Shown: piece by piece, positions 1 to 64,000 of the stretch
Layout: each line of letters opens with the position of its first letter
Position numbering within the stretch: the first letter of the stretch is position 1
NCBI RefSeq assembly: GCF_001550095.1
Contig: NZ_LRUC01000003.1
Location: 1 to 64,000, forward strand
DNA: 64,000 nucleotides
Reading direction: 5' to 3'
From: Celeribacter ethanolicus
GTDB lineage: Bacteria; Pseudomonadota; Alphaproteobacteria; Rhodobacterales; Rhodobacteraceae
The notes under the pieces: model-generated
Told to the model about the DNA's origin: nothing
Seen by the model: only the letters and a program-made list of their open reading frames with translations
Databases searched by the model: none
Position numbers and translations under genes: made by a program

Positions 1-690
1 TACCCGTGTCAAAGACCGGTTCGATCTGCACCCCGAGCGTTTGATCGCAGACACAGCTTATGGATCAGGCCCAATGCTGGGTTGGCTGGTTGAGCGTGAG
101 ATTGCGCCGCATATTCCCGTCATCGACAAGGCGGGGCGCAGCGACGGCACTTGGTCACGCGCGGAGTTCGAATGGGACGCGGAGAATGATCAGTATATCT
201 GCCCCGAAGGTCACGAACTGAAGCAGTTCCGGCGAAACTACTCCGACCCGAACCGAGGTCCGACCGGCAAAGGCACAGCCCGCTATCGAGCTTTGAAGGA
301 GGTTTGCCAAACCTGTCCATCGAAACCAACTTGCTGCCCGAATGCAGAAGCCCGCAAAATCACCCGCGAAGAACACGAAGACGCCCGCCAAGTTGCCCGT
401 GATATCGCCAAAACCCACCAATACGATATCTCGATGAAGCTCCGAAAGAAGGTCGAGATGCTCTTCGCGCATCTCAAACGAATTCTTGGCCTGAACCGGC
501 TCAGGTTACGTGGACCCTGCGGCGCAAATGACGAATTCCTCCTCGCCGCAACCGCCCAAAACCTCCGTAAACTGGCCAAGATCTTTCCTGCGCCGCAGCA
601 ACCGCGAAAAGCCTGAAAAGAAAGGCGCTCACGCCCATTCGGGAACCGCAAATTCTGCGCTCGCAAACATCAGTTTTTCAACAGAATCGG
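1..690 (+). mobile_element. Right portion of an IS1182-like insertion sequence
   Basis: The transposase tail is followed by about 70 bp ending in GTTTTTCAACAGAATCGG (673-690), which looks like the terminal inverted repeat of IS1182-type elements. The left end is outside the window, so the repeat pair and target duplication cannot be checked. The exact right boundary is an estimate. Confidence 0.55.
2..616 (+). CDS. IS1182-like transposase, C-terminal part (cut by window edge)
   Basis: The frame is open from base 2, so the 5' end lies outside the window. The visible 204 residues include DTAYGSGPMLGWLVE and a cysteine-bearing block (ICPEGHEL, CQTCPSKPTCC) followed by a C-terminal stretch with KKVEMLFAHLKRILGLNRLR. 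This arrangement fits the DDE transposase of the IS1182 group, where the late E-containing helix reads like VEMLFAHLK. It would catalyse cut-and-paste movement of its own element. The frame appears intact to its stop at 616, but whether the whole element is active cannot be judged. Confidence 0.8.
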   Translation, partial: TRVKDRFDLHPERLIADTAYGSGPMLGWLVEREIAPHIPVIDKAGRSDGTWSRAEFEWDAENDQYICPEGHELKQFRRNYSDPNRGPTGKGTARYRALKEVCQTCPSKPTCCPNAEARKITREEHEDARQVARDIAKTHQYDISMKLRKKVEMLFAHLKRILGLNRLRLRGPCGANDEFLLAATAQNLRKLAKIFPAPQQPRKA

Positions 691-759
691 CGGGCCGCGG
701 ACGGTCGCTGCGCTTGCACAGATCACCTTCGCAGTTAACAAGACGCAGACGCCCAAAGC

Positions 760-906
760 CACCCAAGCGGCTACGTCTCATCTCAGGGTTAGCGGCATCC
801 AATCCGAAAAGTGCAACTCGACACGACAAAACCGACACCAGCTATGCCGCCAACAGCCACTTCACCGCAACCCTCAGTGCCAAGCGTTAATTGTCAACAG
901 GCCCTA
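760..906 (+). pseudogene. Remnant of IS5-family transposase 3' end with terminal repeat
   Basis: The last about 26 codons before the stop at 888-890 read SATRHDKTDTSYAANSHF and onward. This resembles the RYDKTD-x-SY tail of IS5-family transposases, but no upstream catalytic domain is in frame. Just after the stop is ATTGTCAACAGGCCCTAG (891-908 region), resembling an IS5-type terminal repeat next to a CTAG target. I read this as an element mostly destroyed, perhaps by the IS1182-like insertion. The family assignment rests on a short stretch. Confidence 0.45.
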
Positions 907-913
907 GATTCGG

Positions 914-1705
914 TCAGCCAGTCAAACATTTAGCCATATAGGGCGGCAATTCAGGCGCGGGATCAATTCTCGTGAAATTCACAGTGGCTCCGTTGCTGAT
1001 GAAGTCGCCTATGTTTGAATCCACAACAAAGATGATCACTTCAATCGCTTCGGAAAGGCAGCGACCATAACCTAGCGAAGTCTGTTCAAGGCCAAATCGT
1101 TGATCCAACTCAATGTACTCAGGATTGCTTGCGTAGTTTTTACCTAATTGCTCGACCGCAGCCGCAGCGACATTATAATCGATCCATTCCGCCTCAGCCC
1201 ATTTCCCGCCTAGGTCTGTTTGTTTAGAATCCCAATCCCATGATAAATTTCCTATATCTTTAAACAGCTTGCTGCGGGTGGTATTGACATCGCACCTTCG
1301 GATACGTGCATTTTCCGTTCGATGGCTTCCTTTCACCGGGCTTGTTTGATCGCTTGCTAGGATATGCATCTGAAATCTGTTGTTAATGAACACTGACATA
1401 ATGCCTCCATCGATATCTATGCTGGTTAGCATAACCCAATGATCAATTGCATCGATGGCCTCACCCGAATAGATCCAGCTTTGACACCTCTCAACAGCAT
1501 TGGCTATCATTTCTTCTGGAGCTTGAGCATGCGCATTATCTCCCCAGACCAATGCAGGCAGCAATATTGTAAATGTAAGAAAGCTGAGAACTTTCTTCCT
1601 TAGCGACTCAAATGGCCTGCTCTGGGTCCAAAATTTCTTGTTCGGAAAATCAGTTGAAACACTCACTGGACTAAGACGTGTAAGATTCGTCAAAATTTCA
1701 TTCAA
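914..1705 (-). CDS. Hypothetical exported protein, low GC
   Basis: I do not recognise this 263-residue protein. Residues about 37-60 form a basic stretch, a hydrophobic core (VLSFLTFTILLPALVWG) and an AHAQA-type signal peptidase I site, so it is probably secreted to the periplasm. The region before this signal is unusually long (about 35 residues). The true start may lie further in, but no ATG is available there and the best alternative is a GTG near residue 13. The mature part has four or five cysteines. Base composition is clearly more AT-rich than the flanking chromosome. Together with the IS debris on both sides this suggests horizontal acquisition. Confidence 0.6.
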   Translation of the reverse strand: MNEILTNLTRLSPVSVSTDFPNKKFWTQSRPFESLRKKVLSFLTFTILLPALVWGDNAHAQAPEEMIANAVERCQSWIYSGEAIDAIDHWVMLTSIDIDGGIMSVFINNRFQMHILASDQTSPVKGSHRTENARIRRCDVNTTRSKLFKDIGNLSWDWDSKQTDLGGKWAEAEWIDYNVAAAAVEQLGKNYASNPEYIELDQRFGLEQTSLGYGRCLSEAIEVIIFVVDSNIGDFISNGATVNFTRIDPAPELPPYMAKCLTG

Positions 1706-2185
1706 TTTAGTAGCCCCAACTCGCTATCGTCGGACAAGAACCTATGCAAAGGTCTGCCTGGTTACAACGCCCCCGCAGTGCCGCTTAGTGTAGCCGCCAG
1801 CTTGCGCTGCTACGCAATCGATCTTGTTGAGCTTGGCTGTTTCGATCAGGGTGAATGCATGCTGGCGCGCTCAGAGCCTTGCCTCGAACTCCGGCAACAG
1901 CAATTGCCGCAACCATGGTCGAGCGGCCGGTTTGGTGAAGTCGCACTACAGCTTGACCCGACGCGATAAATGGCGGCTAAGGGCCGTCTCTCACACTACA
2001 CCAAACGGCCTATACCGGTCATTCGAACGCGACACAGCAAATGACCGGTGTCAGCCGAAAAGTACGCCCCATTCCTTCTGCCCTGCAAGGTGCCGCGCAG
2101 GCATCATGAGGGAACATGGGCTCAAACCGGACCTTTGCCGCATATCGCATAAACTTCGGTTTCGAACGTCAGGAAGCCATAGCCC
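1706..2185. other. 480-bp non-coding stretch with inverted repeats
   Basis: No frame here looks like a real protein. The stretch contains a perfect 10-bp inverted repeat, ACCGGTCATT at 2014-2023 and AATGACCGGT at 2040-2049. A shorter pair, GGCCGT / ACGGCC, lies at about 1982-2010. It is probably decayed mobile or intergenic DNA next to the IS remnants. Confidence 0.4.
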
Positions 2186-3196
2186 TCAATGCCGCCCCCG
2201 CCGCAAAGTCTGTGCCGGGCTTTCACCGAACCTTTCCCGGTAACGGGCGGTCATCGCGCCGAGGTTCACATAACCGCGGGCCCGGGCGATCGCCGTGACG
2301 GTCTCGCCGGGTCGCGCGGCGCGCAAGGCTGCGCGCAGCGCATCGAGACGGGCGGCACTCAGGAATTCATGCGGGGTGAGACCGCGGAACCGCCGGAAGC
2401 CCTCCGACAGGCTGCGTGCGGTGATGCCGAGCCGGGCGGCGATTTCGGTGATCGTCGGCGCGTCCTCGGCGCTTTGCCGCATCAGCCGCTCCGCCTCGCG
2501 CACGTAATGCGGCGCGGCAGCCCGCGCGCCGGTTTCAAGGTTCAGCCCCGATGCCTGCGCCCAGTTGCGCAACAACTCGAGACAGATCATCTCCTCGATC
2601 CGCCGCTCGGTCAGCGGATCGCCGATCCGGTCATGTCGTGCATCGAGCGAGCGCGTCGCATAGTCCAAAAGCGACAGCCAGGCCGACTGCCCCGCGCCGA
2701 AAATCAGCCGTTTCTTCCAAAGATCGTCCTCCGGCACAAAGCCGTACCACCGCGCGGCAGTGTCCTCCATCAGCTTGTGCGGGATCGTCAGGTTGAGTTG
2801 CAGATCGTCGCCGTCGGCGAGGTTCCAGTACTGCGTGCGGCTGCAATCCACCACGTAGCTGTCGCCCGGTCGCGTGTCGATGGCATCATTGCCGCCGACC
2901 GGGTGACGCACCGAGCCGCGCAGCGTGTTGACCACGATGATATTGCCGCTGTCCGGATCGAAATCGTCGGCCCGCGTCGGTGTGCCGAAACAGAACCGGC
3001 TGAAGGTGATCCGCCCGATGTCCAGCATGCGGATGGTGGCGTTCGGGTCCATGCCGGCAGTCAGCGGATGGGTCGAGAGCGGCATATAGGCGCGATGGCA
3101 GAAATCGTTCACCACCGACCATTCGCGGGTTGCGGTCAGCGTGTCGCGCAGCAAGGGGGTGCCGCTCCCGTCCTGCAACAGGGCCGTTTCCAACAT
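2186..3196 (-). CDS. AraC-family transcriptional regulator
   Basis: A 336-residue regulator. The N-terminal about 200 residues form an AraC-binding-like cupin-type sensor domain (GNIIVVNTLRGSVRH, DSYVVDCSRTQYW). The C-terminal about 100 residues are a double helix-turn-helix of the AraC/XylS type (ITEIAARLGITARSLSEGFR, then TVTAIARARGYVNLGAMTAR). The start at 3196 is chosen because GGGAGGATCCGAG precedes this ATG; an upstream extension of the frame has no such site. It is divergent from phoX across a 366-bp gap, but the Pho box there belongs to phoX. The ligand and target genes are unknown. AraC proteins with this sensor usually activate neighbouring or divergent genes in response to a small molecule. 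Confidence 0.85.
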   Translation of the reverse strand: MLETALLQDGSGTPLLRDTLTATREWSVVNDFCHRAYMPLSTHPLTAGMDPNATIRMLDIGRITFSRFCFGTPTRADDFDPDSGNIIVVNTLRGSVRHPVGGNDAIDTRPGDSYVVDCSRTQYWNLADGDDLQLNLTIPHKLMEDTAARWYGFVPEDDLWKKRLIFGAGQSAWLSLLDYATRSLDARHDRIGDPLTERRIEEMICLELLRNWAQASGLNLETGARAAAPHYVREAERLMRQSAEDAPTITEIAARLGITARSLSEGFRRFRGLTPHEFLSAARLDALRAALRAARPGETVTAIARARGYVNLGAMTARYRERFGESPAQTLRRGRH

Positions 3197-3562
3197 CTCG
3201 GATCCTCCCAATCCTCTGGCCTTCGCGCCTCTCTGGCTTTCACGTCTGCCCTCCGTGACAGGATCGCGGGCCGGTGTTGTGACGCTGTGGTTCAGGGAGC
3301 ATGCCCCATGCCGGGGCGCTCCGGCAAGAGGGCGCGAAGGCTGTTGATACATATGTGAGCGAAACCGTGCAGGGGCAGGGGCGTCCTGCCGGGTGCACAA
3401 CTGACGTGGGGACAGTCGGCGGGAGGCCCCGGTTTCACGGAGCTGTCACATCGGTGTCACGGAACTGTTGCGCGCGCTTGGCACCTGATGCGCCAGAAGA
3501 CCTGCCCCCCGCACATGGGCCGCGTCATCGATTCTCAAGCAACGCACTCAATGGAGCGAGAC
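3197..3562. promoter_or_regulatory. Divergent promoter region between araC-type gene and phoX
   Basis: 366 bp separates the two start codons. The half next to phoX carries the Pho box (separate entry). The half next to the araC-type gene shows its ribosome site, and I found no clear operator or sigma-70 promoter there. Confidence 0.6.
3432..3471 (+). promoter_or_regulatory. Four-unit Pho box upstream of phoX
   Basis: Four 7-base units are spaced exactly 11 bp apart: GTTTCAC (3432), CTGTCAC (3443), GTGTCAC (3454) and a weaker CTGTTGC (3465). The PhoB consensus is two direct CTGTCAT-like heptamers separated by 4 bp, so the middle two units form a near-canonical box. The array lies about 90-130 bp upstream of the phoX start, which fits activation under phosphate starvation. 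Confidence 0.75.
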
Positions 3563-5443
3563 ATGAAAGATCAGGATATCGTCGACCTGTCGTGGGACGA
3601 TTTTGACGAGATGCGCGACCCGCGCCCGAACACCAACGGTTTCGACGCGGTCGTCGAACGTGCAATTTCCCGCCGTGGCTTCCTCGGCGGCGCTCTGGCC
3701 TTCGGCTCCGGCGCGCTCGCGATGGGCGCAGGGCTGATGTCCTCCACCACGGCCGCCCGTGCGGAAGGCGCAGGCTTTGCCTTCAAACCGATCCCGATCG
3801 GCACCGATTTCGACGTCCACGTGCCGGAAGGTTACCAGTGGAAGGTCCTCGTGCGCTGGGGCGATGCGCTGTTCTCCGAAGCTCAGGGCGCCTATTCGCC
3901 CGAGACCGGTGTGCCGGTTGCGATGTCCGACAAGGTGTTTGGCGAGAACACCGACGGCATGGAGACCTTCACCGACGGCGACAAAACCGTGCTCGCGATC
4001 AACTCCGAATATGTGAACCCGAAAATCAACCTGCCCGCCGACTCCGAAGGCATGCCGAAAAATGCCGACGAAGTGACGCTGCTGAAGAACATGCAGGGCG
4101 TGACCGTCGTGGAAGTCGCCGACAATGGCAACGGCTACGAGGTTGTCGTCGACAGCCCCTACAACCGCCGCATCACCCATGAAACCCAGATGACCATGGA
4201 CGGCCCGGCCGCCGGTTCCGATCTCGTCAAAACCAATGCCGATCCGGAAGGCATTTCGCCCAAAGGCACGATGAACAACTGTGGTTCCGGCAAGACCCTC
4301 TGGGGCACCTACCTGACCTGTGAAGAGAACTTCAACGGTTACTTCGGCGCCACCGGCGAGTATGCCGAAACCGAAGGCCTCAAGCGCTACGGCATCGGCG
4401 GCGAAGGCCGTTACGCCTACGAGAAATTCGATGCACGTTACGACCTCTCGAAAGAACCGAACGAGCCGAACCGTCACGGCTGGGTCACCGAAATCAACCC
4501 GCTCGATCCGACCTCGACCCCGGTGAAACACACCGCTCTGGGCCGTTTCAAACACGAAAACGCCGAGATGGTGCAGGCCGCCGATGGTCGTGTCGTGGTC
4601 TACATGGGTGACGACGAGCGCGGCGAATTCATGTATAAATTCGTCTCCAACGGCACCTGGACCGAAGGCGGCTCGACCGAAGGTCTTCTCTCCGACGGTA
4701 CGCTTTACGTGGCCAAGTTCAACGACGACCTGACCGGCGAGTGGCTGGCCCTGACGCCGGAAGCCACCGGCATGTCGATGGAAGAGATCCTCGTGTTCTC
4801 CCGTGAAGCAGGCTCCAAAGTCGGCGCGACCACCATGGACCGCCCGGAATGGATCGCCGCCAACCCGCTCAAGTGCGAAGCCTATTGCGCGCTCACCAAC
4901 AACAAGAACCGCGGTGTGAAAACCAACGCGGGCGGTGACGAGCAACCGGCGATGGGTCCGAACCCGCGTGAGGTCAACAACTTCGGCCAGATCGTGCGCT
5001 GGCGCCCGGAAGGCGAAGATCACGGCTCCGAAAAATTCGGCTGGGATCTCTACGTCATGGCCGGCAACCCGACCGTCTATGACAACGCTTACGGCGGCTC
5101 CGAGAACGTCAACGAAGGCAACATGTTCAACTCCCCGGACGGCATGGCCTTCTCGTCTGACGGCTTCCTCTGGATCCAGACCGACGGCGAAGACAGCAAC
5201 GAAGGCGAGTTCGCCGGCCAGGGCAACAACCAGATGCTGATCGGCAACACCGAAACCGGCGAAATCGCCCGCTTCCTCACCGCACCGAACGGCGCCGAGG
5301 TCACCGGTCTCACCTGGTCCCCGGACAAGAAAGTCGCCTTCGTCGGCATCCAGCACCCGGGCGGCTCCTGGCCGGACGGTGCGGGCAAACCGCGCTCGTC
5401 GGTGATCGCCGTGTGGCGTGAAGATGGCGCTCTGATCGGCTAA
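3563..5443 (+). CDS. phoX: PhoX-family alkaline phosphatase (Tat-exported)
   Basis: A 626-residue PhoX/DUF839 phosphatase, which in this family hydrolyses phosphomonoesters in the periplasm using iron and calcium cofactors. A twin-arginine motif SRRGFLGG sits at residues 36-43, ahead of a long hydrophobic stretch that ends near TAARAEG, so Tat export is expected. Family blocks are visible: GYQWKVLVRWGD, NNCGSGKTLWGTYLTCEENF, FKHENAEM and SPDGMAFSSDGFLWIQTDG. The length is usual for PhoX. The start at 3563 is taken because GGAG lies 7 bases upstream; an in-frame ATG at 3551 would place that site inside the gene. The Pho box upstream implies PhoB control. A strong terminator follows. Confidence 0.95.
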   Translation: MKDQDIVDLSWDDFDEMRDPRPNTNGFDAVVERAISRRGFLGGALAFGSGALAMGAGLMSSTTAARAEGAGFAFKPIPIGTDFDVHVPEGYQWKVLVRWGDALFSEAQGAYSPETGVPVAMSDKVFGENTDGMETFTDGDKTVLAINSEYVNPKINLPADSEGMPKNADEVTLLKNMQGVTVVEVADNGNGYEVVVDSPYNRRITHETQMTMDGPAAGSDLVKTNADPEGISPKGTMNNCGSGKTLWGTYLTCEENFNGYFGATGEYAETEGLKRYGIGGEGRYAYEKFDARYDLSKEPNEPNRHGWVTEINPLDPTSTPVKHTALGRFKHENAEMVQAADGRVVVYMGDDERGEFMYKFVSNGTWTEGGSTEGLLSDGTLYVAKFNDDLTGEWLALTPEATGMSMEEILVFSREAGSKVGATTMDRPEWIAANPLKCEAYCALTNNKNRGVKTNAGGDEQPAMGPNPREVNNFGQIVRWRPEGEDHGSEKFGWDLYVMAGNPTVYDNAYGGSENVNEGNMFNSPDGMAFSSDGFLWIQTDGEDSNEGEFAGQGNNQMLIGNTETGEIARFLTAPNGAEVTGLTWSPDKKVAFVGIQHPGGSWPDGAGKPRSSVIAVWREDGALIG

Positions 5444-5488
5444 GCCGATCACGCCAAGGGATTTCATCCCGAGATTTTATCAGGCGAG

Positions 5489-5518
5489 GGGTGCGGTGAA
5501 AGCCGCGCCCTTTATTTT
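5489..5518 (+). terminator. Rho-independent terminator of phoX
   Basis: GGGTGCGG (5489-5496) pairs with CCGCGCCC (5503-5510) around a TGAAAG loop with one wobble pair, followed by TTTATTTTG. Confidence 0.85.
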
Positions 5519-5597
5519 GTAGCGTGACTTGAAGATCCTTTAACGAGACTAGTGATGGACTATATGTACTTTCTTAAGTGATTTTACGGGTGATTTG

Positions 5598-6272
5598 ATG
5601 AATTACAGGCATATATGTAGTGCAGCTAAAATCTCATATCTTGGTCTACATACTGCGCACAATGCTGCAGGCAGATTGGGGCACGGAGAAAAAGAGCCTA
5701 ATATGGAGCGTGAGGCCGAACTATACTGTTTAAGGCTGCTTTATTTTCGTCACATAATGTTGGAAATTGCAAATATCGCGGATGTGGCCTCGACCGCCCG
5801 TGCTATGTATAAAGATCACCCTGAACTTGGAGAATTGCACGGGGAGCTTTCACAAGCTTTTGAGTTCTTTAAGTATATTCGTAATAAATACGTTGGTCAT
5901 CTCGTGCCGGAGTTGGTGGATAAAACTTTCGAGTGGCTACCTCAGTCATTCTCTACTCTTGGAGATGTGGATGAAAGTAACGCCCTCATTTTATCGTGGT
6001 TTGTTCTGGAAACAGTTATAAATACTTACACTGATCCGAGTACAGGCCATAGAGTATTCGATACAGAAACTGACCTCAATTATCCTCCTGATCAAATTCG
6101 ATTTTTTGATTATCTTGGAGAAACTGCCGAAAAAGCGATGGTATATGCTGAACTTCTTTCGAAGGTTGCTGCGACATATGTAGAAGTCCCAGACATGAAA
6201 GAAGAGTGGTTTAAATTAGCAATGCAAGCCGGGGCGACTGAGTTTTCGTACCTTGCAAAGAAAGGGCGATAA
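5598..6272 (+). CDS. AT-rich orphan protein with HEPN-like motif
   Basis: A 224-residue, mostly helical, cytoplasmic protein with no signal or membrane segment. Residues 91-101 read FKYIRNKYVGH, which has the R-x5-H spacing of HEPN-superfamily RNase active sites (R-x4-6-H) inside a predicted helix. I infer a possible HEPN-like fold, not a proven nuclease. The gene is far more AT-rich than its neighbours and lies alone between the phoX terminator and a TRAP gene, which suggests transfer. No nucleotidyltransferase (MNT) partner is adjacent. The start at 5598 has only a weak ribosome site; ATG at 5704, behind GGAGAAAAAG, is an alternative giving 189 residues. Confidence 0.6.
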   Translation: MNYRHICSAAKISYLGLHTAHNAAGRLGHGEKEPNMEREAELYCLRLLYFRHIMLEIANIADVASTARAMYKDHPELGELHGELSQAFEFFKYIRNKYVGHLVPELVDKTFEWLPQSFSTLGDVDESNALILSWFVLETVINTYTDPSTGHRVFDTETDLNYPPDQIRFFDYLGETAEKAMVYAELLSKVAATYVEVPDMKEEWFKLAMQAGATEFSYLAKKGR

Positions 6273-6369
6273 TTGGCGTTTGAGCGAACAATCATTTGAA
6301 CTTGGAGAAGTTTTTATTCAGCTCAATGCCCCCCCCTCCGCAATAAACCATCCCCCCCTCTGCACCTCC

Positions 6370-6396
6370 GCGCAACATTCGCGCGAAATGTCGCGC
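6370..6396 (+). terminator. Hairpin upstream of TRAP binding protein gene
   Basis: GCGCAACATT (6370-6379) pairs with AATGTCGCGC (6387-6396) with one A-C mismatch, followed by TTTCCCCTCTTC. It could end the orphan gene transcript or act in the leader of the next gene. The tail is too C-rich for a confident terminator. Confidence 0.4.
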
Positions 6397-6489
6397 TTTC
6401 CCCTCTTCAATCTTCCGCAGCCCCTCTCTATGGTGCGCGCGATTTGGCGCGGGGGGCCGTCCCCTCGCGCGCCTTTTGGAGGATAGACC

Positions 6490-7584
6490 ATGGATCGCCG
6501 CTCTTTTCTGAAAACTTCCGCTCTGGGCGGGTCTGCCGCCGCCGCCTCGACGCTCGCCGCGCCGATGTATGCGCAGGGCAACCGTACGCTCACCATGGTC
6601 TGTTCCTGGCCGCGTGGCCTTGCGGGTGTGTGGGACGCCGTCGAGCGTTTCGCCGACAGCGTTCAGACCATGTCCGACGGTCAGCTCACCATCGAGGCGC
6701 GGGCCGCAGGCGAACTGGTCGGCGGTCTTGAGGTGTTCGACGCCGTGACCTCCGGTCAGGCCGACATCTACCACTCCGCCGAGTACTATTTCACCGGGCA
6801 GCACCCGGCCATGGCCTTCTTCACCACCTCGCCCTTCGGCATGACCGCGCCCGAGATGATGGTGTGGTATTACGGCATGGGCGGTCTGCAGTTGCACCGC
6901 AACCTTGGTGAAATCTTCGGCTTGCACACCAACATCGGCGGCCAGACCGGCGCGCAAGGTGGTGGCTGGTACCGCAAGGAAATCACCTCGGTGGCCGATT
7001 TCCAGGGCCTGAAACTGCGCATGCCGGGATTCGGCGGCGAAGTGGTCGGCAAGCTGGGCGCCTCCGTGCAGGTGATGCCGGCGGGCGACATCTATCAGGC
7101 GCTCTCCTCCGGCGCTCTGGACGGCACCGAATGGGTCGGTCCGTGGTCCGACGAACGTCTCGGCCTGCAAGAGGTCTGTGATTATTTCTACCCGGCGGGC
7201 TTCCACGAACCGGGCTCGGCGCTGTCCGTCAACACCAACCTCGACGTGTTCCAGTCCCTGACGCCCGCGCAACAGCGGATCATCGACAACGCTGCCGCCG
7301 AGTGCAACCAGTTCGACTATTCGCTGTTCCTCGCCAACAACGGCCCGGCGCTGCAACGTCTGATCGCCGGTGGCACCCAGATCAAGCAATTCCCGGACGA
7401 CGTCTGGGAGGCCTTCGGGCGCGCCTCGAAAGAGGTTCTCGACCAGTACATGGACGACGATCTCTTCGTGGAAATCCGTAAATCCGTCGAGGATTCGATG
7501 AAGGCCACCTCCGCCTGGATGGGCCAGTCCGACAGCTTCTATACCGCACAGCGCAACCGCGTTCTGGCGATGATCGAAGAGTGA
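6490..7584 (+). CDS. TRAP transporter substrate-binding protein (DctP/TakP type), orphan copy
   Basis: A 364-residue periplasmic solute receptor of the DctP family (PF03480), closest in layout to TakP-like receptors for organic acids. The N-terminus MDRRSFLKTSALGG carries a twin-arginine pair and ends at an MYAQG-type cleavage site. Family blocks include AGELVGGLEVFDAV, GGWYRKEI, GGDIYQALSSG-like AGDIYQALSSG and DGTEWVGPWSDE. GGAGG lies 7 bases before the ATG. It is a close paralogue of the receptor at 11881-12978 but has no membrane subunits of its own. It may feed the same DctQM pair or hand ligand to a sensor. The ligand is unknown. Confidence 0.93.
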   Translation: MDRRSFLKTSALGGSAAAASTLAAPMYAQGNRTLTMVCSWPRGLAGVWDAVERFADSVQTMSDGQLTIEARAAGELVGGLEVFDAVTSGQADIYHSAEYYFTGQHPAMAFFTTSPFGMTAPEMMVWYYGMGGLQLHRNLGEIFGLHTNIGGQTGAQGGGWYRKEITSVADFQGLKLRMPGFGGEVVGKLGASVQVMPAGDIYQALSSGALDGTEWVGPWSDERLGLQEVCDYFYPAGFHEPGSALSVNTNLDVFQSLTPAQQRIIDNAAAECNQFDYSLFLANNGPALQRLIAGGTQIKQFPDDVWEAFGRASKEVLDQYMDDDLFVEIRKSVEDSMKATSAWMGQSDSFYTAQRNRVLAMIEE

Positions 7585-7610
7585 TCCGGGCCACAGCCTG
7601 AGAGCTTCTG

Positions 7611-7646
7611 AACGCGCGGGGGACATCTCCCGCGCGTTTTCTTTTT
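7611..7646 (+). terminator. Rho-independent terminator after orphan TRAP receptor
   Basis: AACGCGCGGG (7611-7620) pairs perfectly with CCCGCGCGTT (7629-7638), followed by a T-rich tail TTCTTTTT. Confidence 0.9.
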
Positions 7647-7707
7647 ACACATCCACTCGGAGACCCGGTTGGACAACCTGTCGCATGGCCATGCGCGGAA
7701 AATTTGT

Positions 7708-7727
7708 TTATGCGTTTATGCGCATAA
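7708..7727 (+). promoter_or_regulatory. Probable ArsR operator
   Basis: TTATGCG (7708-7714) is followed by the perfect palindrome TTATGCGCATAA (7716-7727), whose right end touches the ribosome site AAGGAG of the arsR-type gene at 7741. A repressor bound here would block its own transcription and that of the permease operon, as is usual for ArsR-family regulators. Confidence 0.65.
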
Positions 7728-7740
7728 GGAGATTTCCGCC

Positions 7741-8034
7741 ATGTTGCCTATCCTGTCCGCCCTCTCTGAACCCACCCGGTTCGATGCCATGCGCCTTCTC
7801 TATGACGGCAACGAGCATTGCGTTTGTGAGCTGATGCGGGTCATCGGCGCGACGCAAAGCCGGATGTCGCGGCATATGCAGGTGTTGAAACAGGCCGGGC
7901 TCGTCACCGACCGGCGCGATGCGCAATGGGTGCGCTACAGCCTGAACCCCGATCTCTCCGAAGACATTCGCGCCGTGCTCGACGCCGTGTTCCGGGCCGA
8001 GGACGCTTTGAGCCAGCAAAGGAGTGCCGCATGA
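7741..8034 (+). CDS. ArsR-family transcriptional repressor
   Basis: A 97-residue winged-helix repressor of the ArsR/SmtB family. The metalloid-binding-type motif HCVCELM at residues 22-28 matches the ELCVC-DL motif of arsenic-responsive ArsR proteins. The recognition helix region reads TQSRMSRHMQVLKQAGLV. ATG 7741 follows AAGGAG by 10 bases; the open frame continues upstream but without a better site. The stop overlaps the permease start (ATGA), so the two are translationally coupled. It probably senses As(III) or an organoarsenical and represses the operon through the palindrome at 7708-7727. Confidence 0.9.
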   Translation: MLPILSALSEPTRFDAMRLLYDGNEHCVCELMRVIGATQSRMSRHMQVLKQAGLVTDRRDAQWVRYSLNPDLSEDIRAVLDAVFRAEDALSQQRSAA

Positions 8035-9092
8035 GCACGATCCAAACTCACCCCTCCCATCCCGTGCGCCCGGATTGGCTCTGGCATCTGGGCGTCGCGG
8101 CTTTTGTCGTGTGTTGGTGGCTGATCTATCACCGGCTGCAACCGCTGGCCGACTGGCTCACCGCGCAGCTCCCGGTCGAACGCCACAGCCATACGGGCGA
8201 GGCCATCGCCTTTTTCCTCTATGACGTGCCGAAAGTGATGATGCTCCTGACGCTCATCGTCTTTGCCATGGGCGTCGTGCGCAGTTTCTTCTCGCCCGAG
8301 AAAACCCGCGCGCTCCTCTCCGGCAAACGCGAGGGCGTCGGCAATGTGCTCTCTGCCGGCCTCGGTATTTTGACGCCCTTCTGTTCCTGCTCCGCCGTGC
8401 CGCTGTTCATTGGCTTCGTCTCTGCGGGGGTGCCTCTGGGCGTCACCTTTTCCTTCCTGATCGCCGCCCCCATGGTCAACGAGGTGGCGCTGGTCCTGCT
8501 GTTCGGCCTCGTCGGCTGGCAGGTGGCGGCAACCTATCTGGCCTTCGGTCTCGGCATCGCCGTGGTTGCGGGCTTCGTCATCGGCAAGCTCAATCTCGAA
8601 GGCTGGTTGCAGGACTGGGTGCGCGACATCCATTCCGGGGCAGGGGCCGTTGACATGCCAGAGGGTGAGCGCCTGACCATGGTCGACCGCTACCGGCTTG
8701 GCATCCAGGCCGTGAAAGAGATCTTCGGCAAGGTCTGGGTCTGGATTCTCCTCGGCATCGCCATGGGCGCGCTGATCCACGGCTATGTGCCCGAAGACCT
8801 GATGGTCCGTATCATGGGCGCGGATGCTTGGTGGTCTGTCCCCGCCGCCGTGGTGATGGGCATCCCCATGTACACCAACGCCGCGGGTGTGATCCCCATC
8901 GTCGAGGCACTTCTGGGCAAGGGCGCGGCGCTTGGTACGGTTCTGGCCTTCATGATGAGCGTGATCGCACTCTCGCTGCCCGAAATGATCATCCTCAAAC
9001 AGGTGCTGACCTATCGTCTGATCGCCGTGTTCATCGGCGTCGTCGGCAGTGGCATTCTCGCCGTCGGCTTTCTGTTCAACCTGATCTTCTGA
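8031..9092 (+). CDS. ArsP_1-type permease (DUF318)
   Basis: A 353-residue integral membrane protein with about eight to ten hydrophobic segments and the conserved block LTPFCSCSAVPLFIGF, whose cysteines mark the PF03773 permease family. Members such as ArsP export trivalent organoarsenicals; others have been linked to thiosulfate or redox functions. The second half repeats the fold with MGIPMYTNAAGVIP. The gene starts inside the arsR stop codon and is followed 10 bp later by a thioredoxin-like gene. This arsR-permease-thioredoxin order is a recurring arrangement. I infer efflux of an arsenic compound; the exact substrate is not shown by the sequence. Confidence 0.88.
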   Translation: MSTIQTHPSHPVRPDWLWHLGVAAFVVCWWLIYHRLQPLADWLTAQLPVERHSHTGEAIAFFLYDVPKVMMLLTLIVFAMGVVRSFFSPEKTRALLSGKREGVGNVLSAGLGILTPFCSCSAVPLFIGFVSAGVPLGVTFSFLIAAPMVNEVALVLLFGLVGWQVAATYLAFGLGIAVVAGFVIGKLNLEGWLQDWVRDIHSGAGAVDMPEGERLTMVDRYRLGIQAVKEIFGKVWVWILLGIAMGALIHGYVPEDLMVRIMGADAWWSVPAAVVMGIPMYTNAAGVIPIVEALLGKGAALGTVLAFMMSVIALSLPEMIILKQVLTYRLIAVFIGVVGSGILAVGFLFNLIF

Positions 9093-9102
9093 AAGGAGAC
9101 AT

Positions 9103-9342
9103 ATGATGACAACCGTCAAAGTCTACGGCCCCGGCTGCAAACGCTGTGAAACCACCGCCGAAATGGTGCGCGAGGCCGCCGCAAAGCTCGGTCTTGAGGT
9201 CGAGGTGGAAAAAGTCACCGATCCGAAATCCATCGCCATGGCGGGCGTGATGTCCACCCCCGGCATTTCCATCGACGGCAAGCTGGTGCATGCGGGCGGC
9301 CTGCCGGATAAGGCGAAACTCGAAACCTGGCTCTCGGCCTGA
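9103..9342 (+). CDS. Small thioredoxin-fold redox protein
   Basis: A 79-residue protein of the redox-active disulfide family (TM0996/MTH895-like thioredoxin_3). It has a CKRC active site at about residues 13-16 (GPGCKRCETT) and the cis-proline segment MSTPGISIDG. It is cytoplasmic, with no signal peptide. AAGGAG lies 7 bases upstream; the start could be either of two adjacent ATGs. As the last gene of the arsR-permease operon it may supply electrons or thiols for handling the permease substrate. Confidence 0.88.
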   Translation: MMTTVKVYGPGCKRCETTAEMVREAAAKLGLEVEVEKVTDPKSIAMAGVMSTPGISIDGKLVHAGGLPDKAKLETWLSA

Positions 9343-9401
9343 TCCGGTTTCCGTGGAAAAATACTCCCGCCGTCGGCAAGCGCCCGATAAGGGCGCTTCA
9401 A

Positions 9402-9449
9402 ATTGTGCCCGACAAAAGTCCGACACAAATCCGACGCTTTGCCGACAGT
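9402..9449 (-). repeat. 11-bp tandem repeat array, copy 1
   Basis: On the minus strand four units follow one another at 11-bp spacing, each starting GTCGG: GTCGGCAAAGC, GTCGGATTTGT, GTCGGACTTTT and GTCGGGCACAA. A 27-base core (9409-9435) is identical, in inverted orientation, to 31666-31692. The array lies between the converging thioredoxin-like and response-regulator genes. Function unknown. Confidence 0.75.
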
Positions 9450-9474
9450 CAAAAACAGGGGGGCAGAACCGCCC

Positions 9475-10122
9475 TCAGAACCGCCCTGTCCCCTGCAATA
9501 CCCCATGCTCCATCGCATAGCGCGTCAGGCCCGCGGTCGAGGAAATCCCCAGCTTGCGCTTGATGTTCTTGCGATGGGTCTCGACCGTGCGCACGGAAAT
9601 ATCCAGCGCGGCAGCCACGTCCTTGTTGGATTTGCCCTGCGCCAGTTCCAGAAGGATCGTCGTCTCCCGATCCGTCAGAGGCTCCCGCCCGTCGCGAATT
9701 TTCGTTGGTTTTATAGCGGCTTGCGCGCCGTCGCACAGGTATTTCTCGCCCCGCATCACCGCGTCGATGGCGTCTTTCACTGCCTCGGTCGGTACGTCCT
9801 TCAAAACATAGCCCTTGGCGCCGTGGCTGAGTGCCGCGCCGATATATTCCGGGCCGTCATGCATCGACAGGATGAGGATGCGCGTCTCCGGGCGGCGCTC
9901 CAGCAACAATTCGGTCGCCGTCAGCCCGCCCATCTGGGGCATATTCAGATCCATTAACACAACATCCGGTGCCAACGCCTCCACCCGATCCACCGCTTCC
10001 CGCCCATTGCACAGCGTTCCGACCACTTCGAGATCATCGAAGGTTTCCAGAAGCGCGCGGATGCCCTCGGCCACCATCGGGTGGTCGTCGACAATCAAAA
10101 CGCGAGTCGGTGTCGTCGTCAT
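9475..10122 (-). CDS. NarL/FixJ-type response regulator
   Basis: A 215-residue two-component regulator. The receiver domain (about residues 5-120) has the acidic pair VDDHP, the phosphorylatable aspartate D58 in VVLMDLNMP and the lysine of YVLKDVP. The C-terminal LuxR-type helix-turn-helix reads LTDRETTILLELAQGKSNKD through VRTVETHRKNIKRKL. Its start overlaps the end of the histidine kinase gene by 4 bp (ATGA), so they form one operon. A likely target is the TRAP operon whose promoter lies beside the kinase gene. Confidence 0.95.
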   Translation of the reverse strand: MTTTPTRVLIVDDHPMVAEGIRALLETFDDLEVVGTLCNGREAVDRVEALAPDVVLMDLNMPQMGGLTATELLLERRPETRILILSMHDGPEYIGAALSHGAKGYVLKDVPTEAVKDAIDAVMRGEKYLCDGAQAAIKPTKIRDGREPLTDRETTILLELAQGKSNKDVAAALDISVRTVETHRKNIKRKLGISSTAGLTRYAMEHGVLQGTGRF

Positions 10123-11537
10123 CTGGCACTTCCTATTGGAGATGGCGGGCGACCGGAGGTCGCGGGCGGAAGGATATGCTTCAACGGTACGGTTGCGTCA
10201 ATGGCGGTGCCGGGGTGCAGCGGTGTGATGGTCAGGCGCCCGTCGAGCTGCTCCATGCGCTCCGCCATGTTTCGAAGCCCCAGTCCCCGCCCGCGTTTGC
10301 CCACATCCAAGGGGTCGAAGCCCCGACCGTTGTCGCAAATCAGAAGCGTCGCGCCCGTGCGGTGCCCCGCGAGTTTCATTGTGACTTCCGTGGCTTGCGC
10401 GTGGCGCTCAATGTTGGTCAGCGCCTCCTGCGCGATGCGGAACAGGGCAATCCGCGCCTCCTCGTCGAGCCGGTTGCGAAACACCACGGTCTCCAGCTCG
10501 GTCCTGATGCCGGTGCGGGCCTCGAACTCTTCCGTCAGCGATTTGAGCGCCGGGCCAAGCCCCAGATCGTCGAGAATGCCGGGGCGCAGGTCGCGCGAGA
10601 TGCGCCGCACCTCACCGATCGCACCGCCCAGCATCTCTACGCCCCGGTCAAGGCTCGCAGGCGCTTTCGGATCGCCCGCGTTGAGCTGCCGCCGTGCGAG
10701 TTCCAAAGCATAGCGCACCCCGACCAGGATCTGGCTGATCCCGTCATGCAACTCGCGCGCCACCCGTCCGCGTTCCTCCTCCTGCGTGTCGAAAATCCGT
10801 TGGGTGAGTTTCTTCAACTTGCCATCCGCCAGCCGCCGTTCGCGAATGGTGATCGTCAGCCCGGACATGAACACCAGAAGCACCGCCGCCATGGTGATCG
10901 CGCCGATATAGCCGAAGGTGCGGGTCACCCGCGTCTCCACCTCGGCGCGGGCTGCGGCGACGGAGCGCAGCACGTCGTCGATGAACACGCCGGTGCCGAT
11001 CGCCCATTGCCAGTCCTGCAAGCCGATGACATAGCTCATCATTTGCGCGTCCTCGCCGGTCGAGGGCTTGGGCCAGAGATAGGAATGATAGCCGCCGCCC
11101 TGACGCGCCAGCCGGATCAGCTCGTCGGTGATGGGCGTGCCGGCACTGTCGGTCATCCCGGCCCAGTTGCGGGTGATCAGCCGGGTGTCGCGCGGCGCCA
11201 CGAGGTTGGTGCCGTCATAGGTGTAGACAAAGAAATACCCGTCCGTGCCATAGGTCATCGCCGCGAGAATTTGCGTGACCCGCAGCTTGGCGTCTTCATC
11301 ATCGGGCGGCGCGGGGCTGTATTCCGTGGTGATCGAATTGCGCGCGAGTTGCAGGTAGTTCTGCAACTCCTGTCGCTTGGCGGAAAGAATTTGGTCTTCA
11401 AGCTCGGCGATTTCCCGTTCGGCCATGGTCCGCGACTGGTGTGCGACCACAAGCGCGATTGCCGCCACCGAGAGGATCAGTGGCAACGTGGCAAGCAGGA
11501 AGAGCTTGCGTGCATAGGTCAGTTCGGGGAGCGGCAA
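10119..11537 (-). CDS. Cache-domain sensor histidine kinase (HisKA_3)
   Basis: A 472-residue membrane sensor kinase. A transmembrane helix at about residues 11-33, an extracytoplasmic Cache-type domain (about 34-205, with GTDGYFFVYTYDGTNLVAP and WQWAIGTGVFIDD) and a second helix at about 208-230 precede the kinase core. The phospho-accepting histidine is H264 in RVARELHDGISQ, typical of HisKA_3 kinases paired with NarL-type regulators. The ATPase domain shows CDNGRGFDP and GRGLGLRNMAERM. Cache domains bind small organic ligands such as carboxylates. With a divergent TRAP operon next door, I infer that the kinase senses the transported compound. Confidence 0.93.
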   Translation of the reverse strand: MPLPELTYARKLFLLATLPLILSVAAIALVVAHQSRTMAEREIAELEDQILSAKRQELQNYLQLARNSITTEYSPAPPDDEDAKLRVTQILAAMTYGTDGYFFVYTYDGTNLVAPRDTRLITRNWAGMTDSAGTPITDELIRLARQGGGYHSYLWPKPSTGEDAQMMSYVIGLQDWQWAIGTGVFIDDVLRSVAAARAEVETRVTRTFGYIGAITMAAVLLVFMSGLTITIRERRLADGKLKKLTQRIFDTQEEERGRVARELHDGISQILVGVRYALELARRQLNAGDPKAPASLDRGVEMLGGAIGEVRRISRDLRPGILDDLGLGPALKSLTEEFEARTGIRTELETVVFRNRLDEEARIALFRIAQEALTNIERHAQATEVTMKLAGHRTGATLLICDNGRGFDPLDVGKRGRGLGLRNMAERMEQLDGRLTITPLHPGTAIDATVPLKHILPPATSGRPPSPIGSAR

Positions 11538-11880
11538 GGCGATGAGGCAGGTCCTTCGGTGATCTTCTGTTGGCCCGGTCGCAGGATAACGTGCCGGGGG
11601 AGAGCGTCAATTCCACGAATTTTTCTGCTGCGCGGCATGAAAATTACGAATTTACAGTGCCGGAAGTCACAAAAAATCCCGGACTGCGTAGTGTTGGGTA
11701 TTTCAACACCGCCTCACCGCCGATAACGTTAACATCACGATTTGTTCGGTTTGTCCGTGAAGGACCCGCCATGTCCGGTTGCAAGCGCGCCTTTCGCGCC
11801 ACTTGCCGGGAGGAAACATGCGCAGGGAAGGGGCCGGACAGACTGCCATCGCCATAGACAATCTTGGGAGGACTTACTCT
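11538..11880. promoter_or_regulatory. Divergent control region of kinase operon and TRAP operon
   Basis: 343 bp without a convincing gene. It contains the perfect inverted repeat GTGTTG-N7-CAACAC (11692-11710), a candidate site for the adjacent NarL-type regulator. An imperfect GC-rich hairpin lies at about 11772-11807, and a strong ribosome site GGGAGG is seen at 11868-11873. No clear -35/-10 pair stands out. Confidence 0.5.
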
Positions 11881-12978
11881 ATGGACCGCCGTTCTTTTCT
11901 GAAAACCTCTGCTCTGGGGGGCGCAACCGCTGCGGCCGCATCGACGCTGGCCGCACCGATGTATGCGCAGGGCAAGCGCACGTTGACCATGGTCACCACC
12001 TGGCCGCGCGGTCTGGCGGGGGTTTGGGATTCCGTCGAACGTTTCGCCGCCAATGTCGATGCGCTGACCGATGGCCAGCTCACCATCGACGCGAAAGCCG
12101 CAGGTGAACTCGTCGGCGGGCTTGAGGTGTTCGACGCCGTGACCGCCGGTCAGGCCGATATGTACCATGGCTGCGAATATTACTTCACCGGCCAACATCC
12201 GGCACTGGCCTATTTCACCACCGTGCCTTTCGGCATGACCGCGCCGGAGATGATGGTGTGGTACTATTCCATGGGCGGCATGGAGCTGCACCACAAGCTG
12301 GGCGAAATCTTCGGCCTCAAGGGCTTCATCGCTGGCCAGACCGGCGGGCAGGGTGGCGGCTGGTTCCGCAAGGAGATCAAATCGCCCTCCGATTTTCAGG
12401 GCCTCAAGTTCCGCATGCCGGGTCTCGGCGGCGAGACCGTGTCGAAGCTTGGCGCCTCCGTGCAGGTGCTGCCGGGCGGTGAGATCTATCAGGCGCTGTC
12501 CTCCGGCGCGCTCGACGGCACCGAATGGATCGGCCCGTGGTCTGATGAGAAGCTCGGCCTGCAAGAGGTCTGTGACTTCTACTATCCGGCGGGCTTCCAC
12601 GAACCGGGCGCGGCGCTTTGCGTGACCACGAACCTCGAAGTGTTCGAAAGCCTGAGCCCGATGCAGCAAAAGGTCATCGAACTGGCCACGGGCGAGTGTC
12701 ACCAGCACAATTATGCGCTCTTCGTGGCCAACAACGGTCCGGCGCTGCAAAGGCTCATTCAGGGCGGTACCCAGCTCAAGGAATTCTCCGACGATGTCTG
12801 GACCGCCTTCGGCATGGCCGCCAAGGAAGTGCTCGATGGCTACATGGGCGACGAGATCTTTGCCGAGATCCGCACCCAGTACGAGGCCTCCATGGCGGCG
12901 ACCTCGGCCTGGATCGGGCGGTCGGACGGCAACTACACTCCGCAGCGCGACCGCGTGATGGCGGCAACCGCGGAGTAA
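11881..12978 (+). CDS. TRAP transporter substrate-binding protein (DctP/TakP type), operon copy
   Basis: A 365-residue periplasmic receptor, collinear with the paralogue at 6490-7584 and alike along its whole length, including the signal region MDRRSFLKTSALGG with the twin arginines. Ligand-domain blocks include TTWPRGLAGVWDSVERF, AGELVGGLEVFDAV, GGWFRKEI and DGTEWIGPWSDE. It heads the operon with the small and large permease genes. A terminator in the 175-bp gap after it would let the receptor be made in excess over the membrane subunits. Ligand unknown; TakP-like receptors bind organic acids. The start follows GGGAGGACTTACTCT. Confidence 0.95.
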   Translation: MDRRSFLKTSALGGATAAAASTLAAPMYAQGKRTLTMVTTWPRGLAGVWDSVERFAANVDALTDGQLTIDAKAAGELVGGLEVFDAVTAGQADMYHGCEYYFTGQHPALAYFTTVPFGMTAPEMMVWYYSMGGMELHHKLGEIFGLKGFIAGQTGGQGGGWFRKEIKSPSDFQGLKFRMPGLGGETVSKLGASVQVLPGGEIYQALSSGALDGTEWIGPWSDEKLGLQEVCDFYYPAGFHEPGAALCVTTNLEVFESLSPMQQKVIELATGECHQHNYALFVANNGPALQRLIQGGTQLKEFSDDVWTAFGMAAKEVLDGYMGDEIFAEIRTQYEASMAATSAWIGRSDGNYTPQRDRVMAATAE

Positions 12979-13004
12979 GCCGTGAAAACGGGATAAAAAA
13001 CGGG

Positions 13005-13034
13005 AAATGCGCGCGGTTTTCGCGCGCATTTTTG
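13005..13034 (+). terminator. Intra-operon terminator between TRAP receptor and membrane subunits
   Basis: AAATGCGCGCG (13005-13015) pairs perfectly with CGCGCGCATTT (13021-13031) around a GTTTT loop, followed by TT. Partial read-through here would give high receptor and low permease expression. Confidence 0.85.
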
Positions 13035-13153
13035 GCTCCGGGCGTTGCTCATCCGGGGCGAGGGGCGTAAAGCGGCCCGACAGATGTAAAATCACCGGAA
13101 TAATATCACTGGGAACGGCTCCTCAACGCAGGAGCCGGGAAGGGGACAACAAT

Positions 13154-14083
13154 ATGGAAGAACAGAGCGGCGGGTCGTTCCTCGGCGCCGTGGTGGACGG
13201 GATCGTGAGCCTTTTCGTCAACCTCGGGCTCGGGTTCTGGCACATCATCTACGCGATCAGCCACCCGAGCCTCTGGCTCGACTGGTCGGACAAGGAAAGC
13301 CTTTTGCGCTTCGTCTATTACGGCGGGTCGAAAGAGCTTTTGTTCGTGTTTTTCGATGTGGTGATCGTGATCACCCTCGTGGGTTTTTTCTATCGGCCGT
13401 TCCTCTGGGCGCTGGTGCGTGGGCTTGAGAAAATCGCCAACACCACGGGCCGGATCGCGGCCTGGGCCGGTCTTCTGATGGTGCTGCAACAGATCATGGT
13501 CGTTTTCCTGCAATCGGTGTTCCGTCAAGGCGAGATCACGATTTCCCCTTTCGGTGGCGGGTTCACCCAATCGGTCGGCTGGTTCGCCGAGAGCCTCAAG
13601 TTTGAGAATGCCCTCGTGGTCGCGCTCTGTGTCTCCTACGCCTTCGTGCAGGGGTCCCATGTGCGGGTCGATCTGGTCTATGCGGGCGTCAAGCACCGCA
13701 CCAAACGCGCCATCGACATGTTCGGCTCGCTGTTCTTCATGCTGCCGGTGGCTTTGCTGACCTGGATGTACGCCTGGTTCTTCCTCTGGCGGCACCTGAT
13801 CACACCGAAGGTCTCGGCCTCCGATGCGCTCGACCGGATGCTGATGAAGGCCCGGATCGTGAAATGGAACGTCGAGACGATCTCCTTCTCCGCGAATGGG
13901 TTCAACGGCTATTTCCTGTTCAAGATCCTGATGTTGTGCTTCCTCGCTCTGGTGATCCTTCAGGCGCTCGCGTTCTTCTACCGCTCCTTCCTCGAATTCG
14001 TGGAGGGCGAGGAAAGCGCCGGGAAATATCGTGACCAAGACAGCCTCGGCGAAGGCGAAGAAGCCTACGAAGGCGCACTCTGA
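13154..14083 (+). CDS. TRAP transporter small permease subunit (DctQ type)
   Basis: A 309-residue inner-membrane subunit with several hydrophobic segments (for example LFVFFDVVIVITLVGFFY, ALVVALCVSYAFVQGSH and MFGSLFFMLPVALLTWMYAW). The block GSHVRVDLVY is the usual DctQ signature. Most DctQ proteins are 160-200 residues, so this one is long; extra N-terminal helices account for it. ATG 13154 follows AAGGGGACAACAAT; the open frame extends upstream through the terminator and is not used. It lies 18 bp before the large permease gene and would form the DctQM complex. Confidence 0.9.
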   Translation: MEEQSGGSFLGAVVDGIVSLFVNLGLGFWHIIYAISHPSLWLDWSDKESLLRFVYYGGSKELLFVFFDVVIVITLVGFFYRPFLWALVRGLEKIANTTGRIAAWAGLLMVLQQIMVVFLQSVFRQGEITISPFGGGFTQSVGWFAESLKFENALVVALCVSYAFVQGSHVRVDLVYAGVKHRTKRAIDMFGSLFFMLPVALLTWMYAWFFLWRHLITPKVSASDALDRMLMKARIVKWNVETISFSANGFNGYFLFKILMLCFLALVILQALAFFYRSFLEFVEGEESAGKYRDQDSLGEGEEAYEGAL

Positions 14084-14101
14084 GAATAAGGCGGATCAGA
14101 T

Positions 14102-16456
14102 ATGTTTTTCGGACTTGATGGCGTAGAAATCGGCCTCATCATCGTATTCCTCTGCCTGTTCGGCGGTATCCTCACCGGCTTCCCGGTGGCCTTTGCCATC
14201 GGTGGTGCGGGGCTCATGTCCTTCGGGATCATCGCAGCCTTGGACAGCGCGGGCATCCTCGTCCATGAGGCGCTCGACACCGGCTCGCAGGCCTACCGCG
14301 ATCTGGTGAACGGAGGCGTGAACCCCAATATGATCTCGCATTTCCGATACCCGGATTTGCCAACGGTCTCGGAATCCCTGTTCCCCGGCGGCTGGGAGCA
14401 GGCGGTGGATCGCAACCTGTCCTTTATCGTCAACCGGATGAACGAACGCGTCTTCGCGGGCGCCTCCATCGAGACGCTGCTCGCCGTTCTGATGTTCGTG
14501 ATGATGGGGATCGTTTTGGAACGCTCCAAGATCGCCAACGATCTCCTGACCACCATGGCCCGTGTCTTCGGTCCGCTTCCGGGCGGTCTGGCGGTTTCCG
14601 TGGTGATCGTGGGCGCGTTCCTCGCGGCCTCCACCGGCATCGTGGGCGCGACCGTGGTGACCATGGGCCTTTTGTCCCTGCCGACCATGTTGCGTCACGG
14701 CTATTCGCCACAGCTCGCCACCGGTGTCATCGCCGCCTCCGGCACCTTGGGCCAGATCATTCCGCCCTCCATCGTCATCGTGCTTCTGGGCACGCTCGCG
14801 GGGGACATCTATTCCGCCGCTCAGGAAGCCCGCGCGCAGGCGGTCGGTTGTTCCGATGCGCTGACCTATCTTGGCGAGCCTGCCGTGGTCTCCGTCGGCA
14901 CGCTGTTCCAGGCCGCGATGCTGCCGGGCGTGTTCCTTGCCGGTCTTTATGCGCTCTATGCCTTCGGTTTTGCCATGTTCAACCCGCACAAGGCGCCGCC
15001 GGTGCATCTCGAACACACGAACCATGAGACCATGACCCGTCGCGACGGGCTTTTGTGGATGGTGGCCGTGCCGGTGCTGCTGATCGGGGGCGCGGTGTTC
15101 TCCGGCCAGTTCGGCCTCTCCGGTTCGCAGAACATCCATGTCGCCGAATTCACCGAGGCGGGCGCAACCGCGTCTCTGCGCACCAATGTGTCTGCGCAAT
15201 GTGAGACGGCGATGATCGAGCTGCATGGCCAGAGCGCCTGGGACAAGGCCGTGGCCGAGCAGGCCGCGATCGAAGCCTCGGGCGGGGCGCAGCAATCGGT
15301 GCAGCGCACGCCGGAGCAGATCGAACAGCTTACCGTCGAGGCCATCGCCAATGCGCCCAAACTCGGCACCGGTCTTCTGACCGTGATGGTGATGCTGGCG
15401 ATCACGCTGGCCTTCGGGCGCGGTGTGGCGCCGCTCGCGAACCCGGCGCCGCTTTTGATCGGCGCGGGCGGGATCGTCGCCGCGCTGCTGCTCGACGCGC
15501 TCCTCGTTGGGCCGCAGACCTCTTCGGGTACCGCCTTCGCGATCTACTTCATCCCGTTCATTGCGCTGGCCTACGGGCTCAAGGACGCGGCGAAGCATCT
15601 GTCGAAGAACGAGTTGTTCCGCGTGGTCTTCCCGCCGCTGGTGCTGATCGTCGCCGTGCTCGGCTCGATCCTCGGCGGTGTGACCAACCCGACGCCAGCG
15701 GCCGGTCTTGGGGCCGGGGGGGCGCTTTTGCTCGCCGCCTATCGCAAGCTCGCCGATCACAAGAAGCCGGGCAAGATAATCCTCGGGGCGGCCTTTGCCA
15801 TCGTCGTGATGCTTTTGATTGGCGGCAACTTCGACCTGCGTCTGGGCCGGGGCAATGTGCCGTTTGAGGATTGGGCCGCCTATCTCGTCGCACTCGGCGC
15901 CTATTACTACGCGATGTTCGGCATTCTCTATGCTTGCTGGGTGCTGTTCTCCGACGGCACTCTGGGCATCGTGGTGCGTGAAACGGCCAAGGTCACGTCG
16001 ATGGTCTTCACCATCCTGATCGGTTCGCAATTGCTGAACCTCGTGGTGATCTCCTTCGGCGGCGAGCATTACATCCAGAGCTTCCTGCGCAGCTTCGACA
16101 ACGAGTTCACGGTGTTCCTGCTGGTGATGCTGGTGCTCTTCGTGCTGGGCTTCGTGCTCGATTTCCTCGAGATCATCTACATCGTCGTGCCCATCGTCGG
16201 TCCGGTGATCTACGGCGGGACGATGGATCCGAAATGGGTGACGATCATGATCGCGGTGAACCTCCAGACCTCCTTCCTGACCCCGCCCTTCGGCTTCGCG
16301 CTGTTCTACCTGCGCGGTGTGGCGCCGGCGTCGGTCACCACCGGGCATATCTACAAGGGCATCATCCCCTTCGTGCTCATTCAGGTGCTGGGCCTCGGGA
16401 TCCTCTGGACTTTCCCGGACATCGTCACCATCGTGCCGAACCTTTTGTCGAAATAG
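14102..16456 (+). CDS. TRAP transporter large permease subunit (DctM type), extended form
   Basis: A 784-residue membrane protein that uses the sodium gradient to import the ligand delivered by the receptor. Typical DctM motifs are present, such as GIVGATVVTMGLLSLPTM, SGTLGQIIPPSIV and LQTSFLTPPFGFALFYLRG at the C-terminus. Usual DctM length is about 425-450. Here a hydrophilic insert of about 60 residues (around 60-115) and a long central block (about 305-600) with additional hydrophobic segments separate the two halves. The frame is open throughout, so this is not a frameshift. It ends the operon. Confidence 0.9.
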   Translation: MFFGLDGVEIGLIIVFLCLFGGILTGFPVAFAIGGAGLMSFGIIAALDSAGILVHEALDTGSQAYRDLVNGGVNPNMISHFRYPDLPTVSESLFPGGWEQAVDRNLSFIVNRMNERVFAGASIETLLAVLMFVMMGIVLERSKIANDLLTTMARVFGPLPGGLAVSVVIVGAFLAASTGIVGATVVTMGLLSLPTMLRHGYSPQLATGVIAASGTLGQIIPPSIVIVLLGTLAGDIYSAAQEARAQAVGCSDALTYLGEPAVVSVGTLFQAAMLPGVFLAGLYALYAFGFAMFNPHKAPPVHLEHTNHETMTRRDGLLWMVAVPVLLIGGAVFSGQFGLSGSQNIHVAEFTEAGATASLRTNVSAQCETAMIELHGQSAWDKAVAEQAAIEASGGAQQSVQRTPEQIEQLTVEAIANAPKLGTGLLTVMVMLAITLAFGRGVAPLANPAPLLIGAGGIVAALLLDALLVGPQTSSGTAFAIYFIPFIALAYGLKDAAKHLSKNELFRVVFPPLVLIVAVLGSILGGVTNPTPAAGLGAGGALLLAAYRKLADHKKPGKIILGAAFAIVVMLLIGGNFDLRLGRGNVPFEDWAAYLVALGAYYYAMFGILYACWVLFSDGTLGIVVRETAKVTSMVFTILIGSQLLNLVVISFGGEHYIQSFLRSFDNEFTVFLLVMLVLFVLGFVLDFLEIIYIVVPIVGPVIYGGTMDPKWVTIMIAVNLQTSFLTPPFGFALFYLRGVAPASVTTGHIYKGIIPFVLIQVLGLGILWTFPDIVTIVPNLLSK

Positions 16457-16491
16457 GCAAACCGCTCAGAAAACAGACCCGGAAAAAGACA

Positions 16492-16520
16492 AAGCCTCGC
16501 CTCTTCGGCGGGGCTTTTCT
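16492..16520 (+). terminator. Terminator of the TRAP operon
   Basis: AAGCCTCGCC (16492-16501) pairs with GGCGGGGCTT (16507-16516) with one wobble pair, loop TCTTC, then TTCTT. Confidence 0.88.
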
Positions 16521-16607
16521 TATGGGCAAAAGAATCCCTTGCGTTGTGACTAATGTCTTATAAAAAGACTAGGGTATTTAATCGCAGCCCCGCAAAGGAG
16601 CCCGAAC

Positions 16608-17054
16608 ATGTCTTTCCAGTCTGCCCGTGCCATCGACCAATTGAGTGAAGACGCCCGCGATGGGGCGCAACCGGTGGGGAAACTGTCGCAGCTCAACGAG
16701 CAGGGGCGTATGGTTGTCACCCTGTTTCGCGGTTCGAACGCGTTGCGAGAGGGCAGTGACATGGGGCGCATCTTCGACCAGATGATGCTGGTGTTCCAGC
16801 GTCACGCCCGCCGCCCTCTGGTGCATCACGGGATGAGCTGCGATTGCCTCGGTGCGGATGAGGCGGTGCTGGCACAATTCGTCCGCCACGCTGCGCGGGG
16901 CCAACGCGAGGATGCCTGTCTCATGGCGATGCTTTTGGTCCGCGCCGATGTCGCCCCGCTGGCGGTATCGCTGGCCGAGCAACTGGGTCTCTTGATCGAT
17001 GCCACGCTGCGCACCGACCCGCGCGCGATGATGGGGACAGTGAAGGTGCATTGA
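16608..17054 (+). CDS. Conserved hypothetical protein
   Basis: 148 residues, soluble, mostly helical, not assigned to any function by me. A CDC pair sits in HGMSCDCLGADEAVLAQFVRH and a second cysteine follows in the segment EDACLMAM, so metal or thiol chemistry is possible but unproven. AAGGAG lies 8 bases before the ATG, and coding bias matches the chromosome. The upstream region contains the short inverted repeat GTCTT-ATAAA-AAGAC (16555-16569), possibly an operator. The gene stands alone and converges with bpt. Confidence 0.7.
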   Translation: MSFQSARAIDQLSEDARDGAQPVGKLSQLNEQGRMVVTLFRGSNALREGSDMGRIFDQMMLVFQRHARRPLVHHGMSCDCLGADEAVLAQFVRHAARGQREDACLMAMLLVRADVAPLAVSLAEQLGLLIDATLRTDPRAMMGTVKVH

Positions 17055-17078
17055 GGCTTTCGCCAAAGGCAGAATGAC

Positions 17079-17106
17079 AAAGCGCGGCTCCGAGGGCCAC
17101 GCTTTT
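17079..17106. terminator. Bidirectional hairpin between converging genes
   Basis: AAAGCG-C-GGC pairs with GCC-A-CGCTTT (17079-17105) with one C-A mismatch. Runs of A on the left and T on the right suit termination from both sides. Confidence 0.6.
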
Positions 17107-17116
17107 GGTTTGGGCG

Positions 17117-17965
17117 TTACACTTCCGGTTTGGTCGTCCTCGTGCCCTGCATATCCGGCAGGTCAATCTTCGCCACCTGCTGGGCAATCGGCTCGCTCTC
17201 CAGCGGATGCGTATCGGAGGAGAAATCGTCGGGGTCCTTCAGGTCGATCCATTGCCCGCCCTGATAGACCTCAAGCGCCGAAAAGCGCGCCTTGTAGCCC
17301 ATTTTCGGCGAACCCGGCACCCAATAGCCGAGGTAGACATAGGGCAGGCCGGCCTCGCGGGCGATCTCGATATGGTCGAGGATCACATAGGTGCCAAGGC
17401 TGTCCTTGATCAGATCGGGTTTGTAAAACGAATAGACCATCGACAACCCGTCATCCAAAAGGTCCGTCAGACAGGTCGCAGCCAGCTCGCGCGGCTGCCC
17501 GGCGGCGTTGGGGATGTAATATTCGATGACGCGGGTGCGGATCGGGGTTTCCTCGATCATCGCGGCGAACTCGAACACATCCATATCCGCCATGCCGCCA
17601 TCGGCGTGGCGCGTTTCGAGATATTCGCGGAACAGCTCATATTGCGCTTCGGTCGCCCAAGGCGAGGTGGCGGCGCGTTTGAGATAATTGTTCTTGTTGA
17701 TCGCCCGGCGCTGGGATTTCGAGGGCTTGAAATCGGCCACCCGGATGCGCGCCGACATGCAGGCGTTGCAATCCGCGCAGGTGGGACGATAGAGCACGTT
17801 TTGCGAGCGGCGGAAGCCCTGTTTCGACAGGCTGTCGTTGAGTTGCTCGGCATGCTCCCCTTGCAGCGACGTGAAGAGTTTCCGCTCCATCCGGCCGTCG
17901 AGATAGGGGCAGGGCTGGGGCGCGGTCACGTAGAACTGCGGCGCAAGGGGGAGGGAGTGACGCAT
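17117..17965 (-). CDS. bpt: Aspartate/glutamate leucyl- (arginyl-) transferase
   Basis: 282 residues, matching the bacterial Bpt/ATE family that transfers an amino acid from aminoacyl-tRNA to acidic or basic protein N-termini as the tagging step of the N-degron pathway (with ClpS/ClpAP). The N-domain has [14 protein letters not shown], the C-x2-C-x2-C-like signature, and the C-domain (GNAT-like) shows [24 protein letters not shown]. The length is normal. The start codon has no good Shine-Dalgarno sequence, but the N-terminus [18 protein letters not shown] matches the family well. Confidence 0.92.
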
Positions 17966-18075
17966 GAGGTGGACTTACGAGGAATTTCCAAAGGACGCGT
18001 AAACGGTTCAGGAAAAAGGTAGCAATTCCGTTTCATTTCGCAAGCCTTGGGTGTGCTTTTCTTTGAAAACGCGAC

Positions 18076-18100
18076 AAAGGGCGCAAAGCTGCGCCCTTTT
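18076..18100. terminator. Hairpin between rdd-type gene and bpt
   Basis: AAAGGGCGCA (18076-18085) pairs perfectly with TGCGCCCTTT (18090-18099). In the minus direction it would end the RDD gene, with a short TTTG tail; the longer T run is on the plus strand. Confidence 0.65.
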
Positions 18101-18126
18101 TGACCTTTCGGACCGGAAATTCGGGG

Positions 18127-18585
18127 TCAGTAGTCCGAGGGACGGTTGATCGCGGCGGAGCCGAGGATCAGATCGGAAAGCCCCTGTTTGCGCGCCGTGG
18201 TGAGCATCAGGACGACGGAGACCACCTGCGGCAGGCCCATCGAGCACCAGACGGTGAAGAGCGTGGTGTGCAGGAAGGCCATGCCAAGGTCGAACCGCGC
18301 GCCGGAACGGTCGCGAAACTCGATCCCCATGAGGCGCATCCCCCAGGTCGCCGAGCTGTTCGCAATCGTGATCACCCGGTAGACATAGCCGACCACGGCC
18401 ACGAGGAAGGGGAAAAAGAACAGGCCGGTGAAGGCGGTGAAGGGCACGATCAGCGCGGCGATCACCACGCTGACGATCAGGTCGACGACAAAGGCCAGCG
18501 CGCGTTTCGTGGGCAGGCTGTCGTAAAAGCCGGGCTGGCGATCGGGGTCCGGCAGACCCCAGTGGTCATCTTGATAAGCACTCAT
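18127..18585 (-). CDS. RDD-family membrane protein
   Basis: 152 residues with three to four hydrophobic segments (LAFVVDLIVSVVIAALIVPF, LFFFPFLVAVVGYVYRVITI and a C-terminal one near CSMGLPQVVSVVLML). The R and D residues of the RDD domain are in TKRALAFVVDLIVS. Function of the family is poorly defined; some members affect osmotic or ion stress. The start at 18585 (MSAYQDDHWGLPDPDRQ) is preferred by resemblance to relatives; ATG 18594 is also possible. It follows the DUF2852 gene by 76 bp in the same direction. Confidence 0.8.
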   Translation of the reverse strand: MSAYQDDHWGLPDPDRQPGFYDSLPTKRALAFVVDLIVSVVIAALIVPFTAFTGLFFFPFLVAVVGYVYRVITIANSSATWGMRLMGIEFRDRSGARFDLGMAFLHTTLFTVWCSMGLPQVVSVVLMLTTARKQGLSDLILGSAAINRPSDY

Positions 18586-18661
18586 ACTCTGCATTCTCGT
18601 TGCTCGCTTCGGGGGAGGCAAGCCCGTTTCGGGCTTGCTCTGTGAAGGATCGGGTGGACGA

Positions 18662-19177
18662 TCAGGCGTCTGCCTTGTCGGTGTTCGCGTCTGCGTCCTC
18701 ATCCTTGTTGGCGGCGGCACGGTCTTCGGCGGTACGGCGGCTGCGGTCGTCCATGAACTGGTCGAACTCGGCCTTGTCCTTGGCGGCGCGCAGACGTTCG
18801 AGGAAGTTCTCGAACTGGTCCTGTTCCTCTTCGAGCCGTTTCAGGGTTTCTTCCTTGTAGGCGTCGAAGGCGGTGTTGCCCGAGGGGCGCATCGCGGCAT
18901 GCATGGTCCGGAACCGCTCATGGCGGTTCTCACGGAAGGCGCGCGGGCCACAGCCACGGCCAAAGGGCGATTGCGGGCGGGATTTGCAGGAAAACATGCG
19001 TTTGCTCCAGATCATGTAGAAGAGAAGGGCGAGGCCGACCGGCCAGACGAAGATGAAACCGAGGACCATGGTCGCGATCCAGGCGCCTTTGCCTTTGTCG
19101 TCGAGCCAGGCCTCTGCCCGGCGAAACCAGCTCGTGGCGGTCTCTGCGGGGGTGTATGTGGAGGCGACTTGGGTCAT
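18662..19177 (-). CDS. DUF2852 membrane protein
   Basis: 171 residues. One hydrophobic segment near the N-terminus (WIATMVLGFIFVWPVGLALLFYMIWSKRM) is followed by a cytoplasmic region with SGNTAFDAYKEETLKRLEEEQDQF, the characteristic DUF2852 helix, and an acidic coiled-coil tail with FLERLRAAKDKAEFDQFMDDR. The function of the family is unknown. ATG 19177 is preferred over the longer frame because the extra upstream residues look non-coding. Confidence 0.85.
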   Translation of the reverse strand: MTQVASTYTPAETATSWFRRAEAWLDDKGKGAWIATMVLGFIFVWPVGLALLFYMIWSKRMFSCKSRPQSPFGRGCGPRAFRENRHERFRTMHAAMRPSGNTAFDAYKEETLKRLEEEQDQFENFLERLRAAKDKAEFDQFMDDRSRRTAEDRAAANKDEDADANTDKADA

Positions 19178-19229
19178 GTCATCTTTCTTTCGGTGTGTGT
19201 CGTGGGTTTCAAAGGTGGGTTTCAGTGGA

Positions 19230-19306
19230 TGTGAATGTCTTTCACATTGCAAAGATGGGGAGGTCAGGGCTGTCCCGCAAGGGGTGATGTGAATGTTTTT
19301 TACATT
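19230..19306. promoter_or_regulatory. Two near-identical inverted repeats
   Basis: TGTGAATGTCTTTCACATT (19230-19248) and TGTGAATGTTTTTTACATT (19288-19306) differ at two of 19 bases. The first has the perfect arms GTGAA-N5-TTCAC. They lie upstream of the DUF2852 gene and upstream of the divergent GFA gene and may be sites for one regulator. A 16-bp tandem duplication (GCGCATGTAAGACGGT / GCGCATGTGAGACCGG) follows at 19350-19381. Confidence 0.45.
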
Positions 19307-19435
19307 ATTTTGAAATTATGTTTTTTATCAGTTTCTTAAGGCGTTCTGGGCGCATGTAAGACGGTGCGCATGTGAGACCGGTTCTGGTCATATCTGTTGC
19401 CATCATGCATGCTGGGGCGCATGAGGAGGGCCGAT

Positions 19436-19894
19436 ATGATGTTGCAGAAAACCGGACGATGCCGCTGCGGGGCGGTGACTTTAACTGTTTCCGCAGTTCC
19501 CGTGATGACCTCCGCCTGTCATTGCGATGGCTGCAAGAAGATGAGTTCCTCGGCCTTTTCTCTGACTGCGATGATCCCGTCGGAGGGGCTTGAAGTGCAG
19601 GGTGAGGTGGTGAAAGGCGGGGTGCAGGGGCCGGAGCTCGATCACTTTTTCTGCACGTCCTGCAAGACATGGATGTTCACCCGGATCACCGGGTTCGAGG
19701 CGCTGACCAACATCCGTCCGACGCTGTTCAATACGGAAGACCCGGAGATTCAGGCGTGGTGTCGACCCTATATCGAGACTATGGCGGCCAAGCGTCTGCC
19801 TTGGGTCACGACGCCCGCCGAACATGTGTTCGAGGCGATGCCGGATATGGCGGACTTTTCGGAATTGCTCAAAGGCTTCGCGGAACGGGGGTGA
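19436..19894 (+). CDS. GFA-domain (CENP-V/GFA) zinc protein
   Basis: 152 residues of the glutathione-dependent formaldehyde-activating-like fold. Zinc-binding cysteines are visible in GRCRCGAV, CHCDGCKKMS and FFCTSCKTWM. Family members bind glutathione adducts or have unknown substrates, so the name should not be read as a proven activity. GGAGGG lies 7 bases before the ATG at 19436 (a second ATG follows directly). The gene converges with the YbaK-type gene, leaving only 2 bp between the stops. Confidence 0.88.
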   Translation: MMLQKTGRCRCGAVTLTVSAVPVMTSACHCDGCKKMSSSAFSLTAMIPSEGLEVQGEVVKGGVQGPELDHFFCTSCKTWMFTRITGFEALTNIRPTLFNTEDPEIQAWCRPYIETMAAKRLPWVTTPAEHVFEAMPDMADFSELLKGFAERG

Positions 19895-19896
19895 CG

Positions 19897-20367
19897 TCAG
19901 GCGGTGAACTCCGCCACTGTCGCCCCGGAGATGCGCTGGAGATCGGCGGGCGCGATCTCGAAGATATGGCGCGGCGTGCCGGCTGCGGCCCAGACCGTCG
20001 CGAATGTACTCAGTTTCGGATCGAAATAGGCATGCGGTGGGGTGAGATGCCCGACTGGCGAGACGCCGCCAATGGCAAAGCCGGTGACCTTGCGCACCTC
20101 CTTGCCGTCGGCGCGTTCCAAAGCTTCTCCGGCCACGCTCGCGGCTTTCGCCAGATCCACCTGATCGCCCCCCGCCGTGATGAAGAGACAGATCGCGCCA
20201 CTTTTCGTCCCTTTGAACACGATCGACTTGGCAATCTGGTCGACATCGCATCCGGCCTGATCGGCGGCCTCCTGTGCCGTGCGGGTCGAGCCGTGCATCT
20301 CGAGCACATGGATCGTGAGACCGGCGTCGGCCAGCGCCGTTTCGACACGTTTGAGACTTTTCGACAT
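19897..20367 (-). CDS. YbaK/EbsC-type aminoacyl-tRNA deacylase
   Basis: 156 residues of the YbaK/ProRS-associated editing domain family, whose members hydrolyse mischarged tRNA such as Cys-tRNA(Pro). Seen: QIAKSIVFKGTKSGAICLFITAG, with the family lysine, and TGFAIGGVSPVGH, the GXXXP-type loop. ATG 20367 follows AAGGAGGCCCC. It is transcribed alone, divergent from glnE. Which mischarged tRNA it edits is not decided by sequence. Confidence 0.87.
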   Translation of the reverse strand: MSKSLKRVETALADAGLTIHVLEMHGSTRTAQEAADQAGCDVDQIAKSIVFKGTKSGAICLFITAGGDQVDLAKAASVAGEALERADGKEVRKVTGFAIGGVSPVGHLTPPHAYFDPKLSTFATVWAAAGTPRHIFEIAPADLQRISGATVAEFTA

Positions 20368-20456
20368 GGGGCCTCCTTTGTGCCTTTGAACCATGTCGTT
20401 TGGCCTTGCACAAGCCGCTGAAAAGGCGATGCTTTGGCGCAAGTGGAGGAGACATC

Positions 20457-23237
20457 ATGACTTTCGAGACCCGGATCACCCGTAGCCCGCGCCCCTATGA
20501 GCCGGAGCGCGCCACGGAGGCACGCGCGGCCTTGCCCGACCTTCCGGGCGCCACGGCGGAGGTGATCGCGGGGGCGGCGGGGTCTGCGCCCTATCTGCAC
20601 GGGCTGCTCCTCAAGGAAGCGGCTTGGCTGCCAGAGGCGCTGGACGATCCTGAATCGGCATTGGCGGCGGGCATTTCCCGGATCGAGGCGCTGCCCTTCG
20701 ACCAGATCGACACCGGGCTGCGCCAGGCCAAGCGTCGCGTGGCACTTTTGGCCGGTCTCTGCGATCTCGGTGGTGTCTGGACTCTGTCCGAGGTTACTGG
20801 CGCGTTGTCGCTTCTGGCCGACCGGGCGACCCATGTGGCGCTGCGGGCGCATGTGGCGCGCGAGATCCGCAAGGGCAAGATCCCGGGCCAGACCGAAGAC
20901 GATATTGAGGCCTGCGGTGGCATGTTCGCGCTGGCCATGGGCAAGCACGGGGCGGGGGAGCTGAATTACTCCTCCGACATCGACCTGATTTGCCTGTTCG
21001 ACGAGGAACGCTTCGAGGGCATCGACCGGATGGAGGCACGCGCGGGCTTCATCCGCGCGACGCGTCGCGCCATGGCGGCGCTGTCCGATCTGACCGCCGA
21101 GGGCTACGTGTTCCGCACCGATCTGCGGCTGCGCCCCGATCCATCGGTGACGCCGGTGTGTTTCGCCATGGAGGCCGCCGAACGCTATTACGAAAGCGTT
21201 GGGCGCACATGGGAGCGCGCGGCCTATATCAAGGCACGGGCCTGTGCGGGTGATCTGGACGCGGGGGGACGGTTTCTGAAGGGGATGATGCCGTTCGTCT
21301 GGCGCAAACACCTCGATTTCAACGCCATTCGCGAGACCCACGACATGCGGCTGAAAATCCGCGCACACAAGGGGCTGGGTGGCGCGTTGAAGCTCGAAGG
21401 CCACAACATGAAACTCGGCTTCGGCGGCATTCGCGAGATCGAATTCTTCGCTCAGACCCGCCAGCTCATCGCTGGTGGGCGGGACCCGGATCTGCGGCTC
21501 CGGGGCACGGTTCCGGCGCTCGCCATGCTCGCGCAGAAGGGCTGGGTCGAGGCGGACGTGGCCGATCAACTCAGTCGGGATTACGAGGCGCATCGCGAGG
21601 TCGAACACCGGCTCCAGATGCTGCGCGACCAGCAGACCCACAGCCTGCCGACCGCGCCCGAAGAATTCGACCGTCTGGCCGCGCTCATGGGCACCACAGT
21701 CGCGGCGATGCGCGCCGAGATCGCCGAGCGCTGCGAACGGGTCAATGCGCTGACCGAGGATTTCTTTGCCCCCGGCGAGGCCGCGCCGACGCCGGAACTG
21801 TCGCCCGAACAGGCGGAGGTCACGGCGCGCTGGTCGACCTATCCCTGTCTGCGCACGGCGCGGGCACAGGAGATTTTCGAGCGGCTGAAACCCGAGCTTT
21901 TGACCCGCATCCAGCGGCTCGACAAGCCCGAGGAGGCGCTCAGTCATCTCGACGGATTCCTGCGCGGACTGCCGGCGGGGGTGCAGCTTTTCGCGCTGTT
22001 CGAGGCCAACCCGCAGCTTATCGACCTGATCCTCGACATCGTCTCTACGGCGCCGCATCTGGCGCGCTATCTCTCGCGCAACGCCCAGGTGCTCGATGCG
22101 GTGATCGGCGGGCGGTTCTTTGCGTCCTGGCCGGGGCGTGAGGGGCTGATTGCGCTTCTCGACACGCATCTCGAGGAGGCCGGGGATTATGAACGCCAGC
22201 TCGACGCCTGTCGTCGCTGGGCCAAGGAATGGCATTTCCGCGTCGGAGTGCATCAGCTCCGCGATCTGATCACCGCCGATGAGGCCGGGGCGCAATATTG
22301 CGACATCGCCGCCGCTTGTGTTGCGGCGCTCTATCCTCAGGTCGTCGCCGAATTTGCCCGCAAACATGGCCCTCCGCCGGGCCGGGGCGCGATGGTGCTG
22401 GGCATGGGATCTCTGGGCGCGGGGCGGCTGACGGCGGCCTCCGATCTCGACATGATCGTGATCTACGATGCTGCGGGGGTGGATATGTCCGAGGGGCGCA
22501 AACCCTTGCAATCGCGCAGCTATTACGCCCGCCTGACGCAGGCGCTGATCACGGCCATGACCACCCAGACCGCCGAAGGGCGGCTCTATGAGGTGGACAT
22601 GCGGCTCCGTCCCTCTGGCAAACAGGGCCCGGTTGCGACCTCGCTCGAGAGCTTCATGAGCTATCAGCGCGAAGAAGCCTGGGTCTGGGAGCATCTCGCA
22701 CTCACCCGGGGGCGGGCGCTTGCGGGCGATCCCGAGCTGATGCGCGCGGTCGAGGATTTCCGCGCCGATCTCATTGCAGGCCCCCGGGACGAGGCCCGTA
22801 TCCGGCAGGAGACGACCGAGATGCGCGCGCGTCTGGCGGAGGCCAAACCCGGTAGCGACTGGGACCCGAAAAACGGTCCCGGACGGATGATGGACATCGA
22901 ATTATTGGCCGAAACGGCGGCGCTTCTTGCCGGCAGCGCTGAGCAGGACATTTATGCCCAGCTCGGCGCCGGACGGGCGGCGCAGTGGCTGACGGGGGAC
23001 GAATATGCGCTTTTGGTCGAGACCTACCGGCTGATGTGGCGGCTGCAATCGGCGGCGCGGCTTCTGACCGGAGAGGCGCTCGATCCGGAGGCCGTGGGCG
23101 CGGGCGGGCGCGCCTTTCTCATGCGCTCCAACGGGGCGGTGAGCATGGCGGCTTTGTCCGAAGAGCTGAAATTGCGTGCCGCGGCATCCGCCATGGCGAT
23201 CACGGCGGTGCTTGCGCGTCCCTTGCCGGGTGCGTAA
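20457..23237 (+). CDS. glnE: Glutamine synthetase adenylyltransferase / adenylyl-removing enzyme
   Basis: 926 residues, the usual size for GlnE, which adenylylates and deadenylylates glutamine synthetase under control of PII. Two nucleotidyltransferase domains are visible. The N-terminal one has GAGELNYSSDIDLICLFD (deadenylylation side) and the C-terminal one GMGSLGAGRLTAASDLDMIV (adenylylation side). Each is followed by its helical domain. A C-terminal GlnD-PII-like helical region ends near MAALSEELKLRAAA. GGAGGAG precedes ATG 20457 closely. A small unknown gene follows 21 bp downstream, probably in the same transcript. Confidence 0.96.
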   Translation: MTFETRITRSPRPYEPERATEARAALPDLPGATAEVIAGAAGSAPYLHGLLLKEAAWLPEALDDPESALAAGISRIEALPFDQIDTGLRQAKRRVALLAGLCDLGGVWTLSEVTGALSLLADRATHVALRAHVAREIRKGKIPGQTEDDIEACGGMFALAMGKHGAGELNYSSDIDLICLFDEERFEGIDRMEARAGFIRATRRAMAALSDLTAEGYVFRTDLRLRPDPSVTPVCFAMEAAERYYESVGRTWERAAYIKARACAGDLDAGGRFLKGMMPFVWRKHLDFNAIRETHDMRLKIRAHKGLGGALKLEGHNMKLGFGGIREIEFFAQTRQLIAGGRDPDLRLRGTVPALAMLAQKGWVEADVADQLSRDYEAHREVEHRLQMLRDQQTHSLPTAPEEFDRLAALMGTTVAAMRAEIAERCERVNALTEDFFAPGEAAPTPELSPEQAEVTARWSTYPCLRTARAQEIFERLKPELLTRIQRLDKPEEALSHLDGFLRGLPAGVQLFALFEANPQLIDLILDIVSTAPHLARYLSRNAQVLDAVIGGRFFASWPGREGLIALLDTHLEEAGDYERQLDACRRWAKEWHFRVGVHQLRDLITADEAGAQYCDIAAACVAALYPQVVAEFARKHGPPPGRGAMVLGMGSLGAGRLTAASDLDMIVIYDAAGVDMSEGRKPLQSRSYYARLTQALITAMTTQTAEGRLYEVDMRLRPSGKQGPVATSLESFMSYQREEAWVWEHLALTRGRALAGDPELMRAVEDFRADLIAGPRDEARIRQETTEMRARLAEAKPGSDWDPKNGPGRMMDIELLAETAALLAGSAEQDIYAQLGAGRAAQWLTGDEYALLVETYRLMWRLQSAARLLTGEALDPEAVGAGGRAFLMRSNGAVSMAALSEELKLRAAASAMAITAVLARPLPGA

Positions 23238-23258
23238 GCCTGTCTCAGGAGGTGCCAC

Positions 23259-23564
23259 ATGGCGCAAAGACATCCTTACCCGAACCTGCCGGAGGTGGAC
23301 CAGGCGCTCGATCCGGGCGGGCTGATCCGCGAATCCTACCGGATCGAGGGGCTGGGTCTGCCGGAGGCACGCTCGATCTTTCTCGACTGGGCGATCAAGA
23401 CCGACCCGGAGCTTGCGCCGCAGATCGCGATCCGTCGGCTGCTGGCGCTTTATGCACCGTTGGGCGGGCCGGAGCATCCGATGACCGTGGTGCTGACCGA
23501 GGGATTGGGCAAGCTGAGCGGCCCGGGGGGGCGGCGCGGCGGCTCACGGGCACGCCGCGGCTGA
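23259..23564 (+). CDS. Small conserved hypothetical protein downstream of glnE
   Basis: 101 residues of unknown function. AGGAGG lies 7 bases before the ATG and codon use matches the chromosome, so it is probably real. The core (LGLPEARSIFLDWAIKTDPE) looks helical. The tail (GPGGRRGGSRARRG) is basic and disordered. The short gap to glnE suggests co-transcription; whether it affects nitrogen control is unknown. Confidence 0.65.
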   Translation: MAQRHPYPNLPEVDQALDPGGLIRESYRIEGLGLPEARSIFLDWAIKTDPELAPQIAIRRLLALYAPLGGPEHPMTVVLTEGLGKLSGPGGRRGGSRARRG

Positions 23565-23661
23565 GGGCATGGCGGAGCTACCGGCGGAACCGTTCGATTT
23601 TTCGGGATTTGTCATGTTCTGGCAGAGTCTCGTTTAGCAGTCGTTTACCCGTTGGGCCTAT

Positions 23662-23693
23662 ACTGTGGGAAAAATGCATTTTTTACGCACAGT
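23662..23693 (+). promoter_or_regulatory. Nested palindromes upstream of the DUF442 phosphatase gene
   Basis: The perfect palindrome AAAAATGCATTTTT (23670-23683) sits inside an outer pair ACTGTG (23662-23667) and CACAGT (23688-23693). The site ends 15 bp before the start codon and probably overlaps the promoter. Confidence 0.5.
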
Positions 23694-23708
23694 CCAGAGG
23701 TGACCTCC

Positions 23709-24113
23709 ATGAGGATCAAACGATTAAACGGCATGTTCACAGTCGCCACTCAGGTGGATCTGGCCAAGATCGGCAAGATTGCCGAGACCGGGTACAAGAC
23801 CATCGTCTGCAATCGCCCGGATGGCGAGGGGGCGGATCAGCCCGGTTTCGAGGAAATGTCGAAAATCGCCCGCGATCTCGGGCTGCGCACCGTTTATATT
23901 CCGATTGCCCTGACCGGGGCGACGGAAAAGGATCATGCCGCCTTCGCCCGTGTGATCGAGGACATGCCGAAACCCATTCTCGCCTATTGCCGCTCTGGCA
24001 CTCGCTCCGCGACGCTCTGGTCGCATTGGGAGCAGGAGGCGTCGGGCTATCACCGCGCGGAGCATCGCGTCGAGACGATTGCGCGCGAGCCGTGGCGTCG
24101 CATGTCTGCCTGA
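23709..24113 (+). CDS. DUF442 / TIGR01244-type phosphatase-like protein
   Basis: 134 residues with the cysteine phosphatase-like loop AYCRSGTRSATLW (C-x5-R). The N-terminus MRIKRLNGMFTVATQVDLAKIGKIAETGYKTIVCNRPDGE is typical of the DUF442 family also found at the front of Blh (beta-lactamase-hydrolase-like) proteins that work in sulfide detoxification. Here the metallo-hydrolase and rhodanese parts are absent. It may act as a sulfur transferase or phosphatase; the sequence alone does not decide. ATG 23709 follows AGAGG. Confidence 0.85.
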   Translation: MRIKRLNGMFTVATQVDLAKIGKIAETGYKTIVCNRPDGEGADQPGFEEMSKIARDLGLRTVYIPIALTGATEKDHAAFARVIEDMPKPILAYCRSGTRSATLWSHWEQEASGYHRAEHRVETIAREPWRRMSA

Positions 24114-24130
24114 GCGCAGCGAACGCATGA

Positions 24131-24772
24131 TCAACGGGGCAGGGCGGCGGCTTCGCGGGCCAGCTCCTCGATGGCTTTCCAGTCGCCCTTTTCCACCAGA
24201 TCCGCGGGCGCAACCCAGCTTCCGCCGACGCAGAGCGTGTTGGACAGGGACAGGTAATCGCGAGCGTTTTTCAGAGAAATGCCCCCGGTGGGGCAGAATT
24301 TCATCTGCGGCAGGGGCGCGCCGATGGCCTTGAGCGCAGGTACGCCGCCATTGGCCTCGGCGGGGAAGAATTTTGCAACCGTATAGCCGCGCTCCAGAAG
24401 TTTCATCACGTCTGAGGCGGTGGAGGTGCCCGCCAGAAGCGGCATGTCATGTGCTTCGCAGGCGTCCAGAAGCCGGTCGGTGGCGCCGGGCGAGACGCCG
24501 AATTTCGCTCCGGCGGCCTTCGCGGCGATCACGTCCTCGGGCGTCAGAAGCGTACCGGCGCCGACCACACCGCCTTCGACCTTAGCCATTTCGCGGATCA
24601 CGTCGAGCGCTACGGGTGTGCGCAGCGTCACCTCAAGCGCGGGCAGGCCGCCTGCGACCAGCGCTTCGGCCAGCGGGCGGGCATGGGCCACGTCCTTGAC
24701 GACGAGCACGGGCACGACGGGGGCGAGAGCGCAGACCTCTGCGCATATCTGGCTGGCGTCTTGTGGTGTCAT
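24131..24772 (-). CDS. eda: KDPG aldolase (Entner-Doudoroff)
   Basis: 213 residues of the 2-dehydro-3-deoxy-phosphogluconate aldolase family, splitting KDPG to pyruvate and glyceraldehyde 3-phosphate. The Schiff-base lysine lies in YTVAKFFPAE, the catalytic glutamate in LPALEVTLRT, and the phosphate loop in FCPTGGISLKNA. ATG 24772 follows AGGAGACAGATC; the longer frame runs back through the operator and is rejected. TTAGCGCTAA at 24825-24834, about 53 bp upstream, is shared with edd at 28633-28644. Confidence 0.95.
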   Translation of the reverse strand: MTPQDASQICAEVCALAPVVPVLVVKDVAHARPLAEALVAGGLPALEVTLRTPVALDVIREMAKVEGGVVGAGTLLTPEDVIAAKAAGAKFGVSPGATDRLLDACEAHDMPLLAGTSTASDVMKLLERGYTVAKFFPAEANGGVPALKAIGAPLPQMKFCPTGGISLKNARDYLSLSNTLCVGGSWVAPADLVEKGDWKAIEELAREAAALPR

Positions 24773-24823
24773 GATCTGTCTCCTGATGCGCATGTGGGAG
24801 TCGGTGTGATGCGTTGCGTCAGT

Positions 24824-24834
24824 GTTAGCGCTAA
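24824..24834. promoter_or_regulatory. LacI-type palindrome upstream of eda
   Basis: GTTAGCGCTAA contains the 10-bp perfect palindrome TTAGCGCTAA, typical of LacI-family operators. The same core lies upstream of edd, so one regulator probably controls both Entner-Doudoroff genes. Confidence 0.65.
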
Positions 24835-24980
24835 ATCGACCCGGACGAAAGCCTCTGCGACGGCGGCTCATGCGTCAAAGCCTCTTCGCCTGCGCATTTT
24901 TGTCAAACCACCCCCGCAGGGCTTGTCCGATGTTTGCGCCACCATAGATTAGCGTAACACGCACACAAAGGAGCGCGAAG

Positions 24981-26093
24981 ATGGACACAAAGATCGACAC
25001 CTTGTTCCGACCGTTCACCTACAAGGGCCTGAGCCTGAAGAACCGCATCGTCATGGCGCCGATGACCAGGAGCATGACCAAGGGTGGGATTCCCGGGCCG
25101 GAAAACGCCGCCTATTACGCCCGGCGCGCGGCCCATGAGGTTGGCCTGATCCTGTCCGAGGGTACGGTGATCGATCGTCCGGCGTCGCGTAACGATCCGG
25201 GTATTCCGTTTTTCCACGGCCCTGAGGCCTTGTCGGGCTGGAGCCGGGTGATCGAGGCGGTCCATGCCGCGGGCGGCAAGATGGGGCCGCAGATCTGGCA
25301 TACCGGCTCGACCCGGGCGGGCGCCTGGGAACCCGAGGCGCCGGTCGAGAGCCCGTCTGGGCTTGTCGGTCCGGACGATCCGCGCGGTGTTGCGATGAGC
25401 GAGGCCGATATCGAGGCGACGATTGCCGCTTTTGCGGCCTCGGCCAAGGCGGCGAAAGAGCTGGGCTTTGATGTGGCCGAGCTGCACGGCGCGCATGGTT
25501 ATCTCATGGACCAGTTCTTCTGGGCGGGCACCAACCTGCGCGATGATCGCTGGGGCGGGGCGACCATCGAAGAGCGTTCGCGCTTTGCCGTTGCAGTGGT
25601 TCAGGCGGTGCGCGCCGCCGTGGGGCCGGATTTCCCGATCATCCTGCGTTTGAGCCAGTGGAAACAACAGGACTTCAGCGTCAAACTGGCCGCTGATCCG
25701 GAGGAAATGGAGCGCTGGCTCATGCCGCTCGTGGAGGCGGGCGTCGACATTCTGCATTGCTCGCAACGTCGCTTCTGGGAGCCGGAATTCCCGGAGATCG
25801 ACGGCGAAGAGGGGCTGAACTTTGCCGGTTGGGCCAAGAAGATCACCGGCGTGCCGACGATCTCCGTGGGCTCTGTCGGCCTGTCGGGCGAATTCCTCGC
25901 GGCCTTTGGCGGCGAAAGCTCCGCTGTGACGCCGCTGGATCGGCTTGTGAAGCGGATGGACGCGGAAGAGTTCGACCTGATCGCCGTGGGCCGTGCGCTT
26001 CTGTCCGATTATGAATGGGCTGAAAAGGTCAAACGCGGTGCGGCGGACAAGCTCAAAGGTTTCGAATCTTCCGCGCTTGCCGAATTGGTGTGA
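24981..26093 (+). CDS. Old yellow enzyme family FMN oxidoreductase
   Basis: 370 residues, an FMN-binding TIM barrel of the NADH:flavin oxidoreductase/NADH oxidase family. Seen: LKNRIVMAPMTRSM (FMN-binding N-terminus), QIWHTGSTR, AELHGAHGYLMDQFFWAGTN (family motif with the substrate-binding H-x2-H-like residues) and RWGG. Members reduce activated C=C bonds or nitro groups with NAD(P)H. AAAGGAG precedes the start. It is a single gene divergent from eda; physiological substrate unknown. Confidence 0.92.
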   Translation: MDTKIDTLFRPFTYKGLSLKNRIVMAPMTRSMTKGGIPGPENAAYYARRAAHEVGLILSEGTVIDRPASRNDPGIPFFHGPEALSGWSRVIEAVHAAGGKMGPQIWHTGSTRAGAWEPEAPVESPSGLVGPDDPRGVAMSEADIEATIAAFAASAKAAKELGFDVAELHGAHGYLMDQFFWAGTNLRDDRWGGATIEERSRFAVAVVQAVRAAVGPDFPIILRLSQWKQQDFSVKLAADPEEMERWLMPLVEAGVDILHCSQRRFWEPEFPEIDGEEGLNFAGWAKKITGVPTISVGSVGLSGEFLAAFGGESSAVTPLDRLVKRMDAEEFDLIAVGRALLSDYEWAEKVKRGAADKLKGFESSALAELV

Positions 26094-26099
26094 CCTTTC

Positions 26100-26128
26100 A
26101 AAGCCTTCCGGAGATGGGGAAGGCTTTT
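26100..26128 (+). terminator. Terminator after old yellow enzyme gene
   Basis: AAAGCCTTCC (26100-26109) pairs perfectly with GGAAGGCTTT (26118-26127), followed by T. Confidence 0.8.
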
Positions 26129-26276
26129 CAAGCGCACAGAGATGTGCGACATTGGAAGCCTCGGAACAAGGAGATTTATGCGCAGAAAATCAGCACCGCC
26201 ACCCATGGCATGACGCGCGACCCAATCGGTTCGCATGATTTTCTATGCGCATTTGCGCTTTTTCTGAGGCTTTACC

Positions 26277-26732
26277 ATGACCATTACACATCTGACACTC
26301 CGCCGCTTCGAGGCAGGAGATACCATGGTTCTGTCCCATATCTGGCGCGCGGCGTCGGAGCGGGCGCATCCGTTTTTCAGCCAAGAGCAACTCGATCAGC
26401 AACAAGCCTTGGTGGAGCAAGTCTACCTGCCCAAGGCCGAAACCTGGGTTGCGTTGCGCGGCGCAGTGCCGCTTGGTTTCATCGGGCTGTTGCCCGACGC
26501 AGAGGTGGCCATTATCGGCGGGCTGTTCGTCGCGCCGGAAGCACAGGGGCAGGGCATCGGGCGGATGCTTGTGGACCATGCTCGCAGGCTTAAACATCGT
26601 TTGAGCCTTGAAGTTTACGAGACCAATGCTTCGGCACGCGACTTTTACACCCGGCTCGGCTTTCGCCAGACCGGGCGGCGTGAGGTGGATGACAGCGGGT
26701 TGCCGTACCCGCTGTTGAAACTTGTGCTGTAA
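26277..26732 (+). CDS. GNAT-family N-acetyltransferase
   Basis: 151 residues with the acetyl-CoA loop VAPEAQGQGIGRMLVDHAR (R/Q-x2-G-x-G/A pattern) and the late GNAT segment LEVYETNASARDFYTRLGF. No substrate is indicated. It is a single gene whose stop converges closely with that of edd (17 bp gap). TGAGG lies before the ATG. Confidence 0.88.
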   Translation: MTITHLTLRRFEAGDTMVLSHIWRAASERAHPFFSQEQLDQQQALVEQVYLPKAETWVALRGAVPLGFIGLLPDAEVAIIGGLFVAPEAQGQGIGRMLVDHARRLKHRLSLEVYETNASARDFYTRLGFRQTGRREVDDSGLPYPLLKLVL

Positions 26733-26749
26733 CGCGGGAGGGCGTGCGC

Positions 26750-28579
26750 TCAGAACAGGGAGCACGCCCCTTCGGTGGCCGGTCCGGCATTCTGGCGGAA
26801 GGTTTCGAACAGTTCGCGTCCCATGCCGACGGTGTTTGCGGAGAGATCGACGGTCACCGCCGTGCGTGCCTCGAAACCGTCTTCCAGTACGTCGAGCGTG
26901 CCACTTGCGCCATCGACGCGGACCAGATCGCCGTCTTTGAGTTTCGCAATCGGACCGCCCGTGGCGGCTTCCGGTGAGACGTGAATACAGGCGGGCACCT
27001 TGCCGGACGCACCGGACATCCGCCCGTCGGTGACCAGCGCCACTTTGAGGCCCCGATCCTGCAACACCGCGAGCGTCGGCGTCAGAGAATGCAGCTCCGG
27101 CATGCCATTGGCACGCGGTCCCTGAAAACGGACGACGACCACGGTATCCTCGGTGAATTCCCCGGCCTGAAACGCCTTTTTGACGTCATGCTGATCTTGG
27201 AACACGCGGGCTTTCGCCTCCACCACATGGTGTTCGGGCTTCACGGCGGAGACTTTCATCACGCCACGCCCGAGATTGCCGCGGAGCTCCTTGAGACCGC
27301 CGCTTTTCTGGAACGGATCGGAGGCGGGGCGGAGGATCTTGTCGTTGACGCTTTCGCGTTCCGGCTCCTCGAAGCTGAGCACACCGTCACGCAGTTTCGG
27401 CTCTTTGGTATAAAGCGACAGGCCCTCTCCGGCGACGGTATTGACATCCGCATGGAGCAATCCGGCATCGAGCAACTCGCCGATCAGATAGGACAGACCG
27501 CCCGCGGCGTGGAAATGGTTCACATCGGCAAGCCCGTTGGGATAGACCTTCGCCAGAAGCGGCACCACATCGGAAATCTCTGAGAAATCTTCCAGATCGA
27601 GGATGATTCCGGCGGCGCGGGCCATGGCAGGCAGGTGCAACACGAGGTTCGTCGATCCGCCCGTCGCCATCAGCCCGACAATGCCGTTCACGAAGGCTTT
27701 TTCATCGAGAATGGCGCCTACGGGCGTGTATTCATTGCCAAAGGCGGTGATCTGGAGCGCACGTTTGGCGGCCTCGCGGGTCAGGGCGTCGCGCAGAGCG
27801 GTGCCGGGATTGACGAAAGAGGCGCCCGGAAGGTGCAAACCCATGACCTCCATCAGCATCTGGTTCGAGTTCGCGGTGCCGTAGAAGGTGCAGGTGCCCT
27901 GACCGTGATAGGCCTTCATCTCGCTGTCCATCAACTCGCGGCGGGTGATCTCGCCGGTGGCGAATTTCTGGCGGGCCCTGGATTTTTCATCATTCGAGAT
28001 GCCTGTGGTCATCGGGCCAGCGGGCACAAAGACGGTGGGCACATGGCCAAACGCGGCGGCGGCCATGATCAGGCCGGGGACGATCTTGTCGCAGATGCCC
28101 ATATAGAGCGCCGCGTCATAGCAATTGTGCGACATGGCGATAGAGGCCGAGAGCGCGATCGTGTCGCGGGAAAACAGCGACAGTTCCATGCCGGTCTGAC
28201 CTTGCGTGACCCCGTCGCACATCGCCGGAACCCCGCCCGCGACCTGTGCCGTGGCGCCGTTCTGATGCGCGACCTCGCGGATGATGTCGGGATAATGCTC
28301 ATAGGGCTTATGCGCCGACAGCATGTCGTTGTAGGCGGTGACGATGCCGATGTTGGGGGCGCGACCGTCCGCGAGCGTGGCCTGATCGTCCCCCATGGCG
28401 GCGTAGGCATGGGCCTGATTGCCGCAGGAAAGATGCGCCCGCGCCGGACCTTGCTCTGCCGCTTCCGCGATCCGGGCGAGGTAGGTCTCGCGGGTCGGGC
28501 GGGAGCGTTCGATGATGCGTTGGGTGACGTTTGCGATCTCAGGCGCGATTACGGTGGCGATCCGGGCGTTCGGGGACAT
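26750..28579 (-). CDS. edd: Phosphogluconate dehydratase (Entner-Doudoroff)
   Basis: 609 residues of the IlvD/Edd dehydratase family, converting 6-phosphogluconate to KDPG with an iron-sulfur cluster. Edd-type blocks: [70 protein letters not shown] and [14 protein letters not shown], containing cluster cysteines. The start at 28579 gives the usual family length and an AAAGG site; ATG 28615 would add 12 unconvincing residues. Together with eda it completes the two-step pathway branch. Confidence 0.95.
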
Positions 28580-28632
28580 GACGGGCCTTTTGCTGGTCTG
28601 GCCAAATGGGCACATGGGATGGTCTGAAATTC

Positions 28633-28644
28633 GTTAGCGCTAAC
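28633..28644. promoter_or_regulatory. LacI-type palindrome upstream of edd
   Basis: GTTAGCGCTAAC is a perfect 12-bp palindrome 54-65 bp before the edd start and matches the site upstream of eda. Confidence 0.7.
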
Positions 28645-28861
28645 CTAACCTCCTCGACAGGGAATGTCCATTGTGGCGTGGCGGCTGTTGCCGCCTATGC
28701 TGCACATGCAAGGGGGTTGCTGCAAGCGCATAACGGCTCTTCGCAATTGGCACTCGTCTGCGTCAGTGGTTTTGACCTATAAATCAGCCATCGGGAGGAT
28801 CAACACAATCGCGCCAATGTCGGCACAGACCGGCGGGCCAACACTTGAATAGGTGATCCTG

Positions 28862-29014
28862 ATGACCACACGTACCGTCGTTCAATTTTCCCATCTTGCC
28901 GTCGAAGCCGAAGCCCGCAAACTGCGTGCTCAAGCCATGCGTTCGATGATCAGTGCGACCGGCAAATGGCTTCGTGGCCGGCTGCATGGCGGACGCGCCG
29001 CCGAACTGGCCTGA
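28862..29014 (+). CDS. Small (50 aa) DUF1127-like / RSP_7527-like protein
   Basis: An open frame of 50 codons beginning MTTRTVVQFSHLAVEAEARK and ending GRLHGGRAAELA. An amphipathic start followed by LRAQAMRSMISATGKWLRG resembles the small arginine-rich proteins common in Rhodobacterales, some of which bind RNA or phosphate-regulon factors. AGGTG lies 8 bases before the ATG, and a strong terminator follows 83 bp after the stop, supporting a real single-gene transcript. The exact family is uncertain. Confidence 0.6.
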   Translation: MTTRTVVQFSHLAVEAEARKLRAQAMRSMISATGKWLRGRLHGGRAAELA

Positions 29015-29097
29015 TCAAACTGGCCTCGCGGGGCCAGACCGGACCCGAGCCAAGCACAACAGGCGAAACGCCACTGCCCACGCACCACACCGCTTTG

Positions 29098-29127
29098 AAA
29101 ATCCCGGAAATGCTCCGGGATTTTCGC
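29098..29127 (+). terminator. Terminator after the 50-aa gene
   Basis: AAAATCCCGGA (29098-29108) pairs perfectly with TCCGGGATTTT (29114-29124) around AATGC. Confidence 0.85.
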
Positions 29128-29188
29128 ATTTTGGCCTCATTCTCCCGGCACGTTAACCAAGAAATTGGGGAGACCCCCGGAGGCCGTC

Positions 29189-29800
29189 ATGAAACAGACA
29201 TTCAAAATCGCAGCAGCCCTGATGCTTGCCGTCGCCACCAGCGCCTGCACCATGGAAACCACGTCCCGGGCGGTGCCGTTCGAGCTGCCGCTGGGGGCGG
29301 GAGGCGCAGAGGCCGTGATGATTGCTCCGGATTTCCGTGTCGCAAAGATCAACGTGAGCGTGCCGGACACGCTGACCGTGTCCGAGGAGAACGGCATCAA
29401 GCCGCGCGCCGATATCGTCTGGCGCGAGGACCCGTTCGGCAATCGCTACGAACAGGTCAAATCGGTGATGGAAGCGGGGCTGAACGCAGGTGCTCAGGCG
29501 CTTGACGGCGCGCGCGCGGTGGTGCTTGACGTGCAACTGGTCCGCTTTCATGCCCAGACGCAGAAAGTGCGCTATTCCTCGCTGCCGTCCAAACATGAGA
29601 TCGAATTCCTGCTGACCGTGCGTGACGCCAACACCGGCGCGGTCATCGTGCCCTCGCATATGGTCAACGCGACGTTGAACGCGCTCGGGGGGAATGCCGC
29701 CGTGGCCGCCGACCGTGCGGGGATCACTCAGCGGATGCGGATCGGCGAACATCTTGCAGGCGTGATCTATGGCGAGCTGACCAAGCCGATCGCACTCTGA
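29189..29800 (+). CDS. DUF6778-type lipoprotein
   Basis: 203 residues. A signal peptide with lipobox ends at AVATSAC (about residues 14-20), so the protein is probably lipid-anchored in the periplasm. The middle contains NVSVPDTLTVSEENGIKP and DIVWREDPFGNRYEQV, which I associate with a lipoprotein family seen in Rhodobacterales and of unknown function. GGAGG lies 6 bases before the ATG. Its terminator is merged with the start of the next gene. Confidence 0.75.
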   Translation: MKQTFKIAAALMLAVATSACTMETTSRAVPFELPLGAGGAEAVMIAPDFRVAKINVSVPDTLTVSEENGIKPRADIVWREDPFGNRYEQVKSVMEAGLNAGAQALDGARAVVLDVQLVRFHAQTQKVRYSSLPSKHEIEFLLTVRDANTGAVIVPSHMVNATLNALGGNAAVAADRAGITQRMRIGEHLAGVIYGELTKPIAL

Positions 29801-29830
29801 TCCCTCTTCCGTGCAGATCGAAACAGCGCT

Positions 29831-29861
29831 AAGAGGGCTCTCATGACAGAGCCCTCTTTTT
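29831..29861 (+). promoter_or_regulatory. Perfect hairpin holding the rlmI-type start codon in its loop
   Basis: AAGAGGGCTCT (29831-29841) pairs perfectly with AGAGCCCTCTT (29848-29858); the loop CATGAC contains the ATG at 29843, and a short T run follows. It can act as the terminator of the lipoprotein gene and would also hide the ribosome site of the next gene. Confidence 0.8.
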
Positions 29862-31060
29862 CACTCCCGACCATCCGCCTCAAACCCAAATCCAATGCCC
29901 GCGCAATCCGCCACGGCGCACCTTGGGTCTATGATAACGAGCTGGTCACCGACCGGCGCACCAAGGCGATTGCGCCCGGGACCATCGCGCGCCTCGAAGA
30001 TGCGGAGCAGAATTTTCTGGCCCTCGTGGCGGTCAATCCGAATTCGCGCATTTTTGCCCGCGTGCTCGACCGCGACGAGGCGGGGGTAATCGACGCGGCG
30101 TGGTTCCGCGCCAAGCTCGCGACGGCTCTGGCGCATCGCGAGACCCTGTTCGAAGCGCCTTTCTATCGGCTGGTTCATGCCGAGGCCGATGGTCTTCCGG
30201 GCGTGGTGATCGACCGTTTCGGCGATACCTGCGTGGTGCAGCCCAACGCCGCATGGGCCGATGTTTTGATCGAACCTCTGGCCGAGGCGCTTCGCGAGGT
30301 GACCGGGGGCAAGACCGTGGTGATGAACGGCACGGGGCGGGCGCGCGGTCTCGAAGGGCTTGAAGAGAAAACGGAAATCCTCTCTGGCAAGGTCGACGAA
30401 CCGATCCCTGTGCCGATGAATGGCGCGACCTATATGGCCGATCTCATGGGCGGGCAAAAGACCGGGCTGTTCTACGATCAGCGTCCGAACCATGCCTTTG
30501 CCCAGCGTCTGGTCGCGGGCAAAAAGGTTTTGGATGTGTTCTCCCATGTCGGTGGGTTTGCGCTGGCCTCTCTCGCAGGTGGTGCGGCCTCGGCGCTGTC
30601 GGTCGACAGCTCGGCCGCAGCCCTCGATCTCGCTGAAAAAGGCGCAGACGCGATGGGGAAATCGGCCGTGTTTTCAACGCGCAAAGGCGATGCTTTCGAT
30701 GTCATGGCGGCTTTGGCGGAAGAGGATGAGACATTCGACGTGGTGATCTGCGATCCGCCCGCGTTTGCGCCGTCGAAACCCGCGCTGGAAAAAGGTCTGC
30801 GCGCCTATGAACGTGTCGCCCGCATGGCCGCGCCGCTGGTGCGGGAGGGCGGGTATCTGGGGCTTTGCTCTTGTTCGCATGCGGCGGATTTGGAGAAGTT
30901 TCGCACCGCCTGTAACCGTGGGATCGGGCGCGGTGTCGGGCATCTTGGACGCTCGGCGCAACTGATCCATACGGGGTTTGCCGGTGCCGATCATCCGCTG
31001 ATGCCGCAGCTCGCGGAGAGCGGTTATTTGAAGGCGCTGTTCTATCGGATCCTGCCGTGA
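29843..31060 (+). CDS. RlmI-like class I rRNA cytosine methyltransferase
   Basis: 405 residues, with an N-terminal PUA-type domain (TIRLKPKSNARAIRHGAPWVYDNE), a linker domain and a Rossmann methyltransferase domain. The SAM site is VLDVFSHVGGFALASLAGGA and the catalytic motif VVICDPPAFAPSK; LCSCSH carries a cysteine. RlmI methylates a cytosine of 23S rRNA; the precise target here is not shown. No alternative start exists in frame before the PUA domain, so the ATG in the hairpin loop must be used. The PIN-domain gene overlaps its stop codon. Confidence 0.88.
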   Translation: MTEPSFSLPTIRLKPKSNARAIRHGAPWVYDNELVTDRRTKAIAPGTIARLEDAEQNFLALVAVNPNSRIFARVLDRDEAGVIDAAWFRAKLATALAHRETLFEAPFYRLVHAEADGLPGVVIDRFGDTCVVQPNAAWADVLIEPLAEALREVTGGKTVVMNGTGRARGLEGLEEKTEILSGKVDEPIPVPMNGATYMADLMGGQKTGLFYDQRPNHAFAQRLVAGKKVLDVFSHVGGFALASLAGGAASALSVDSSAAALDLAEKGADAMGKSAVFSTRKGDAFDVMAALAEEDETFDVVICDPPAFAPSKPALEKGLRAYERVARMAAPLVREGGYLGLCSCSHAADLEKFRTACNRGIGRGVGHLGRSAQLIHTGFAGADHPLMPQLAESGYLKALFYRILP

Positions 31061-31596
31061 AAGTGTTGCTCGACGCCTGCGTGCTCTACCCGACGGTGAT
31101 GCGGGAAGTGCTTTTGGGCGTCGCGAAACGCGGGCTTTATACGCCGCTGTGGTCGGCGCGCATTCTGGAAGAATGGGCGCGGGCCGCGCGCAAGCTCGGC
31201 CCCGGAGGCGAAGCGCAGGCGCGCGGCGAAGTGGCGCTTGTGCGGGCGGAGTTTCCGAAGGCAGAAGTCAAGGAACACAAAGGCTTAGAGGCGCGTCTTT
31301 ATCTGACGGACGAGAATGATATTCACGTTCTGGCCGCCGCGATTGCGGGCGGCGCAGAGGCGATCGTGACCGTGAATGCGCAGGATTTTCCGCGTCATAT
31401 TTTGGCCGAAGAAGGGCTTGAGCGCTGGGACCCGGACGGGTTTCTCTGGCGGCTCTGGTCGGATCGTCCCGAGGAGGTGGCGGCGGCGGTCGAAGAGGTG
31501 CGGGCGGAGGCCGAACGGCTTTCGGGCGAGGCCTGGGACGTGCGGCGGCTTTTGAAAAAGGCGCATCTGCCCCGGCTGGGCAAGGCGCTTGGCTGA
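31057..31596 (+). CDS. PIN-domain protein (RSP_2648-like)
   Basis: 179 residues starting with GTG inside the previous stop (GTGA), so translation is coupled to the methyltransferase. The PIN fold has acidic residues in VLLDACVLYP and YLTDENDIHVLAAAIAGGAEAIVTVNAQDFP, matching the metal-binding sites of PIN nucleases. VapC toxins are usually about 130 residues and paired with an antitoxin; none is adjacent. Pairing with an rRNA methyltransferase suggests RNA processing, but that is inference. Confidence 0.8.
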   Translation: MKVLLDACVLYPTVMREVLLGVAKRGLYTPLWSARILEEWARAARKLGPGGEAQARGEVALVRAEFPKAEVKEHKGLEARLYLTDENDIHVLAAAIAGGAEAIVTVNAQDFPRHILAEEGLERWDPDGFLWRLWSDRPEEVAAAVEEVRAEAERLSGEAWDVRRLLKKAHLPRLGKALG

Positions 31597-31665
31597 TCCG
31601 TTTTTGAGTATTTTTGCCATCGGAAAACAGAAGGCGGTTTCGCTCTGAAACGGCTGATTTTGGCT

Positions 31666-31709
31666 GTCGGATTTGTGTCGGACTTTTGTCGGACATCCGT
31701 CGGGCACGG
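31666..31709 (+). repeat. 11-bp tandem repeat array, copy 2
   Basis: Four units at exact 11-bp spacing: GTCGGATTTGT, GTCGGACTTTT, GTCGGACATCC and GTCGGGCACGG. The first 27 bases match 9409-9435 in inverted orientation. It lies between the converging PIN and M48 peptidase genes, overlapping nothing coding. Confidence 0.75.
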
Positions 31710-31726
31710 CGTGGGCGCTCAGGCGA

Positions 31727-32407
31727 TCACGACCATTTCGCCTCATTGGCCTCGATGGCTTTGATCCGCTCTTCGGTCTTCGGGTGGCTCATCAGCCAGG
31801 CGGGCATAGAGGCGCCATGGGCGCCGGTGAGATGCGGCAGTTTTTCGAAGAGCGATTTTTGTGGGCCGGTGCCGATCCCGGCCTTGATCAAAAGTGCTGT
31901 GGCGTAGGCGTCGGCCTCGTATTCATCGGAGCGCGAGAGCTTGGCGGCGAGCATCTGGGTCAGCCAGCCTGCGATATAGACGCCGAGGCCGGGAAGGATG
32001 CGGGAGAGCAGCATGGCCAGTGCCGTGCGCAGCGCATTCTGACCGGAGAAGTCGATCATCCGGCGTTTCGAATGGCCAAGGGCGACATGGCCCAATTCAT
32101 GCGCGATGACGGAGGCCATTTCGGTGTCGGTGATCTGGCCCTGACGGAATTTGTCGTAAAAGCCGCGGGTGATGTAGACCTTGCCATCGGGGGCGGCGAG
32201 GCCGTTGACCGGCTCGATCTCGTAGAGAAACACCCGCACGCGGGGCAGATCGAGCGCGCGGGCGAGTTGACCGAAGGCGCGGGCCAGCGCCGGGTCCGCG
32301 AGTTCGGAGGAGCGCGCCTCCAATTCCCGCAGGGTGCGCCAGACGGACATGCGGTACATGGCAATGCCCCAGATCAGGGCGAGGAGGAGCGGCGTGAATT
32401 TCAACAT
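31727..32407 (-). CDS. M48-family membrane metallopeptidase
   Basis: 226 residues with the zinc motif HELGH at 103-107 and the downstream glutamate in RSDEYEADAYA. One N-terminal hydrophobic segment (residues about 4-18) anchors it; a second hydrophobic stretch follows the active site (LAMLLSRILPGLGVYIAGWL). M48 proteases (HtpX/Oma1 type) degrade misfolded membrane proteins. ATG 32407 was chosen because the open frame upstream is antisense to the next gene. The ribosome site is weak. Confidence 0.9.
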   Translation of the reverse strand: MLKFTPLLLALIWGIAMYRMSVWRTLRELEARSSELADPALARAFGQLARALDLPRVRVFLYEIEPVNGLAAPDGKVYITRGFYDKFRQGQITDTEMASVIAHELGHVALGHSKRRMIDFSGQNALRTALAMLLSRILPGLGVYIAGWLTQMLAAKLSRSDEYEADAYATALLIKAGIGTGPQKSLFEKLPHLTGAHGASMPAWLMSHPKTEERIKAIEANEAKWS

Positions 32408-32496
32408 GACCGGAATATGGGGGCGACCGGGGCGGAGGGAAACCCCGCCCGGTCGCATTTTTCCGATCCCTGTGGTGCGCCTCTGTGCGGTGTCGC

Positions 32497-33288
32497 CTAT
32501 CGTTCGAGCGACCGGACCGTGTGCCGTGCCAGCAGCCCGGTGAGCGGCCGCACCGGAGCGAAGGTTTCTTCGTACAGAGGGCGGATCGCCTGTCTGTTGC
32601 CGCCGGGGTGCCAGGTCAAAAGCGCGCTGACCCCGAAGCTGTCGTCGTTGCCCTCCGTGTCGGTGACGAAACTGTAACTGGCGCTCAGTGTCAGGTCGAC
32701 GGGGGCCGTGGCAAAGGGCCATGTGGCGCCGAGTGCGGCGGTCAGGTCGCGGGAGGCCAGATCGCTTTCCTCCAGATCGTAACCCGAGAGCGAGGCGGAG
32801 AGGGCGAGACGATCGCCGATACCGGTTTTCACGCCAATGTCGCCGAAGATGAAATCGCGGTTGTCCGGCTGGTAGAGGCCGATCCCGGCGCGCATCGACA
32901 GGAGGGTCTGGTCCTTGATGGCCCAGAGACCTTCGATGCCGAGGGTGCCGATAGAGGCCGCTTCCTGATTGATGTCGGTATAGGCCGCGAAGAGACCGTA
33001 TTTCGCATCGGCATTGGGCCGCATGTAGAGATGGCCCGCGAGCGTGCCTTGCCAATGATCGGGAAATGAGGTGGTGCCCAGATCCAGTTGCAGCCCGTGA
33101 TAGCGCGAAATGGCATAATCGAGCGTGCCGTCCGCCGTGGCGATCGACGTGTCGTTCAGGGAGATGTAGCCGATGCTGCTGTTGGCTCCGAGAAATCCGA
33201 GGCCGCTGTCTGCCGTGGCGGCAAGCGGAGCAACTGTGGTCGCGAGCGCTGTCGCCAACCCCAGAGAGAGATGTGATAGCCGTGTCAT
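32497..33288 (-). CDS. Exported beta-barrel-like protein
   Basis: 263 residues. A signal peptide ends near APLAATADS. The rest is rich in alternating hydrophobic, glycine and aromatic residues (YHGLQLDLGTTSF, YGLFAAYTDINQEA, LSASYSFVTDTEG), consistent with an outer-membrane beta-barrel. The C-terminus does not end in the classic aromatic residue, so barrel insertion is not certain. Function unknown. ATG 33288 follows GGGTGAAGAC. Confidence 0.7.
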   Translation of the reverse strand: MTRLSHLSLGLATALATTVAPLAATADSGLGFLGANSSIGYISLNDTSIATADGTLDYAISRYHGLQLDLGTTSFPDHWQGTLAGHLYMRPNADAKYGLFAAYTDINQEAASIGTLGIEGLWAIKDQTLLSMRAGIGLYQPDNRDFIFGDIGVKTGIGDRLALSASLSGYDLEESDLASRDLTAALGATWPFATAPVDLTLSASYSFVTDTEGNDDSFGVSALLTWHPGGNRQAIRPLYEETFAPVRPLTGLLARHTVRSLER

Positions 33289-33454
33289 GTCTTCACCCAT
33301 ATGCGGGGACGGACCGCTCCGGTCCTGATGTCTCCGCCTTTTGCAAGCTGCCCCCAGCCCGATTTCAGACACAATTATGACACGTTTTGGCGCGTTAAGA
33401 TATTCTTAAGTAAACAGATGGTTAACGGCGTTAGTTGATGTCTTTCCTGAGCCG

Positions 33455-34636
33455 TTACGTCAGCATTTTCATGCCGCGGTCCAGTCCCTCGAGTGTCATC
33501 GGCACCATGCGGTCCTCGAATATCTCGCGGATCATGGCGATGGATTGCGTGTAGGGCCAATGGGTCTCCGGCACAGGGTTGAGCCAGAGGTGATCGGGCC
33601 ATGTGGCCCGCGCGCGGGCCAACCATGTGGCCCCGGATTCCTCGTTCCAGTGCTCGTTGGCGCCGCCGGGGATGGCGATCTCGTAGGGCGACATCGAGGC
33701 GTCGCCGACGAAGATCACTTTGTAATCCTTGCCATAGGTGTTCATCACCTCGCGGGTGGGAATTTTCTCGCCCCAGCGGCGGCGGTTGTCGCGCCACACC
33801 CCCTCATAGAGGCAGTTGTGGAAATAGTAATATTCGAGGTGCTTGAACTCGCTGCGGGCGGCGGAGAACAGCTCCTCGACCACCTTGATGTGATCGTCCA
33901 TCGAGCCGCCGACGTCGAAGAACATCAGGACTTTGACGGCATTGTGCCGTTCGGGGCGGGTCTGGACATCGAGATAGCCATGCTCGGCGGTGGCGCGGAT
34001 GGTGCCGTCGAGGTCGAGCTCCTCATGCGCGCCCGAGCGCGCCCATTTGCGCAGGCGTTTCATCGCGAGCTTGATGTTGCGGGTGCCAATTTCGACTGTG
34101 TCGTCGAGGTTCTTGAACTCGCGCTTGTCCCAGACTTTGACGGCACGGCGATGGCGCGACTCGTGCTGGCCGACGCGCACGCCTTCGGGGTTGTAGCCAT
34201 AGGCGCCGAAGGGCGAGGTGCCCCCCGTTCCAATCCATTTGTTGCCGCCCTGATGACGGCCTTTTTGTTCTTCGAGCCGCTGTTTGAGTGTCTCCATCAG
34301 CTTGTCGAACCCGCCCAGAGCCTCGATTTCGGCCATCTCCTCGGGGCTGAGATGTTTCTCCATCTCCTTGCGCAGCCAGTCTTCGGGCAGGTCAAGTGCC
34401 GTCAGTACGACGTCTGAGGAGATGCTTTCAAAGCCTTGAAAGGTCTTGGAAAAGGCGCGGTCGAAACGGTCGAGGTGGCGCTCGTCCTTGACCATGGTGG
34501 TGCGGGCGAGGAAGTAAAACTCTTCGATGTCGTAGAGCGCGAGGCCGCGGTCCATGGCTTCCAGAAAGGCAAGGAATTCGCGCAAGGAGACCGGGACGCC
34601 TTCGGAGCGCAGGATGTCGAAGAAACGCAGGAACAT
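33455..34636 (-). CDS. CoxE-like VWA-domain protein
   Basis: 393 residues. The C-terminal half is a von Willebrand A fold with a MIDAS-like motif DVGGSMDDH, which differs from the standard D-x-S-x-S by having glycine in the second position. The N-terminal half (FLRFFDILRSEGVPVSLREFLAFLEAM) is typical of CoxE-like proteins. Such proteins work with MoxR-type AAA ATPases as chaperones for metal-cofactor or complex assembly. A MoxR gene lies at 38240-39079, not adjacent. The start is 4 bases after the stop of a 54-aa membrane protein gene, so the two are co-translated. Confidence 0.88.
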   Translation of the reverse strand: MFLRFFDILRSEGVPVSLREFLAFLEAMDRGLALYDIEEFYFLARTTMVKDERHLDRFDRAFSKTFQGFESISSDVVLTALDLPEDWLRKEMEKHLSPEEMAEIEALGGFDKLMETLKQRLEEQKGRHQGGNKWIGTGGTSPFGAYGYNPEGVRVGQHESRHRRAVKVWDKREFKNLDDTVEIGTRNIKLAMKRLRKWARSGAHEELDLDGTIRATAEHGYLDVQTRPERHNAVKVLMFFDVGGSMDDHIKVVEELFSAARSEFKHLEYYYFHNCLYEGVWRDNRRRWGEKIPTREVMNTYGKDYKVIFVGDASMSPYEIAIPGGANEHWNEESGATWLARARATWPDHLWLNPVPETHWPYTQSIAMIREIFEDRMVPMTLEGLDRGMKMLT

Positions 34637-34639
34637 GGC

Positions 34640-34804
34640 TCAGACCAAACGGTCGAGAAGGACGCCCGCAAAGAGGCCGACGACACCGAAGATCAGCGCG
34701 TAGACCACCATGTATTGCAACTTGTCGGCGCGGTTGCCGCCGCGTGTGTGGGCCAGTCGCCAGCCCCAAAGCCCGCCCATCACGGTCAGAATGATCCCGA
34801 TCAT
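34640..34804 (-). CDS. 54-aa membrane protein, upstream partner of VWA gene
   Basis: A 54-codon frame starting MIGIILTVMGGLWGWRLAH and ending VVGLFAGVLLDRLV. It has two hydrophobic segments joined by a basic loop (HTRGGNRADKLQ), so a helical hairpin in the inner membrane is likely. GGGGAG lies 9 bases before the ATG. Its stop lies 3 bases before the VWA start. It may anchor the VWA protein at the membrane; this is inference from position only. Confidence 0.75.
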   Translation of the reverse strand: MIGIILTVMGGLWGWRLAHTRGGNRADKLQYMVVYALIFGVVGLFAGVLLDRLV

Positions 34805-34852
34805 CTCTCGCTCCCCTTGGAGGCGTGGGGACGGCGTGCCTCTTGTCGCGGC

Positions 34853-36277
34853 CTAGCGTGCCAGGGCGGCGATTTCGGCGGCGCGGGCCCGAACCTCGTC
34901 ATCAGAACCGAATCCATAGCGCGCCCAGCCGAGGCTGTCGAGCCGCACGCTGCGGGCGTCCTGTGTCCGGCCGAGTTTTTCGAGCGCTTCGGATTCGGTC
35001 AGCATGAGCGAGGCCAGCAGGGCGGCGTTCTCGGCGTCGCGGGCGGCGTCAATGGCGCCAGCGGAGAGTTCATAGGCGGCCTGATAGCGATGTTCCGAGA
35101 GCGCGAGGGCGGCGCGTTGCATGGCGACATGGGCGGCGTGGAACCGGGTCTCGGGGCGCGCGGCATAGATGCGATAGGCCTCGTCGAGGGCGAGATGGGC
35201 CTGTGCGCGGTCGCTGGAGACGGCGAGGCGGCCCATGAGGAACCACGAGAAGCCTGCGCGGCTGTCGGACCAGCCCTCGTTGCGGGCGATGGCGACGGCC
35301 AGTTCGGCGGCGCGGCGGCGTTGCGGCAGCGGGGCGTCGCCCATGGCGGTGAGCACGGCCTGGGTCCAGGCGGGGGGCGTCGGCTGAACCGGAACGGTGG
35401 TCCGCCCTGCGCCTGCCGGATGGATTCGGGCAAGAATGCCGGGCAGGGCGGCGGCGACCTGTTCGCGGGTCATGCCGGAGCGCAGCTCGGGTGCGTAGGT
35501 GGCGCGCAGGATGAGCATGTCGAAGGGGGTGAGGACGGAATGGATATTGTCGTCGTTGAACACCGAATCCGGCAGGCGGTAGAGGTCGTTGAGCGGCCCG
35601 AGCGCCTGGGCGAGTTCTTCGTGCAGGCAGTCGCGGATTTCCTGCGGCGGCACGTTTTCCGGGATGAAGACGGCGAGACGCTCGCGGCGCTCGACCTGGG
35701 TCCAGCTCAGATTGGCGCGGCGGGCGTGGCGAAATTCCTGCCAGCTCGACACGTTGGGCACGACGATGCAGGCGGTGTTGGGCGCGCGGCGCGACAGTTC
35801 GGCCTGGGTCAGGGTCTCGATGGTGATCGAGGCGGGCTGACCGGCGGGCACACGGGCGATCTCGATCCCTGCCTCGGAGCGGAAGCGGTCCATCAGGCGC
35901 GACAGGTCGTAGCCGAGCGAGGCCGGGATGCGCTCGCCGGTGATGCGCAGCGTGATTGGGCCTTCGAAGCGGGTGAACCGCTCAAGGGTCGCGCCAGTTT
36001 CGAGTGCGAAGCTCAGGTCGAGGAAGTCGCGGGCGATGGAGGTGTTGGAGCGCGTGGTGGTCTGCGTCGGCGCGGGCGAAAAGATTTTCATCGGCGGCAG
36101 ATCGAGGGCGGCGGGCGCGGCGCGGGCGGTGTCCGGGGTTTTCGGCGCCGTGGTCATGCATCCGGCCAGAAGCACTGTGCCCGCAAGGAGGCGGAGGAGC
36201 GGACCGGTTTTGAGGCCGTTTTCGATGCTGTTTTTGATTCCGCTGGCGGTGCGTTTGTGCATGTCGGGGTGCGTCAT
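34853..36277 (-). CDS. DUF2927 lipoprotein
   Basis: 474 residues. The lipobox LLAGC at about residues 36-40 marks a lipid-anchored periplasmic protein. The DUF2927 core contains ACIVVPNVSSWQEFRHARR and CLHEELAQALGPLNDLYRLP, the latter resembling a metalloprotease-like HE-x2-Q helix. The C-terminal about 150 residues are helical repeats like TPR or SEL1 (GWSDSRAGFSWFLMGRLAVS, HRYQAAYELSAGAI). Function unknown; the family is common in Rhodobacterales. Confidence 0.85.
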   Translation of the reverse strand: MTHPDMHKRTASGIKNSIENGLKTGPLLRLLAGTVLLAGCMTTAPKTPDTARAAPAALDLPPMKIFSPAPTQTTTRSNTSIARDFLDLSFALETGATLERFTRFEGPITLRITGERIPASLGYDLSRLMDRFRSEAGIEIARVPAGQPASITIETLTQAELSRRAPNTACIVVPNVSSWQEFRHARRANLSWTQVERRERLAVFIPENVPPQEIRDCLHEELAQALGPLNDLYRLPDSVFNDDNIHSVLTPFDMLILRATYAPELRSGMTREQVAAALPGILARIHPAGAGRTTVPVQPTPPAWTQAVLTAMGDAPLPQRRRAAELAVAIARNEGWSDSRAGFSWFLMGRLAVSSDRAQAHLALDEAYRIYAARPETRFHAAHVAMQRAALALSEHRYQAAYELSAGAIDAARDAENAALLASLMLTESEALEKLGRTQDARSVRLDSLGWARYGFGSDDEVRARAAEIAALAR

Positions 36278-36374
36278 GACGCGTCTTTCAGTCTGAGCCC
36301 AAGGCCTCGGTTTTAACGAGGTAACTGTGGCGATTTTAGGGCAAACCGGGGAGAATGCCAGAGGGGACAGTGCG

Positions 36375-36953
36375 TTAAATCCGAGGCTCCGGTTCGACCG
36401 GAAGGCCCAGATGCGAGACGGAGGCGGTCACGGCGGTCAGAAAGGCGGTGTCGTCGCCGGTGGCCCGGGCGAGCACGATGCCGCCCTGAACAGCGGCCAG
36501 AATCTGGATGGCTTGCGCCCGGGCGTCGACGCTTGGGCGTCCGTCGCGTTCGAGGCAAAACTGAAGGCTTTCGCGCCAGCGGGTGAAATACGGGCCGATG
36601 CGCCGGGCAAAGCGGTCGCGCAGGTCGTCGAGGGCGAAGGCCCCGACAAGGCAAATGCGCTGGCCGGATTTGAAATAGATGTCCAGCGCGTCGATCATGT
36701 CCGGCAGGGCAATGGCGGCGGGCTTTTGCGTCAGCGGCGTGAAGATATGCGTTTCGAACCAGAGAGCGATGTCGGCAAGGACGGCATCGGCCATCTCGTC
36801 TTTGCCGCCGGGAAAGAAATGGTAGAGGCTGCTGCGTCCCGCGCCGGTTTCCTTGGCGATGATGCCGATGCTGGCTCCCTCGAAGCCGTGACGCCGGAAT
36901 ATTTCGGCGAGGACGGGGATCAGGTCGGAGCGTTCGAGAACGGTGCGGGCCAT
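36375..36953 (-). CDS. TetR-family repressor of the HPP gene
   Basis: 192 residues. The N-terminal helix-turn-helix region GFEGASIGIIAKETGAGRSS with LYHFFPGGKDEM is typical of TetR proteins with a YxaF/LmrA-like C-terminal ligand domain. The start codon overlaps the stop of the HPP gene by one base (TGATG), so the two form one operon. Twin operators upstream of the HPP gene (37451-37486) suggest autoregulation. Confidence 0.9.
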   Translation of the reverse strand: MARTVLERSDLIPVLAEIFRRHGFEGASIGIIAKETGAGRSSLYHFFPGGKDEMADAVLADIALWFETHIFTPLTQKPAAIALPDMIDALDIYFKSGQRICLVGAFALDDLRDRFARRIGPYFTRWRESLQFCLERDGRPSVDARAQAIQILAAVQGGIVLARATGDDTAFLTAVTASVSHLGLPVEPEPRI

Positions 36954-37441
36954 CAGGGGATCCTATTCGGGTAGGCGGTGCCGTTGAGGCGATGGAAGGT
37001 CATGGCGACCAGAACGAGGATTACGGAGCCTGCGAGGACCGGAGCGAAAAGAAAACCGATGCCGGGATCGGCAGCGAAGACCACCAAAGGGTCGGCACCG
37101 GCGGGCGGATGGGTCACACGCAGCGCGACCATGAAAGCCGTTGCGCAGCCCACGGCAAGGGCGACACTCCACCAGCTTGAAGCCCAAAACGCATGGAAGG
37201 CAAGGCCTGTCAGGGTGGCCACGAGATGCCCGGCGATGACGTTGAGCGGTTGCGAGAGCGGGGCCGAGGGGGCTGCGAAGAGCAGCACACAGCTTGCGCC
37301 GAAGGGGGCGACGAGGAGGGCGAAGGGCACATTCTGGGCCAGAAGCGCAAGGATGGCGATGGCGATGAAGCTGCCAAGGCCTGCAAGGAAGACGTTTCTG
37401 AGATTTGAGCGGGGCAGGCTTGGGCTCAGGAGTTTGATCAT
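36953..37441 (-). CDS. HPP-family membrane protein
   Basis: 162 residues with four hydrophobic segments and the family motif THPPAGADPLVVF. Additional blocks are LLVAPFGASCVLLF and NVIAGHLVATLTG. Plant and cyanobacterial HPP proteins have been linked to nitrite transport, so ion or small-molecule transport is possible here. AGGA lies 8 bases upstream of the ATG. First gene of the operon with tetR. Confidence 0.9.
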   Translation of the reverse strand: MIKLLSPSLPRSNLRNVFLAGLGSFIAIAILALLAQNVPFALLVAPFGASCVLLFAAPSAPLSQPLNVIAGHLVATLTGLAFHAFWASSWWSVALAVGCATAFMVALRVTHPPAGADPLVVFAADPGIGFLFAPVLAGSVILVLVAMTFHRLNGTAYPNRIP

Positions 37442-37450
37442 GGCGAATCC

Positions 37451-37486
37451 TGTAATGAACGATACATTATGTAATGATCGTTACAT
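37451..37486. promoter_or_regulatory. Twin TetR operators
   Basis: TGTAATGAACGATACAT (37451-37467) and TGTAATGATCGTTACAT (37470-37486) are two copies of one near-palindrome, 19 bp apart, ending 9 bp before the HPP start. This is the arrangement expected for cooperative repression by the co-encoded TetR protein. Confidence 0.75.
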
Positions 37487-37559
37487 TTCGCGCATGGTGG
37501 GTGTCAACGGAGAATTTTCAGGCTCAGAGGCTGGGCTCGGAGATTGTGCTCTCGGGTGT

Positions 37560-38000
37560 TTACCGCGTGTATTTGATAAACGGCGTCAGCTTGCCGATGC
37601 GGTCGTAGAGTTGGCGTGCCGTGGTGTTGTCGGTCTGGGTGGTCCAGTAGACCGTCGGCGTGCCGTTGTCGTCGGCGACGCGGTAGACGCCTTCGATCAG
37701 GGCGCGACCGGCGCCGGTGCCGCGGGCGGCCTCGGTGACGAAGAGGTCTTGCAGGTAGCAGACATCCTCGATGCGCCAGTTGTGGGCATGGAAAATGTAG
37801 TGCACGAGGCCGATGAGCGCGCCGTCCAGCTCGGCCACAAGCGCACCGCGTTCGGTGTGCGCCGGATCGGTCAGGCGGGCGAAGGTGGTGTCGTAGATCT
37901 CTTGCGAAAGCGCGGTTTCGTAAAAGGTGAGATAGCCGCGCCAGAGCGGCTCCCATTGAGCGCGATCGTCTGGGATCAGGGGGCGGATGGTGAGGGGCAT
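37560..38000 (-). CDS. GNAT-family N-acetyltransferase
   Basis: 146 residues. The GNAT core shows VCYLQDLFVTEAARGTGAGR, the acetyl-CoA binding stretch, and VYWTTQTDNTTARQLYDRIG. Relatives with this pattern acetylate small amines, but no specific substrate can be read. It is an independent gene between the HPP operon and moxR. Confidence 0.88.
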   Translation of the reverse strand: MPLTIRPLIPDDRAQWEPLWRGYLTFYETALSQEIYDTTFARLTDPAHTERGALVAELDGALIGLVHYIFHAHNWRIEDVCYLQDLFVTEAARGTGAGRALIEGVYRVADDNGTPTVYWTTQTDNTTARQLYDRIGKLTPFIKYTR

Positions 38001-38090
38001 GGCACGCTCTTGCTTGTGGGAGGGACAGTCTTTGCATCCCGCAGGTGCAGCGAAAATTCAAGCGTTTCCCCGCCCTGTTGTCGCCGCAGA

Positions 38091-38182
38091 TTACAGGTCG
38101 GGGACATCGCATTTCCGCACATAAAGGTCCGAGATCGGGCGTAGGCAGGTCAGGCCGCTAGGGCGAAGAGAAAACGGCGCAT
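38091..38182 (-). pseudogene. Possible frameshifted mini-gene
   Basis: An ATG at 38182 behind AAAGGA opens MRRFLFALAA, then stops (38150-38152). One frame over, the sequence continues LTCLRPISDLYVRKCDVPDL to a stop at 38091. Joined by a one-base shift they would give a 30-residue lipoprotein-like peptide. It could be a decayed small gene or a chance pairing. Confidence 0.25.
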
Positions 38183-38239
38183 GGTCGGTCCTTTCGGGGG
38201 GACTGTGCCCCTGTGTGGCAGGCGGAGATGATCATGCGC

Positions 38240-39079
38240 TCAGCGACGCCCCCTTGCGAGAAAAGCGAGGCGTTCGAATAGGGCGACGTCCTGTTCGTTC
38301 TTCAGGAGCGCGCCGTGGAGTTTCGGCAGGCTGCTGGCGCCGTCGCGGGCGAGGTCTTCGGGCGAGAGGTCCTCGGCGAGCAAAAGCTTGAGCCAATCCA
38401 GAACCTCGGAGGTCGAGGGTTTCTTCTTGAGCCCCTGCGTGTCGCGGATCTCATAGAATTGCGTGAGCGCGGTGGAGAGCAGCCGGTCCTTGATGCCCGG
38501 GAAGTGTACCTCGACGATCTGCTTCATCGTCTCCATGTCCGGGAAGCGGATGTAATGGAAGAAACAGCGGCGCAGGAAGGCGTCGGGCAGTTCCTTTTCG
38601 TTGTTCGAGGTGATGATGACCACCGGGCGCTGGCGGGCGGAGACGGTTTCGCCGGTCTCGTAGACGTGGAACGCCATCTTGTCGAGCTCCTGCAACAGAT
38701 CGTTCGGAAACTCGATGTCGGCCTTGTCGATCTCGTCGATCAGGAGAACCACCTTGCGGTCGGCCTCGAAGGCCTGCCAGAGCTTGCCCTTCTTGATGTA
38801 GTGGCGGACGTCCTCGACGCGCGGGTCGCCCAACTGGCTGTCCCGCAGCCGCGAGACGGCGTCGTATTCGTAGAGCCCCTGCTGGGCGCGGGTGGTGGAT
38901 TTGATGTTCCACTCGATCATGTCGAGACCCAGCGAGGCGGCGACCTGACGGGCCAGCTCGGTCTTGCCGGTGCCCGGTTCGCCTTTGACGAGGAGCGGAC
39001 GCTCCAGAGCGATGGCGGCGTTGACGGCGACGGTGAGGTCGGCAGGCGCGACGTAACTGTCGGTTGAGGAAAATTTCAT
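38240..39079 (-). CDS. MoxR-type AAA ATPase
   Basis: 279 residues. Walker A KGEPGTGKTELAR, Walker B VVLLIDEIDKAD and the sensor segment VVIITSNNEKELPDAFLRRC are all intact. MoxR proteins act as chaperones with VWA-domain partners; the CoxE-like VWA gene at 33455-34636 is the likely partner although 3.6 kb of unrelated genes lie between. AAGG lies 12 bases before the ATG. It is divergent from dksA. Confidence 0.92.
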   Translation of the reverse strand: MKFSSTDSYVAPADLTVAVNAAIALERPLLVKGEPGTGKTELARQVAASLGLDMIEWNIKSTTRAQQGLYEYDAVSRLRDSQLGDPRVEDVRHYIKKGKLWQAFEADRKVVLLIDEIDKADIEFPNDLLQELDKMAFHVYETGETVSARQRPVVIITSNNEKELPDAFLRRCFFHYIRFPDMETMKQIVEVHFPGIKDRLLSTALTQFYEIRDTQGLKKKPSTSEVLDWLKLLLAEDLSPEDLARDGASSLPKLHGALLKNEQDVALFERLAFLARGRR

Positions 39080-39212
39080 AGGGTTTCGGGCCTTGAAGGA
39101 TAGGGATTGTGCGGGATCATAACGGCCGGGGGGAAAGGTGCAACATCAGGGATATTGTGACGTGACATCCCGGGTCAAACGCGCTAAACGGGCCGCAATT
39201 GGAGGGCGCCTT

Positions 39213-39686
39213 ATGGCTGATAACATCGAAAACGCGGCCGAAGGCACGACAGAGGTGAGCACTATGAAGGCTGAGGCTTTTTTGCCCGATGACTACCGTC
39301 CCGCCGAGGACGAACCTTTCATGAATGAGCGTCAGCTCGAATATTTCCGCCGCAAGCTTTTGATGTGGAAGGCCGAGCTTCTCGATGAGAGCCGCCACAC
39401 GATCGAAGGCCTGCAGGACAGCACCCGCAACATCCCCGACATCACCGACCGCGCCTCCGAGGAAACCGACCGGGCGCTGGAACTGCGCACGCGGGACCGT
39501 CAGCGCAAGCTGGTGGCCAAGATCGACGCGGCGCTGCGCCGGATCGACGAGGGCGAATACGGCTATTGCGAAGTGACCGGCGAGCCGATCTCTTTGAAAC
39601 GCCTCGACGCGCGCCCGATCGCGACGATGACGCTTGAGGCGCAGGAGCGCCACGAGCGTCGCGAAAAGGTTCATCGGGACGACTGA
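39213..39686 (+). CDS. dksA: DksA, single-cysteine alphaproteobacterial form
   Basis: 157 residues (or 140 from ATG 39264, which also has a good ribosome site and matches relatives beginning MKAEAFLPDDYRPAEDEPFM). The coiled-coil RRKLLMWKAELLDESRHTIE carries the tip residues DITDRASEETD (the D-x2-D-x-A motif contacting RNA polymerase). The usual four-cysteine zinc finger is reduced to GYCEVTGEPISLKRLDARPI with one cysteine, as known for Rhodobacter DksA. It tunes rRNA and amino-acid promoters with ppGpp. Confidence 0.93.
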   Translation: MADNIENAAEGTTEVSTMKAEAFLPDDYRPAEDEPFMNERQLEYFRRKLLMWKAELLDESRHTIEGLQDSTRNIPDITDRASEETDRALELRTRDRQRKLVAKIDAALRRIDEGEYGYCEVTGEPISLKRLDARPIATMTLEAQERHERREKVHRDD

Positions 39687-39767
39687 GCGCTTATGCGCTC
39701 GGGGGACGATTGAGCGCCTAAGCCTCGCGGCATTTTGGCCCGATGATCTCGGCACGGGAATATGAGA

Positions 39768-39796
39768 AACACCGGAGGAAACTCTGGTGTTTTTTC
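39768..39796 (+). terminator. Terminator between dksA and the FAD monooxygenase gene
   Basis: AACACCGGAG (39768-39777) pairs with CTCTGGTGTT (39782-39791) with one wobble, followed by a run of T. Confidence 0.85.
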
Positions 39797-39843
39797 TTTG
39801 TGCAGAGGTAAACCCGGAGAGAGCAGACTAAAGGAACAGTGCC

Positions 39844-41004
39844 ATGGTGATCGGTCAGGATATTGCGGTTTTGGGAGCGGGCGTCGCGGGGCTTGCGGTG
39901 GCGCAGGCGCTGGCGCTCAGGGGCGCCAGGGTGACGGTCTACGAGCAGGCCGCCGAGATCGCAGAGGTCGGCGCGGGCTTGCAGATCTCGCCCAATGGCG
40001 TGCGGGTTCTGAAGGCGCTGGGGCTTGACCCGGAGGCCCATGCGATGCGCTCGAAGGGCGTGCGGCTGGTCGATGGCTATATGGGGCGCGAGGTGCTCTA
40101 TCTCGATCTCGCCGCCTACCGGCCCGAGGATGCGTTCCTGTTGATGCACCGTGCCGATCTCATCGCGATGCTCGAAGCGGGGGCGCGCACGAGCGGGGTG
40201 GAGATCCGGCTGGCGCATAAGGTGGCCGATATTCAGGGCGATCATGACGGGGTGAGGCTGACGTTCGAGGGCGGCGAGACGGTGCGCCACGCCGTGGTGC
40301 TGGGCGCGGACGGGCTGCATTCGAAACTGCGCCCGATGCTCAATGGCCCGGCGAAACCGTTTTTCACCGGTCAGACGGCATGGCGCGCCACGGTTCCGGC
40401 CATGGGCAACGAGCCGCCGGTCGCGATGGTGCATATGGCGGCGGGGCGGCATGTGGTGAGCTATCCTCTGCGCGGCGGCACTTTGATGAACATCGTGGCT
40501 GTCGAAGAGCGCGAGGATTGGGTGGAAGAGGGGTGGAACCACGCTGGCGATCCGACCGAGATGATGCGCAATTTTTCGAATTTCTGTCCGGGGATCAAAG
40601 GCGTGCTGTCGCGCGTGACCGAGGTGTCGCGCTGGGGGCTGTTCCGGCATCCGGTGGCGCTGCGCTGGTATTCGGAACGCACGGCCATTTTGGGCGATGC
40701 GGCGCATCCGACCTTGCCGTTTCTGGCGCAGGGCGCGGTGATGGCGCTTGAGGATGCCTGGGTTCTGGCCGACTGCCTTGCGACGCTGCCGCTCGATCAG
40801 GCGCTCCCGGCCTATCAGGCCAAACGGCGCGCGCGGGTCGTGCGGGTGATCGAGGCGGCGAATGCCAATGCGAAAAACTATCACCTGAGCGGGCCGAAGC
40901 GGTTTCTGGGCCATGCGGTGTTGCGCTTTGCCGGGCATATGGCGCCGAAACAGGCGGTGGAGCGGTTTTCGTGGCTCTATGATTATGATGTGACCAAGGG
41001 GTGA
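39844..41004 (+). CDS. FAD-dependent monooxygenase (salicylate hydroxylase-like)
   Basis: 386 residues of the aromatic hydroxylase family (UbiH/NahG type). The FAD dinucleotide motif is VLGAGVAGLAVAQALALRGA, the DG motif VVLGADGLHSKLR, and the third FAD motif AILGDAAHPTLPFLAQGA. No signal peptide. It would hydroxylate an aromatic or cyclic substrate using NAD(P)H and O2; the substrate is not evident and no catabolic genes adjoin it. The frame starts just after a terminator, so it has its own promoter. Confidence 0.9.
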   Translation: MVIGQDIAVLGAGVAGLAVAQALALRGARVTVYEQAAEIAEVGAGLQISPNGVRVLKALGLDPEAHAMRSKGVRLVDGYMGREVLYLDLAAYRPEDAFLLMHRADLIAMLEAGARTSGVEIRLAHKVADIQGDHDGVRLTFEGGETVRHAVVLGADGLHSKLRPMLNGPAKPFFTGQTAWRATVPAMGNEPPVAMVHMAAGRHVVSYPLRGGTLMNIVAVEEREDWVEEGWNHAGDPTEMMRNFSNFCPGIKGVLSRVTEVSRWGLFRHPVALRWYSERTAILGDAAHPTLPFLAQGAVMALEDAWVLADCLATLPLDQALPAYQAKRRARVVRVIEAANANAKNYHLSGPKRFLGHAVLRFAGHMAPKQAVERFSWLYDYDVTKG

Positions 41005-41016
41005 GAGGCGCGCCTC

Positions 41017-41038
41017 CGGCGGGAGTGTTTTCCGCACA
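41017..41038 (+). repeat. Dispersed intergenic motif GGCGGGAGTRTTTT
   Basis: CGGCGGGAGTGTTTTCC (41017-41033) just after a stop codon. Related copies are at 9354-9372 (minus strand) and 31606-31619. All three lie at the 3' side of genes. Confidence 0.45.
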
Positions 41039-41048
41039 AAGGAAACGA

Positions 41049-41083
41049 AAAGCGCCGCGCTCCGGGAAGGGGCGCGGCGCTTT
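41049..41083. terminator. Bidirectional terminator between FAD monooxygenase and tpiA
   Basis: AAAGCGCCGCGC (41049-41060) pairs perfectly with GCGCGGCGCTTT (41072-41083). It serves both converging genes. Confidence 0.85.
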
Positions 41084-41095
41084 GTGTTGGGGGAC

Positions 41096-41842
41096 TCAGG
41101 CGGCTTCGAGGGCCGAGACGATGCCGGAGAAATCGGCGGCCTTGAGGGAGGCGCCGCCGACGAGCGCGCCGTCGACATTGGAGGTGGCGAAAATCTCCGC
41201 GGCGTTGGCGGGTTTTACGGAGCCGCCGTAGAGGAGCGGGATGTCCGATGCGCCCGCGCCGTAGCGGGCGGTGAGCGTGGCGCGCATGTCGTCGTGGACT
41301 TCGGCGATTTGTTCGAGCGTCGGGATTTTGCCGGTGCCGATGGCCCAGACCGGTTCGTAGGCGATAACGAGTTTGCCGAGATCGACCGCATCGGGCAGCG
41401 AGCCGGAGAGCTGTTTGCGGATCACGGCGAGGGTGTCGCCCGCTTCGCGCTGATCCAGTGTTTCGCCGACACAGACCACAGGGACGAGGCCCGCCATGGT
41501 GGCGGCCATGGTTTTTTCACAGACGATGGCGTCGGTCTCGCCATGGTCGGCGCGGCGTTCGGAATGGCCGAGGATGACGTAATCGGCGCCCGCATCGGCG
41601 AGCATGTCGGCGGAAATGTCACCGGTATGCGCGCCGGAGGTTTTCATGTGGCAATCCTGCCCGCCGGTGTCGATTTTCGTGCCCGAAAGCGCCTCGGCCA
41701 TGGCGGCGACAAGCGTTGCGGGGGGGCAGAGCAGGATGTCGACCTTGGGGGCGGGGAACATCTCCGCGAGTGCGGTTGCTTCCGCGAGGCTGGCTTTCAG
41801 CCCGTTCATCTTCCAGTTGCCTGCGGCCAGTTTGCGCGCCAT
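41096..41842 (-). CDS. tpiA: Triosephosphate isomerase
   Basis: 248 residues, normal TIM length. Catalytic residues are visible: the lysine in AGNWKMNG (K11), the histidine in VILGHSERR and the glutamate in AYEPVWAIGTG. The phosphate loop LLYGGSVKP and VDGALVGGASL complete the barrel. It interconverts dihydroxyacetone phosphate and glyceraldehyde 3-phosphate. The 96-bp space upstream shows no operator I can name. Confidence 0.97.
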   Translation of the reverse strand: MARKLAAGNWKMNGLKASLAEATALAEMFPAPKVDILLCPPATLVAAMAEALSGTKIDTGGQDCHMKTSGAHTGDISADMLADAGADYVILGHSERRADHGETDAIVCEKTMAATMAGLVPVVCVGETLDQREAGDTLAVIRKQLSGSLPDAVDLGKLVIAYEPVWAIGTGKIPTLEQIAEVHDDMRATLTARYGAGASDIPLLYGGSVKPANAAEIFATSNVDGALVGGASLKAADFSGIVSALEAA

Positions 41843-41938
41843 GAGAAAACCCTCCTAAATCGGTTGGGGGCATCATTGCAGCCTGTGGCGGGCAGTCAAG
41901 CGGCTGTGGGCGCTAACGCCTCAAATACTTGTGGAAAT

Positions 41939-42250
41939 TCAGAGAGCGTCGATGGCACGCCGCGCCCAGTTGCAGGCGAGATCGGGATCGTCGAGGGCGG
42001 TCTCGGGCAGGGTCCAGTAATTCATGCCGCGGCCGTTTTCCACCTCGAATTTCTCGCAGTCTTCAGCGGCGAGGGCATCGGCGAAAGCACCTGCGACCTT
42101 GAGGTAGACGCGGCCGTCGGCGGAGAGGATCGCGAAAATCTGGCCTTCTGAGTAGATCGACAAGCCACCCATCATCTTGCGATGGCTGAGCGCGCCCAAG
42201 GGGCCGAAGAGGTCGTAGATAAAGGCGATGTCTTCGTCGGTGATAGACAT
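41939..42250 (-). CDS. TfoX N-terminal domain protein
   Basis: 103 residues, only the N-terminal TfoX/Sxy domain (FGPLGALSHRKMMGGLSIYSEG, FAILSADGRVYLKV). In gamma-proteobacteria full TfoX promotes competence; stand-alone domains in alphaproteobacteria are of unknown role. The start lies 13 bp after the stop of the IscA-type gene, with no ribosome site, so translation probably depends on coupling. The junction carries a 14-bp tandem duplication. Confidence 0.85.
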   Translation of the reverse strand: MSITDEDIAFIYDLFGPLGALSHRKMMGGLSIYSEGQIFAILSADGRVYLKVAGAFADALAAEDCEKFEVENGRGMNYWTLPETALDDPDLACNWARRAIDAL

Positions 42251-42263
42251 TATTTGGCGGACA

Positions 42264-42626
42264 TTATTTCGCGGTGAGGGTCTCGTCGAATTTGATCGAC
42301 TCGCCACAGCCGCAGGCCTCGACCACGTTCGGGTTGTTGAATTTGAACCCGGATTCGAGAAGCGAGACCTGATAGTCGATCTCGGTGCCAAACAGGAACA
42401 TCTGCGCCATGGGGGCGATCATCACGCGGGCGCCGTCCTGCTCGACCATCTCGTCCATCGGGTTGATCTCGGAGACATACTCCATGGTGTATTCCATGCC
42501 TGCACAGCCGCCTTTCTTGACGCCGATGCGCAGCCCCATGGAGCCGTCTTTCTCCATGAGTTTCGCGATCTGTTTCGCCGCAGCGGGGGTGATGCTCACC
42601 GCCTGTTTTCCCGGGATGCCGAACAT
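42264..42626 (-). CDS. IscA/ErpA-type iron-sulfur carrier
   Basis: 120 residues of the HesB/IscA family. The three cluster-binding cysteines are in KKGGCAGMEY and EACGCGESIKF. Family members carry iron-sulfur clusters to target enzymes. The N-terminal MFGIPGKQAVSITPAAAKQI is normal. AAGGAG lies before the ATG. It may be ErpA or SufA; sequence context does not decide because no suf genes adjoin it. Confidence 0.93.
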   Translation of the reverse strand: MFGIPGKQAVSITPAAAKQIAKLMEKDGSMGLRIGVKKGGCAGMEYTMEYVSEINPMDEMVEQDGARVMIAPMAQMFLFGTEIDYQVSLLESGFKFNNPNVVEACGCGESIKFDETLTAK

Positions 42627-42650
42627 ATGCGTGTCTCCTTTGGAGGTAAT

Positions 42651-43367
42651 CTAGTCGTTCAGGGGCGAAATTCCAAGCGGGGGGAGTTGTGCGGCAATGA
42701 ACATCACCGCCAGCGTGACCGCGATGGCCCAGCCGAAGGAGGCGAGTGTGCCGATGATCACCCATTCGGCTTTCTTGCCCTCCTGCGCGGCCTCGAAGCG
42801 CAAAACGGATTTCGCGGCGACGAGAAAGCCGATGCCGCCGGCCATCTGGCCGATGAGCAGAAGGAAGATCAGCCCGCGTTCCAGAAGGCCGATCCAGAAC
42901 CCGCCCTTGTCGAGGCTGTCGCCTATGGGGTTGGGGCCGAAGCGCTCCATCAGCTTGCCGACCGCAAACCCGCCCGCGCGGGTGGCGTAGATCGCGCCTG
43001 CGGTGAAAAGCATCGCTTTCGGCAGCCACGCAAGGGCGGCGTAGGGGCCTTGGGGGAAGAGGTCGGGGGCGATCAAGGCGATAAGAGTGAGGGTCACGAG
43101 GTGCAGCGCCTGATCGGTGATGTGGGGGATAAACGTGTCGGAGAAAAAGCGGGTCTTGACCGTGTCGATGACGATGTGAATGAGGGCCAAGGCGTAGATC
43201 ATCGGGGAGGCGACCTGCCCGGTGGTGGCCATGGCGGTCAGAAGGACGATGAGAGCATGGAGGAAGAGGGTCTCGGGGCGGGACTTTTCCTCGACCATCC
43301 ATCGGGTTTGGAAGACGTAATCGGCGAGGACATGGGCGAGGAAGAGGGCGGCGAGGGTTTCAGTCAT
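42651..43367 (-). CDS. DUF3307 membrane protein
   Basis: 238 residues with about six hydrophobic segments. The opening LAALFLAHVLADYVFQTRWMVEEKS, with H and D inside the first helix, is the DUF3307 signature. Function unknown. Its start overlaps the end of the SatD-type gene by 8 bp, so the two are translationally coupled, as seen for this gene pair elsewhere. Confidence 0.85.
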   Translation of the reverse strand: MTETLAALFLAHVLADYVFQTRWMVEEKSRPETLFLHALIVLLTAMATTGQVASPMIYALALIHIVIDTVKTRFFSDTFIPHITDQALHLVTLTLIALIAPDLFPQGPYAALAWLPKAMLFTAGAIYATRAGGFAVGKLMERFGPNPIGDSLDKGGFWIGLLERGLIFLLLIGQMAGGIGFLVAAKSVLRFEAAQEGKKAEWVIIGTLASFGWAIAVTLAVMFIAAQLPPLGISPLND

Positions 43368-43971
43368 GGGGCTGTCGAGCCTCCAGAAGCTTTAATGTAG
43401 CGATGATATAAGAGTAGGAAGCAGCTTCGAGTGTTTTGCCGATAGACTGTCGAGAGACGCCCATTTGGGCTGCAACGTCCTGCTGTCTTGGCGTGTCATC
43501 GGGGGACAGAAATGGCAAAATTGTTCTCGCTTGGGTGCTGGTCCAGTTGCTCACAATTTGATCGAGCAAAATGCAGATGGCATCCATTTCAGGGGTGTTC
43601 CCAGAGGCCATTCTGAAAGCGGGCTGCATTTGGTCGAGCGTTCGCCCCGACAACACAAATGCTGCATCCGTGGTTGTTTCGATTTTCTCTGGGAGTTTCC
43701 CTGACCCTTGGGCAATGGCAATCCGGGTATCGCAGGCGCGATCAATTGCGCGCAGTTTGGCGCGTATGATCAAAGCGGCGCGCAAGGAAAGCGAGGCGTT
43801 CTCGAAGGCGATTTGCCATCCATCTCCCCGATATTCAGAAAAGCGAGCCGGAGTGCCCCAGCCGGAAATTTCGGAAAATGTTTCGGCAATGGCGCGTTGA
43901 ACCTTTTCCAGGAGGTCTGCGTTGAGCTTTGTGCTCTCTATAATGTCGCCGGTTAGAACTGTGATGCTCAT
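43360..43971 (-). CDS. SatD-like protein with C-terminal helix-turn-helix
   Basis: 203 residues. The N-terminal part (SITVLTGDIIESTKLNADLLE, then YRGDGWQIAFENASLSLRAALIIRAKLR) fits the SatD family, whose fold recalls nucleotide cyclase-like domains. The C-terminal part holds RQQDVAAQMGVSRQSIGKTLEAA, a likely helix-turn-helix. ATG 43971 gives the family N-terminus; the upstream codons look non-coding. Coding GC is lower than neighbours. It probably regulates, or acts with, the coupled DUF3307 membrane protein. Confidence 0.78.
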   Translation of the reverse strand: MSITVLTGDIIESTKLNADLLEKVQRAIAETFSEISGWGTPARFSEYRGDGWQIAFENASLSLRAALIIRAKLRAIDRACDTRIAIAQGSGKLPEKIETTTDAAFVLSGRTLDQMQPAFRMASGNTPEMDAICILLDQIVSNWTSTQARTILPFLSPDDTPRQQDVAAQMGVSRQSIGKTLEAASYSYIIATLKLLEARQPHD

Positions 43972-44090
43972 GTGTGTCTCGCTGGTTTGAGCAATCTTTA
44001 AGAAGCTCCCAAAGAAAAGCAACCTTTTTTGGTTTCTTTTTGAGTTTGCGCCCCAAATGGGTTGCGCCTACCCAAATCGCGCGGGGGCGG

Positions 44091-44633
44091 TCAGGGCTTC
44101 GGCCAACGCCTCCAGCGCCGCGCGCACGGGCGGGCGGTGTATTCGGCGTAGGTGATCGGCGCGAGTTTGCGGCCCGCGAGCCAGCTTTGATCGGGGCGGC
44201 GGTTGCGGATGCCGATGTCGGCTTCGCGCCGGGCGATGTCGACGTTGGTGTTGGAGGCCAGCAGCGCGGGACGCCACGGGCTTTCGGGCGTCCAGATTTC
44301 GGAGAGATGGCGGGCGATGTAGCGCGTGGTCCAGCGGCCTGCGGTGATGCGGACCTCGGGGGCGGCGTCCTAGCGTTGAAAGCGTGCGAGACGGCGGACG
44401 GCATCGCGGAGCGGTTCGGCCTCTTGCAAAAGCGCGCGGCTCTCGGCGGTCAGTGTGTAGCCCCTATTGCCGCGCTCGAAGAGGCGCTTGCCGAGGCTGC
44501 GCTCCAGCTCCGCCATGCGGCGCGAGAGGGTGGGCAGGGAGGTGCCGGTGGCCTTTTCCGCGCCCGACAAGCCGCCGGCATCGGCCACGGCGAGGAAGAG
44601 GGCGTAATCATCGAGTTTGGGTCTGTCTTTCAT
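44091..44633 (-). pseudogene. Broken LysR-type regulator gene
   Basis: The first 87 codons encode a typical LysR helix-turn-helix (YALFLAVADAGGLSGAEKAT, LPTLSRRMAELERSLGKRLF). An in-frame TAG at 44370-44372 ends it. In the same frame the sector domain continues (VRITAGRWTTRYIARHLSEI, TNVDIARREADIGIRNRR) to a stop at 44091, about 100 residues short of a normal LysR protein. So there is both a nonsense change and a 3' truncation. It is unlikely to work unless the N-terminal piece alone binds DNA. Confidence 0.85.
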
Positions 44634-44730
44634 TTTTGAAAAAATTCTTGCGCAATCAGGGCGTATTTTAGGGAGGTTTCTGAACCTATTCTGATCCTGT
44701 TTTTCAAAAATGCAATTAAAGGCGAGGCAG

Positions 44731-44886
44731 ATGGATCGTATTCCCGTCCGGTTGGCGCAGGAGGATCAGGATATGGGGCTCTATGAGGAAGAACAGGCGC
44801 AGTATGCGCGGGAGCTGAAAAGACTTAGAGAAAATCAGCCGCCATGGTGGCGCAGGCTAGGGCTGTGGCTCAGGCCTGAGGCATAA
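44731..44886 (+). CDS. Small (51 aa) hypothetical protein
   Basis: A 51-codon frame starting MDRIPVRLAQEDQDMGLYEE and ending WWRRLGLWLRPEA. The middle is a charged helix (EEEQAQYARELKRLRENQ) and the end a basic aromatic segment that could touch the membrane. GGCGAGG lies 4 bases upstream and a terminator follows directly. It is divergent from the broken lysR, the usual position of a LysR target. Function unknown. Confidence 0.6.
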   Translation: MDRIPVRLAQEDQDMGLYEEEQAQYARELKRLRENQPPWWRRLGLWLRPEA

Positions 44887-44888
44887 AA

Positions 44889-44908
44889 AAGCGGCCCGGA
44901 GGCCGCTT
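44889..44908. terminator. Bidirectional terminator
   Basis: AAGCGGCC (44889-44896) pairs with GGCCGCTT (44901-44908). On the minus strand it is followed by a run of six T, ending the SufT-like gene. Confidence 0.85.
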
Positions 44909-44911
44909 CGA

Positions 44912-45295
44912 TCACATAAACCCAAGCTCAAGCCGGGCTTCGTCGGACATCATTTCCATGCCCCAGGGCGGGTTCCATGTCAGTTCGACATCCACCTGTT
45001 TGACCCCCGGCAGCGGTTCGATCGCATCGGCGACCCAGCCCGGCATATCGCCCGCAACCGGACAGCCCGGCGCGGTCAGGGTCATGATCACACGCACTTC
45101 GTTCTCGTCATTGATCTCGACCGTATAGACCAGCCCGAGGTCATAGATATTCACCGGAATCTCCGGGTCATAGACGGTCCGGCAGGCTTCGACCACCGCT
45201 TCGTGCAGCGGGTGATCGGTGCTCGACGGTTTGATCAACGGGGCGCCCTCGACCGGGGTGTCCTCCGTCGCGGTGCGGTGTGCCTCTTCGCTCAT
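44912..45295 (-). CDS. SufT/MIP18-type Fe-S assembly protein (DUF59)
   Basis: 127 residues. The DUF59 core shows DPEIPVNIYDLGLVYTVEI and LTAPGCPVAGDMP with the family cysteine. Proteins of this family help mature iron-sulfur proteins, often encoded with suf genes; here it stands alone. The N-terminal about 25 residues (TATEDTPVEGAPLIKPSS) look disordered. AGGAG lies before the ATG. Confidence 0.9.
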   Translation of the reverse strand: MSEEAHRTATEDTPVEGAPLIKPSSTDHPLHEAVVEACRTVYDPEIPVNIYDLGLVYTVEINDENEVRVIMTLTAPGCPVAGDMPGWVADAIEPLPGVKQVDVELTWNPPWGMEMMSDEARLELGFM

Positions 45296-45355
45296 GCGCG
45301 CTAACTCCTATTTCCGAGTAATCATATAGGGAATGGCGCCGACAAGGTCCAGAGA

Positions 45356-46861
45356 TTAGAGCGAGAGATCGCCTTTCCACGACCGAAGCGGGCCGAGGCG
45401 GGCGGATTTCTTGGTCATGTGCCGGTCCATGCGGCCGAGAATGCGCGACAGGAAACGGATGGTCTCGACCACGTAAGGCCCCTTGTTGAGCATGACGCAA
45501 TCGGCGCGCTGTGCCATGGCGGCGTCGGTGGTCTCGGCGCGGGTGGCGAGGCCCTGTTTCATCAGACCTTCGAGCACCTGCGTGGCCCAGACCACGGGGG
45601 TGTGGGCGGCTTCGCAGAGCCAGAGGATTTCTTCCTGAATTTCCGACATGCGCTCCAGCCCGATCTCGACGGCCAGATCGCCGCGCGCGATCATCACGGC
45701 GGTTTCGGTCAAAGCGCCGGATTGCACGATGAGTTTCGGCAGGTTGCGCACGGCCAGACCGGTTTCGATCTTGAGCACCAGCGCGGGACGATGCGCGCCT
45801 TCGGGCAGGCGTTTGTCGATCTCAGCGATCAGCAGGCGGATGTCTTCGGGCGTTTGCACAAAGGAATAGCCGATCATGTCGGCGTGACCGACGACGAAAT
45901 CGAGGGCGCTGCGGTCGTCTTCGGTCAGCGCCGGAATGTCGATCTCGACGGCGGGCAGGTTGAAGCCCTTCTCGGGCTTGACCTTGACGCCCTCGGGACC
46001 GGCGCGGGTGACGCGGAGCTTGGCACCTTTCGGTGTGATCTCAAGGACCTCCGCGCCGATTTTGCCGTCGTCGATGAAAACGCTCATGCCGGGGGCGAGG
46101 CGGTCGATCAGCTCCGGGTGGCTCAGCGTGGTGGCGACATGTTTCGATTTGCCAGAGGGCGCATCGCGGCGGATGTCGAGCCGGTCGCCGACCATCACCC
46201 GCTGTTTGTTCGGTCCCGCGACCGGCCCGGTGCGCAGTTTCGGCCCGGCGAGATCCATCAGCACCGGCACATAGCGGCCGATCTCGTCCTGAGTGTCGCG
46301 GATGCGGGCGATCATCGCGGCCCAGACCTCGGGTCCGTCATGGGCGCAGTTGATCCGCATGGCGTCGGCACCGGCGCGCAGCATGTCGGGGATGAGATCG
46401 GGATCGGTCGCGGCCTCGGTCGGGAGCGTCAGCAGGATGCGCGAGCGCGGCGCGCCGGAGGAGCCGGTGCCAAAGAGCGTGTCGCGTCGGGCGGCGAGGC
46501 GGGCGGGGCCTTCGGTGAAGGCGCTCGGATCGGGATAGGGGGCTTCGTCACCCGATGCCGCGCCGGAGAGACGGGAGAGCGTGGCCACCACCGCGTCGAG
46601 CGAGGCGCGGGCATGCGGTTCGGCGCGCCCGAGGGTGGAGAGGCCGAGGGCGGCGAGATCGGGCTGCATCGGGCTCAGATCGGCATGACGCAGGGCGAGA
46701 TAGGAGGCGAGGTTCTCGGCCGAGGGGCGGAAGGCGGGACGGATGTCCGCAGCCTCCCAGGCGGTCTGGATCGCGTCGGCTTCGCGGGTGATTTTCTCGC
46801 GCAGGGCGTGCAGTTCGATCGAGAGGCGGGTGGCGTCGGGCGGGAGGAGGCAGAAGGACAT
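45356..46861 (-). CDS. Divergent pyruvate kinase-like protein
   Basis: 501 residues. The barrel of pyruvate kinase is recognisable from about residue 140: MRINCAHDGPEVW, VLMDLAGPKLRTG, GDRLDIRRDAP, VLKIETGLAVRNLP (metal and substrate glutamate region), VMIARGDLAVEIG and VVWATQVLEGLMKQG. It has an N-terminal extension of about 135 residues absent from classical enzymes and lacks their C-terminal allosteric domain. The usual MLSGETA segment is replaced by VMLNKGPY. It may be a pyruvate kinase variant or a relative with another substrate. Confidence 0.8.
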   Translation of the reverse strand: MSFCLLPPDATRLSIELHALREKITREADAIQTAWEAADIRPAFRPSAENLASYLALRHADLSPMQPDLAALGLSTLGRAEPHARASLDAVVATLSRLSGAASGDEAPYPDPSAFTEGPARLAARRDTLFGTGSSGAPRSRILLTLPTEAATDPDLIPDMLRAGADAMRINCAHDGPEVWAAMIARIRDTQDEIGRYVPVLMDLAGPKLRTGPVAGPNKQRVMVGDRLDIRRDAPSGKSKHVATTLSHPELIDRLAPGMSVFIDDGKIGAEVLEITPKGAKLRVTRAGPEGVKVKPEKGFNLPAVEIDIPALTEDDRSALDFVVGHADMIGYSFVQTPEDIRLLIAEIDKRLPEGAHRPALVLKIETGLAVRNLPKLIVQSGALTETAVMIARGDLAVEIGLERMSEIQEEILWLCEAAHTPVVWATQVLEGLMKQGLATRAETTDAAMAQRADCVMLNKGPYVVETIRFLSRILGRMDRHMTKKSARLGPLRSWKGDLSL

Positions 46862-47061
46862 GGAGCACCTGCGGGTTGGATTGCCTTGTGCCCCTGTCTT
46901 TCCACCGGCTTTGTAACAGTGCTATGGCAAAGATCAAATCAGGTGCAAAATGCCACAGTTGCGTCGGAGTGTCGTCAGAATGGAACATTATGAGTTGCTT
47001 GGCAAAACCCGGCTCGGGCAGGGTCGGTGTGGTGCGTCTTGAGAATGGTATGAGGATATAA

Positions 47062-47736
47062 ATGTTTCGTGATCAACAAGCCATTTTCGAGTTTCGCGGG
47101 CCTTGGGGCGTGCCTGTCAGGATCGGCAGCAGCATCCTTCTGATGTTCTTGCTGTTTATCTCGACCACCGGGTCGGCGACGGATTTGCTTTATGATCTGG
47201 CCTTTATCGCCATGCTGATCGGCTCGGTGTTCCTGCATGAAATGGGCCATGCCTGGGGCGCTCTGGTGCAGAGAATCCCCGTGCGCAGTGTGACGATCCA
47301 CGGCTTTGGCGGCTATTGCCAGCAGGCGCGGGCGGCGACCCCGCGCGAGAGCGAGCTGATCGTGGCCATGGGGCCGATCGTGACGCTCACGCTCTGGGCG
47401 GTGAGCCGCCTTGTCGCCAATGCGATGTGGGGCGCGGGACGGGAATACGACTATGTGCTCTGGTTTTTCGAGACCATGGCCTGGCTCAACGGTTATCTGG
47501 CGATCTTCAATCTGCTGCCGATTGCGCCTCTGGATGGCGGCAAGCTGTTCGAACTGATCCTGTTGCGCTTCATGCGCGGCACGACGGCGTCGAAGGTGAC
47601 GGGCTATGTCGGGATCGCGGGGCTGGCGCTGATGATCCCCTATCTGGTGCTGGGGATGCACATGTATATTTTCGTGCTGTTCTTTGTTCCGGCCATTCTG
47701 GAAAACTGGAACCGGATGCGCGGGCAGGTCTACTGA
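47062..47736 (+). CDS. M50-family site-2-type membrane protease
   Basis: 224 residues. HEMGH at 59-63 lies in a membrane segment, and the second metal ligand is the aspartate of FNLLPIAPLDGGK (D158). This pair defines site-2 proteases that cut within membranes. No PDZ or CBS domain is attached, so it is a minimal form. GAGGA precedes the ATG. It converges with rimK. Its substrate is unknown. Confidence 0.9.
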   Translation: MFRDQQAIFEFRGPWGVPVRIGSSILLMFLLFISTTGSATDLLYDLAFIAMLIGSVFLHEMGHAWGALVQRIPVRSVTIHGFGGYCQQARAATPRESELIVAMGPIVTLTLWAVSRLVANAMWGAGREYDYVLWFFETMAWLNGYLAIFNLLPIAPLDGGKLFELILLRFMRGTTASKVTGYVGIAGLALMIPYLVLGMHMYIFVLFFVPAILENWNRMRGQVY

Positions 47737-47785
47737 CCCGCCCGTCGGTTTAGGCCGCTGAGTTAGGCCGCGCACCTTGCGCAGG

Positions 47786-49183
47786 TCAGGTTTTGCTACG
47801 CCCCTTGCGCGCGGGGGCCGGGCGCATGCGTTTCTCGATCATGTCCAAAATCGCACCGGCGATGTTCTTGTCGGTCGTGGTCTCGGCGCCCTCGAAGCCC
47901 GGAGACGAATTGACCTCAAGCACTTTCGGCCCGTCTTCGGCGCGCAGCAGATCGACGCCTGCCATGCGCAAGCCAAAGGCCTTGGCCGAGCGCACCGCCG
48001 TTTCGCGTTCCTCTTTCGAGATGCGCACTTTCGAGGCGGAGCCGCCCAAGTGCAGGTTCGAGCGGAAATCGCCGCCCGAAGACGAGCGTTTGATCGCCGC
48101 GACCACCTTGCCGTCGATGACGACGCAGCGGATGTCGACGCCCGCCGCCTCCTTGACGAAATGCTGGACGAGGAAGTTCGCCTTGAGGCCCCGGAAGGCG
48201 GAGATCACCGATTGCGCGGCTTTCTTGGTCTCGGCCAGAACGACGCCACGGCCTTGGGTCGATTCCAGAAGCTTGACGATCAGAGGCGCGGAGCCCGCCA
48301 GAGCGATCAGGTTGTCGGTGTCCTTCGGCGAGGCGGCGAAGGCGGTTGTTGGCATGCCGATGCGGTGGCGCGCAAGCACCTGATGCGCCTGCAATTTGTC
48401 GCGGGACTTGGCGATGCCTTCGGAGCCATTGACGCAGAAGGTGCCGATAGTTTCGAACTGACGGATCACGGCGGTGCCGTAAGAGGTGACGGAGGCGCCG
48501 ATGCGCGGGATCACCGCGTCATAGCGCGGCAGACGCTCGCCATCGTAATAAATCTCCGGCGCCATGGCGTTGATCACCATGTAGCAGCGCGTGGTGTCGA
48601 TCACCTCGACCACATGGCCGCGTTTCTCGCCCTCTTCGACGAGGCGCAGGGTCGAAAAATTGTCCGGCTCGCGCGAGAGAACAGCGATGCGCAGCGCGCG
48701 CGGCGCCACGGTGTCGCGGATCGCGGTGGTGAAATAGACCGCGTCGTCGAGCCGGGGCTGGCAAAAGCTCTCGGACGGCTGGACGATCATGTCGTCGCGA
48801 ATGGCCTGACGCCCGAGGAGCATCCGGTAGGCCATATTGGTGCGGTTGGTGAGGGTGATCTCGATCGGCCAGACCCGCTCGCCCATGGCGATCTCGGAGG
48901 CGATGACATAGCGCAGCTCGGTTTCGCCATTGGACGAGGTCACCTCGCGCCGGTCCACCACATCGGCGGAGCAGGAGATCGTGATGTCCTCACGCCCCGG
49001 CACCGGATGGATGTTGAACCGCACCTTGGGGGCGTCCGCCTTGCCGAAAGGTTCAATGTCGAACGCATGCAGCGCCGAGGTCTTGGCGCCGGTGTCGACC
49101 TTGATCTTCAGCGCGGGCAGGCCGAGCGCGGGCAGGGAGGCCCACTCTTCCCAGCCTAAAGCGAAAGGAGCTTTGTCCGTCAT
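47786..49183 (-). CDS. rimK: RimB-RimK fusion: retropepsin-like domain plus glutamate ligase
   Basis: 465 residues. Residues about 1-140 match the RimB-type aspartic (formerly zinc) protease domain: GWEEWASLPALGLPALKIK followed by VDTGAKTSALHAF, with the D-T-G active site. The rest is an ATP-grasp ligase of the RimK type (NGSEGIAKSRDKLQAHQVL, FLVQHFVKEAAGVDIRCVVIDGKVV, VLEVNSSPGFEGAE), which adds glutamates to ribosomal protein S6 or related targets. In Pseudomonas RimA, RimB and RimK are separate proteins. ATG 49183 was chosen over a longer, unconvincing frame. Confidence 0.88.
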   Translation of the reverse strand: MTDKAPFALGWEEWASLPALGLPALKIKVDTGAKTSALHAFDIEPFGKADAPKVRFNIHPVPGREDITISCSADVVDRREVTSSNGETELRYVIASEIAMGERVWPIEITLTNRTNMAYRMLLGRQAIRDDMIVQPSESFCQPRLDDAVYFTTAIRDTVAPRALRIAVLSREPDNFSTLRLVEEGEKRGHVVEVIDTTRCYMVINAMAPEIYYDGERLPRYDAVIPRIGASVTSYGTAVIRQFETIGTFCVNGSEGIAKSRDKLQAHQVLARHRIGMPTTAFAASPKDTDNLIALAGSAPLIVKLLESTQGRGVVLAETKKAAQSVISAFRGLKANFLVQHFVKEAAGVDIRCVVIDGKVVAAIKRSSSGGDFRSNLHLGGSASKVRISKEERETAVRSAKAFGLRMAGVDLLRAEDGPKVLEVNSSPGFEGAETTTDKNIAGAILDMIEKRMRPAPARKGRSKT

Positions 49184-49516
49184 GTGTGTGTCTCGCAATT
49201 TGGGGAGAGGCCGGGGCGCTGCTGCGGTCCGGCCAGATGCGCCAAATGTCACCTTCCGAGGGTTCTGACAAGAGGCTTTGTCGGTTTTGTGACAAAGCGG
49301 CGAAAGACGGAGGGCGGCCGCAGATGCGCGATCCGAAACCGGTCAGTTTTTGGACGTCACCCCGGGAAAACAGCGGATTTTGCCGTTTTCTTGCGCGGGG
49401 TCTGCCGGGAGGGCGGGGTTCGGACGGTTTGCGACAGGTAACGCTTTCGTCATTGCCGAGGGCGGCTCAGGCTTTTGCTCAGGGGATTTCAAACGGAACA
49501 AACTGGGGACAAACAT
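49184..49516. promoter_or_regulatory. Divergent region between rimK and NCS2 permease
   Basis: 333 bp with no convincing gene. It contains the inverted repeat CTTTGTC (49276-49282) and GACAAAG (49291-49297) with an 8-bp spacer, a candidate operator. I saw no purine riboswitch. Confidence 0.45.
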
Positions 49517-50878
49517 ATGAGTCAGGAAAAATTCATGCCGCTGGTCTATCAGCTCGACGATGTGCCGCCACCGCCGAAAGCGGCGCTGGCCGCGGTGCAA
49601 CATGTGCTGGCGTCCATCGTCGGCATCGCGACGCCCTCGCTGATCATCGGCGGCGCGCTGGGGCTTGGGGCCTATACGCCTTATCTGATTGCCATGGCGT
49701 TTTTCGTCTCGGGCATTGCGACCTTTATTCAATGTAAGACCATCGGGCCGGTGGGTTCGGGGCTTTTGTCGCTGCAAGGCACCTCATTCGCCTTTCTTGG
49801 CGCCATTCTGGCCGCAGGCTTCGCGGTCAAGGCGCGGGGCGGCTCGCCGGAGGACATTCTTGCGATGATCTTCGGGCTCTGTCTCGTGGGTTCGCTGGTG
49901 GAGATCATCCTGTCGCAGTTTCTCGACAAGCTCAAACGCATCATCACGCCGACGGTGACGGGGATCGTCATTACGGTGATCGGCCTGTCGCTGATCAAGG
50001 CGGGGTTCACCGATTTCGCAGGGGGCGCGATGGCGGGCGAAGACCTCGGCAAGCCGCTTTACCTGTTGATGGGCTCGCTGGTGGTGGCGATCATCCTTGT
50101 GATGACCTTCATCGGCAAGCCGACGCTGCGGATCTCCGCGATCATGATCGGTCTGGTGGTCGGCACCCTCGTGTCGAGCTTTTTCGGCATGGTGAATTTC
50201 GGCGCACTGGGGTCTGCGAGCCTCTTTGCCCTGCCGATCCCGTTCAAATACGGCTTCGATTTCGATTTCGGCCTCTTCATCCCGCTGGCCTTCCTCTATC
50301 TGGTGACGGCGATTGAAACCTCGGGCGATCTGACCGCCAACTCGGTGATCTCCGGTCAGCCGGTGTCGGGCGATCTATATATGAAACGCATCAAGGGCGG
50401 GGTTCTTGGCGATGGCGTCAATTCGGCGCTGGCCGCGATTTTCAACACCTTCCCGAACACCACGTTTTCGCAGAACAACGGTGTGATCCAGATGACGGGC
50501 GTGGCCTCGCGTCATGTGGGGATGTGGGTCGGCGGTATTCTTGTGATCCTCGGGCTCTTCCCCATCGTGGGGTCGTTCTTCCTGATCATCCCGAAACCGG
50601 TTCTGGGCGGGGCGACTTTGGTGTTGTTCTCGACCATCGCGGTGGCGGGCATCCGTATTCTGTCGACCGAAGAGATGAACCTGCGCCGGGTCTATATCAT
50701 GGCCGTGTCCTTTGGCCTCGCTCTGGGTGTGACGCTGGTGCCGGATTCCACCCAAAACCTGCCGAATTTCCTGAAACAGGTCTTTGCCGCGCCGATCACG
50801 CTGGCGGGTCTGTCGGCGATCATCCTGTCGCTGGCGATCCCCGAGGATGCGCAGGCGAAGATTGAGGCGGCGGAGTAA
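49517..50878 (+). CDS. NCS2-family nucleobase permease
   Basis: 453 residues with about 12-14 hydrophobic segments. Motifs of the NCS2 family: VQHVLASIVGIATPSLIIGG near the N-terminus (the QH motif), SLQGTSFAFLGAILA, ETSGDLTANSVISGQP with the family glutamate, and NTFPNTTFSQNNGVIQMTGV. Family members import uracil, xanthine or uric acid with protons; this protein looks most like the xanthine/urate branch but the substrate is not certain. GGGGA lies before ATG 49517. Confidence 0.92.
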   Translation: MSQEKFMPLVYQLDDVPPPPKAALAAVQHVLASIVGIATPSLIIGGALGLGAYTPYLIAMAFFVSGIATFIQCKTIGPVGSGLLSLQGTSFAFLGAILAAGFAVKARGGSPEDILAMIFGLCLVGSLVEIILSQFLDKLKRIITPTVTGIVITVIGLSLIKAGFTDFAGGAMAGEDLGKPLYLLMGSLVVAIILVMTFIGKPTLRISAIMIGLVVGTLVSSFFGMVNFGALGSASLFALPIPFKYGFDFDFGLFIPLAFLYLVTAIETSGDLTANSVISGQPVSGDLYMKRIKGGVLGDGVNSALAAIFNTFPNTTFSQNNGVIQMTGVASRHVGMWVGGILVILGLFPIVGSFFLIIPKPVLGGATLVLFSTIAVAGIRILSTEEMNLRRVYIMAVSFGLALGVTLVPDSTQNLPNFLKQVFAAPITLAGLSAIILSLAIPEDAQAKIEAAE

Positions 50879-50907
50879 GCGCGTCTTCCTTGAACAGAGC
50901 AGGGGCT

Positions 50908-51732
50908 TTAGCACAGCAGGCGGGGCATGGCGCGGTCATGTCCCGTTTTTCTCACCCAACCCGCAGGCCCGCGCAGGTAATGGCGCGGTGCTTGCGGCAG
51001 AAAGGTCGGCTGATCAGCGGCGCTCCAGACGGTGAGGGTCAGTTCCCCTTCGCCGGTCAGTTCGATCTGATTGAAGGTGTTGGGCGTGCCGCGCCTGCGG
51101 GTCGAGAGTGCTGTGCCGGCCTGAACGAACAGGACACCCGGCACCCGGGTGAAGGGGGCGGCACTTGCGCTGTGCAGATGGCCCGACAGCACCAGATCGG
51201 CGCCTGCGGCGAAGAGCGCGGTGAGCGCCGCCTTGGCGCCATGGGTGCGCGGTTTGTCGAGGGTCGGCGGCTGTTCCAGAGGATGGTGCAGCACGGCGAC
51301 GCGCAGGCGGCCGTCGTCGGGGCCGAAATGCTCCATCATCCGGGTGAGGGTCTTGTCGGAGAGTCTGCCGCTTTGCCAGGCGAAGGGGTTGACCGTGTTG
51401 ACGCCGATCACCTGCATCTGCGGGGTTTCGAAGGTCGGTTCGAGATCGGCGGAAATGGCGCGTTTGTAGCGGGCGAAGGGGGCGAACCAGCGCAGGACCA
51501 GATTGTCGAGCGGCGTGTCGTGATTTCCGGGGACGGTGAGCACCGGGGCTTTGATTGCGTCGATGAAGTGCCGGGCCTTGTCGAACTGGCCGCGCCGGGC
51601 GCGCTGGGTCAGATCGCCGGAGATCACCACAAGCGTCGGCTCCAGCCGCTCGATGGTGCGTAGGAGAGGGGCGGCGAGCGCAGGGTCTGTGCGACCGAAA
51701 TGCAGATCGGAGAGATGGATGAGGCGGGTCAT
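50908..51732 (-). CDS. Metallophosphoesterase
   Basis: 274 residues of the calcineurin-like family. Metal-binding motifs in order: HLSDLHFG, VISGDLTQRA, VPGNHD, LHHPLE and SGHLHSA. No signal peptide, so it acts in the cytoplasm. The start overlaps the stop of the lipid kinase gene by 4 bp (ATGA), which suggests a shared role in lipid or nucleotide phosphate metabolism. Substrate unknown; cyclic-nucleotide phosphodiesterases of this family look similar. Confidence 0.92.
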   Translation of the reverse strand: MTRLIHLSDLHFGRTDPALAAPLLRTIERLEPTLVVISGDLTQRARRGQFDKARHFIDAIKAPVLTVPGNHDTPLDNLVLRWFAPFARYKRAISADLEPTFETPQMQVIGVNTVNPFAWQSGRLSDKTLTRMMEHFGPDDGRLRVAVLHHPLEQPPTLDKPRTHGAKAALTALFAAGADLVLSGHLHSASAAPFTRVPGVLFVQAGTALSTRRRGTPNTFNQIELTGEGELTLTVWSAADQPTFLPQAPRHYLRGPAGWVRKTGHDRAMPRLLC

Positions 51733-52640
51733 TGGCGAGGCCTCTCCGGTTTGCGGGGGATGAGGATGCGAAGCGGCACGTCGCTCATGCGGAGGCGCAA
51801 GGGGGCTGCAAGGCGGGCCTTCTCGCCGTCGAAGGCGGTGAGGAAAGGTTTGTGCGATCCGTCGTGATGCGCAATCGTCAGGTCTTTGGCGCGGATCAGG
51901 GTGAAATCCTGCGCAGGCGGCATCTTGCGCGCGGCCAGGGTCATCGCGAGGCGCAACAGGTCCATCCGTGCACGGGCATGGATCACGAAGGTGGCGAACC
52001 CGTCCTCGGAAATGATGTCGGCCCCCTCGAGGCCGAAGAGATCGAGCTGATAGGCGGAGCGGGCGATGAAGACGAGGGGCGTCTTGATCTCATGCACCGT
52101 GCCGTCTGCGGTAATCGTCAAACGCATACGGTGCTGCGATTGCAGGATGGTTTTGATCACCGACCAGTAGGCCACGATGCGATGCCGCCCCCAGCGGTCA
52201 TAGATCGTCTCGCGTTCCTTGAGGATCGCGGGATAGACGCCAAGGGAGGCGTTGTTGAGGAAGGCGTGGCCATTGATCTGGCCGACGCGAATGTCGCGGG
52301 TCTCGCCATTCCGCAACTGGGCGGCGGCCTCTTCGGGGGCTTCCGAAAGCCCCAGGCCGCGGGTGAAATAGTTGAACGTGCCCATGGGGAGGACGGCCAT
52401 CGGCACATCGCGCCCGAGCATGGCATCGGCGACAGACATGGCGGTGCCGTCGCCACCCGCCGAGATCACGGCTTCGGCCCCCTCGGCGATCTTGTGGTCG
52501 ATGAGATCGGAGAGGTCGGTGTCCGGGTCGATGGGAACGATCTCGCAGTCCGTACCAAGGGCGGCGCAGGCGCGGGTGAGCGCGTCGCTGTCTTTTGCAT
52601 TGGTGCCGGAGTGGCGGTTGGCGAGGATCACGGCGCGCAT
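51729..52640 (-). CDS. Diacylglycerol kinase-family lipid kinase
   Basis: 303 residues. The nucleotide-binding motif AVISAGGDGTAMSVADAML and the segment MAVLPMGTFNYFTRGLGL are the hallmarks of the DAGK catalytic domain (YegS/DgkB type). The second domain starts around FLNNASLGVYPAIL. It would phosphorylate diacylglycerol or a related lipid. ATG 52640 follows CAGGAGCCCC; the longer frame is unlikely. First gene of a two-gene operon with the phosphoesterase. Confidence 0.9.
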   Translation of the reverse strand: MRAVILANRHSGTNAKDSDALTRACAALGTDCEIVPIDPDTDLSDLIDHKIAEGAEAVISAGGDGTAMSVADAMLGRDVPMAVLPMGTFNYFTRGLGLSEAPEEAAAQLRNGETRDIRVGQINGHAFLNNASLGVYPAILKERETIYDRWGRHRIVAYWSVIKTILQSQHRMRLTITADGTVHEIKTPLVFIARSAYQLDLFGLEGADIISEDGFATFVIHARARMDLLRLAMTLAARKMPPAQDFTLIRAKDLTIAHHDGSHKPFLTAFDGEKARLAAPLRLRMSDVPLRILIPRKPERPRQ

Positions 52641-52745
52641 GGGGCTCCTGAGACGAGGGTGTCCTCTCAACGCACGAGGCGCGAAATCGTTGCATCTGGC
52701 GGCCACCGTCTGGCCTGACGGCGCTTTTGGCGCTATGGCCTCAGC

Positions 52746-53891
52746 ATGACCCAGAACACCATGCCCCAGCGATTCTCATTTTCCGTAAACGCCACCGACG
52801 GCAAGGCCCGCACCGGTGTGATCTCCACCCCGCGCGGCGACATTCGCACGCCCGCCTTCATGCCTGTGGGGACGGCAGCGACCGTCAAGGCGATGATGCC
52901 GGAAAGCGTGCGCGCCACCGGGGCGGATATTTTGCTGGGCAATACCTATCACCTGATGCTGCGCCCGACGGCAGAGCGGATTGCGGCTCTGGGCGGGCTG
53001 CATAAATTCATGAACTGGGACCGCCCGATCCTCACGGACAGCGGCGGGTTTCAGGTCATGAGCCTCTCCGATCTGCGCAAGCTGACGGAAGAGGGCGTGA
53101 CCTTCCGCTCGCATGTCGACGGTTCGAAACATTTCCTCTCGCCCGAGCGCTCGATGGAAATCCAAAAGCTCCTCGGCTCCGACATCGTCATGTGTTTCGA
53201 CGAATGCCCTGCGCTTCCGGCGGATCGCGACAGGATTGCGTCCTCCATGCGGCTGTCTATGCGCTGGGCGGCGCGGTCGAAAGAGGCCTTTGGCGACCGG
53301 CCCGGCCATGCGCTGTTCGGCATTCAGCAGGGCGGTTTGGAGCGCGATTTCCGGGAAGAAAGCGCCACGGCTCTGAAAGAGATCGGCTTTGACGGCTATG
53401 CGATTGGCGGGCTTGCGGTGGGCGAGGGACAGGAGCTGATGTTCCAGACGCTCGATTTCGCGCCGGGGTTCCTGCCGGAAGACAAGCCGCGTTACCTGAT
53501 GGGCGTGGGCAAGCCGGACGACATCGTGGGCGCGGTGAAACGCGGCGTCGATATGATGGATTGCGTGCTGCCGTCGCGGTCGGGGCGCACAGGGCAGGCC
53601 TGGACCCGCCGCGGGCAGGTCAACATCAAGAACGCGCGCCATGCCGACGATCCGCGTCCGCTGGACGAACATTGTTCGTGTCCTGCTTGCCGCAATTACT
53701 CGCGCGCTTACCTGCACCATGTGTTCCGCTCGCAGGAGATTATCTCCTCGATGCTGCTCACCTGGCACAACCTGCATTATTTCCAGGAGATCATGCAGGG
53801 CATGCGCGACGCGATTGCAGGCGGGACCTTCGAGGCCTGGGAAAAGGACTTCCACGACACCCGCGCGCTGGGTGACATCGAGCCGATCTGA
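52746..53891 (+). CDS. tgt: tRNA-guanine transglycosylase
   Basis: 381 residues, normal for bacterial Tgt, which swaps guanine 34 for preQ1 in tRNAs with GUN anticodons. Seen: the base-pocket aspartate in [40 protein letters not shown], the nucleophile aspartate in [14 protein letters not shown] and the zinc ligands [16 protein letters not shown]. The ribosome site is weak. It is read from its own promoter and is followed by lon. Confidence 0.97.
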
Positions 53892-54061
53892 GCCTTGTGA
53901 GGCAATGGGCGGGGCTGTGGTTTGAAATGTATCGGTTTTTTGACGTCGCTGTTCCGGTCGCGGGACGGTCGGGCTTCGAAATCGTGAAAATCCGGTGAAA
54001 TCCACCCTTGCCCGTGGGCCGCATGAAAGGCAGACTGTTTCCCAAGTCGCAACTTGACTTG

Positions 54062-54092
54062 GTTGAAATCATGGGGACAGGCCCCCAGATAT
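54062..54092 (+). promoter_or_regulatory. Candidate heat-shock (sigma-32) promoter of lon
   Basis: GTTGAA (54062-54067) and CCCAGAT (54084-54090) are spaced 16 bp apart and resemble the sigma-32 -35 and -10 boxes. They lie about 80-105 bp upstream of the lon start, and lon is a classic heat-shock gene. Confidence 0.5.
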
Positions 54093-54167
54093 AGAGCCAA
54101 GACAGGAAAGACCGGATGGTTGCCGCAGGGGCGGGGCCTGGGTCTTTTGCCAGAACAAGGAATGAAC

Positions 54168-56573
54168 ATGCACGAGCAAATCCAATCCTATCCCGTCCTG
54201 CCGCTGCGCGACATCGTGGTGTTTCCCCACATGGTCGTGCCGCTGTTCGTCGGTCGGGAAAAATCGGTCAAGGCGCTCGAAGAGGTGATGGCGCAGGACA
54301 AGCAAATCCTGCTCTCCGCCCAGATGGACCCGTCGGTGGACGATCCGTCGGAGGACGGCATCTTTCGCGTCGGCGTGCTGGCCAATGTGTTGCAGCTTCT
54401 GAAATTGCCGGACGGCACCGTCAAGGTGCTGGTCGAGGGCGAGCGTCGGGTGCGGCTCGAACGGTTTCTCGAAAACGACAGCCATTTCGAGGCGGAGATC
54501 ACGCCCTTGGAGGAAAGCGCAGGCGATGCCGATGCGGTGACGGCACTTCTGCGCTCCGTGCGCGAGGAATTCGAGCATTACGCCAAGGTGAAAAAGAACA
54601 TCCCGGAAGAGGCGCTTGTCGCCGTCTCCGAGACGCGCGAGCCGGCAAAACTCGCCGATCTCGTGGCGGGGCATCTTGGCGTCGAGGTGGACGAGAAGCA
54701 GAAACTTCTGGAAACCCTTGCGGTGGACGAACGGCTTGAGGCCGTGTTCGGGCTGATGCAGGGCGAAATGTCCGTGCTTCAGGTCGAGAAAAAGATCAAG
54801 ACCCGCGTCAAGTCGCAAATGGAGAAAACCCAGCGCGAATATTATCTGAATGAGCAGATGAAGGCCATTCAGAAGGAGCTGGGCGATGGCGAGGATGGGG
54901 CCGGTGAGATTGCCGAGCTCGAAGAGAAGATCGCCGCCACCAAGCTCTCGAAAGAGGCGCGTGAAAAGGCCGAGGGCGAGCTCAAGAAGCTCAAGAACAT
55001 GAGCCCGATGTCTGCCGAGGCCACGGTTGTGCGCAATTATCTCGACTGGATGCTGTCGATCCCGTGGGGCACGAAGTCCCGCGTCAAAAAGGATTTGAAC
55101 CGGGCGCAGGAAATCCTCGATCACGACCATTACGGGCTTGAGAAGGTCAAGGAGCGGATCGTCGAGTATCTCGCCGTGCAACAGCGCAGCCAGAAGCTCA
55201 AAGGTCCGATCCTCTGCCTCGTCGGCCCGCCGGGCGTGGGTAAGACGTCTTTGGGCAAATCGGTCGCCAAGGCCACGGGGCGCGAGTTCATTCGTATCTC
55301 GCTTGGCGGCGTGCGCGACGAGAGCGAGATCCGCGGTCACCGCCGGACGTACATTGGCTCCATGCCGGGCAAGATCATTCAGGCGCTGAAAAAGGCGAAG
55401 ACGACGAACCCGCTTATCTTGCTCGATGAGATCGACAAGATGGGGCAGGATTTCCGGGGCGATCCGGCATCGGCTATGCTCGAAGTGCTTGATCCGGAAC
55501 AGAATTCCACCTTTGTGGATCACTATATGGAGGTCGAATACGATCTCTCCAACGTGATGTTCCTGACCACGTCGAACAGCTACAACATGCCGGGGCCGCT
55601 TCTCGACCGGATGGAAATCATCCCGCTCTCGGGCTACACCGAGGACGAGAAATCGGAGATCGCGAAACAGTATCTGATCCCGAAACAGATCAAGAACCAC
55701 GGCCTCAAGGCCAAGGAATTCTCTGTGACGGACGGCGCTGTGACGGATGTGATCCGCTACTACACCCGCGAGGCGGGGGTGCGGAATCTCGAACGCGAAT
55801 TCGCGAAGATGGCGCGCAAAGCGGTGACGCAGATCGTGCGCAAACAGGCGGACAGTGTCGAGGTGAACTCCGGCAACATCGAGGACTTCCTCGGCGTGAA
55901 GAAATTCCGCTACGGTCTCGCCGAGAAAGAGGATCAGATCGGGGTTGTCACCGGCTTGGCCTATACCTCGGTCGGCGGCGATCTGTTGCAGATCGAGGCG
56001 CTGAAACTGCCTGGCAAGGGGCGGATGAAGACCACGGGGAAACTGGGCGATGTGATGAAAGAGTCCATCGACGCGGCCAGTTCCTATGTGCGCTCCATCG
56101 CGCCGCAGATCGGGGTGAAGCCGCCGGTGTTCGACACGATCGACATCCACGTGCACGTCCCCGATGGGGCAACGCCGAAAGACGGGCCGTCGGCCGGTCT
56201 GGCGATGGTGACGACGATTGTGTCGGTGCTGACGCAGATTCCGGTGCGCAAGGACATCGCCATGACCGGCGAGGTGTCTCTCCGCGGCAATGCCACCGCC
56301 ATCGGCGGGCTCAAGGAGAAACTTCTGGCGGCTCTGCGGGGCGGCATTAAAACCGTGTTGATCCCGGAAGAGAACGTCAAGGATCTGGCCGAGATCCCGG
56401 ACAATGTGAAGGAGGGGATGGAGATCATTCCCGTCACCCATGTGTCCGAGGTTCTCAAACACGCGCTGGTGCGCCAGCCGGAACCGATTGAGTGGGACGA
56501 GGCCGCCGAAGAGGCCGCGCGTCTGGCCAAGCTCTCCGGCAGCGGCGAAAGTCAGGGGGCGACGGCGCACTGA
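54168..56573 (+). CDS. lon: ATP-dependent protease Lon
   Basis: 801 residues, normal Lon length. The N-terminal substrate-binding domain (YPVLPLRDIVVFPHMVVPLF) is followed by an AAA module with Walker A VGPPGVGKTSLGKS and Walker B PLILLDEIDKM. The C-terminal protease domain has the catalytic serine in PKDGPSAGLAMVT and the lysine in TAIGGLKEKLLAA. ATG 54168 is preferred over 54162 because AAGGA lies 6 bases before it. Lon degrades damaged and regulatory proteins. A terminator follows. Confidence 0.97.
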   Translation: MHEQIQSYPVLPLRDIVVFPHMVVPLFVGREKSVKALEEVMAQDKQILLSAQMDPSVDDPSEDGIFRVGVLANVLQLLKLPDGTVKVLVEGERRVRLERFLENDSHFEAEITPLEESAGDADAVTALLRSVREEFEHYAKVKKNIPEEALVAVSETREPAKLADLVAGHLGVEVDEKQKLLETLAVDERLEAVFGLMQGEMSVLQVEKKIKTRVKSQMEKTQREYYLNEQMKAIQKELGDGEDGAGEIAELEEKIAATKLSKEAREKAEGELKKLKNMSPMSAEATVVRNYLDWMLSIPWGTKSRVKKDLNRAQEILDHDHYGLEKVKERIVEYLAVQQRSQKLKGPILCLVGPPGVGKTSLGKSVAKATGREFIRISLGGVRDESEIRGHRRTYIGSMPGKIIQALKKAKTTNPLILLDEIDKMGQDFRGDPASAMLEVLDPEQNSTFVDHYMEVEYDLSNVMFLTTSNSYNMPGPLLDRMEIIPLSGYTEDEKSEIAKQYLIPKQIKNHGLKAKEFSVTDGAVTDVIRYYTREAGVRNLEREFAKMARKAVTQIVRKQADSVEVNSGNIEDFLGVKKFRYGLAEKEDQIGVVTGLAYTSVGGDLLQIEALKLPGKGRMKTTGKLGDVMKESIDAASSYVRSIAPQIGVKPPVFDTIDIHVHVPDGATPKDGPSAGLAMVTTIVSVLTQIPVRKDIAMTGEVSLRGNATAIGGLKEKLLAALRGGIKTVLIPEENVKDLAEIPDNVKEGMEIIPVTHVSEVLKHALVRQPEPIEWDEAAEEAARLAKLSGSGESQGATAH

Positions 56574-56598
56574 GTGGCGATCCGGAAACAATTGTGGG

Positions 56599-56625
56599 AA
56601 AGCCGGCCTTCGGGTCGGCTTTTTT
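56599..56625 (+). terminator. Terminator of lon
   Basis: AAAGCCGGCC (56599-56608) pairs with GGTCGGCTTT (56613-56622) with one wobble around TTCG, followed by T residues. Confidence 0.88.
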
Positions 56626-56786
56626 GCTTCGGGAGACTCAAAGAGATGCGCAGGATTTGAGCATATAAATCTGTGGAGCATCAAGGCAATAGAACCATGC
56701 CTATGAGGCGATTTCCCATTTGCAGCGAGAGGGGCGACAGGAGTAAGGTTTCCGCAACGGAAACAAACCACCAGAGGGGCACTCCC

Positions 56787-57239
56787 ATGGCATCGCGGCC
56801 CACCGCATCCCGAAAACCCAAGACCACTGCGAAAACGACGGCGGCGAAGCCGGAGAAGAAGCCGGTTAAAAAGACCGTGCCGATCAGTACGGAGCCCGCG
56901 CCGGTGGAGGCACCCGAAACCACGGTGGTGACGACCATGAAGAAGAAAGATTTCATCGACCGGGTGGCCGAGGCCTCCGGCGTCAAGCGCGGCGAGGCCA
57001 AGAAAGCGGTCGAGGCGACGCTCAAGGAACTGGGCGATGCGCTTCAGCGTGGTGAGGAGCTGAACCTGCCGCCTTTGGGCAAAATGTCTGTGAAACGACA
57101 ACAGGACGGCACCGGCGCGCATGTCATTGTGGCCAAGCTGCGCCGGTCCAAGACCATGCTGGGCGAGGAGGTCGAGGGCGGCGAGGCCCCGGCAGAGAGC
57201 CCTAAGGAGAGCGCGGAAACGGTGGCCGGGGAAAACTGA
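56787..57239 (+). CDS. HU-family DNA-binding protein with extensions
   Basis: 150 residues. The HU fold spans about residues 51-125 (MKKKDFIDRVAEASGVKRGEAKKAV, LNLPPLGKMSV). It is preceded by a basic, Ala/Pro/Lys-rich tail (KPKTTAKTTAAKPEKKPVKK) and followed by an acidic tail (EEVEGGEAPAESPKESAE). Canonical HU is about 90 residues, and here the DNA-intercalating arm is poorly conserved. It probably binds DNA as a nucleoid protein. The start follows AGAGGGG. Confidence 0.85.
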   Translation: MASRPTASRKPKTTAKTTAAKPEKKPVKKTVPISTEPAPVEAPETTVVTTMKKKDFIDRVAEASGVKRGEAKKAVEATLKELGDALQRGEELNLPPLGKMSVKRQQDGTGAHVIVAKLRRSKTMLGEEVEGGEAPAESPKESAETVAGEN

Positions 57240-57311
57240 GTTTTCCGGCACATTTTCTGGCAAAAGCCTCTTGCATCCGAATTTGCCAGAGGCTAAACAC
57301 CACGCCACGGC

Positions 57312-57386
57312 GGGTGATTAGCTCAGTGGTAGAGCGCTTCGTTCACATCGAAGATGTCAGGAGTTCAAATCTCTTATCACCCACCA
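57312..57386 (+). tRNA. tRNA-Val (CAC)
   Basis: A 75-base cloverleaf including encoded CCA. The acceptor stem GGGTGAT pairs with ATCACCC, the anticodon stem CTTCG/CGAAG encloses TTCACAT (anticodon CAC, reading GUG), and the T loop is TTCAAAT. It is followed by a hairpin and a truncated integrase in the same direction, the usual layout of a tRNA used for integration. Confidence 0.97.
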
Positions 57387-57409
57387 TTATATCCCTTTGA
57401 AATCAAATA

Positions 57410-57431
57410 AAACCCTTGAAAATAAGGGTTT
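57410..57431 (+). terminator. Hairpin after tRNA-Val
   Basis: AAACCCTT (57410-57417) pairs perfectly with AAGGGTTT (57424-57431) around GAAAAT. It is AT-rich with only three T at the end. Confidence 0.6.
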
Positions 57432-57477
57432 ATGGCCGTTTTGAGGTTACAACTTTGGTTACAAGTGGAATTCCGAA

Positions 57478-57606
57478 ATGGCTGGCAAAGTCCGTCACTT
57501 GGTGAATCGTTCCGGGCGTTATCATGCGCGGTTGGTGGTCCCGAAAGAGCTTCGCACGATCATCGGAAAAACGGAACTGTGGGCACGGTGCGCACGTCCG
57601 GTCTGA
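57478..57606 (+). pseudogene. Tyrosine recombinase fragment 1 (5' end only)
   Basis: MAGKVRHLVNRSGRYHARLV then VPKELRTIIGKTEL is the N-terminal arm-binding start of a phage-type integrase. The similarity ends near codon 34 and the frame stops at codon 43. No catalytic domain follows. Its place 91 bp downstream of tRNA-Val suggests it once served an element inserted there. Confidence 0.75.
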
Positions 57607-57630
57607 TGCGTTACCACGCTCGCCGCTGCG

Positions 57631-57870
57631 TTGGTGCCGGTGACGAAAGACCTCAAAGCACAGTCCAAACGCCTCGCCGCACGTCTCGAAGCGATCCCGT
57701 CCGAGATCGTCGCAGAGATCAAACCCGCGCTGATCGCTTCGGCGAATGATCTCGCCAACGTCGCGAAAGCCCTCGCACCGGAAGACAAAGGCGATTTGAT
57801 CGCGTCTATTGAAGTGACCGCGCCCGGTGGTATGACGCCCGCCTATGCGCAGGGTGGCGGCAAACGCCAG
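57631..57870 (+). pseudogene. HK97 gp10-like phage head/tail protein fragment
   Basis: The frame reads VTKDLKAQSKRLAARLEAIP, then EIVAEIKPALIASANDLANV and DKGDLIASIEVTAPGGMTPAYA. This pattern matches gp10-like proteins of HK97-type phages and gene transfer agents. It begins without a proper start and breaks off near GGGKR, where the opposite strand becomes integrase sequence. A cargo scrap of a deleted prophage. Confidence 0.7.
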
Positions 57871-58563
57871 CACCAGCCCGAGCCGCTTCATTCGGTTCAC
57901 GGTCTTCAGCACGTCGCCAAGGTGGATAAGGTCTTTGTTGCCAGAGTTGGGCGTGAGCCCTTGGTCACGCATCCGGTCAAACCACCAGTCGCGAAATTCC
58001 AGCATATCGTCGCCAGTAATGTCGCCAATGGCCTTGTCGCCTACCACGTCCACGAAGTTCTTAACGGCTTTCTTGCGCGGGTTTTCCCAGCGGCGGAGCT
58101 GGTCCGGGCTCTTGCCAAGCGTCTTGTCCGCGGCCAAGCCCCAATAGAGTTCAAGAGCCCGAGTCACCGTGATCGCCGGTTCACTCACGCCGCCCATAAG
58201 GGCAGCCGTGTCCCGCATATCCAGTTCACCGTCTTTGCGCTCTTTGACGGCTTCGACACGTGCAAGAAGCTGGTCTTGCGGCAGCTTGGCGATTTGGGGC
58301 GCTGGCAGGTAGCGGAAGCCCCGGACGGCGGCGAGATTCTTGGCTGCCTCGAAACGCTTTTCCGCGTCGCTTGTGTCACCGGCAAGCCGGGCTTCCCAAC
58401 CTTCGACGATATGCTGCCAAGCGATAGGGGCTTTCTGTTGGGCGACGGTAAGGGAGTCCGTGTGCAGGCTGACCCAGATGCTCTTGCGCTCTTCCACGCC
58501 CTCATAGCGGCGCGGCACGCGCTTGCGCAGGTGGTAAGTGCTGCCCCGCTTCATGATGGTCAT
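57865..58563 (-). pseudogene. Tyrosine recombinase fragment 2 (5' two-thirds lost catalytic end)
   Basis: From ATG 58563 the frame encodes a DUF6538-type N-terminus (MKRGSTYHLRKRVPRRYEGV) and a SAM-like core-binding domain (DNA contact region FVDVVGDKAIGDITGDDMLE and GNKDLIHLGDVLKTVNRMKR). After about residue 232 (GLVLAFA) the reading continues into sequence antisense to the gp10 scrap, so the catalytic R-H-R-Y domain is gone. GGGGAAACGGCC precedes the start. It lies downstream of tRNA-Ser in the same direction. Confidence 0.8.
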
Positions 58564-58706
58564 GGCCGTTTCCCCGCTGGTGGTGTGTGCGGATTGTGCG
58601 GCGAAATGTGTTGCAAAACAAGCCAAAATGACGGATCGCGCGCAGGGCGCGGCGATCTAACGTCTTGTTATTACTTGGTAATTTGCCAAAACCTCGTAAG
58701 GTTTTG

Positions 58707-58796
58707 TGGCGGAGAGACAGGGATTCGAACCCTGGGTCCCCGTAAAGGGACAACGGTTTTCGAGACCGCCCCGTTCGACCACTCCGGCACCTCTCC
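58707..58796 (-). tRNA. tRNA-Ser (CGA)
   Basis: A 90-base class II tRNA including encoded CCA. The acceptor stem GGAGAGG pairs with TCTCTCC, the anticodon loop is CTCGAAA (anticodon CGA, reading UCG), a long variable arm GTCCC-TTTAC-GGGGAC is present, and the T loop is TTCGAAT. The integrase fragment at 57865-58563 reads away from it. Confidence 0.97.
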
Positions 58797-59014
58797 GCGG
58801 GGGTCTGGTGGCGGGTGATTTATCCGTGCCGCGCGCCGTGTGCAACCCCTTTCGTGACATTCTTTTGAGCAATCGTTCCAGAGGGGGGCGCGAAATTTCG
58901 CCGGGAATTTCATCGAGGCGGGACATTTCGATGTCGTGACTTGTTCCTCGCTCAACTCTTTGTTTAGCTGTTGTCAGCACACTGCCGCTGAAAAGGACCT
59001 TGGAAAGGACCGTG

Positions 59015-59926
59015 ATGACCGCTTCGACACGCGCAAGAGCCATGAGATTCGACATGGGATTCGAGCCGACGCCCCGGGACGGGGGATGGGCCGTGTTGCG
59101 CGGGCTGGCCTGTGCCGCTCTCATGTCCACGCTGCCGCTCGCCGCCTCGGCGGAGGTCGATGAGGCGCAGCTTGGCGAACTGATGGACGTCATGCTCTTC
59201 GATGAGGTGGTCGGGGTGCTGGCGCAGGAAGGGCAGGGCATGGCAGAGGATTTTGCCGATGCGGGCTATGGTGTGCCGAAATCGGCGTGGAAGGACATGC
59301 TCGTCCGGCTTTACGATCCCGAAGTGATGTCGAAAGCGTTTCACGACGAACTGGCCGAGGCGCTCGAGGGCTGCGACCTGCCGGAGATGGTGGCGTTCTT
59401 CTCGACCGATCTGGGCGGGCGTATCGCGCGGCTCGAACTCGAGACCCGCAAGGCCATGTCCGACGAGGCGGCTCAGGCCGCGGCGGGGCAGGCCTGGGCG
59501 GAGCTCGATCCCGAAACCGACCGTGCGCGTCTCATCGAGGACTATGTCCAGGTCAACGATCTCGTCGAGATGAATGTGGTCGGCGCGATGAACAGCGACA
59601 TTGCCTATTACAGCGGCTTGTGGAGCGAAGGCTTCGACGTGGAGGACGGGGTGACCGACGGCGATCTTCTCAATGAGATCTGGGCCAGCGAGCCGGAGGT
59701 GCGCGCAGATGTCTCCGAATGGGTCTACGGGTTTTCCACACTGGCCTATGAACCGCTGAGCGATGACGAGTTCGAGGCCTATATCGACTTTGCCCGCACC
59801 GAGGCCGGGCAGGATCTCAACCGCGCGCTTTTCGCCTCTTTCGATGCGGTGTACGAACACCTGTCGCGGGGGCTGGGCGCGGGAACGGCCATGCTGATGC
59901 AGAAATATGAGGGCGAACAGCTCTGA
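59015..59926 (+). CDS. DUF2059-type exported protein
   Basis: 303 residues. A signal peptide follows an N-terminal leader (LRGLACAALMSTLPLAASAEV), so it is periplasmic. Two DUF2059-like helical blocks are visible (DPEVMSKAFHDELAEALEG with LPEMVAFFSTDLGGRIARLE, and LSDDEFEAYIDFARTEAGQD). Function unknown. The ATG at 59015 follows GGAAAGGACCGTG; a later ATG (59042 region) would give a shorter leader and cannot be ruled out. Confidence 0.82.
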   Translation: MTASTRARAMRFDMGFEPTPRDGGWAVLRGLACAALMSTLPLAASAEVDEAQLGELMDVMLFDEVVGVLAQEGQGMAEDFADAGYGVPKSAWKDMLVRLYDPEVMSKAFHDELAEALEGCDLPEMVAFFSTDLGGRIARLELETRKAMSDEAAQAAAGQAWAELDPETDRARLIEDYVQVNDLVEMNVVGAMNSDIAYYSGLWSEGFDVEDGVTDGDLLNEIWASEPEVRADVSEWVYGFSTLAYEPLSDDEFEAYIDFARTEAGQDLNRALFASFDAVYEHLSRGLGAGTAMLMQKYEGEQL

Positions 59927-59951
59927 GAGCGGCGCCTCCGGCACTGCGGGC

Positions 59952-59980
59952 TTGACTTTTGGACGATGATTCCCGATATA
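59952..59980 (+). promoter_or_regulatory. Sigma-70 promoter of rplU
   Basis: TTGACT (59952-59957) and GATATA (59975-59980) are spaced exactly 17 bp apart, leaving a leader of about 190 bp before rplU. A leader of this length could hold autoregulatory structure; none was identified. Confidence 0.7.
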
Positions 59981-60174
59981 CCGCGCACCCGGCGGACCCT
60001 TGGGCTCGACCGGGTGATGTCTTTTTGTCGGAAGCATTTCCGCGTGCAGGCATCTTTCATGACAATCTCGTCCCCTCTGAGGGGCGCGCTGTTCGCGGCA
60101 ACAAACATCGGAACGCTTTGAAATTCAAAGCAAACCGGGGCCACAGGACGCGGGTATATCGAAAGGAAGACTGC

Positions 60175-60750
60175 ATGTTTGCGGTTCTGAAAACTGGCGG
60201 CAAGCAATACAAGGTGCAGGCGGGTGACGTCCTGCGCGTTGAGAAACTCGCTGCCGATGCTGGTGAAAAAGTCCAGTTCAACGAGATTCTGATGGTCGGT
60301 TCCACCATCGGCGCGCCCTTCGTGGCCGGCGCCGGCGTGCAAGCCGAAGTTATCGACCAGATCAAGGGTGAGAAACTCATCCACTATGTCAAACGTCGCC
60401 GTAAGCACTCTTCGCAGCGCACCAAAGGCCACCGTCAGCAGCTCACGCTGCTCCGCATCACCGACATTCTCGAAGCGGGCGCGGACAAGACCGGTGTGAA
60501 AGCCGCCATCGGCGCAGGCTCCGTGTCTGCCGCTCCGGCTGCTCCGAAGGGCGCCGCGAAAGCCGAAGCTCCGGCTGCGGGTGGTGACGATCTGACCGCG
60601 ATCAACGGTGTGGGGCCGGCTGCCGCGAAGAAACTGGTCGAAGCTGGCATCACCACCTTCGCTCAGCTCGCCGCTGTCGACGCCGACGCGTTCGACGCCG
60701 TCAAAGTGAAACCCGAATGGGTTGAACAGGCCAAAGAACTGGCCAAGTAA
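60175..60750 (+). CDS. rplU: Ribosomal protein L21 with C-terminal helix-hairpin-helix extension
   Basis: 191 residues. The L21 domain fills residues 1-105 (MFAVLKTGGKQYKVQAGDVL, HYVKRRRKHSSQRTKGHRQQ). An Ala/Pro-rich linker leads to a second domain (DDLTAINGVGPAAAKKLVEA, then ITTFAQLAAVDADAFD), which has the GVGPAAAKKL hairpin of helix-hairpin-helix folds. Bacterial L21 is usually about 103 residues. GAAAGGAAG lies before ATG 60175. It is co-transcribed with rpmA 22 bp downstream. Confidence 0.95.
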   Translation: MFAVLKTGGKQYKVQAGDVLRVEKLAADAGEKVQFNEILMVGSTIGAPFVAGAGVQAEVIDQIKGEKLIHYVKRRRKHSSQRTKGHRQQLTLLRITDILEAGADKTGVKAAIGAGSVSAAPAAPKGAAKAEAPAAGGDDLTAINGVGPAAAKKLVEAGITTFAQLAAVDADAFDAVKVKPEWVEQAKELAK

Positions 60751-60772
60751 GACACGTTAAGGAGAGAACACC

Positions 60773-61042
60773 ATGGCACACAAGAAAGCAGGCGGTTCGT
60801 CCCGTAACGGTCGCGACTCCGCAGGTCGCCGTCTCGGCGTCAAACTCTACGGCGGCCAAGAGGCCATTGCCGGTAACATCATCGTGCGTCAGCGCGGCAC
60901 CAAGTTCTGGCCGGGCGAAGGCGTGGGACTGGGCAAGGATCACACCATCTTTGCGACCACCGACGGCAAGGTTTCCTTCCGTAAGGGCCTGAAAAAACGT
61001 ACCTTTATCGACGTGCTTCCGGTGGCGGAGGCCGCTGAGTAA
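60773..61042 (+). CDS. rpmA: Ribosomal protein L27
   Basis: 89 residues, normal length. The N-terminus [20 protein letters not shown] is typical and the body has [21 protein letters not shown]27 helps place tRNA at the peptidyl-transferase centre. AAGGAG lies 12 bases before the ATG. A terminator follows the stop. Confidence 0.98.
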
Positions 61043-61070
61043 GCCGACCTCGATCAGGTTTGAACATCAG

Positions 61071-61098
61071 GGGGATCGGCGCAGGCCGGTCCCCTTTT
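61071..61098 (+). terminator. Terminator of rplU-rpmA
   Basis: GGGGATCGG (61071-61079) pairs with CCGGTCCCC (61086-61094) with one wobble, followed by TTTT. Confidence 0.85.
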
Positions 61099-61344
61099 GC
61101 TTTGTGCGCGATCGGGGCACCCGTCAGGAAAGGCTTGATCGGAAACGTAAAATTTGGCCAAATATGCCGTCGTTGCGCCGCAGCTTTCATCTGTGGTTAA
61201 CACGACTGTCGTAAACCGTGGTTCGTCTGCGCATCTCATGCGCGGCTCACCGATACGGCAGGCCCGATGTCCGATGCCCTATGAGAAGGCGCGGACGCCG
61301 CCTTTGGGAGAGAGGTGTGTGGCAGGAGATTTGGAGGAAGAGAG
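61099..61344. promoter_or_regulatory. Intergenic region before the first GNAT gene
   Basis: About 246 bp after the terminator without a gene. It holds an inverted repeat ACGAC-T-GTCGT at about 61202-61212 within a larger GGTT/AACC frame, a candidate operator. Otherwise nothing is recognised. Confidence 0.35.
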
Positions 61345-61899
61345 ATGAGAATGGATTTGGTTGACGACAGGCTGGACCATGGCGCACAGGCCGTGATCGA
61401 AACGGAGCGCTTCGTGCTGCGCCCGCCGCGCCGCTCGGACGCCGGTTTGCTCAACATGTATGTCAGCGACGAACGCGTCGCGCGCAACTCGCGCTCCCTG
61501 CCGCACCCGATGCCACCGGGCGCGACAGAGGCTTTCGTCGCCCGCTCGCTGAAGCCTGAGACCGAGGAAAAGGTCTGGATTCTCGACGGTTCCGCCCACG
61601 AACTGTCCGAGGTGCTGGGCGTGATCTCTCTGAAGCCGCTTGATCGCGATCAATGCGAAGTGGCCTTCTGGGTCGCGCCGGCGTTCTGGGGCACCGGGTT
61701 GGCCCGCACCGCCCTTGCGGCCATGGTCGACGCCAATCCCATGAAGGCGAAAACCATGTTTGCGGAGATTTTTCAGGACAACCAGGCCTCTGCCCGTGTG
61801 GTGACCGCTTGCGGTTTCGAATATCTCGGCGATGCGGAGACCTATTCCGTTGCCCGCGGGTCTCACGTCCCAACCTGGACCTACCTGCGCAAACTTTAA
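61345..61899 (+). CDS. GNAT-family acetyltransferase (RimJ/RimL-like)
   Basis: 184 residues of the larger GNAT subgroup (Acetyltransf_3). The core shows ETERFVLRPPRRSDAGLL, VAFWVAPAFWGTGLARTALA and FAEIFQDNQASARVVTACGF. RimJ/RimL-like enzymes acetylate protein N-termini or small amines. GGAGGAAGAG precedes the ATG. It is followed 37 bp later by a second GNAT of the same subgroup, so the pair may be a duplication. Confidence 0.9.
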   Translation: MRMDLVDDRLDHGAQAVIETERFVLRPPRRSDAGLLNMYVSDERVARNSRSLPHPMPPGATEAFVARSLKPETEEKVWILDGSAHELSEVLGVISLKPLDRDQCEVAFWVAPAFWGTGLARTALAAMVDANPMKAKTMFAEIFQDNQASARVVTACGFEYLGDAETYSVARGSHVPTWTYLRKL

Positions 61900-61936
61900 C
61901 GGCCCCTAATTGGGGTCGCCACCAAGGAAGACCCCG

Positions 61937-62449
61937 ATGACCGATACGATCCTCACAACCGACCGCCTGATCCTGCGCCCGTTCCGGGCGTCGGATGCAC
62001 CCGATGTCGTGCGGGTGCTCAATGACATAGAGGTCAGCAAGTGGCTGACCCGCGTTCCTTATCCGTATTCTGTTCACGATGCGAACTGGTTCACCCGAAG
62101 GGTGGCCGCAAAAGCCTTTGTCTTCGGGATCGAATTTCAGGGTCGGATCGTCGGCACCATCGGCTGTGAGGGTGAGTTCGGCTATTGGCTCGGGCGAGAC
62201 TATTGGGGGCAGGGGATCATGCCCGAGGCGGCGGAGGCGGTGCTGAGCGCGTGGTTCGCCACGACTGGCAAGGACCGGATCGAGGCGGGCTATTTCGCGG
62301 AGAATGCCCGCTCTTCCAAGGTCTTGCGTGCCATGGGCTTTGTCGAGACGGGCACATCGCGCAACTTCAGCCTTGCGCGCGGGTATGACGTCGACCGGAT
62401 CGACATGATCCTGACCCGCAAGGCGTTTGCGGCGCGAAACAAGAATTGA
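61937..62449 (+). CDS. GNAT-family acetyltransferase (RimJ/RimL-like)
   Basis: 170 residues. Core motifs TTDRLILRPFRASDAPDVVR, FGYWLGRDYWGQGIMPEAAE and AGYFAENARSSKVLRAMGF place it in the same subgroup as the gene before it. AAGGA lies before ATG 61937. Probably co-transcribed with the upstream GNAT and with obgE; substrate unknown. Confidence 0.9.
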   Translation: MTDTILTTDRLILRPFRASDAPDVVRVLNDIEVSKWLTRVPYPYSVHDANWFTRRVAAKAFVFGIEFQGRIVGTIGCEGEFGYWLGRDYWGQGIMPEAAEAVLSAWFATTGKDRIEAGYFAENARSSKVLRAMGFVETGTSRNFSLARGYDVDRIDMILTRKAFAARNKN

Positions 62450-62529
62450 GTTTAACGACCGGGCAAGATACATCTGCCCGAAAGCCTCGGGCCTGAACAC
62501 ATCGGGCGGGGCAGCAAAGGACAAGACTT

Positions 62530-63576
62530 ATGAAATTCCTCGATCTTGCCAAGGTTTACATCCGTTCCGGTTCCGGCGGGAATGGATGTGTGTCCTTCCG
62601 GCGTGAGAAATTCATCGAATTCGGCGGGCCGAACGGTGGCGACGGCGGCAAGGGCGGCTCGGTGATCATCGAGGTGGTCGACGGGCTGAACACGCTGATC
62701 GACTTCCGCTACCAACAGCATTTCTTCGCCCAGAACGGCCAGGCCGGGATGGGCAATAACCGCACCGGCAAGGATGGCGACGACATCATCCTGCGCGTCC
62801 CCTCGGGCACGGAAGTGCTTGATGAGGATGAGGAAACGGTGATCGCCGATCTGACCGAGGTGGGCGAGAATTTCGTGCTTGCCAAAGGTGGCAACGGCGG
62901 CTGGGGCAACGCGCGGTTCAAGACCTCGACCAACCAGGCGCCCGCCAAGGCCAACCCCGGCCAGCCCGGCATCGACCGCACCATCTGGCTTCGGCTCAAG
63001 CTGATCGCGGACGCGGGGCTTCTGGGGCTGCCGAACGCGGGCAAATCGACCTTCCTGTCGGTGACTTCGAATGCGCGGCCGAAAATTGCGGATTACCCGT
63101 TTACGACGCTGCACCCGAACCTCGGCGTGGTCGGCATCGACGGCGCAGAATTCGTTGTGGCCGATATTCCCGGCCTGATTGAAGGCGCGTCCGAGGGACG
63201 GGGTCTGGGCGATCTCTTCCTCGGCCACGTCGAGCGTTGCGCCGTGCTGTTGCACCTGATCGACGGCACGTCGGAGGATGTGGTGTCGGATTACGAGACG
63301 ATCATCACCGAAATCAACAACTACTCCCATATCCTCGGCGACAAGCCGCGGGTGACCGTGCTCAACAAGATCGACAGCCTTCTGGAAGAGGAAGTCGAGG
63401 AGAAACTGAGCGCCTTGCAAGAGGCCTCGGGCGGGCGGGTCTACACCATGTCCGGTGTCTCGAAAGAGGGCGTCGATACGGTGCTCCGCGCGCTCAAGGC
63501 GGAGATTTCGATGGACCGGCTTCGGATCAAACAGGCCGAAGAGGGCGATGAGGAAGACGAAGCGTGGCACCCCTGA
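62530..63576 (+). CDS. obgE: GTPase Obg/CgtA
   Basis: 348 residues. The glycine-rich Obg domain comes first ([33 protein letters not shown]), then a G domain with [34 protein letters not shown] and LNKID. The C-terminal end is an acidic tail ([12 protein letters not shown]), shorter than the OCT domain of some relatives. Obg acts in 50S assembly and stringent response. AAAGGA precedes the ATG. The proB start overlaps its end by 13 bp. Confidence 0.97.
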
Positions 63577-64000
63577 CCGCCTCTCTCAGCGGTGCGCAAC
63601 GCATCGTGATCAAGATCGGCTCGGCGCTTCTGGTGGAGCGTGGCGAGTTGCGGACACAGTGGCTCGCAGGTCTGGCGCAGGACGTTGCCATGCTCAAATC
63701 GCAGGGCGCGGATGTCATCCTCGTGTCCTCGGGCTCCATCGCCCTTGGGCGGGGGATCCTGCATCTGGCTTCGGGCGAGTTGCCGCTGGAACAGTCGCAG
63801 GCGGCGGCCTCTGTCGGGCAAATCCGCCTTGCGCGCGCCTATCAGGAGGTGTTGGAGCCGCATGGCATCACCACGGCGCAGATCCTTCTGACCCTTGAGG
63901 ACAGCGCGGATCGCCGCCGCTATCTCAACTCGCGTGCCACGCTCGATGCGCTTTTGAGCCTTGGCGCGGTGCCCATCGTGAACGAGAACGACACCGTCGC
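63564..64000 (+). CDS. proB: Glutamate 5-kinase, N-terminal part (cut by window edge)
   Basis: The first 145 residues of ProB, which phosphorylates glutamate in the first step of proline synthesis. The amino-acid kinase fold shows [29 protein letters not shown] and [12 protein letters not shown] at the edge. The start is taken as GTG 63564 because GAGGAAG lies 9 bases before it; the gene overlaps obgE by 13 bp. The obgE-proB order is common in Rhodobacterales. Confidence 0.93.

What the first reader, a model, noticed from the sequence alone, without database searches (positions are those of the whole stretch)
9402..31709. 11-bp tandem repeat (GTCGGACTTTT type) in two gaps between converging genes
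Arrays at 9402-9449 (minus) and 31666-31709 (plus) each have four units starting GTCGG at exact 11-bp spacing, and share a 27-base identical core in inverted orientation. Both lie between converging genes. One-turn spacing suggests a protein-bound element (a boundary, anti-collision or termination site) rather than random repeats. I do not know a described element of this kind.
Basis: seen in the sequence. Interest (0 to 1): 0.75.

Follow-up and report, generated by a model that had tools for sequence, protein, structure and literature searches.

The report
Four-turn repeat arrays scattered on chromosomes
The two repeats belong to a family of about 44 short four-unit DNA arrays scattered over this marine bacterium's genome, and some related bacteria carry similar arrays with a different core word; they look like landing sites for an unidentified protein, not like signals reserved for colliding genes.

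Summary
Both arrays are exact: four GTCGG words at 11-bp steps. The genome (genus Celeribacter, by contig identity of G397) holds 44 such arrays, 37 with four exact words; within-array spacer identity is 39%, so they are not slipped minisatellites. Of 394 family genomes, about one per genus, 24 have 10 or more GTCGG matches and 3 others have GGCTG arrays of the same layout. Presence is patchy: 9 of 20 species of the genus. Arrays keep place and orientation between species while spacers scramble. Convergent gaps are enriched here (13 of 38 intergenic arrays) but not in G269 plus G035 (9 of 33). Half of the arrays lie in same-strand gaps, 36 with and 35 against transcription. Best reading: head-to-tail binding sites, one subunit per turn, for an unidentified accessory protein. 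MraZ was tested and rejected; leading-strand bias is explained by composition. Protein and role remain unknown.

The parts
9409..9446 (-). Array A: four GTCGG units at 11-bp steps (GTCGGCAAAGC GTCGGATTTGT GTCGGACTTTT GTCGG)
9406..9459 (-). Array A with the flanking positions that are conserved over 43 arrays of this genome (G/C at -13, A/T at -8 to -6, C/G then T/G at -2/-1; A/G, C, A/C after the last unit)
   Evidence: position-wise base counts
31666..31703 (+). Array B: four GTCGG units at 11-bp steps (GTCGGATTTGT GTCGGACTTTT GTCGGACATCC GTCGG)
31653..31706 (+). Array B with the conserved flanking positions
9103..9342 (+). Flanking gene, Thioredoxin_3 domain (context only)
9475..10122 (-). 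Converging gene, response regulator with LuxR-type DNA-binding domain (context only)
31057..31596 (+). Flanking gene, PIN_3 domain (context only)
31727..32404 (-). Converging gene, peptidase M48 (context only); its downstream gap was compared across the genus

Best explanation
Each array is a binding site for a sequence-specific protein that sits head to tail along one face of the DNA, one subunit (or DNA-binding module) per helical turn and four per site. The sites are spread over the chromosome, mostly between genes, and belong to an accessory system: several sister species lack them, and other genera have the same 4 x 11-bp layout with another core word. I think the bound protein most likely marks or organises the chromosome (anchoring, compaction, or telling the chromosome from other DNA) and does not end or regulate transcription of the neighbours. 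SHOWN: layout, number, distribution, conservation of place, change of core, patchy presence. INFERRED: that a protein binds, its head-to-tail mode, and the chromosomal role. In this genome the spacer centres are A/T-rich half a turn from each word, where the minor groove would face the same side; in G035 spacers are often G/C-rich, so that detail is not general.
For: Four units: 37 of 44 arrays have four exact words, 5 have one mismatch, 2 have two; the next upstream slot matches GTCGG at 0-1 of 5 letters in 40 of 44; within-array spacer identity is 0.39, unlike slippage repeats. A scan for any 5-mer repeated four times gives 37 hits at period 11, 2 at 12, 2 at 15 and none at 8, 9, 10, 13, 14 in 871 kb; these regions had been chosen around the arrays, so the point is the lack of other cores and periods. 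38 of 43 distinct arrays are intergenic although about 13% of the sampled DNA is non-coding. Of 13 distinct arrays fetched from G405, 10 lie at the place and in the orientation of a G000 array; of 14 from G397, 6 or 7; of 20 from another genus (G064), 1. In 18 such pairs the core is 98% and the spacers 69% identical, against 56% for unmatched arrays. GGCTG arrays of the same layout occur in 3 other genera, the first unit often GGGTG in two of them. The PepN in-gene array needs no insertion in the three homologue alignments shown. A near relative (G406) keeps 5 four-unit matches and has a decayed array at the M48 gap.
Against: No protein was identified and no binding was measured. The 98% core figure is inflated because arrays were found by their cores, and the 18 pairs reuse four G000 arrays. 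The next downstream slot is above random: 3-4 of 5 letters in 13 of 44. The in-gene array of a CobI-like protein codes for a segment that is 5-7 residues longer than in three of four homologue alignments shown, compatible with insertion; three other in-gene arrays were not tested. Avoidance of divergent gaps holds in G000 (4 of 38, P 0.007) but not in G269 plus G035 (11 of 33). Chromosome-only placement is weak: G035 has no counted array on about 0.6 Mb outside its 3.79-Mb contig (about 5 expected, P 0.005; one 2-mismatch three-unit match there was taken as chance), G398 gives P 0.13, and the nature of those contigs is unknown. Even spacing is slight (P 0.02 in G269, incomplete list; P 0.07 in G035). 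Leading-strand orientation (32 of 44) is no evidence: composition alone predicts 0.68. Many sister species do without arrays, so any role is dispensable.
Confidence: 0.45

Rival explanations
1. A mobile or selfish interspersed repeat (REP/BIME-like), copied around the genome and tolerated between genes; the shared unit-by-unit consensus in this genome reflects recent spread.
For: Position-specific spacer consensus within G000; species-specific families and patchy presence; shorter gaps where array-free species lack the array (by eye); longer segment in the CobI-like protein; avoidance of genes.
Against: No REP-type palindrome; core outlives spacers and flanks at orthologous places and orientation is kept; the PepN array needs no insertion; period and unit number are the same in the GGCTG families. 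Target duplications were not looked for.
Confidence: 0.2
2. A transcription terminator, roadblock or anti-collision element at gene 3' ends, acting through a bound protein or through Rho (the complementary strand has CCGAC words every 11 nt).
For: In G000, enrichment in convergent gaps (13 of 38, P 0.006 by gap bases) and depletion in divergent gaps (4 of 38, P 0.007); in G000 8 of 9 distinct sense-oriented arrays in same-strand gaps begin within 49 bp of the upstream stop codon.
Against: Neither tendency in G269 plus G035 (9 convergent and 11 divergent of 33; convergent P 0.84); 36 sense against 35 antisense in same-strand gaps over all sets; array between E2 and lpd-like genes (operon inferred, not shown); RNA folds z -0.8 to -2.0; no Rfam match at the arrays; only 44 sites in a whole genome.
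Confidence: 0.15
3. Operators of one transcription factor (PhoB/OmpR-like tandem boxes) controlling a regulon.
For: One-turn direct repeats resemble head-to-tail winged-helix sites (recalled); in G269 plus G035 11 of 33 intergenic arrays are in divergent gaps. I raised this rival from 0.08 to 0.10 for that reason.
Against: Depleted from divergent gaps in G000 (4 of 38); the 22 neighbours of eleven G000 sites that I scanned (2 without a Pfam match) share no theme that I could see; 5 of 44 arrays are in predicted genes.
Confidence: 0.1
4. An RNA element of 3' untranslated regions.
For: Closeness to stop codons in some contexts; an imperfect hairpin between units 3 and 4 is possible in this genome.
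Against: No strand preference relative to transcription (36:35); the hairpin words are not kept in the GTCGGTA and GGCTG families (read by eye); weak folding z-scores.
Confidence: 0.04

Closest known systems
Chromosome marking sites (Noc sites, SlmA sites, MatS, KOPS; all recalled)
   Same: Tens of short sites or more dispersed over one chromosome, each set bound by one protein.
   Different: Those are single palindromes or short words; here four direct units at one-turn steps. In G269 arrays occur at both GC-skew switches (964-1128 kb, 2.97-3.06 Mb), but one stretch, 2.34-2.97 Mb, is sparse (3 arrays where about 12 are expected by my count from an incomplete list).
Tandem operator boxes: MraZ (AAAGTGKN3)3 and C-protein (GTGTTAN5)2 in Mollicutes (PMC5282649, passages seen); Pho boxes (recalled)
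   Same: Short direct repeats at 10-11 bp steps read by one protein.
   Different: Described there at promoters of a few operons. MraZ itself was tested here and not supported.
[quoted passage not shown]
   Different: One per plasmid origin; here tens of copies per genome. A nick site was not looked for.
REP/BIME-type extragenic repeats (recalled)
   Same: Dispersed, mostly intergenic, species-specific consensus.
   Different: REPs are imperfect palindromes; these arrays are direct repeats.

Membership tests
Minisatellite / slippage tandem repeat | Units alike over their whole length, variable unit number | tested here: not met
   Spacer identity within arrays 0.39 on average over 44; upstream slot matches 0-1 of 5 letters in 40 of 44. 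Many viral-contig hits of the same pattern are such repeats.
MraZ operator | Array at the mraZ promoter; site presence follows the protein | tested here: not met
   mraZ in 29 of 30 genomes, the array-free ones included; G142, 84% complete, has none. In 9 upstream stretches the only 5-mer repeated three times at period 9-12 belongs to a G269 array about 0.7 kb from mraZ.
Convergent-gene boundary or terminator | Confined to or strongly enriched in convergent gaps | tested here: not met
   13 of 38 in G000, 9 of 33 in G269+G035, 2 of 15 in G064, 8 of 26 in the GGCTG genomes.
Intrinsic terminator | G+C hairpin plus T run formed by the element | tested here: not met
   Folds of both strands of both window arrays z -0.8 to -2.0; the conserved upstream tract is A or T about equally. 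By eye, L035 and L053 have a separate terminator-like hairpin beside the array.
Rho utilisation site | Rho-dependent RNA 3' ends downstream | not testable with these tools
   Needs RNA 3'-end data with Rho inhibited.
KOPS/Chi-like polar sequence | Orientation bias beyond base composition | tested here: not met
   32 of 44 observed in G000 against 0.68 expected from intergenic composition, 0.83 from single GTCGG words.
Noc/SlmA/MatS-like marking site | Regional exclusion or confinement relative to origin or terminus | tested here: inconclusive
   Arrays occur at both skew switches of the 3.60-Mb G269 contig, but 2.34-2.97 Mb is sparse; list incomplete (100 of 114 matches), origin and terminus from GC skew only.
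Noc/SlmA/MatS-like marking site | A dedicated binding protein | not tested
   No candidate found other than MraZ, which failed.
REP/RAYT-type mobile repeat | Palindromic repeat and an associated transposase | tested here: inconclusive
   No REP-like palindrome; transposase not searched.
Plasmid- or phage-borne element | Array present on plasmids or phages | tested here: not met
   G000 consensus only: 0 of 72,556 plasmid and 0 of 50,697 phage records cover 80% of it. In a capped viral-contig scan one (L446) of 120 stretches looks family-like.

The most novel reading that the evidence does not exclude
Some Rhodobacteraceae carry an accessory chromosome-marking system whose protein reads four one-turn units, and whose five-letter word has changed between genera (GTCGG, GTCGGTA, GGCTG) with sites and protein changing together genome-wide; species that lose the protein lose all sites by drift. 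I found no description of such a chromosomal site.
Probability: 0.3. Interest if true: 0.85.

Novelty: new variant of a known kind. Interest (0 to 1): 0.6.

Why it matters
A genome-wide set of phased sites with lineage-specific words, gained or lost between sister species, is a natural experiment: Celeribacter species with and without arrays can be compared to find the protein and ask what chromosomes do without it. It could also become a worked case of how a protein and tens of scattered sites change specificity together.

Tried and rejected
Leading-strand function: the bias exists but composition explains it. MraZ as binding protein: not supported. Plasmid or phage origin: no support. Known RNA family: only two tRNAs in the window at gathering scores. 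Papers: five searches aimed at such an element listed none that describes it: searches found 0 papers; one search listed 3, of which I saw title and start of abstract only, on other subjects. sought analogues: 2, 1, 0 and 0 papers; of two I saw passages. Empty sites in G410: six places aligned, no array in any, but the intergenic DNA was too diverged for a clean empty site. Genus tree: M48 DNA from 15 of 19 species, 4 rows lost by my motif filter; array-bearing and array-free species interleave but 3 of 12 inner branches are well supported. DNA-uptake words were set aside because sites are about 53-115 kb apart on average; not tested further.

Rows dropped before counts: one duplicated G000 array (L069, flanks identical to L040; still in the 44); three register duplicates among the G397/G405 loci; 4 arrays at locus edges; in-gene arrays (G000 5, G035 6, G064 3, G397/G405 1) from intergenic shares. 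In G269 only 12 arrays passed my 17-of-20 GTCGG filter, which misses its GTCTG and TTCGG forms. Loci were given for 15 of 17 G405 and 15 of 45 G397 matches.

Full report
THE OBSERVATION. Both arrays exist as described. Each is four exact GTCGG words at 11-bp steps; they share a 27-mer in opposite orientation that occurs 6 times in the genome (counted). Shuffled windows do not give this (0 of 100 shuffles reach the 4 matches seen). Both lie between converging genes.

GENOME-WIDE. A three-unit pattern with up to 2 mismatches has 94 matches in the 4.2-Mb genome against 2 for the reversed pattern. I grouped them into 44 arrays, all found again with at least 18 of 20 core letters in the fetched regions: 37 with 20, 5 with 19, 2 with 18. 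One pair (L040, L069) has identical flanks, probably a duplicated assembly stretch, so 43 are distinct. The next 11-bp slot upstream does not continue the array (0-1 of 5 letters in 40 of 44); downstream it agrees somewhat above random (3-4 letters in 13 of 44) but with no exact fifth word. Units have position-specific spacers (CAAAGC, ATTTGC/T, ACTTTT) and the flanks add G/C then A/T positions upstream and A/G-C-A/C downstream, about 54 bp in all. A scan for any core at periods 8 to 15, in regions chosen around the arrays, shows period 11 almost alone (37, against 2 at 12 and 2 at 15).

TAXONOMIC RANGE. In 394 family genomes, about one per genus, the four-unit pattern with up to 2 mismatches matches in 95; by my count 24 have 10 or more matches (up to 162; one array can give several matches) and the reversed control has 10 or more in 3. 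Matches of several of the 24 were not listed, so I have not seen the arrays of all of them. The 3 control genomes (G211, G349, G377) carry GGCTG arrays with the same 4 x 11-bp layout. Spacer words differ by genus (GTCGGTATCAC, GTCGGCATCAC, GTCGGACTTTT). Over the class, with up to 1 mismatch, 8 of 385 genomes match: 4 of 5 of the family and 4 of 380 outside it, the latter with 1-2 matches each, two of the four plainly simple repeats.

PATCHY PRESENCE. Within the genus 9 of 20 species have matches (57, 45, 25, 20, 17, 14, 5, 3, 1) and 11 have none. For one array-free species, G410, a 400-kb sample has no four-unit period-11 array of any core. G406, the nearest to the window's species by M48 identity (92%), has 5 four-unit matches, 13 three-unit matches against 3 control, and a degraded array at the M48 gap. 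I read this as decay after loss; that is inference.

CONSERVATION OF PLACE. At the window's M48 gap the array is present with the same orientation and four units in G405 and G397. In the 200 nt read after the stop codon none of the other 16 species shows a full array; these include the array-bearing G398, G399 and G400, and at least three species have another neighbour there. More widely, 10 of 13 distinct G405 arrays, 6 or 7 of 14 G397 arrays and 1 of 20 G064 arrays sit where a G000 array sits, in the same orientation in each case counted. This compared the fetched loci with the 44 fetched G000 regions only. In 18 pairs the core is 98% identical, spacers 69%, upstream 30 bases 57%, downstream 30 bases 36%; unmatched arrays agree at 56% of spacer letters. 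Detection by core inflates the first figure, but keeping place and orientation while spacers approach the unmatched level points to selection on the GTCGG words and their phasing. Five arrays lie in predicted genes. In PepN the array-coded segment aligns without an inserted stretch in the three homologues shown. In the CobI-like protein it is 5-7 residues longer than in three of four homologues shown, which would fit insertion. The other three were not tested.

GENE CONTEXT. G000: 13 convergent, 12 + 9 same-strand (array against and with transcription), 4 divergent, 5 in genes. Convergent 13 of 38 intergenic is above the 15.8% share of gap bases (P 0.006) and divergent is below (P 0.007). G269 plus G035: 9 convergent (P 0.84) and 11 divergent of 33, so neither tendency is general. 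G064: 2 convergent of 15. GGCTG genomes: 8 of 26. G397/G405: 7 of 26, not independent of G000. Same-strand gaps: 36 with and 35 against transcription over all sets. The place most widely kept (L066) is between a 2-oxoacid dehydrogenase E2 gene and a dihydrolipoamide-dehydrogenase-like gene, with counterparts in G405, G064 and an uncultured Rhodobacteraceae genome; an operon there is inferred. Genes come from my own simple gene finder, so starts are approximate.

CHROMOSOME-SCALE PATTERN. In G269, a single 3.60-Mb contig, 68 arrays read from an incomplete list (100 of 114 matches) lie all round, slightly more evenly than random (P 0.02), yet 2.34-2.97 Mb holds 3 where about 12 are expected by my count; G035, 33 arrays, P 0.07. 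Orientation follows local GC skew in G000 (32 of 44), but the base composition of the arrays predicts 68%, so I draw nothing from it. G035 has no counted array outside its main contig (about 5 expected, P 0.005; one weak match there was taken as chance), G398 gives P 0.13.

MECHANISM. Words one turn apart, four per site, fit a protein lying head to tail along one face of DNA. Proteins that read 10-11-bp direct repeats include MraZ and C-proteins (PMC5282649, passages), and four 11-bp repeats form the bind locus of a rolling-circle plasmid (PMC3387028, one passage). MraZ was tested: present in 29 of 30 genomes including array-free ones, and its upstream stretches carry no such array but for one 0.7 kb away in G269. 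The factor should be an accessory gene; it was not found. Because sites ignore transcription direction, occur in same-strand gaps and flank genes without a common theme, I favour a chromosomal marking or organising role over termination or gene regulation, at a little under even odds for the whole statement and less for the exact role.

VERDICT. The array family is real, lineage-variable and, by the five searches named, not found in print. The convergent-gene reading is a tendency of this genome only.

Noticed in passing
window 31606-31613 (+), 9359-9366 (-): Octamer GAGTATTT: 43 copies in 871 kb of this genome, 29 within 60 nt after a stop codon (median distance 11 for non-genic copies); permuted octamers range 0-30 copies. 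A second gene-end motif.
   Followed up: partly
G000 C10:95965-130355 and C48:207682-242072 (L040, L069): Array with identical flanks and an mraZ gene at the same distance on two contigs: a duplicated stretch or an assembly artefact (reported contamination 4.18%).
   Followed up: no
L379-L387 (upstream of mraZ): A long leader before mraZ looks conserved by eye in most of the nine stretches; recalled as possibly related to the UpsM small RNA of Rhodobacter, not checked.
   Followed up: no
window 6490-7584 and 11818-12978: Two similar predicted proteins, both with MDRRSFLKTSALGG near the start, likely TRAP-type binding-protein paralogues, on either side of array A.
   Followed up: no
L402, L434, L462, L484, L487, L495, L502 (viral contigs) and L118 (Phycisphaeraceae): G+C-rich contigs with four GTCGG units at 11 bp and similar but unlike-each-other spacers, different from the Rhodobacteraceae arrays; shared by viral contigs and one planctomycete record.
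   Followed up: no
L446 (IMG/VR contig, GTCGGTATGAC type): The only one of 120 viral-contig stretches with an array that looks like the Rhodobacteraceae family, perhaps a prophage edge.
   Followed up: no
L033, L044, L052 (in-gene arrays of G000): Three in-gene arrays are read antisense in the same frame and give similar peptides (ARHLSDALPTLFRP, ARRLSDISPTQIRP, ARRLSDTNPTQILP) in unrelated proteins.
   Followed up: partly
G269 C1 2.34-2.97 Mb: A stretch with 3 arrays where about 12 are expected (my count, incomplete list), with mixed GC skew and genes mostly on one strand.
   Followed up: no
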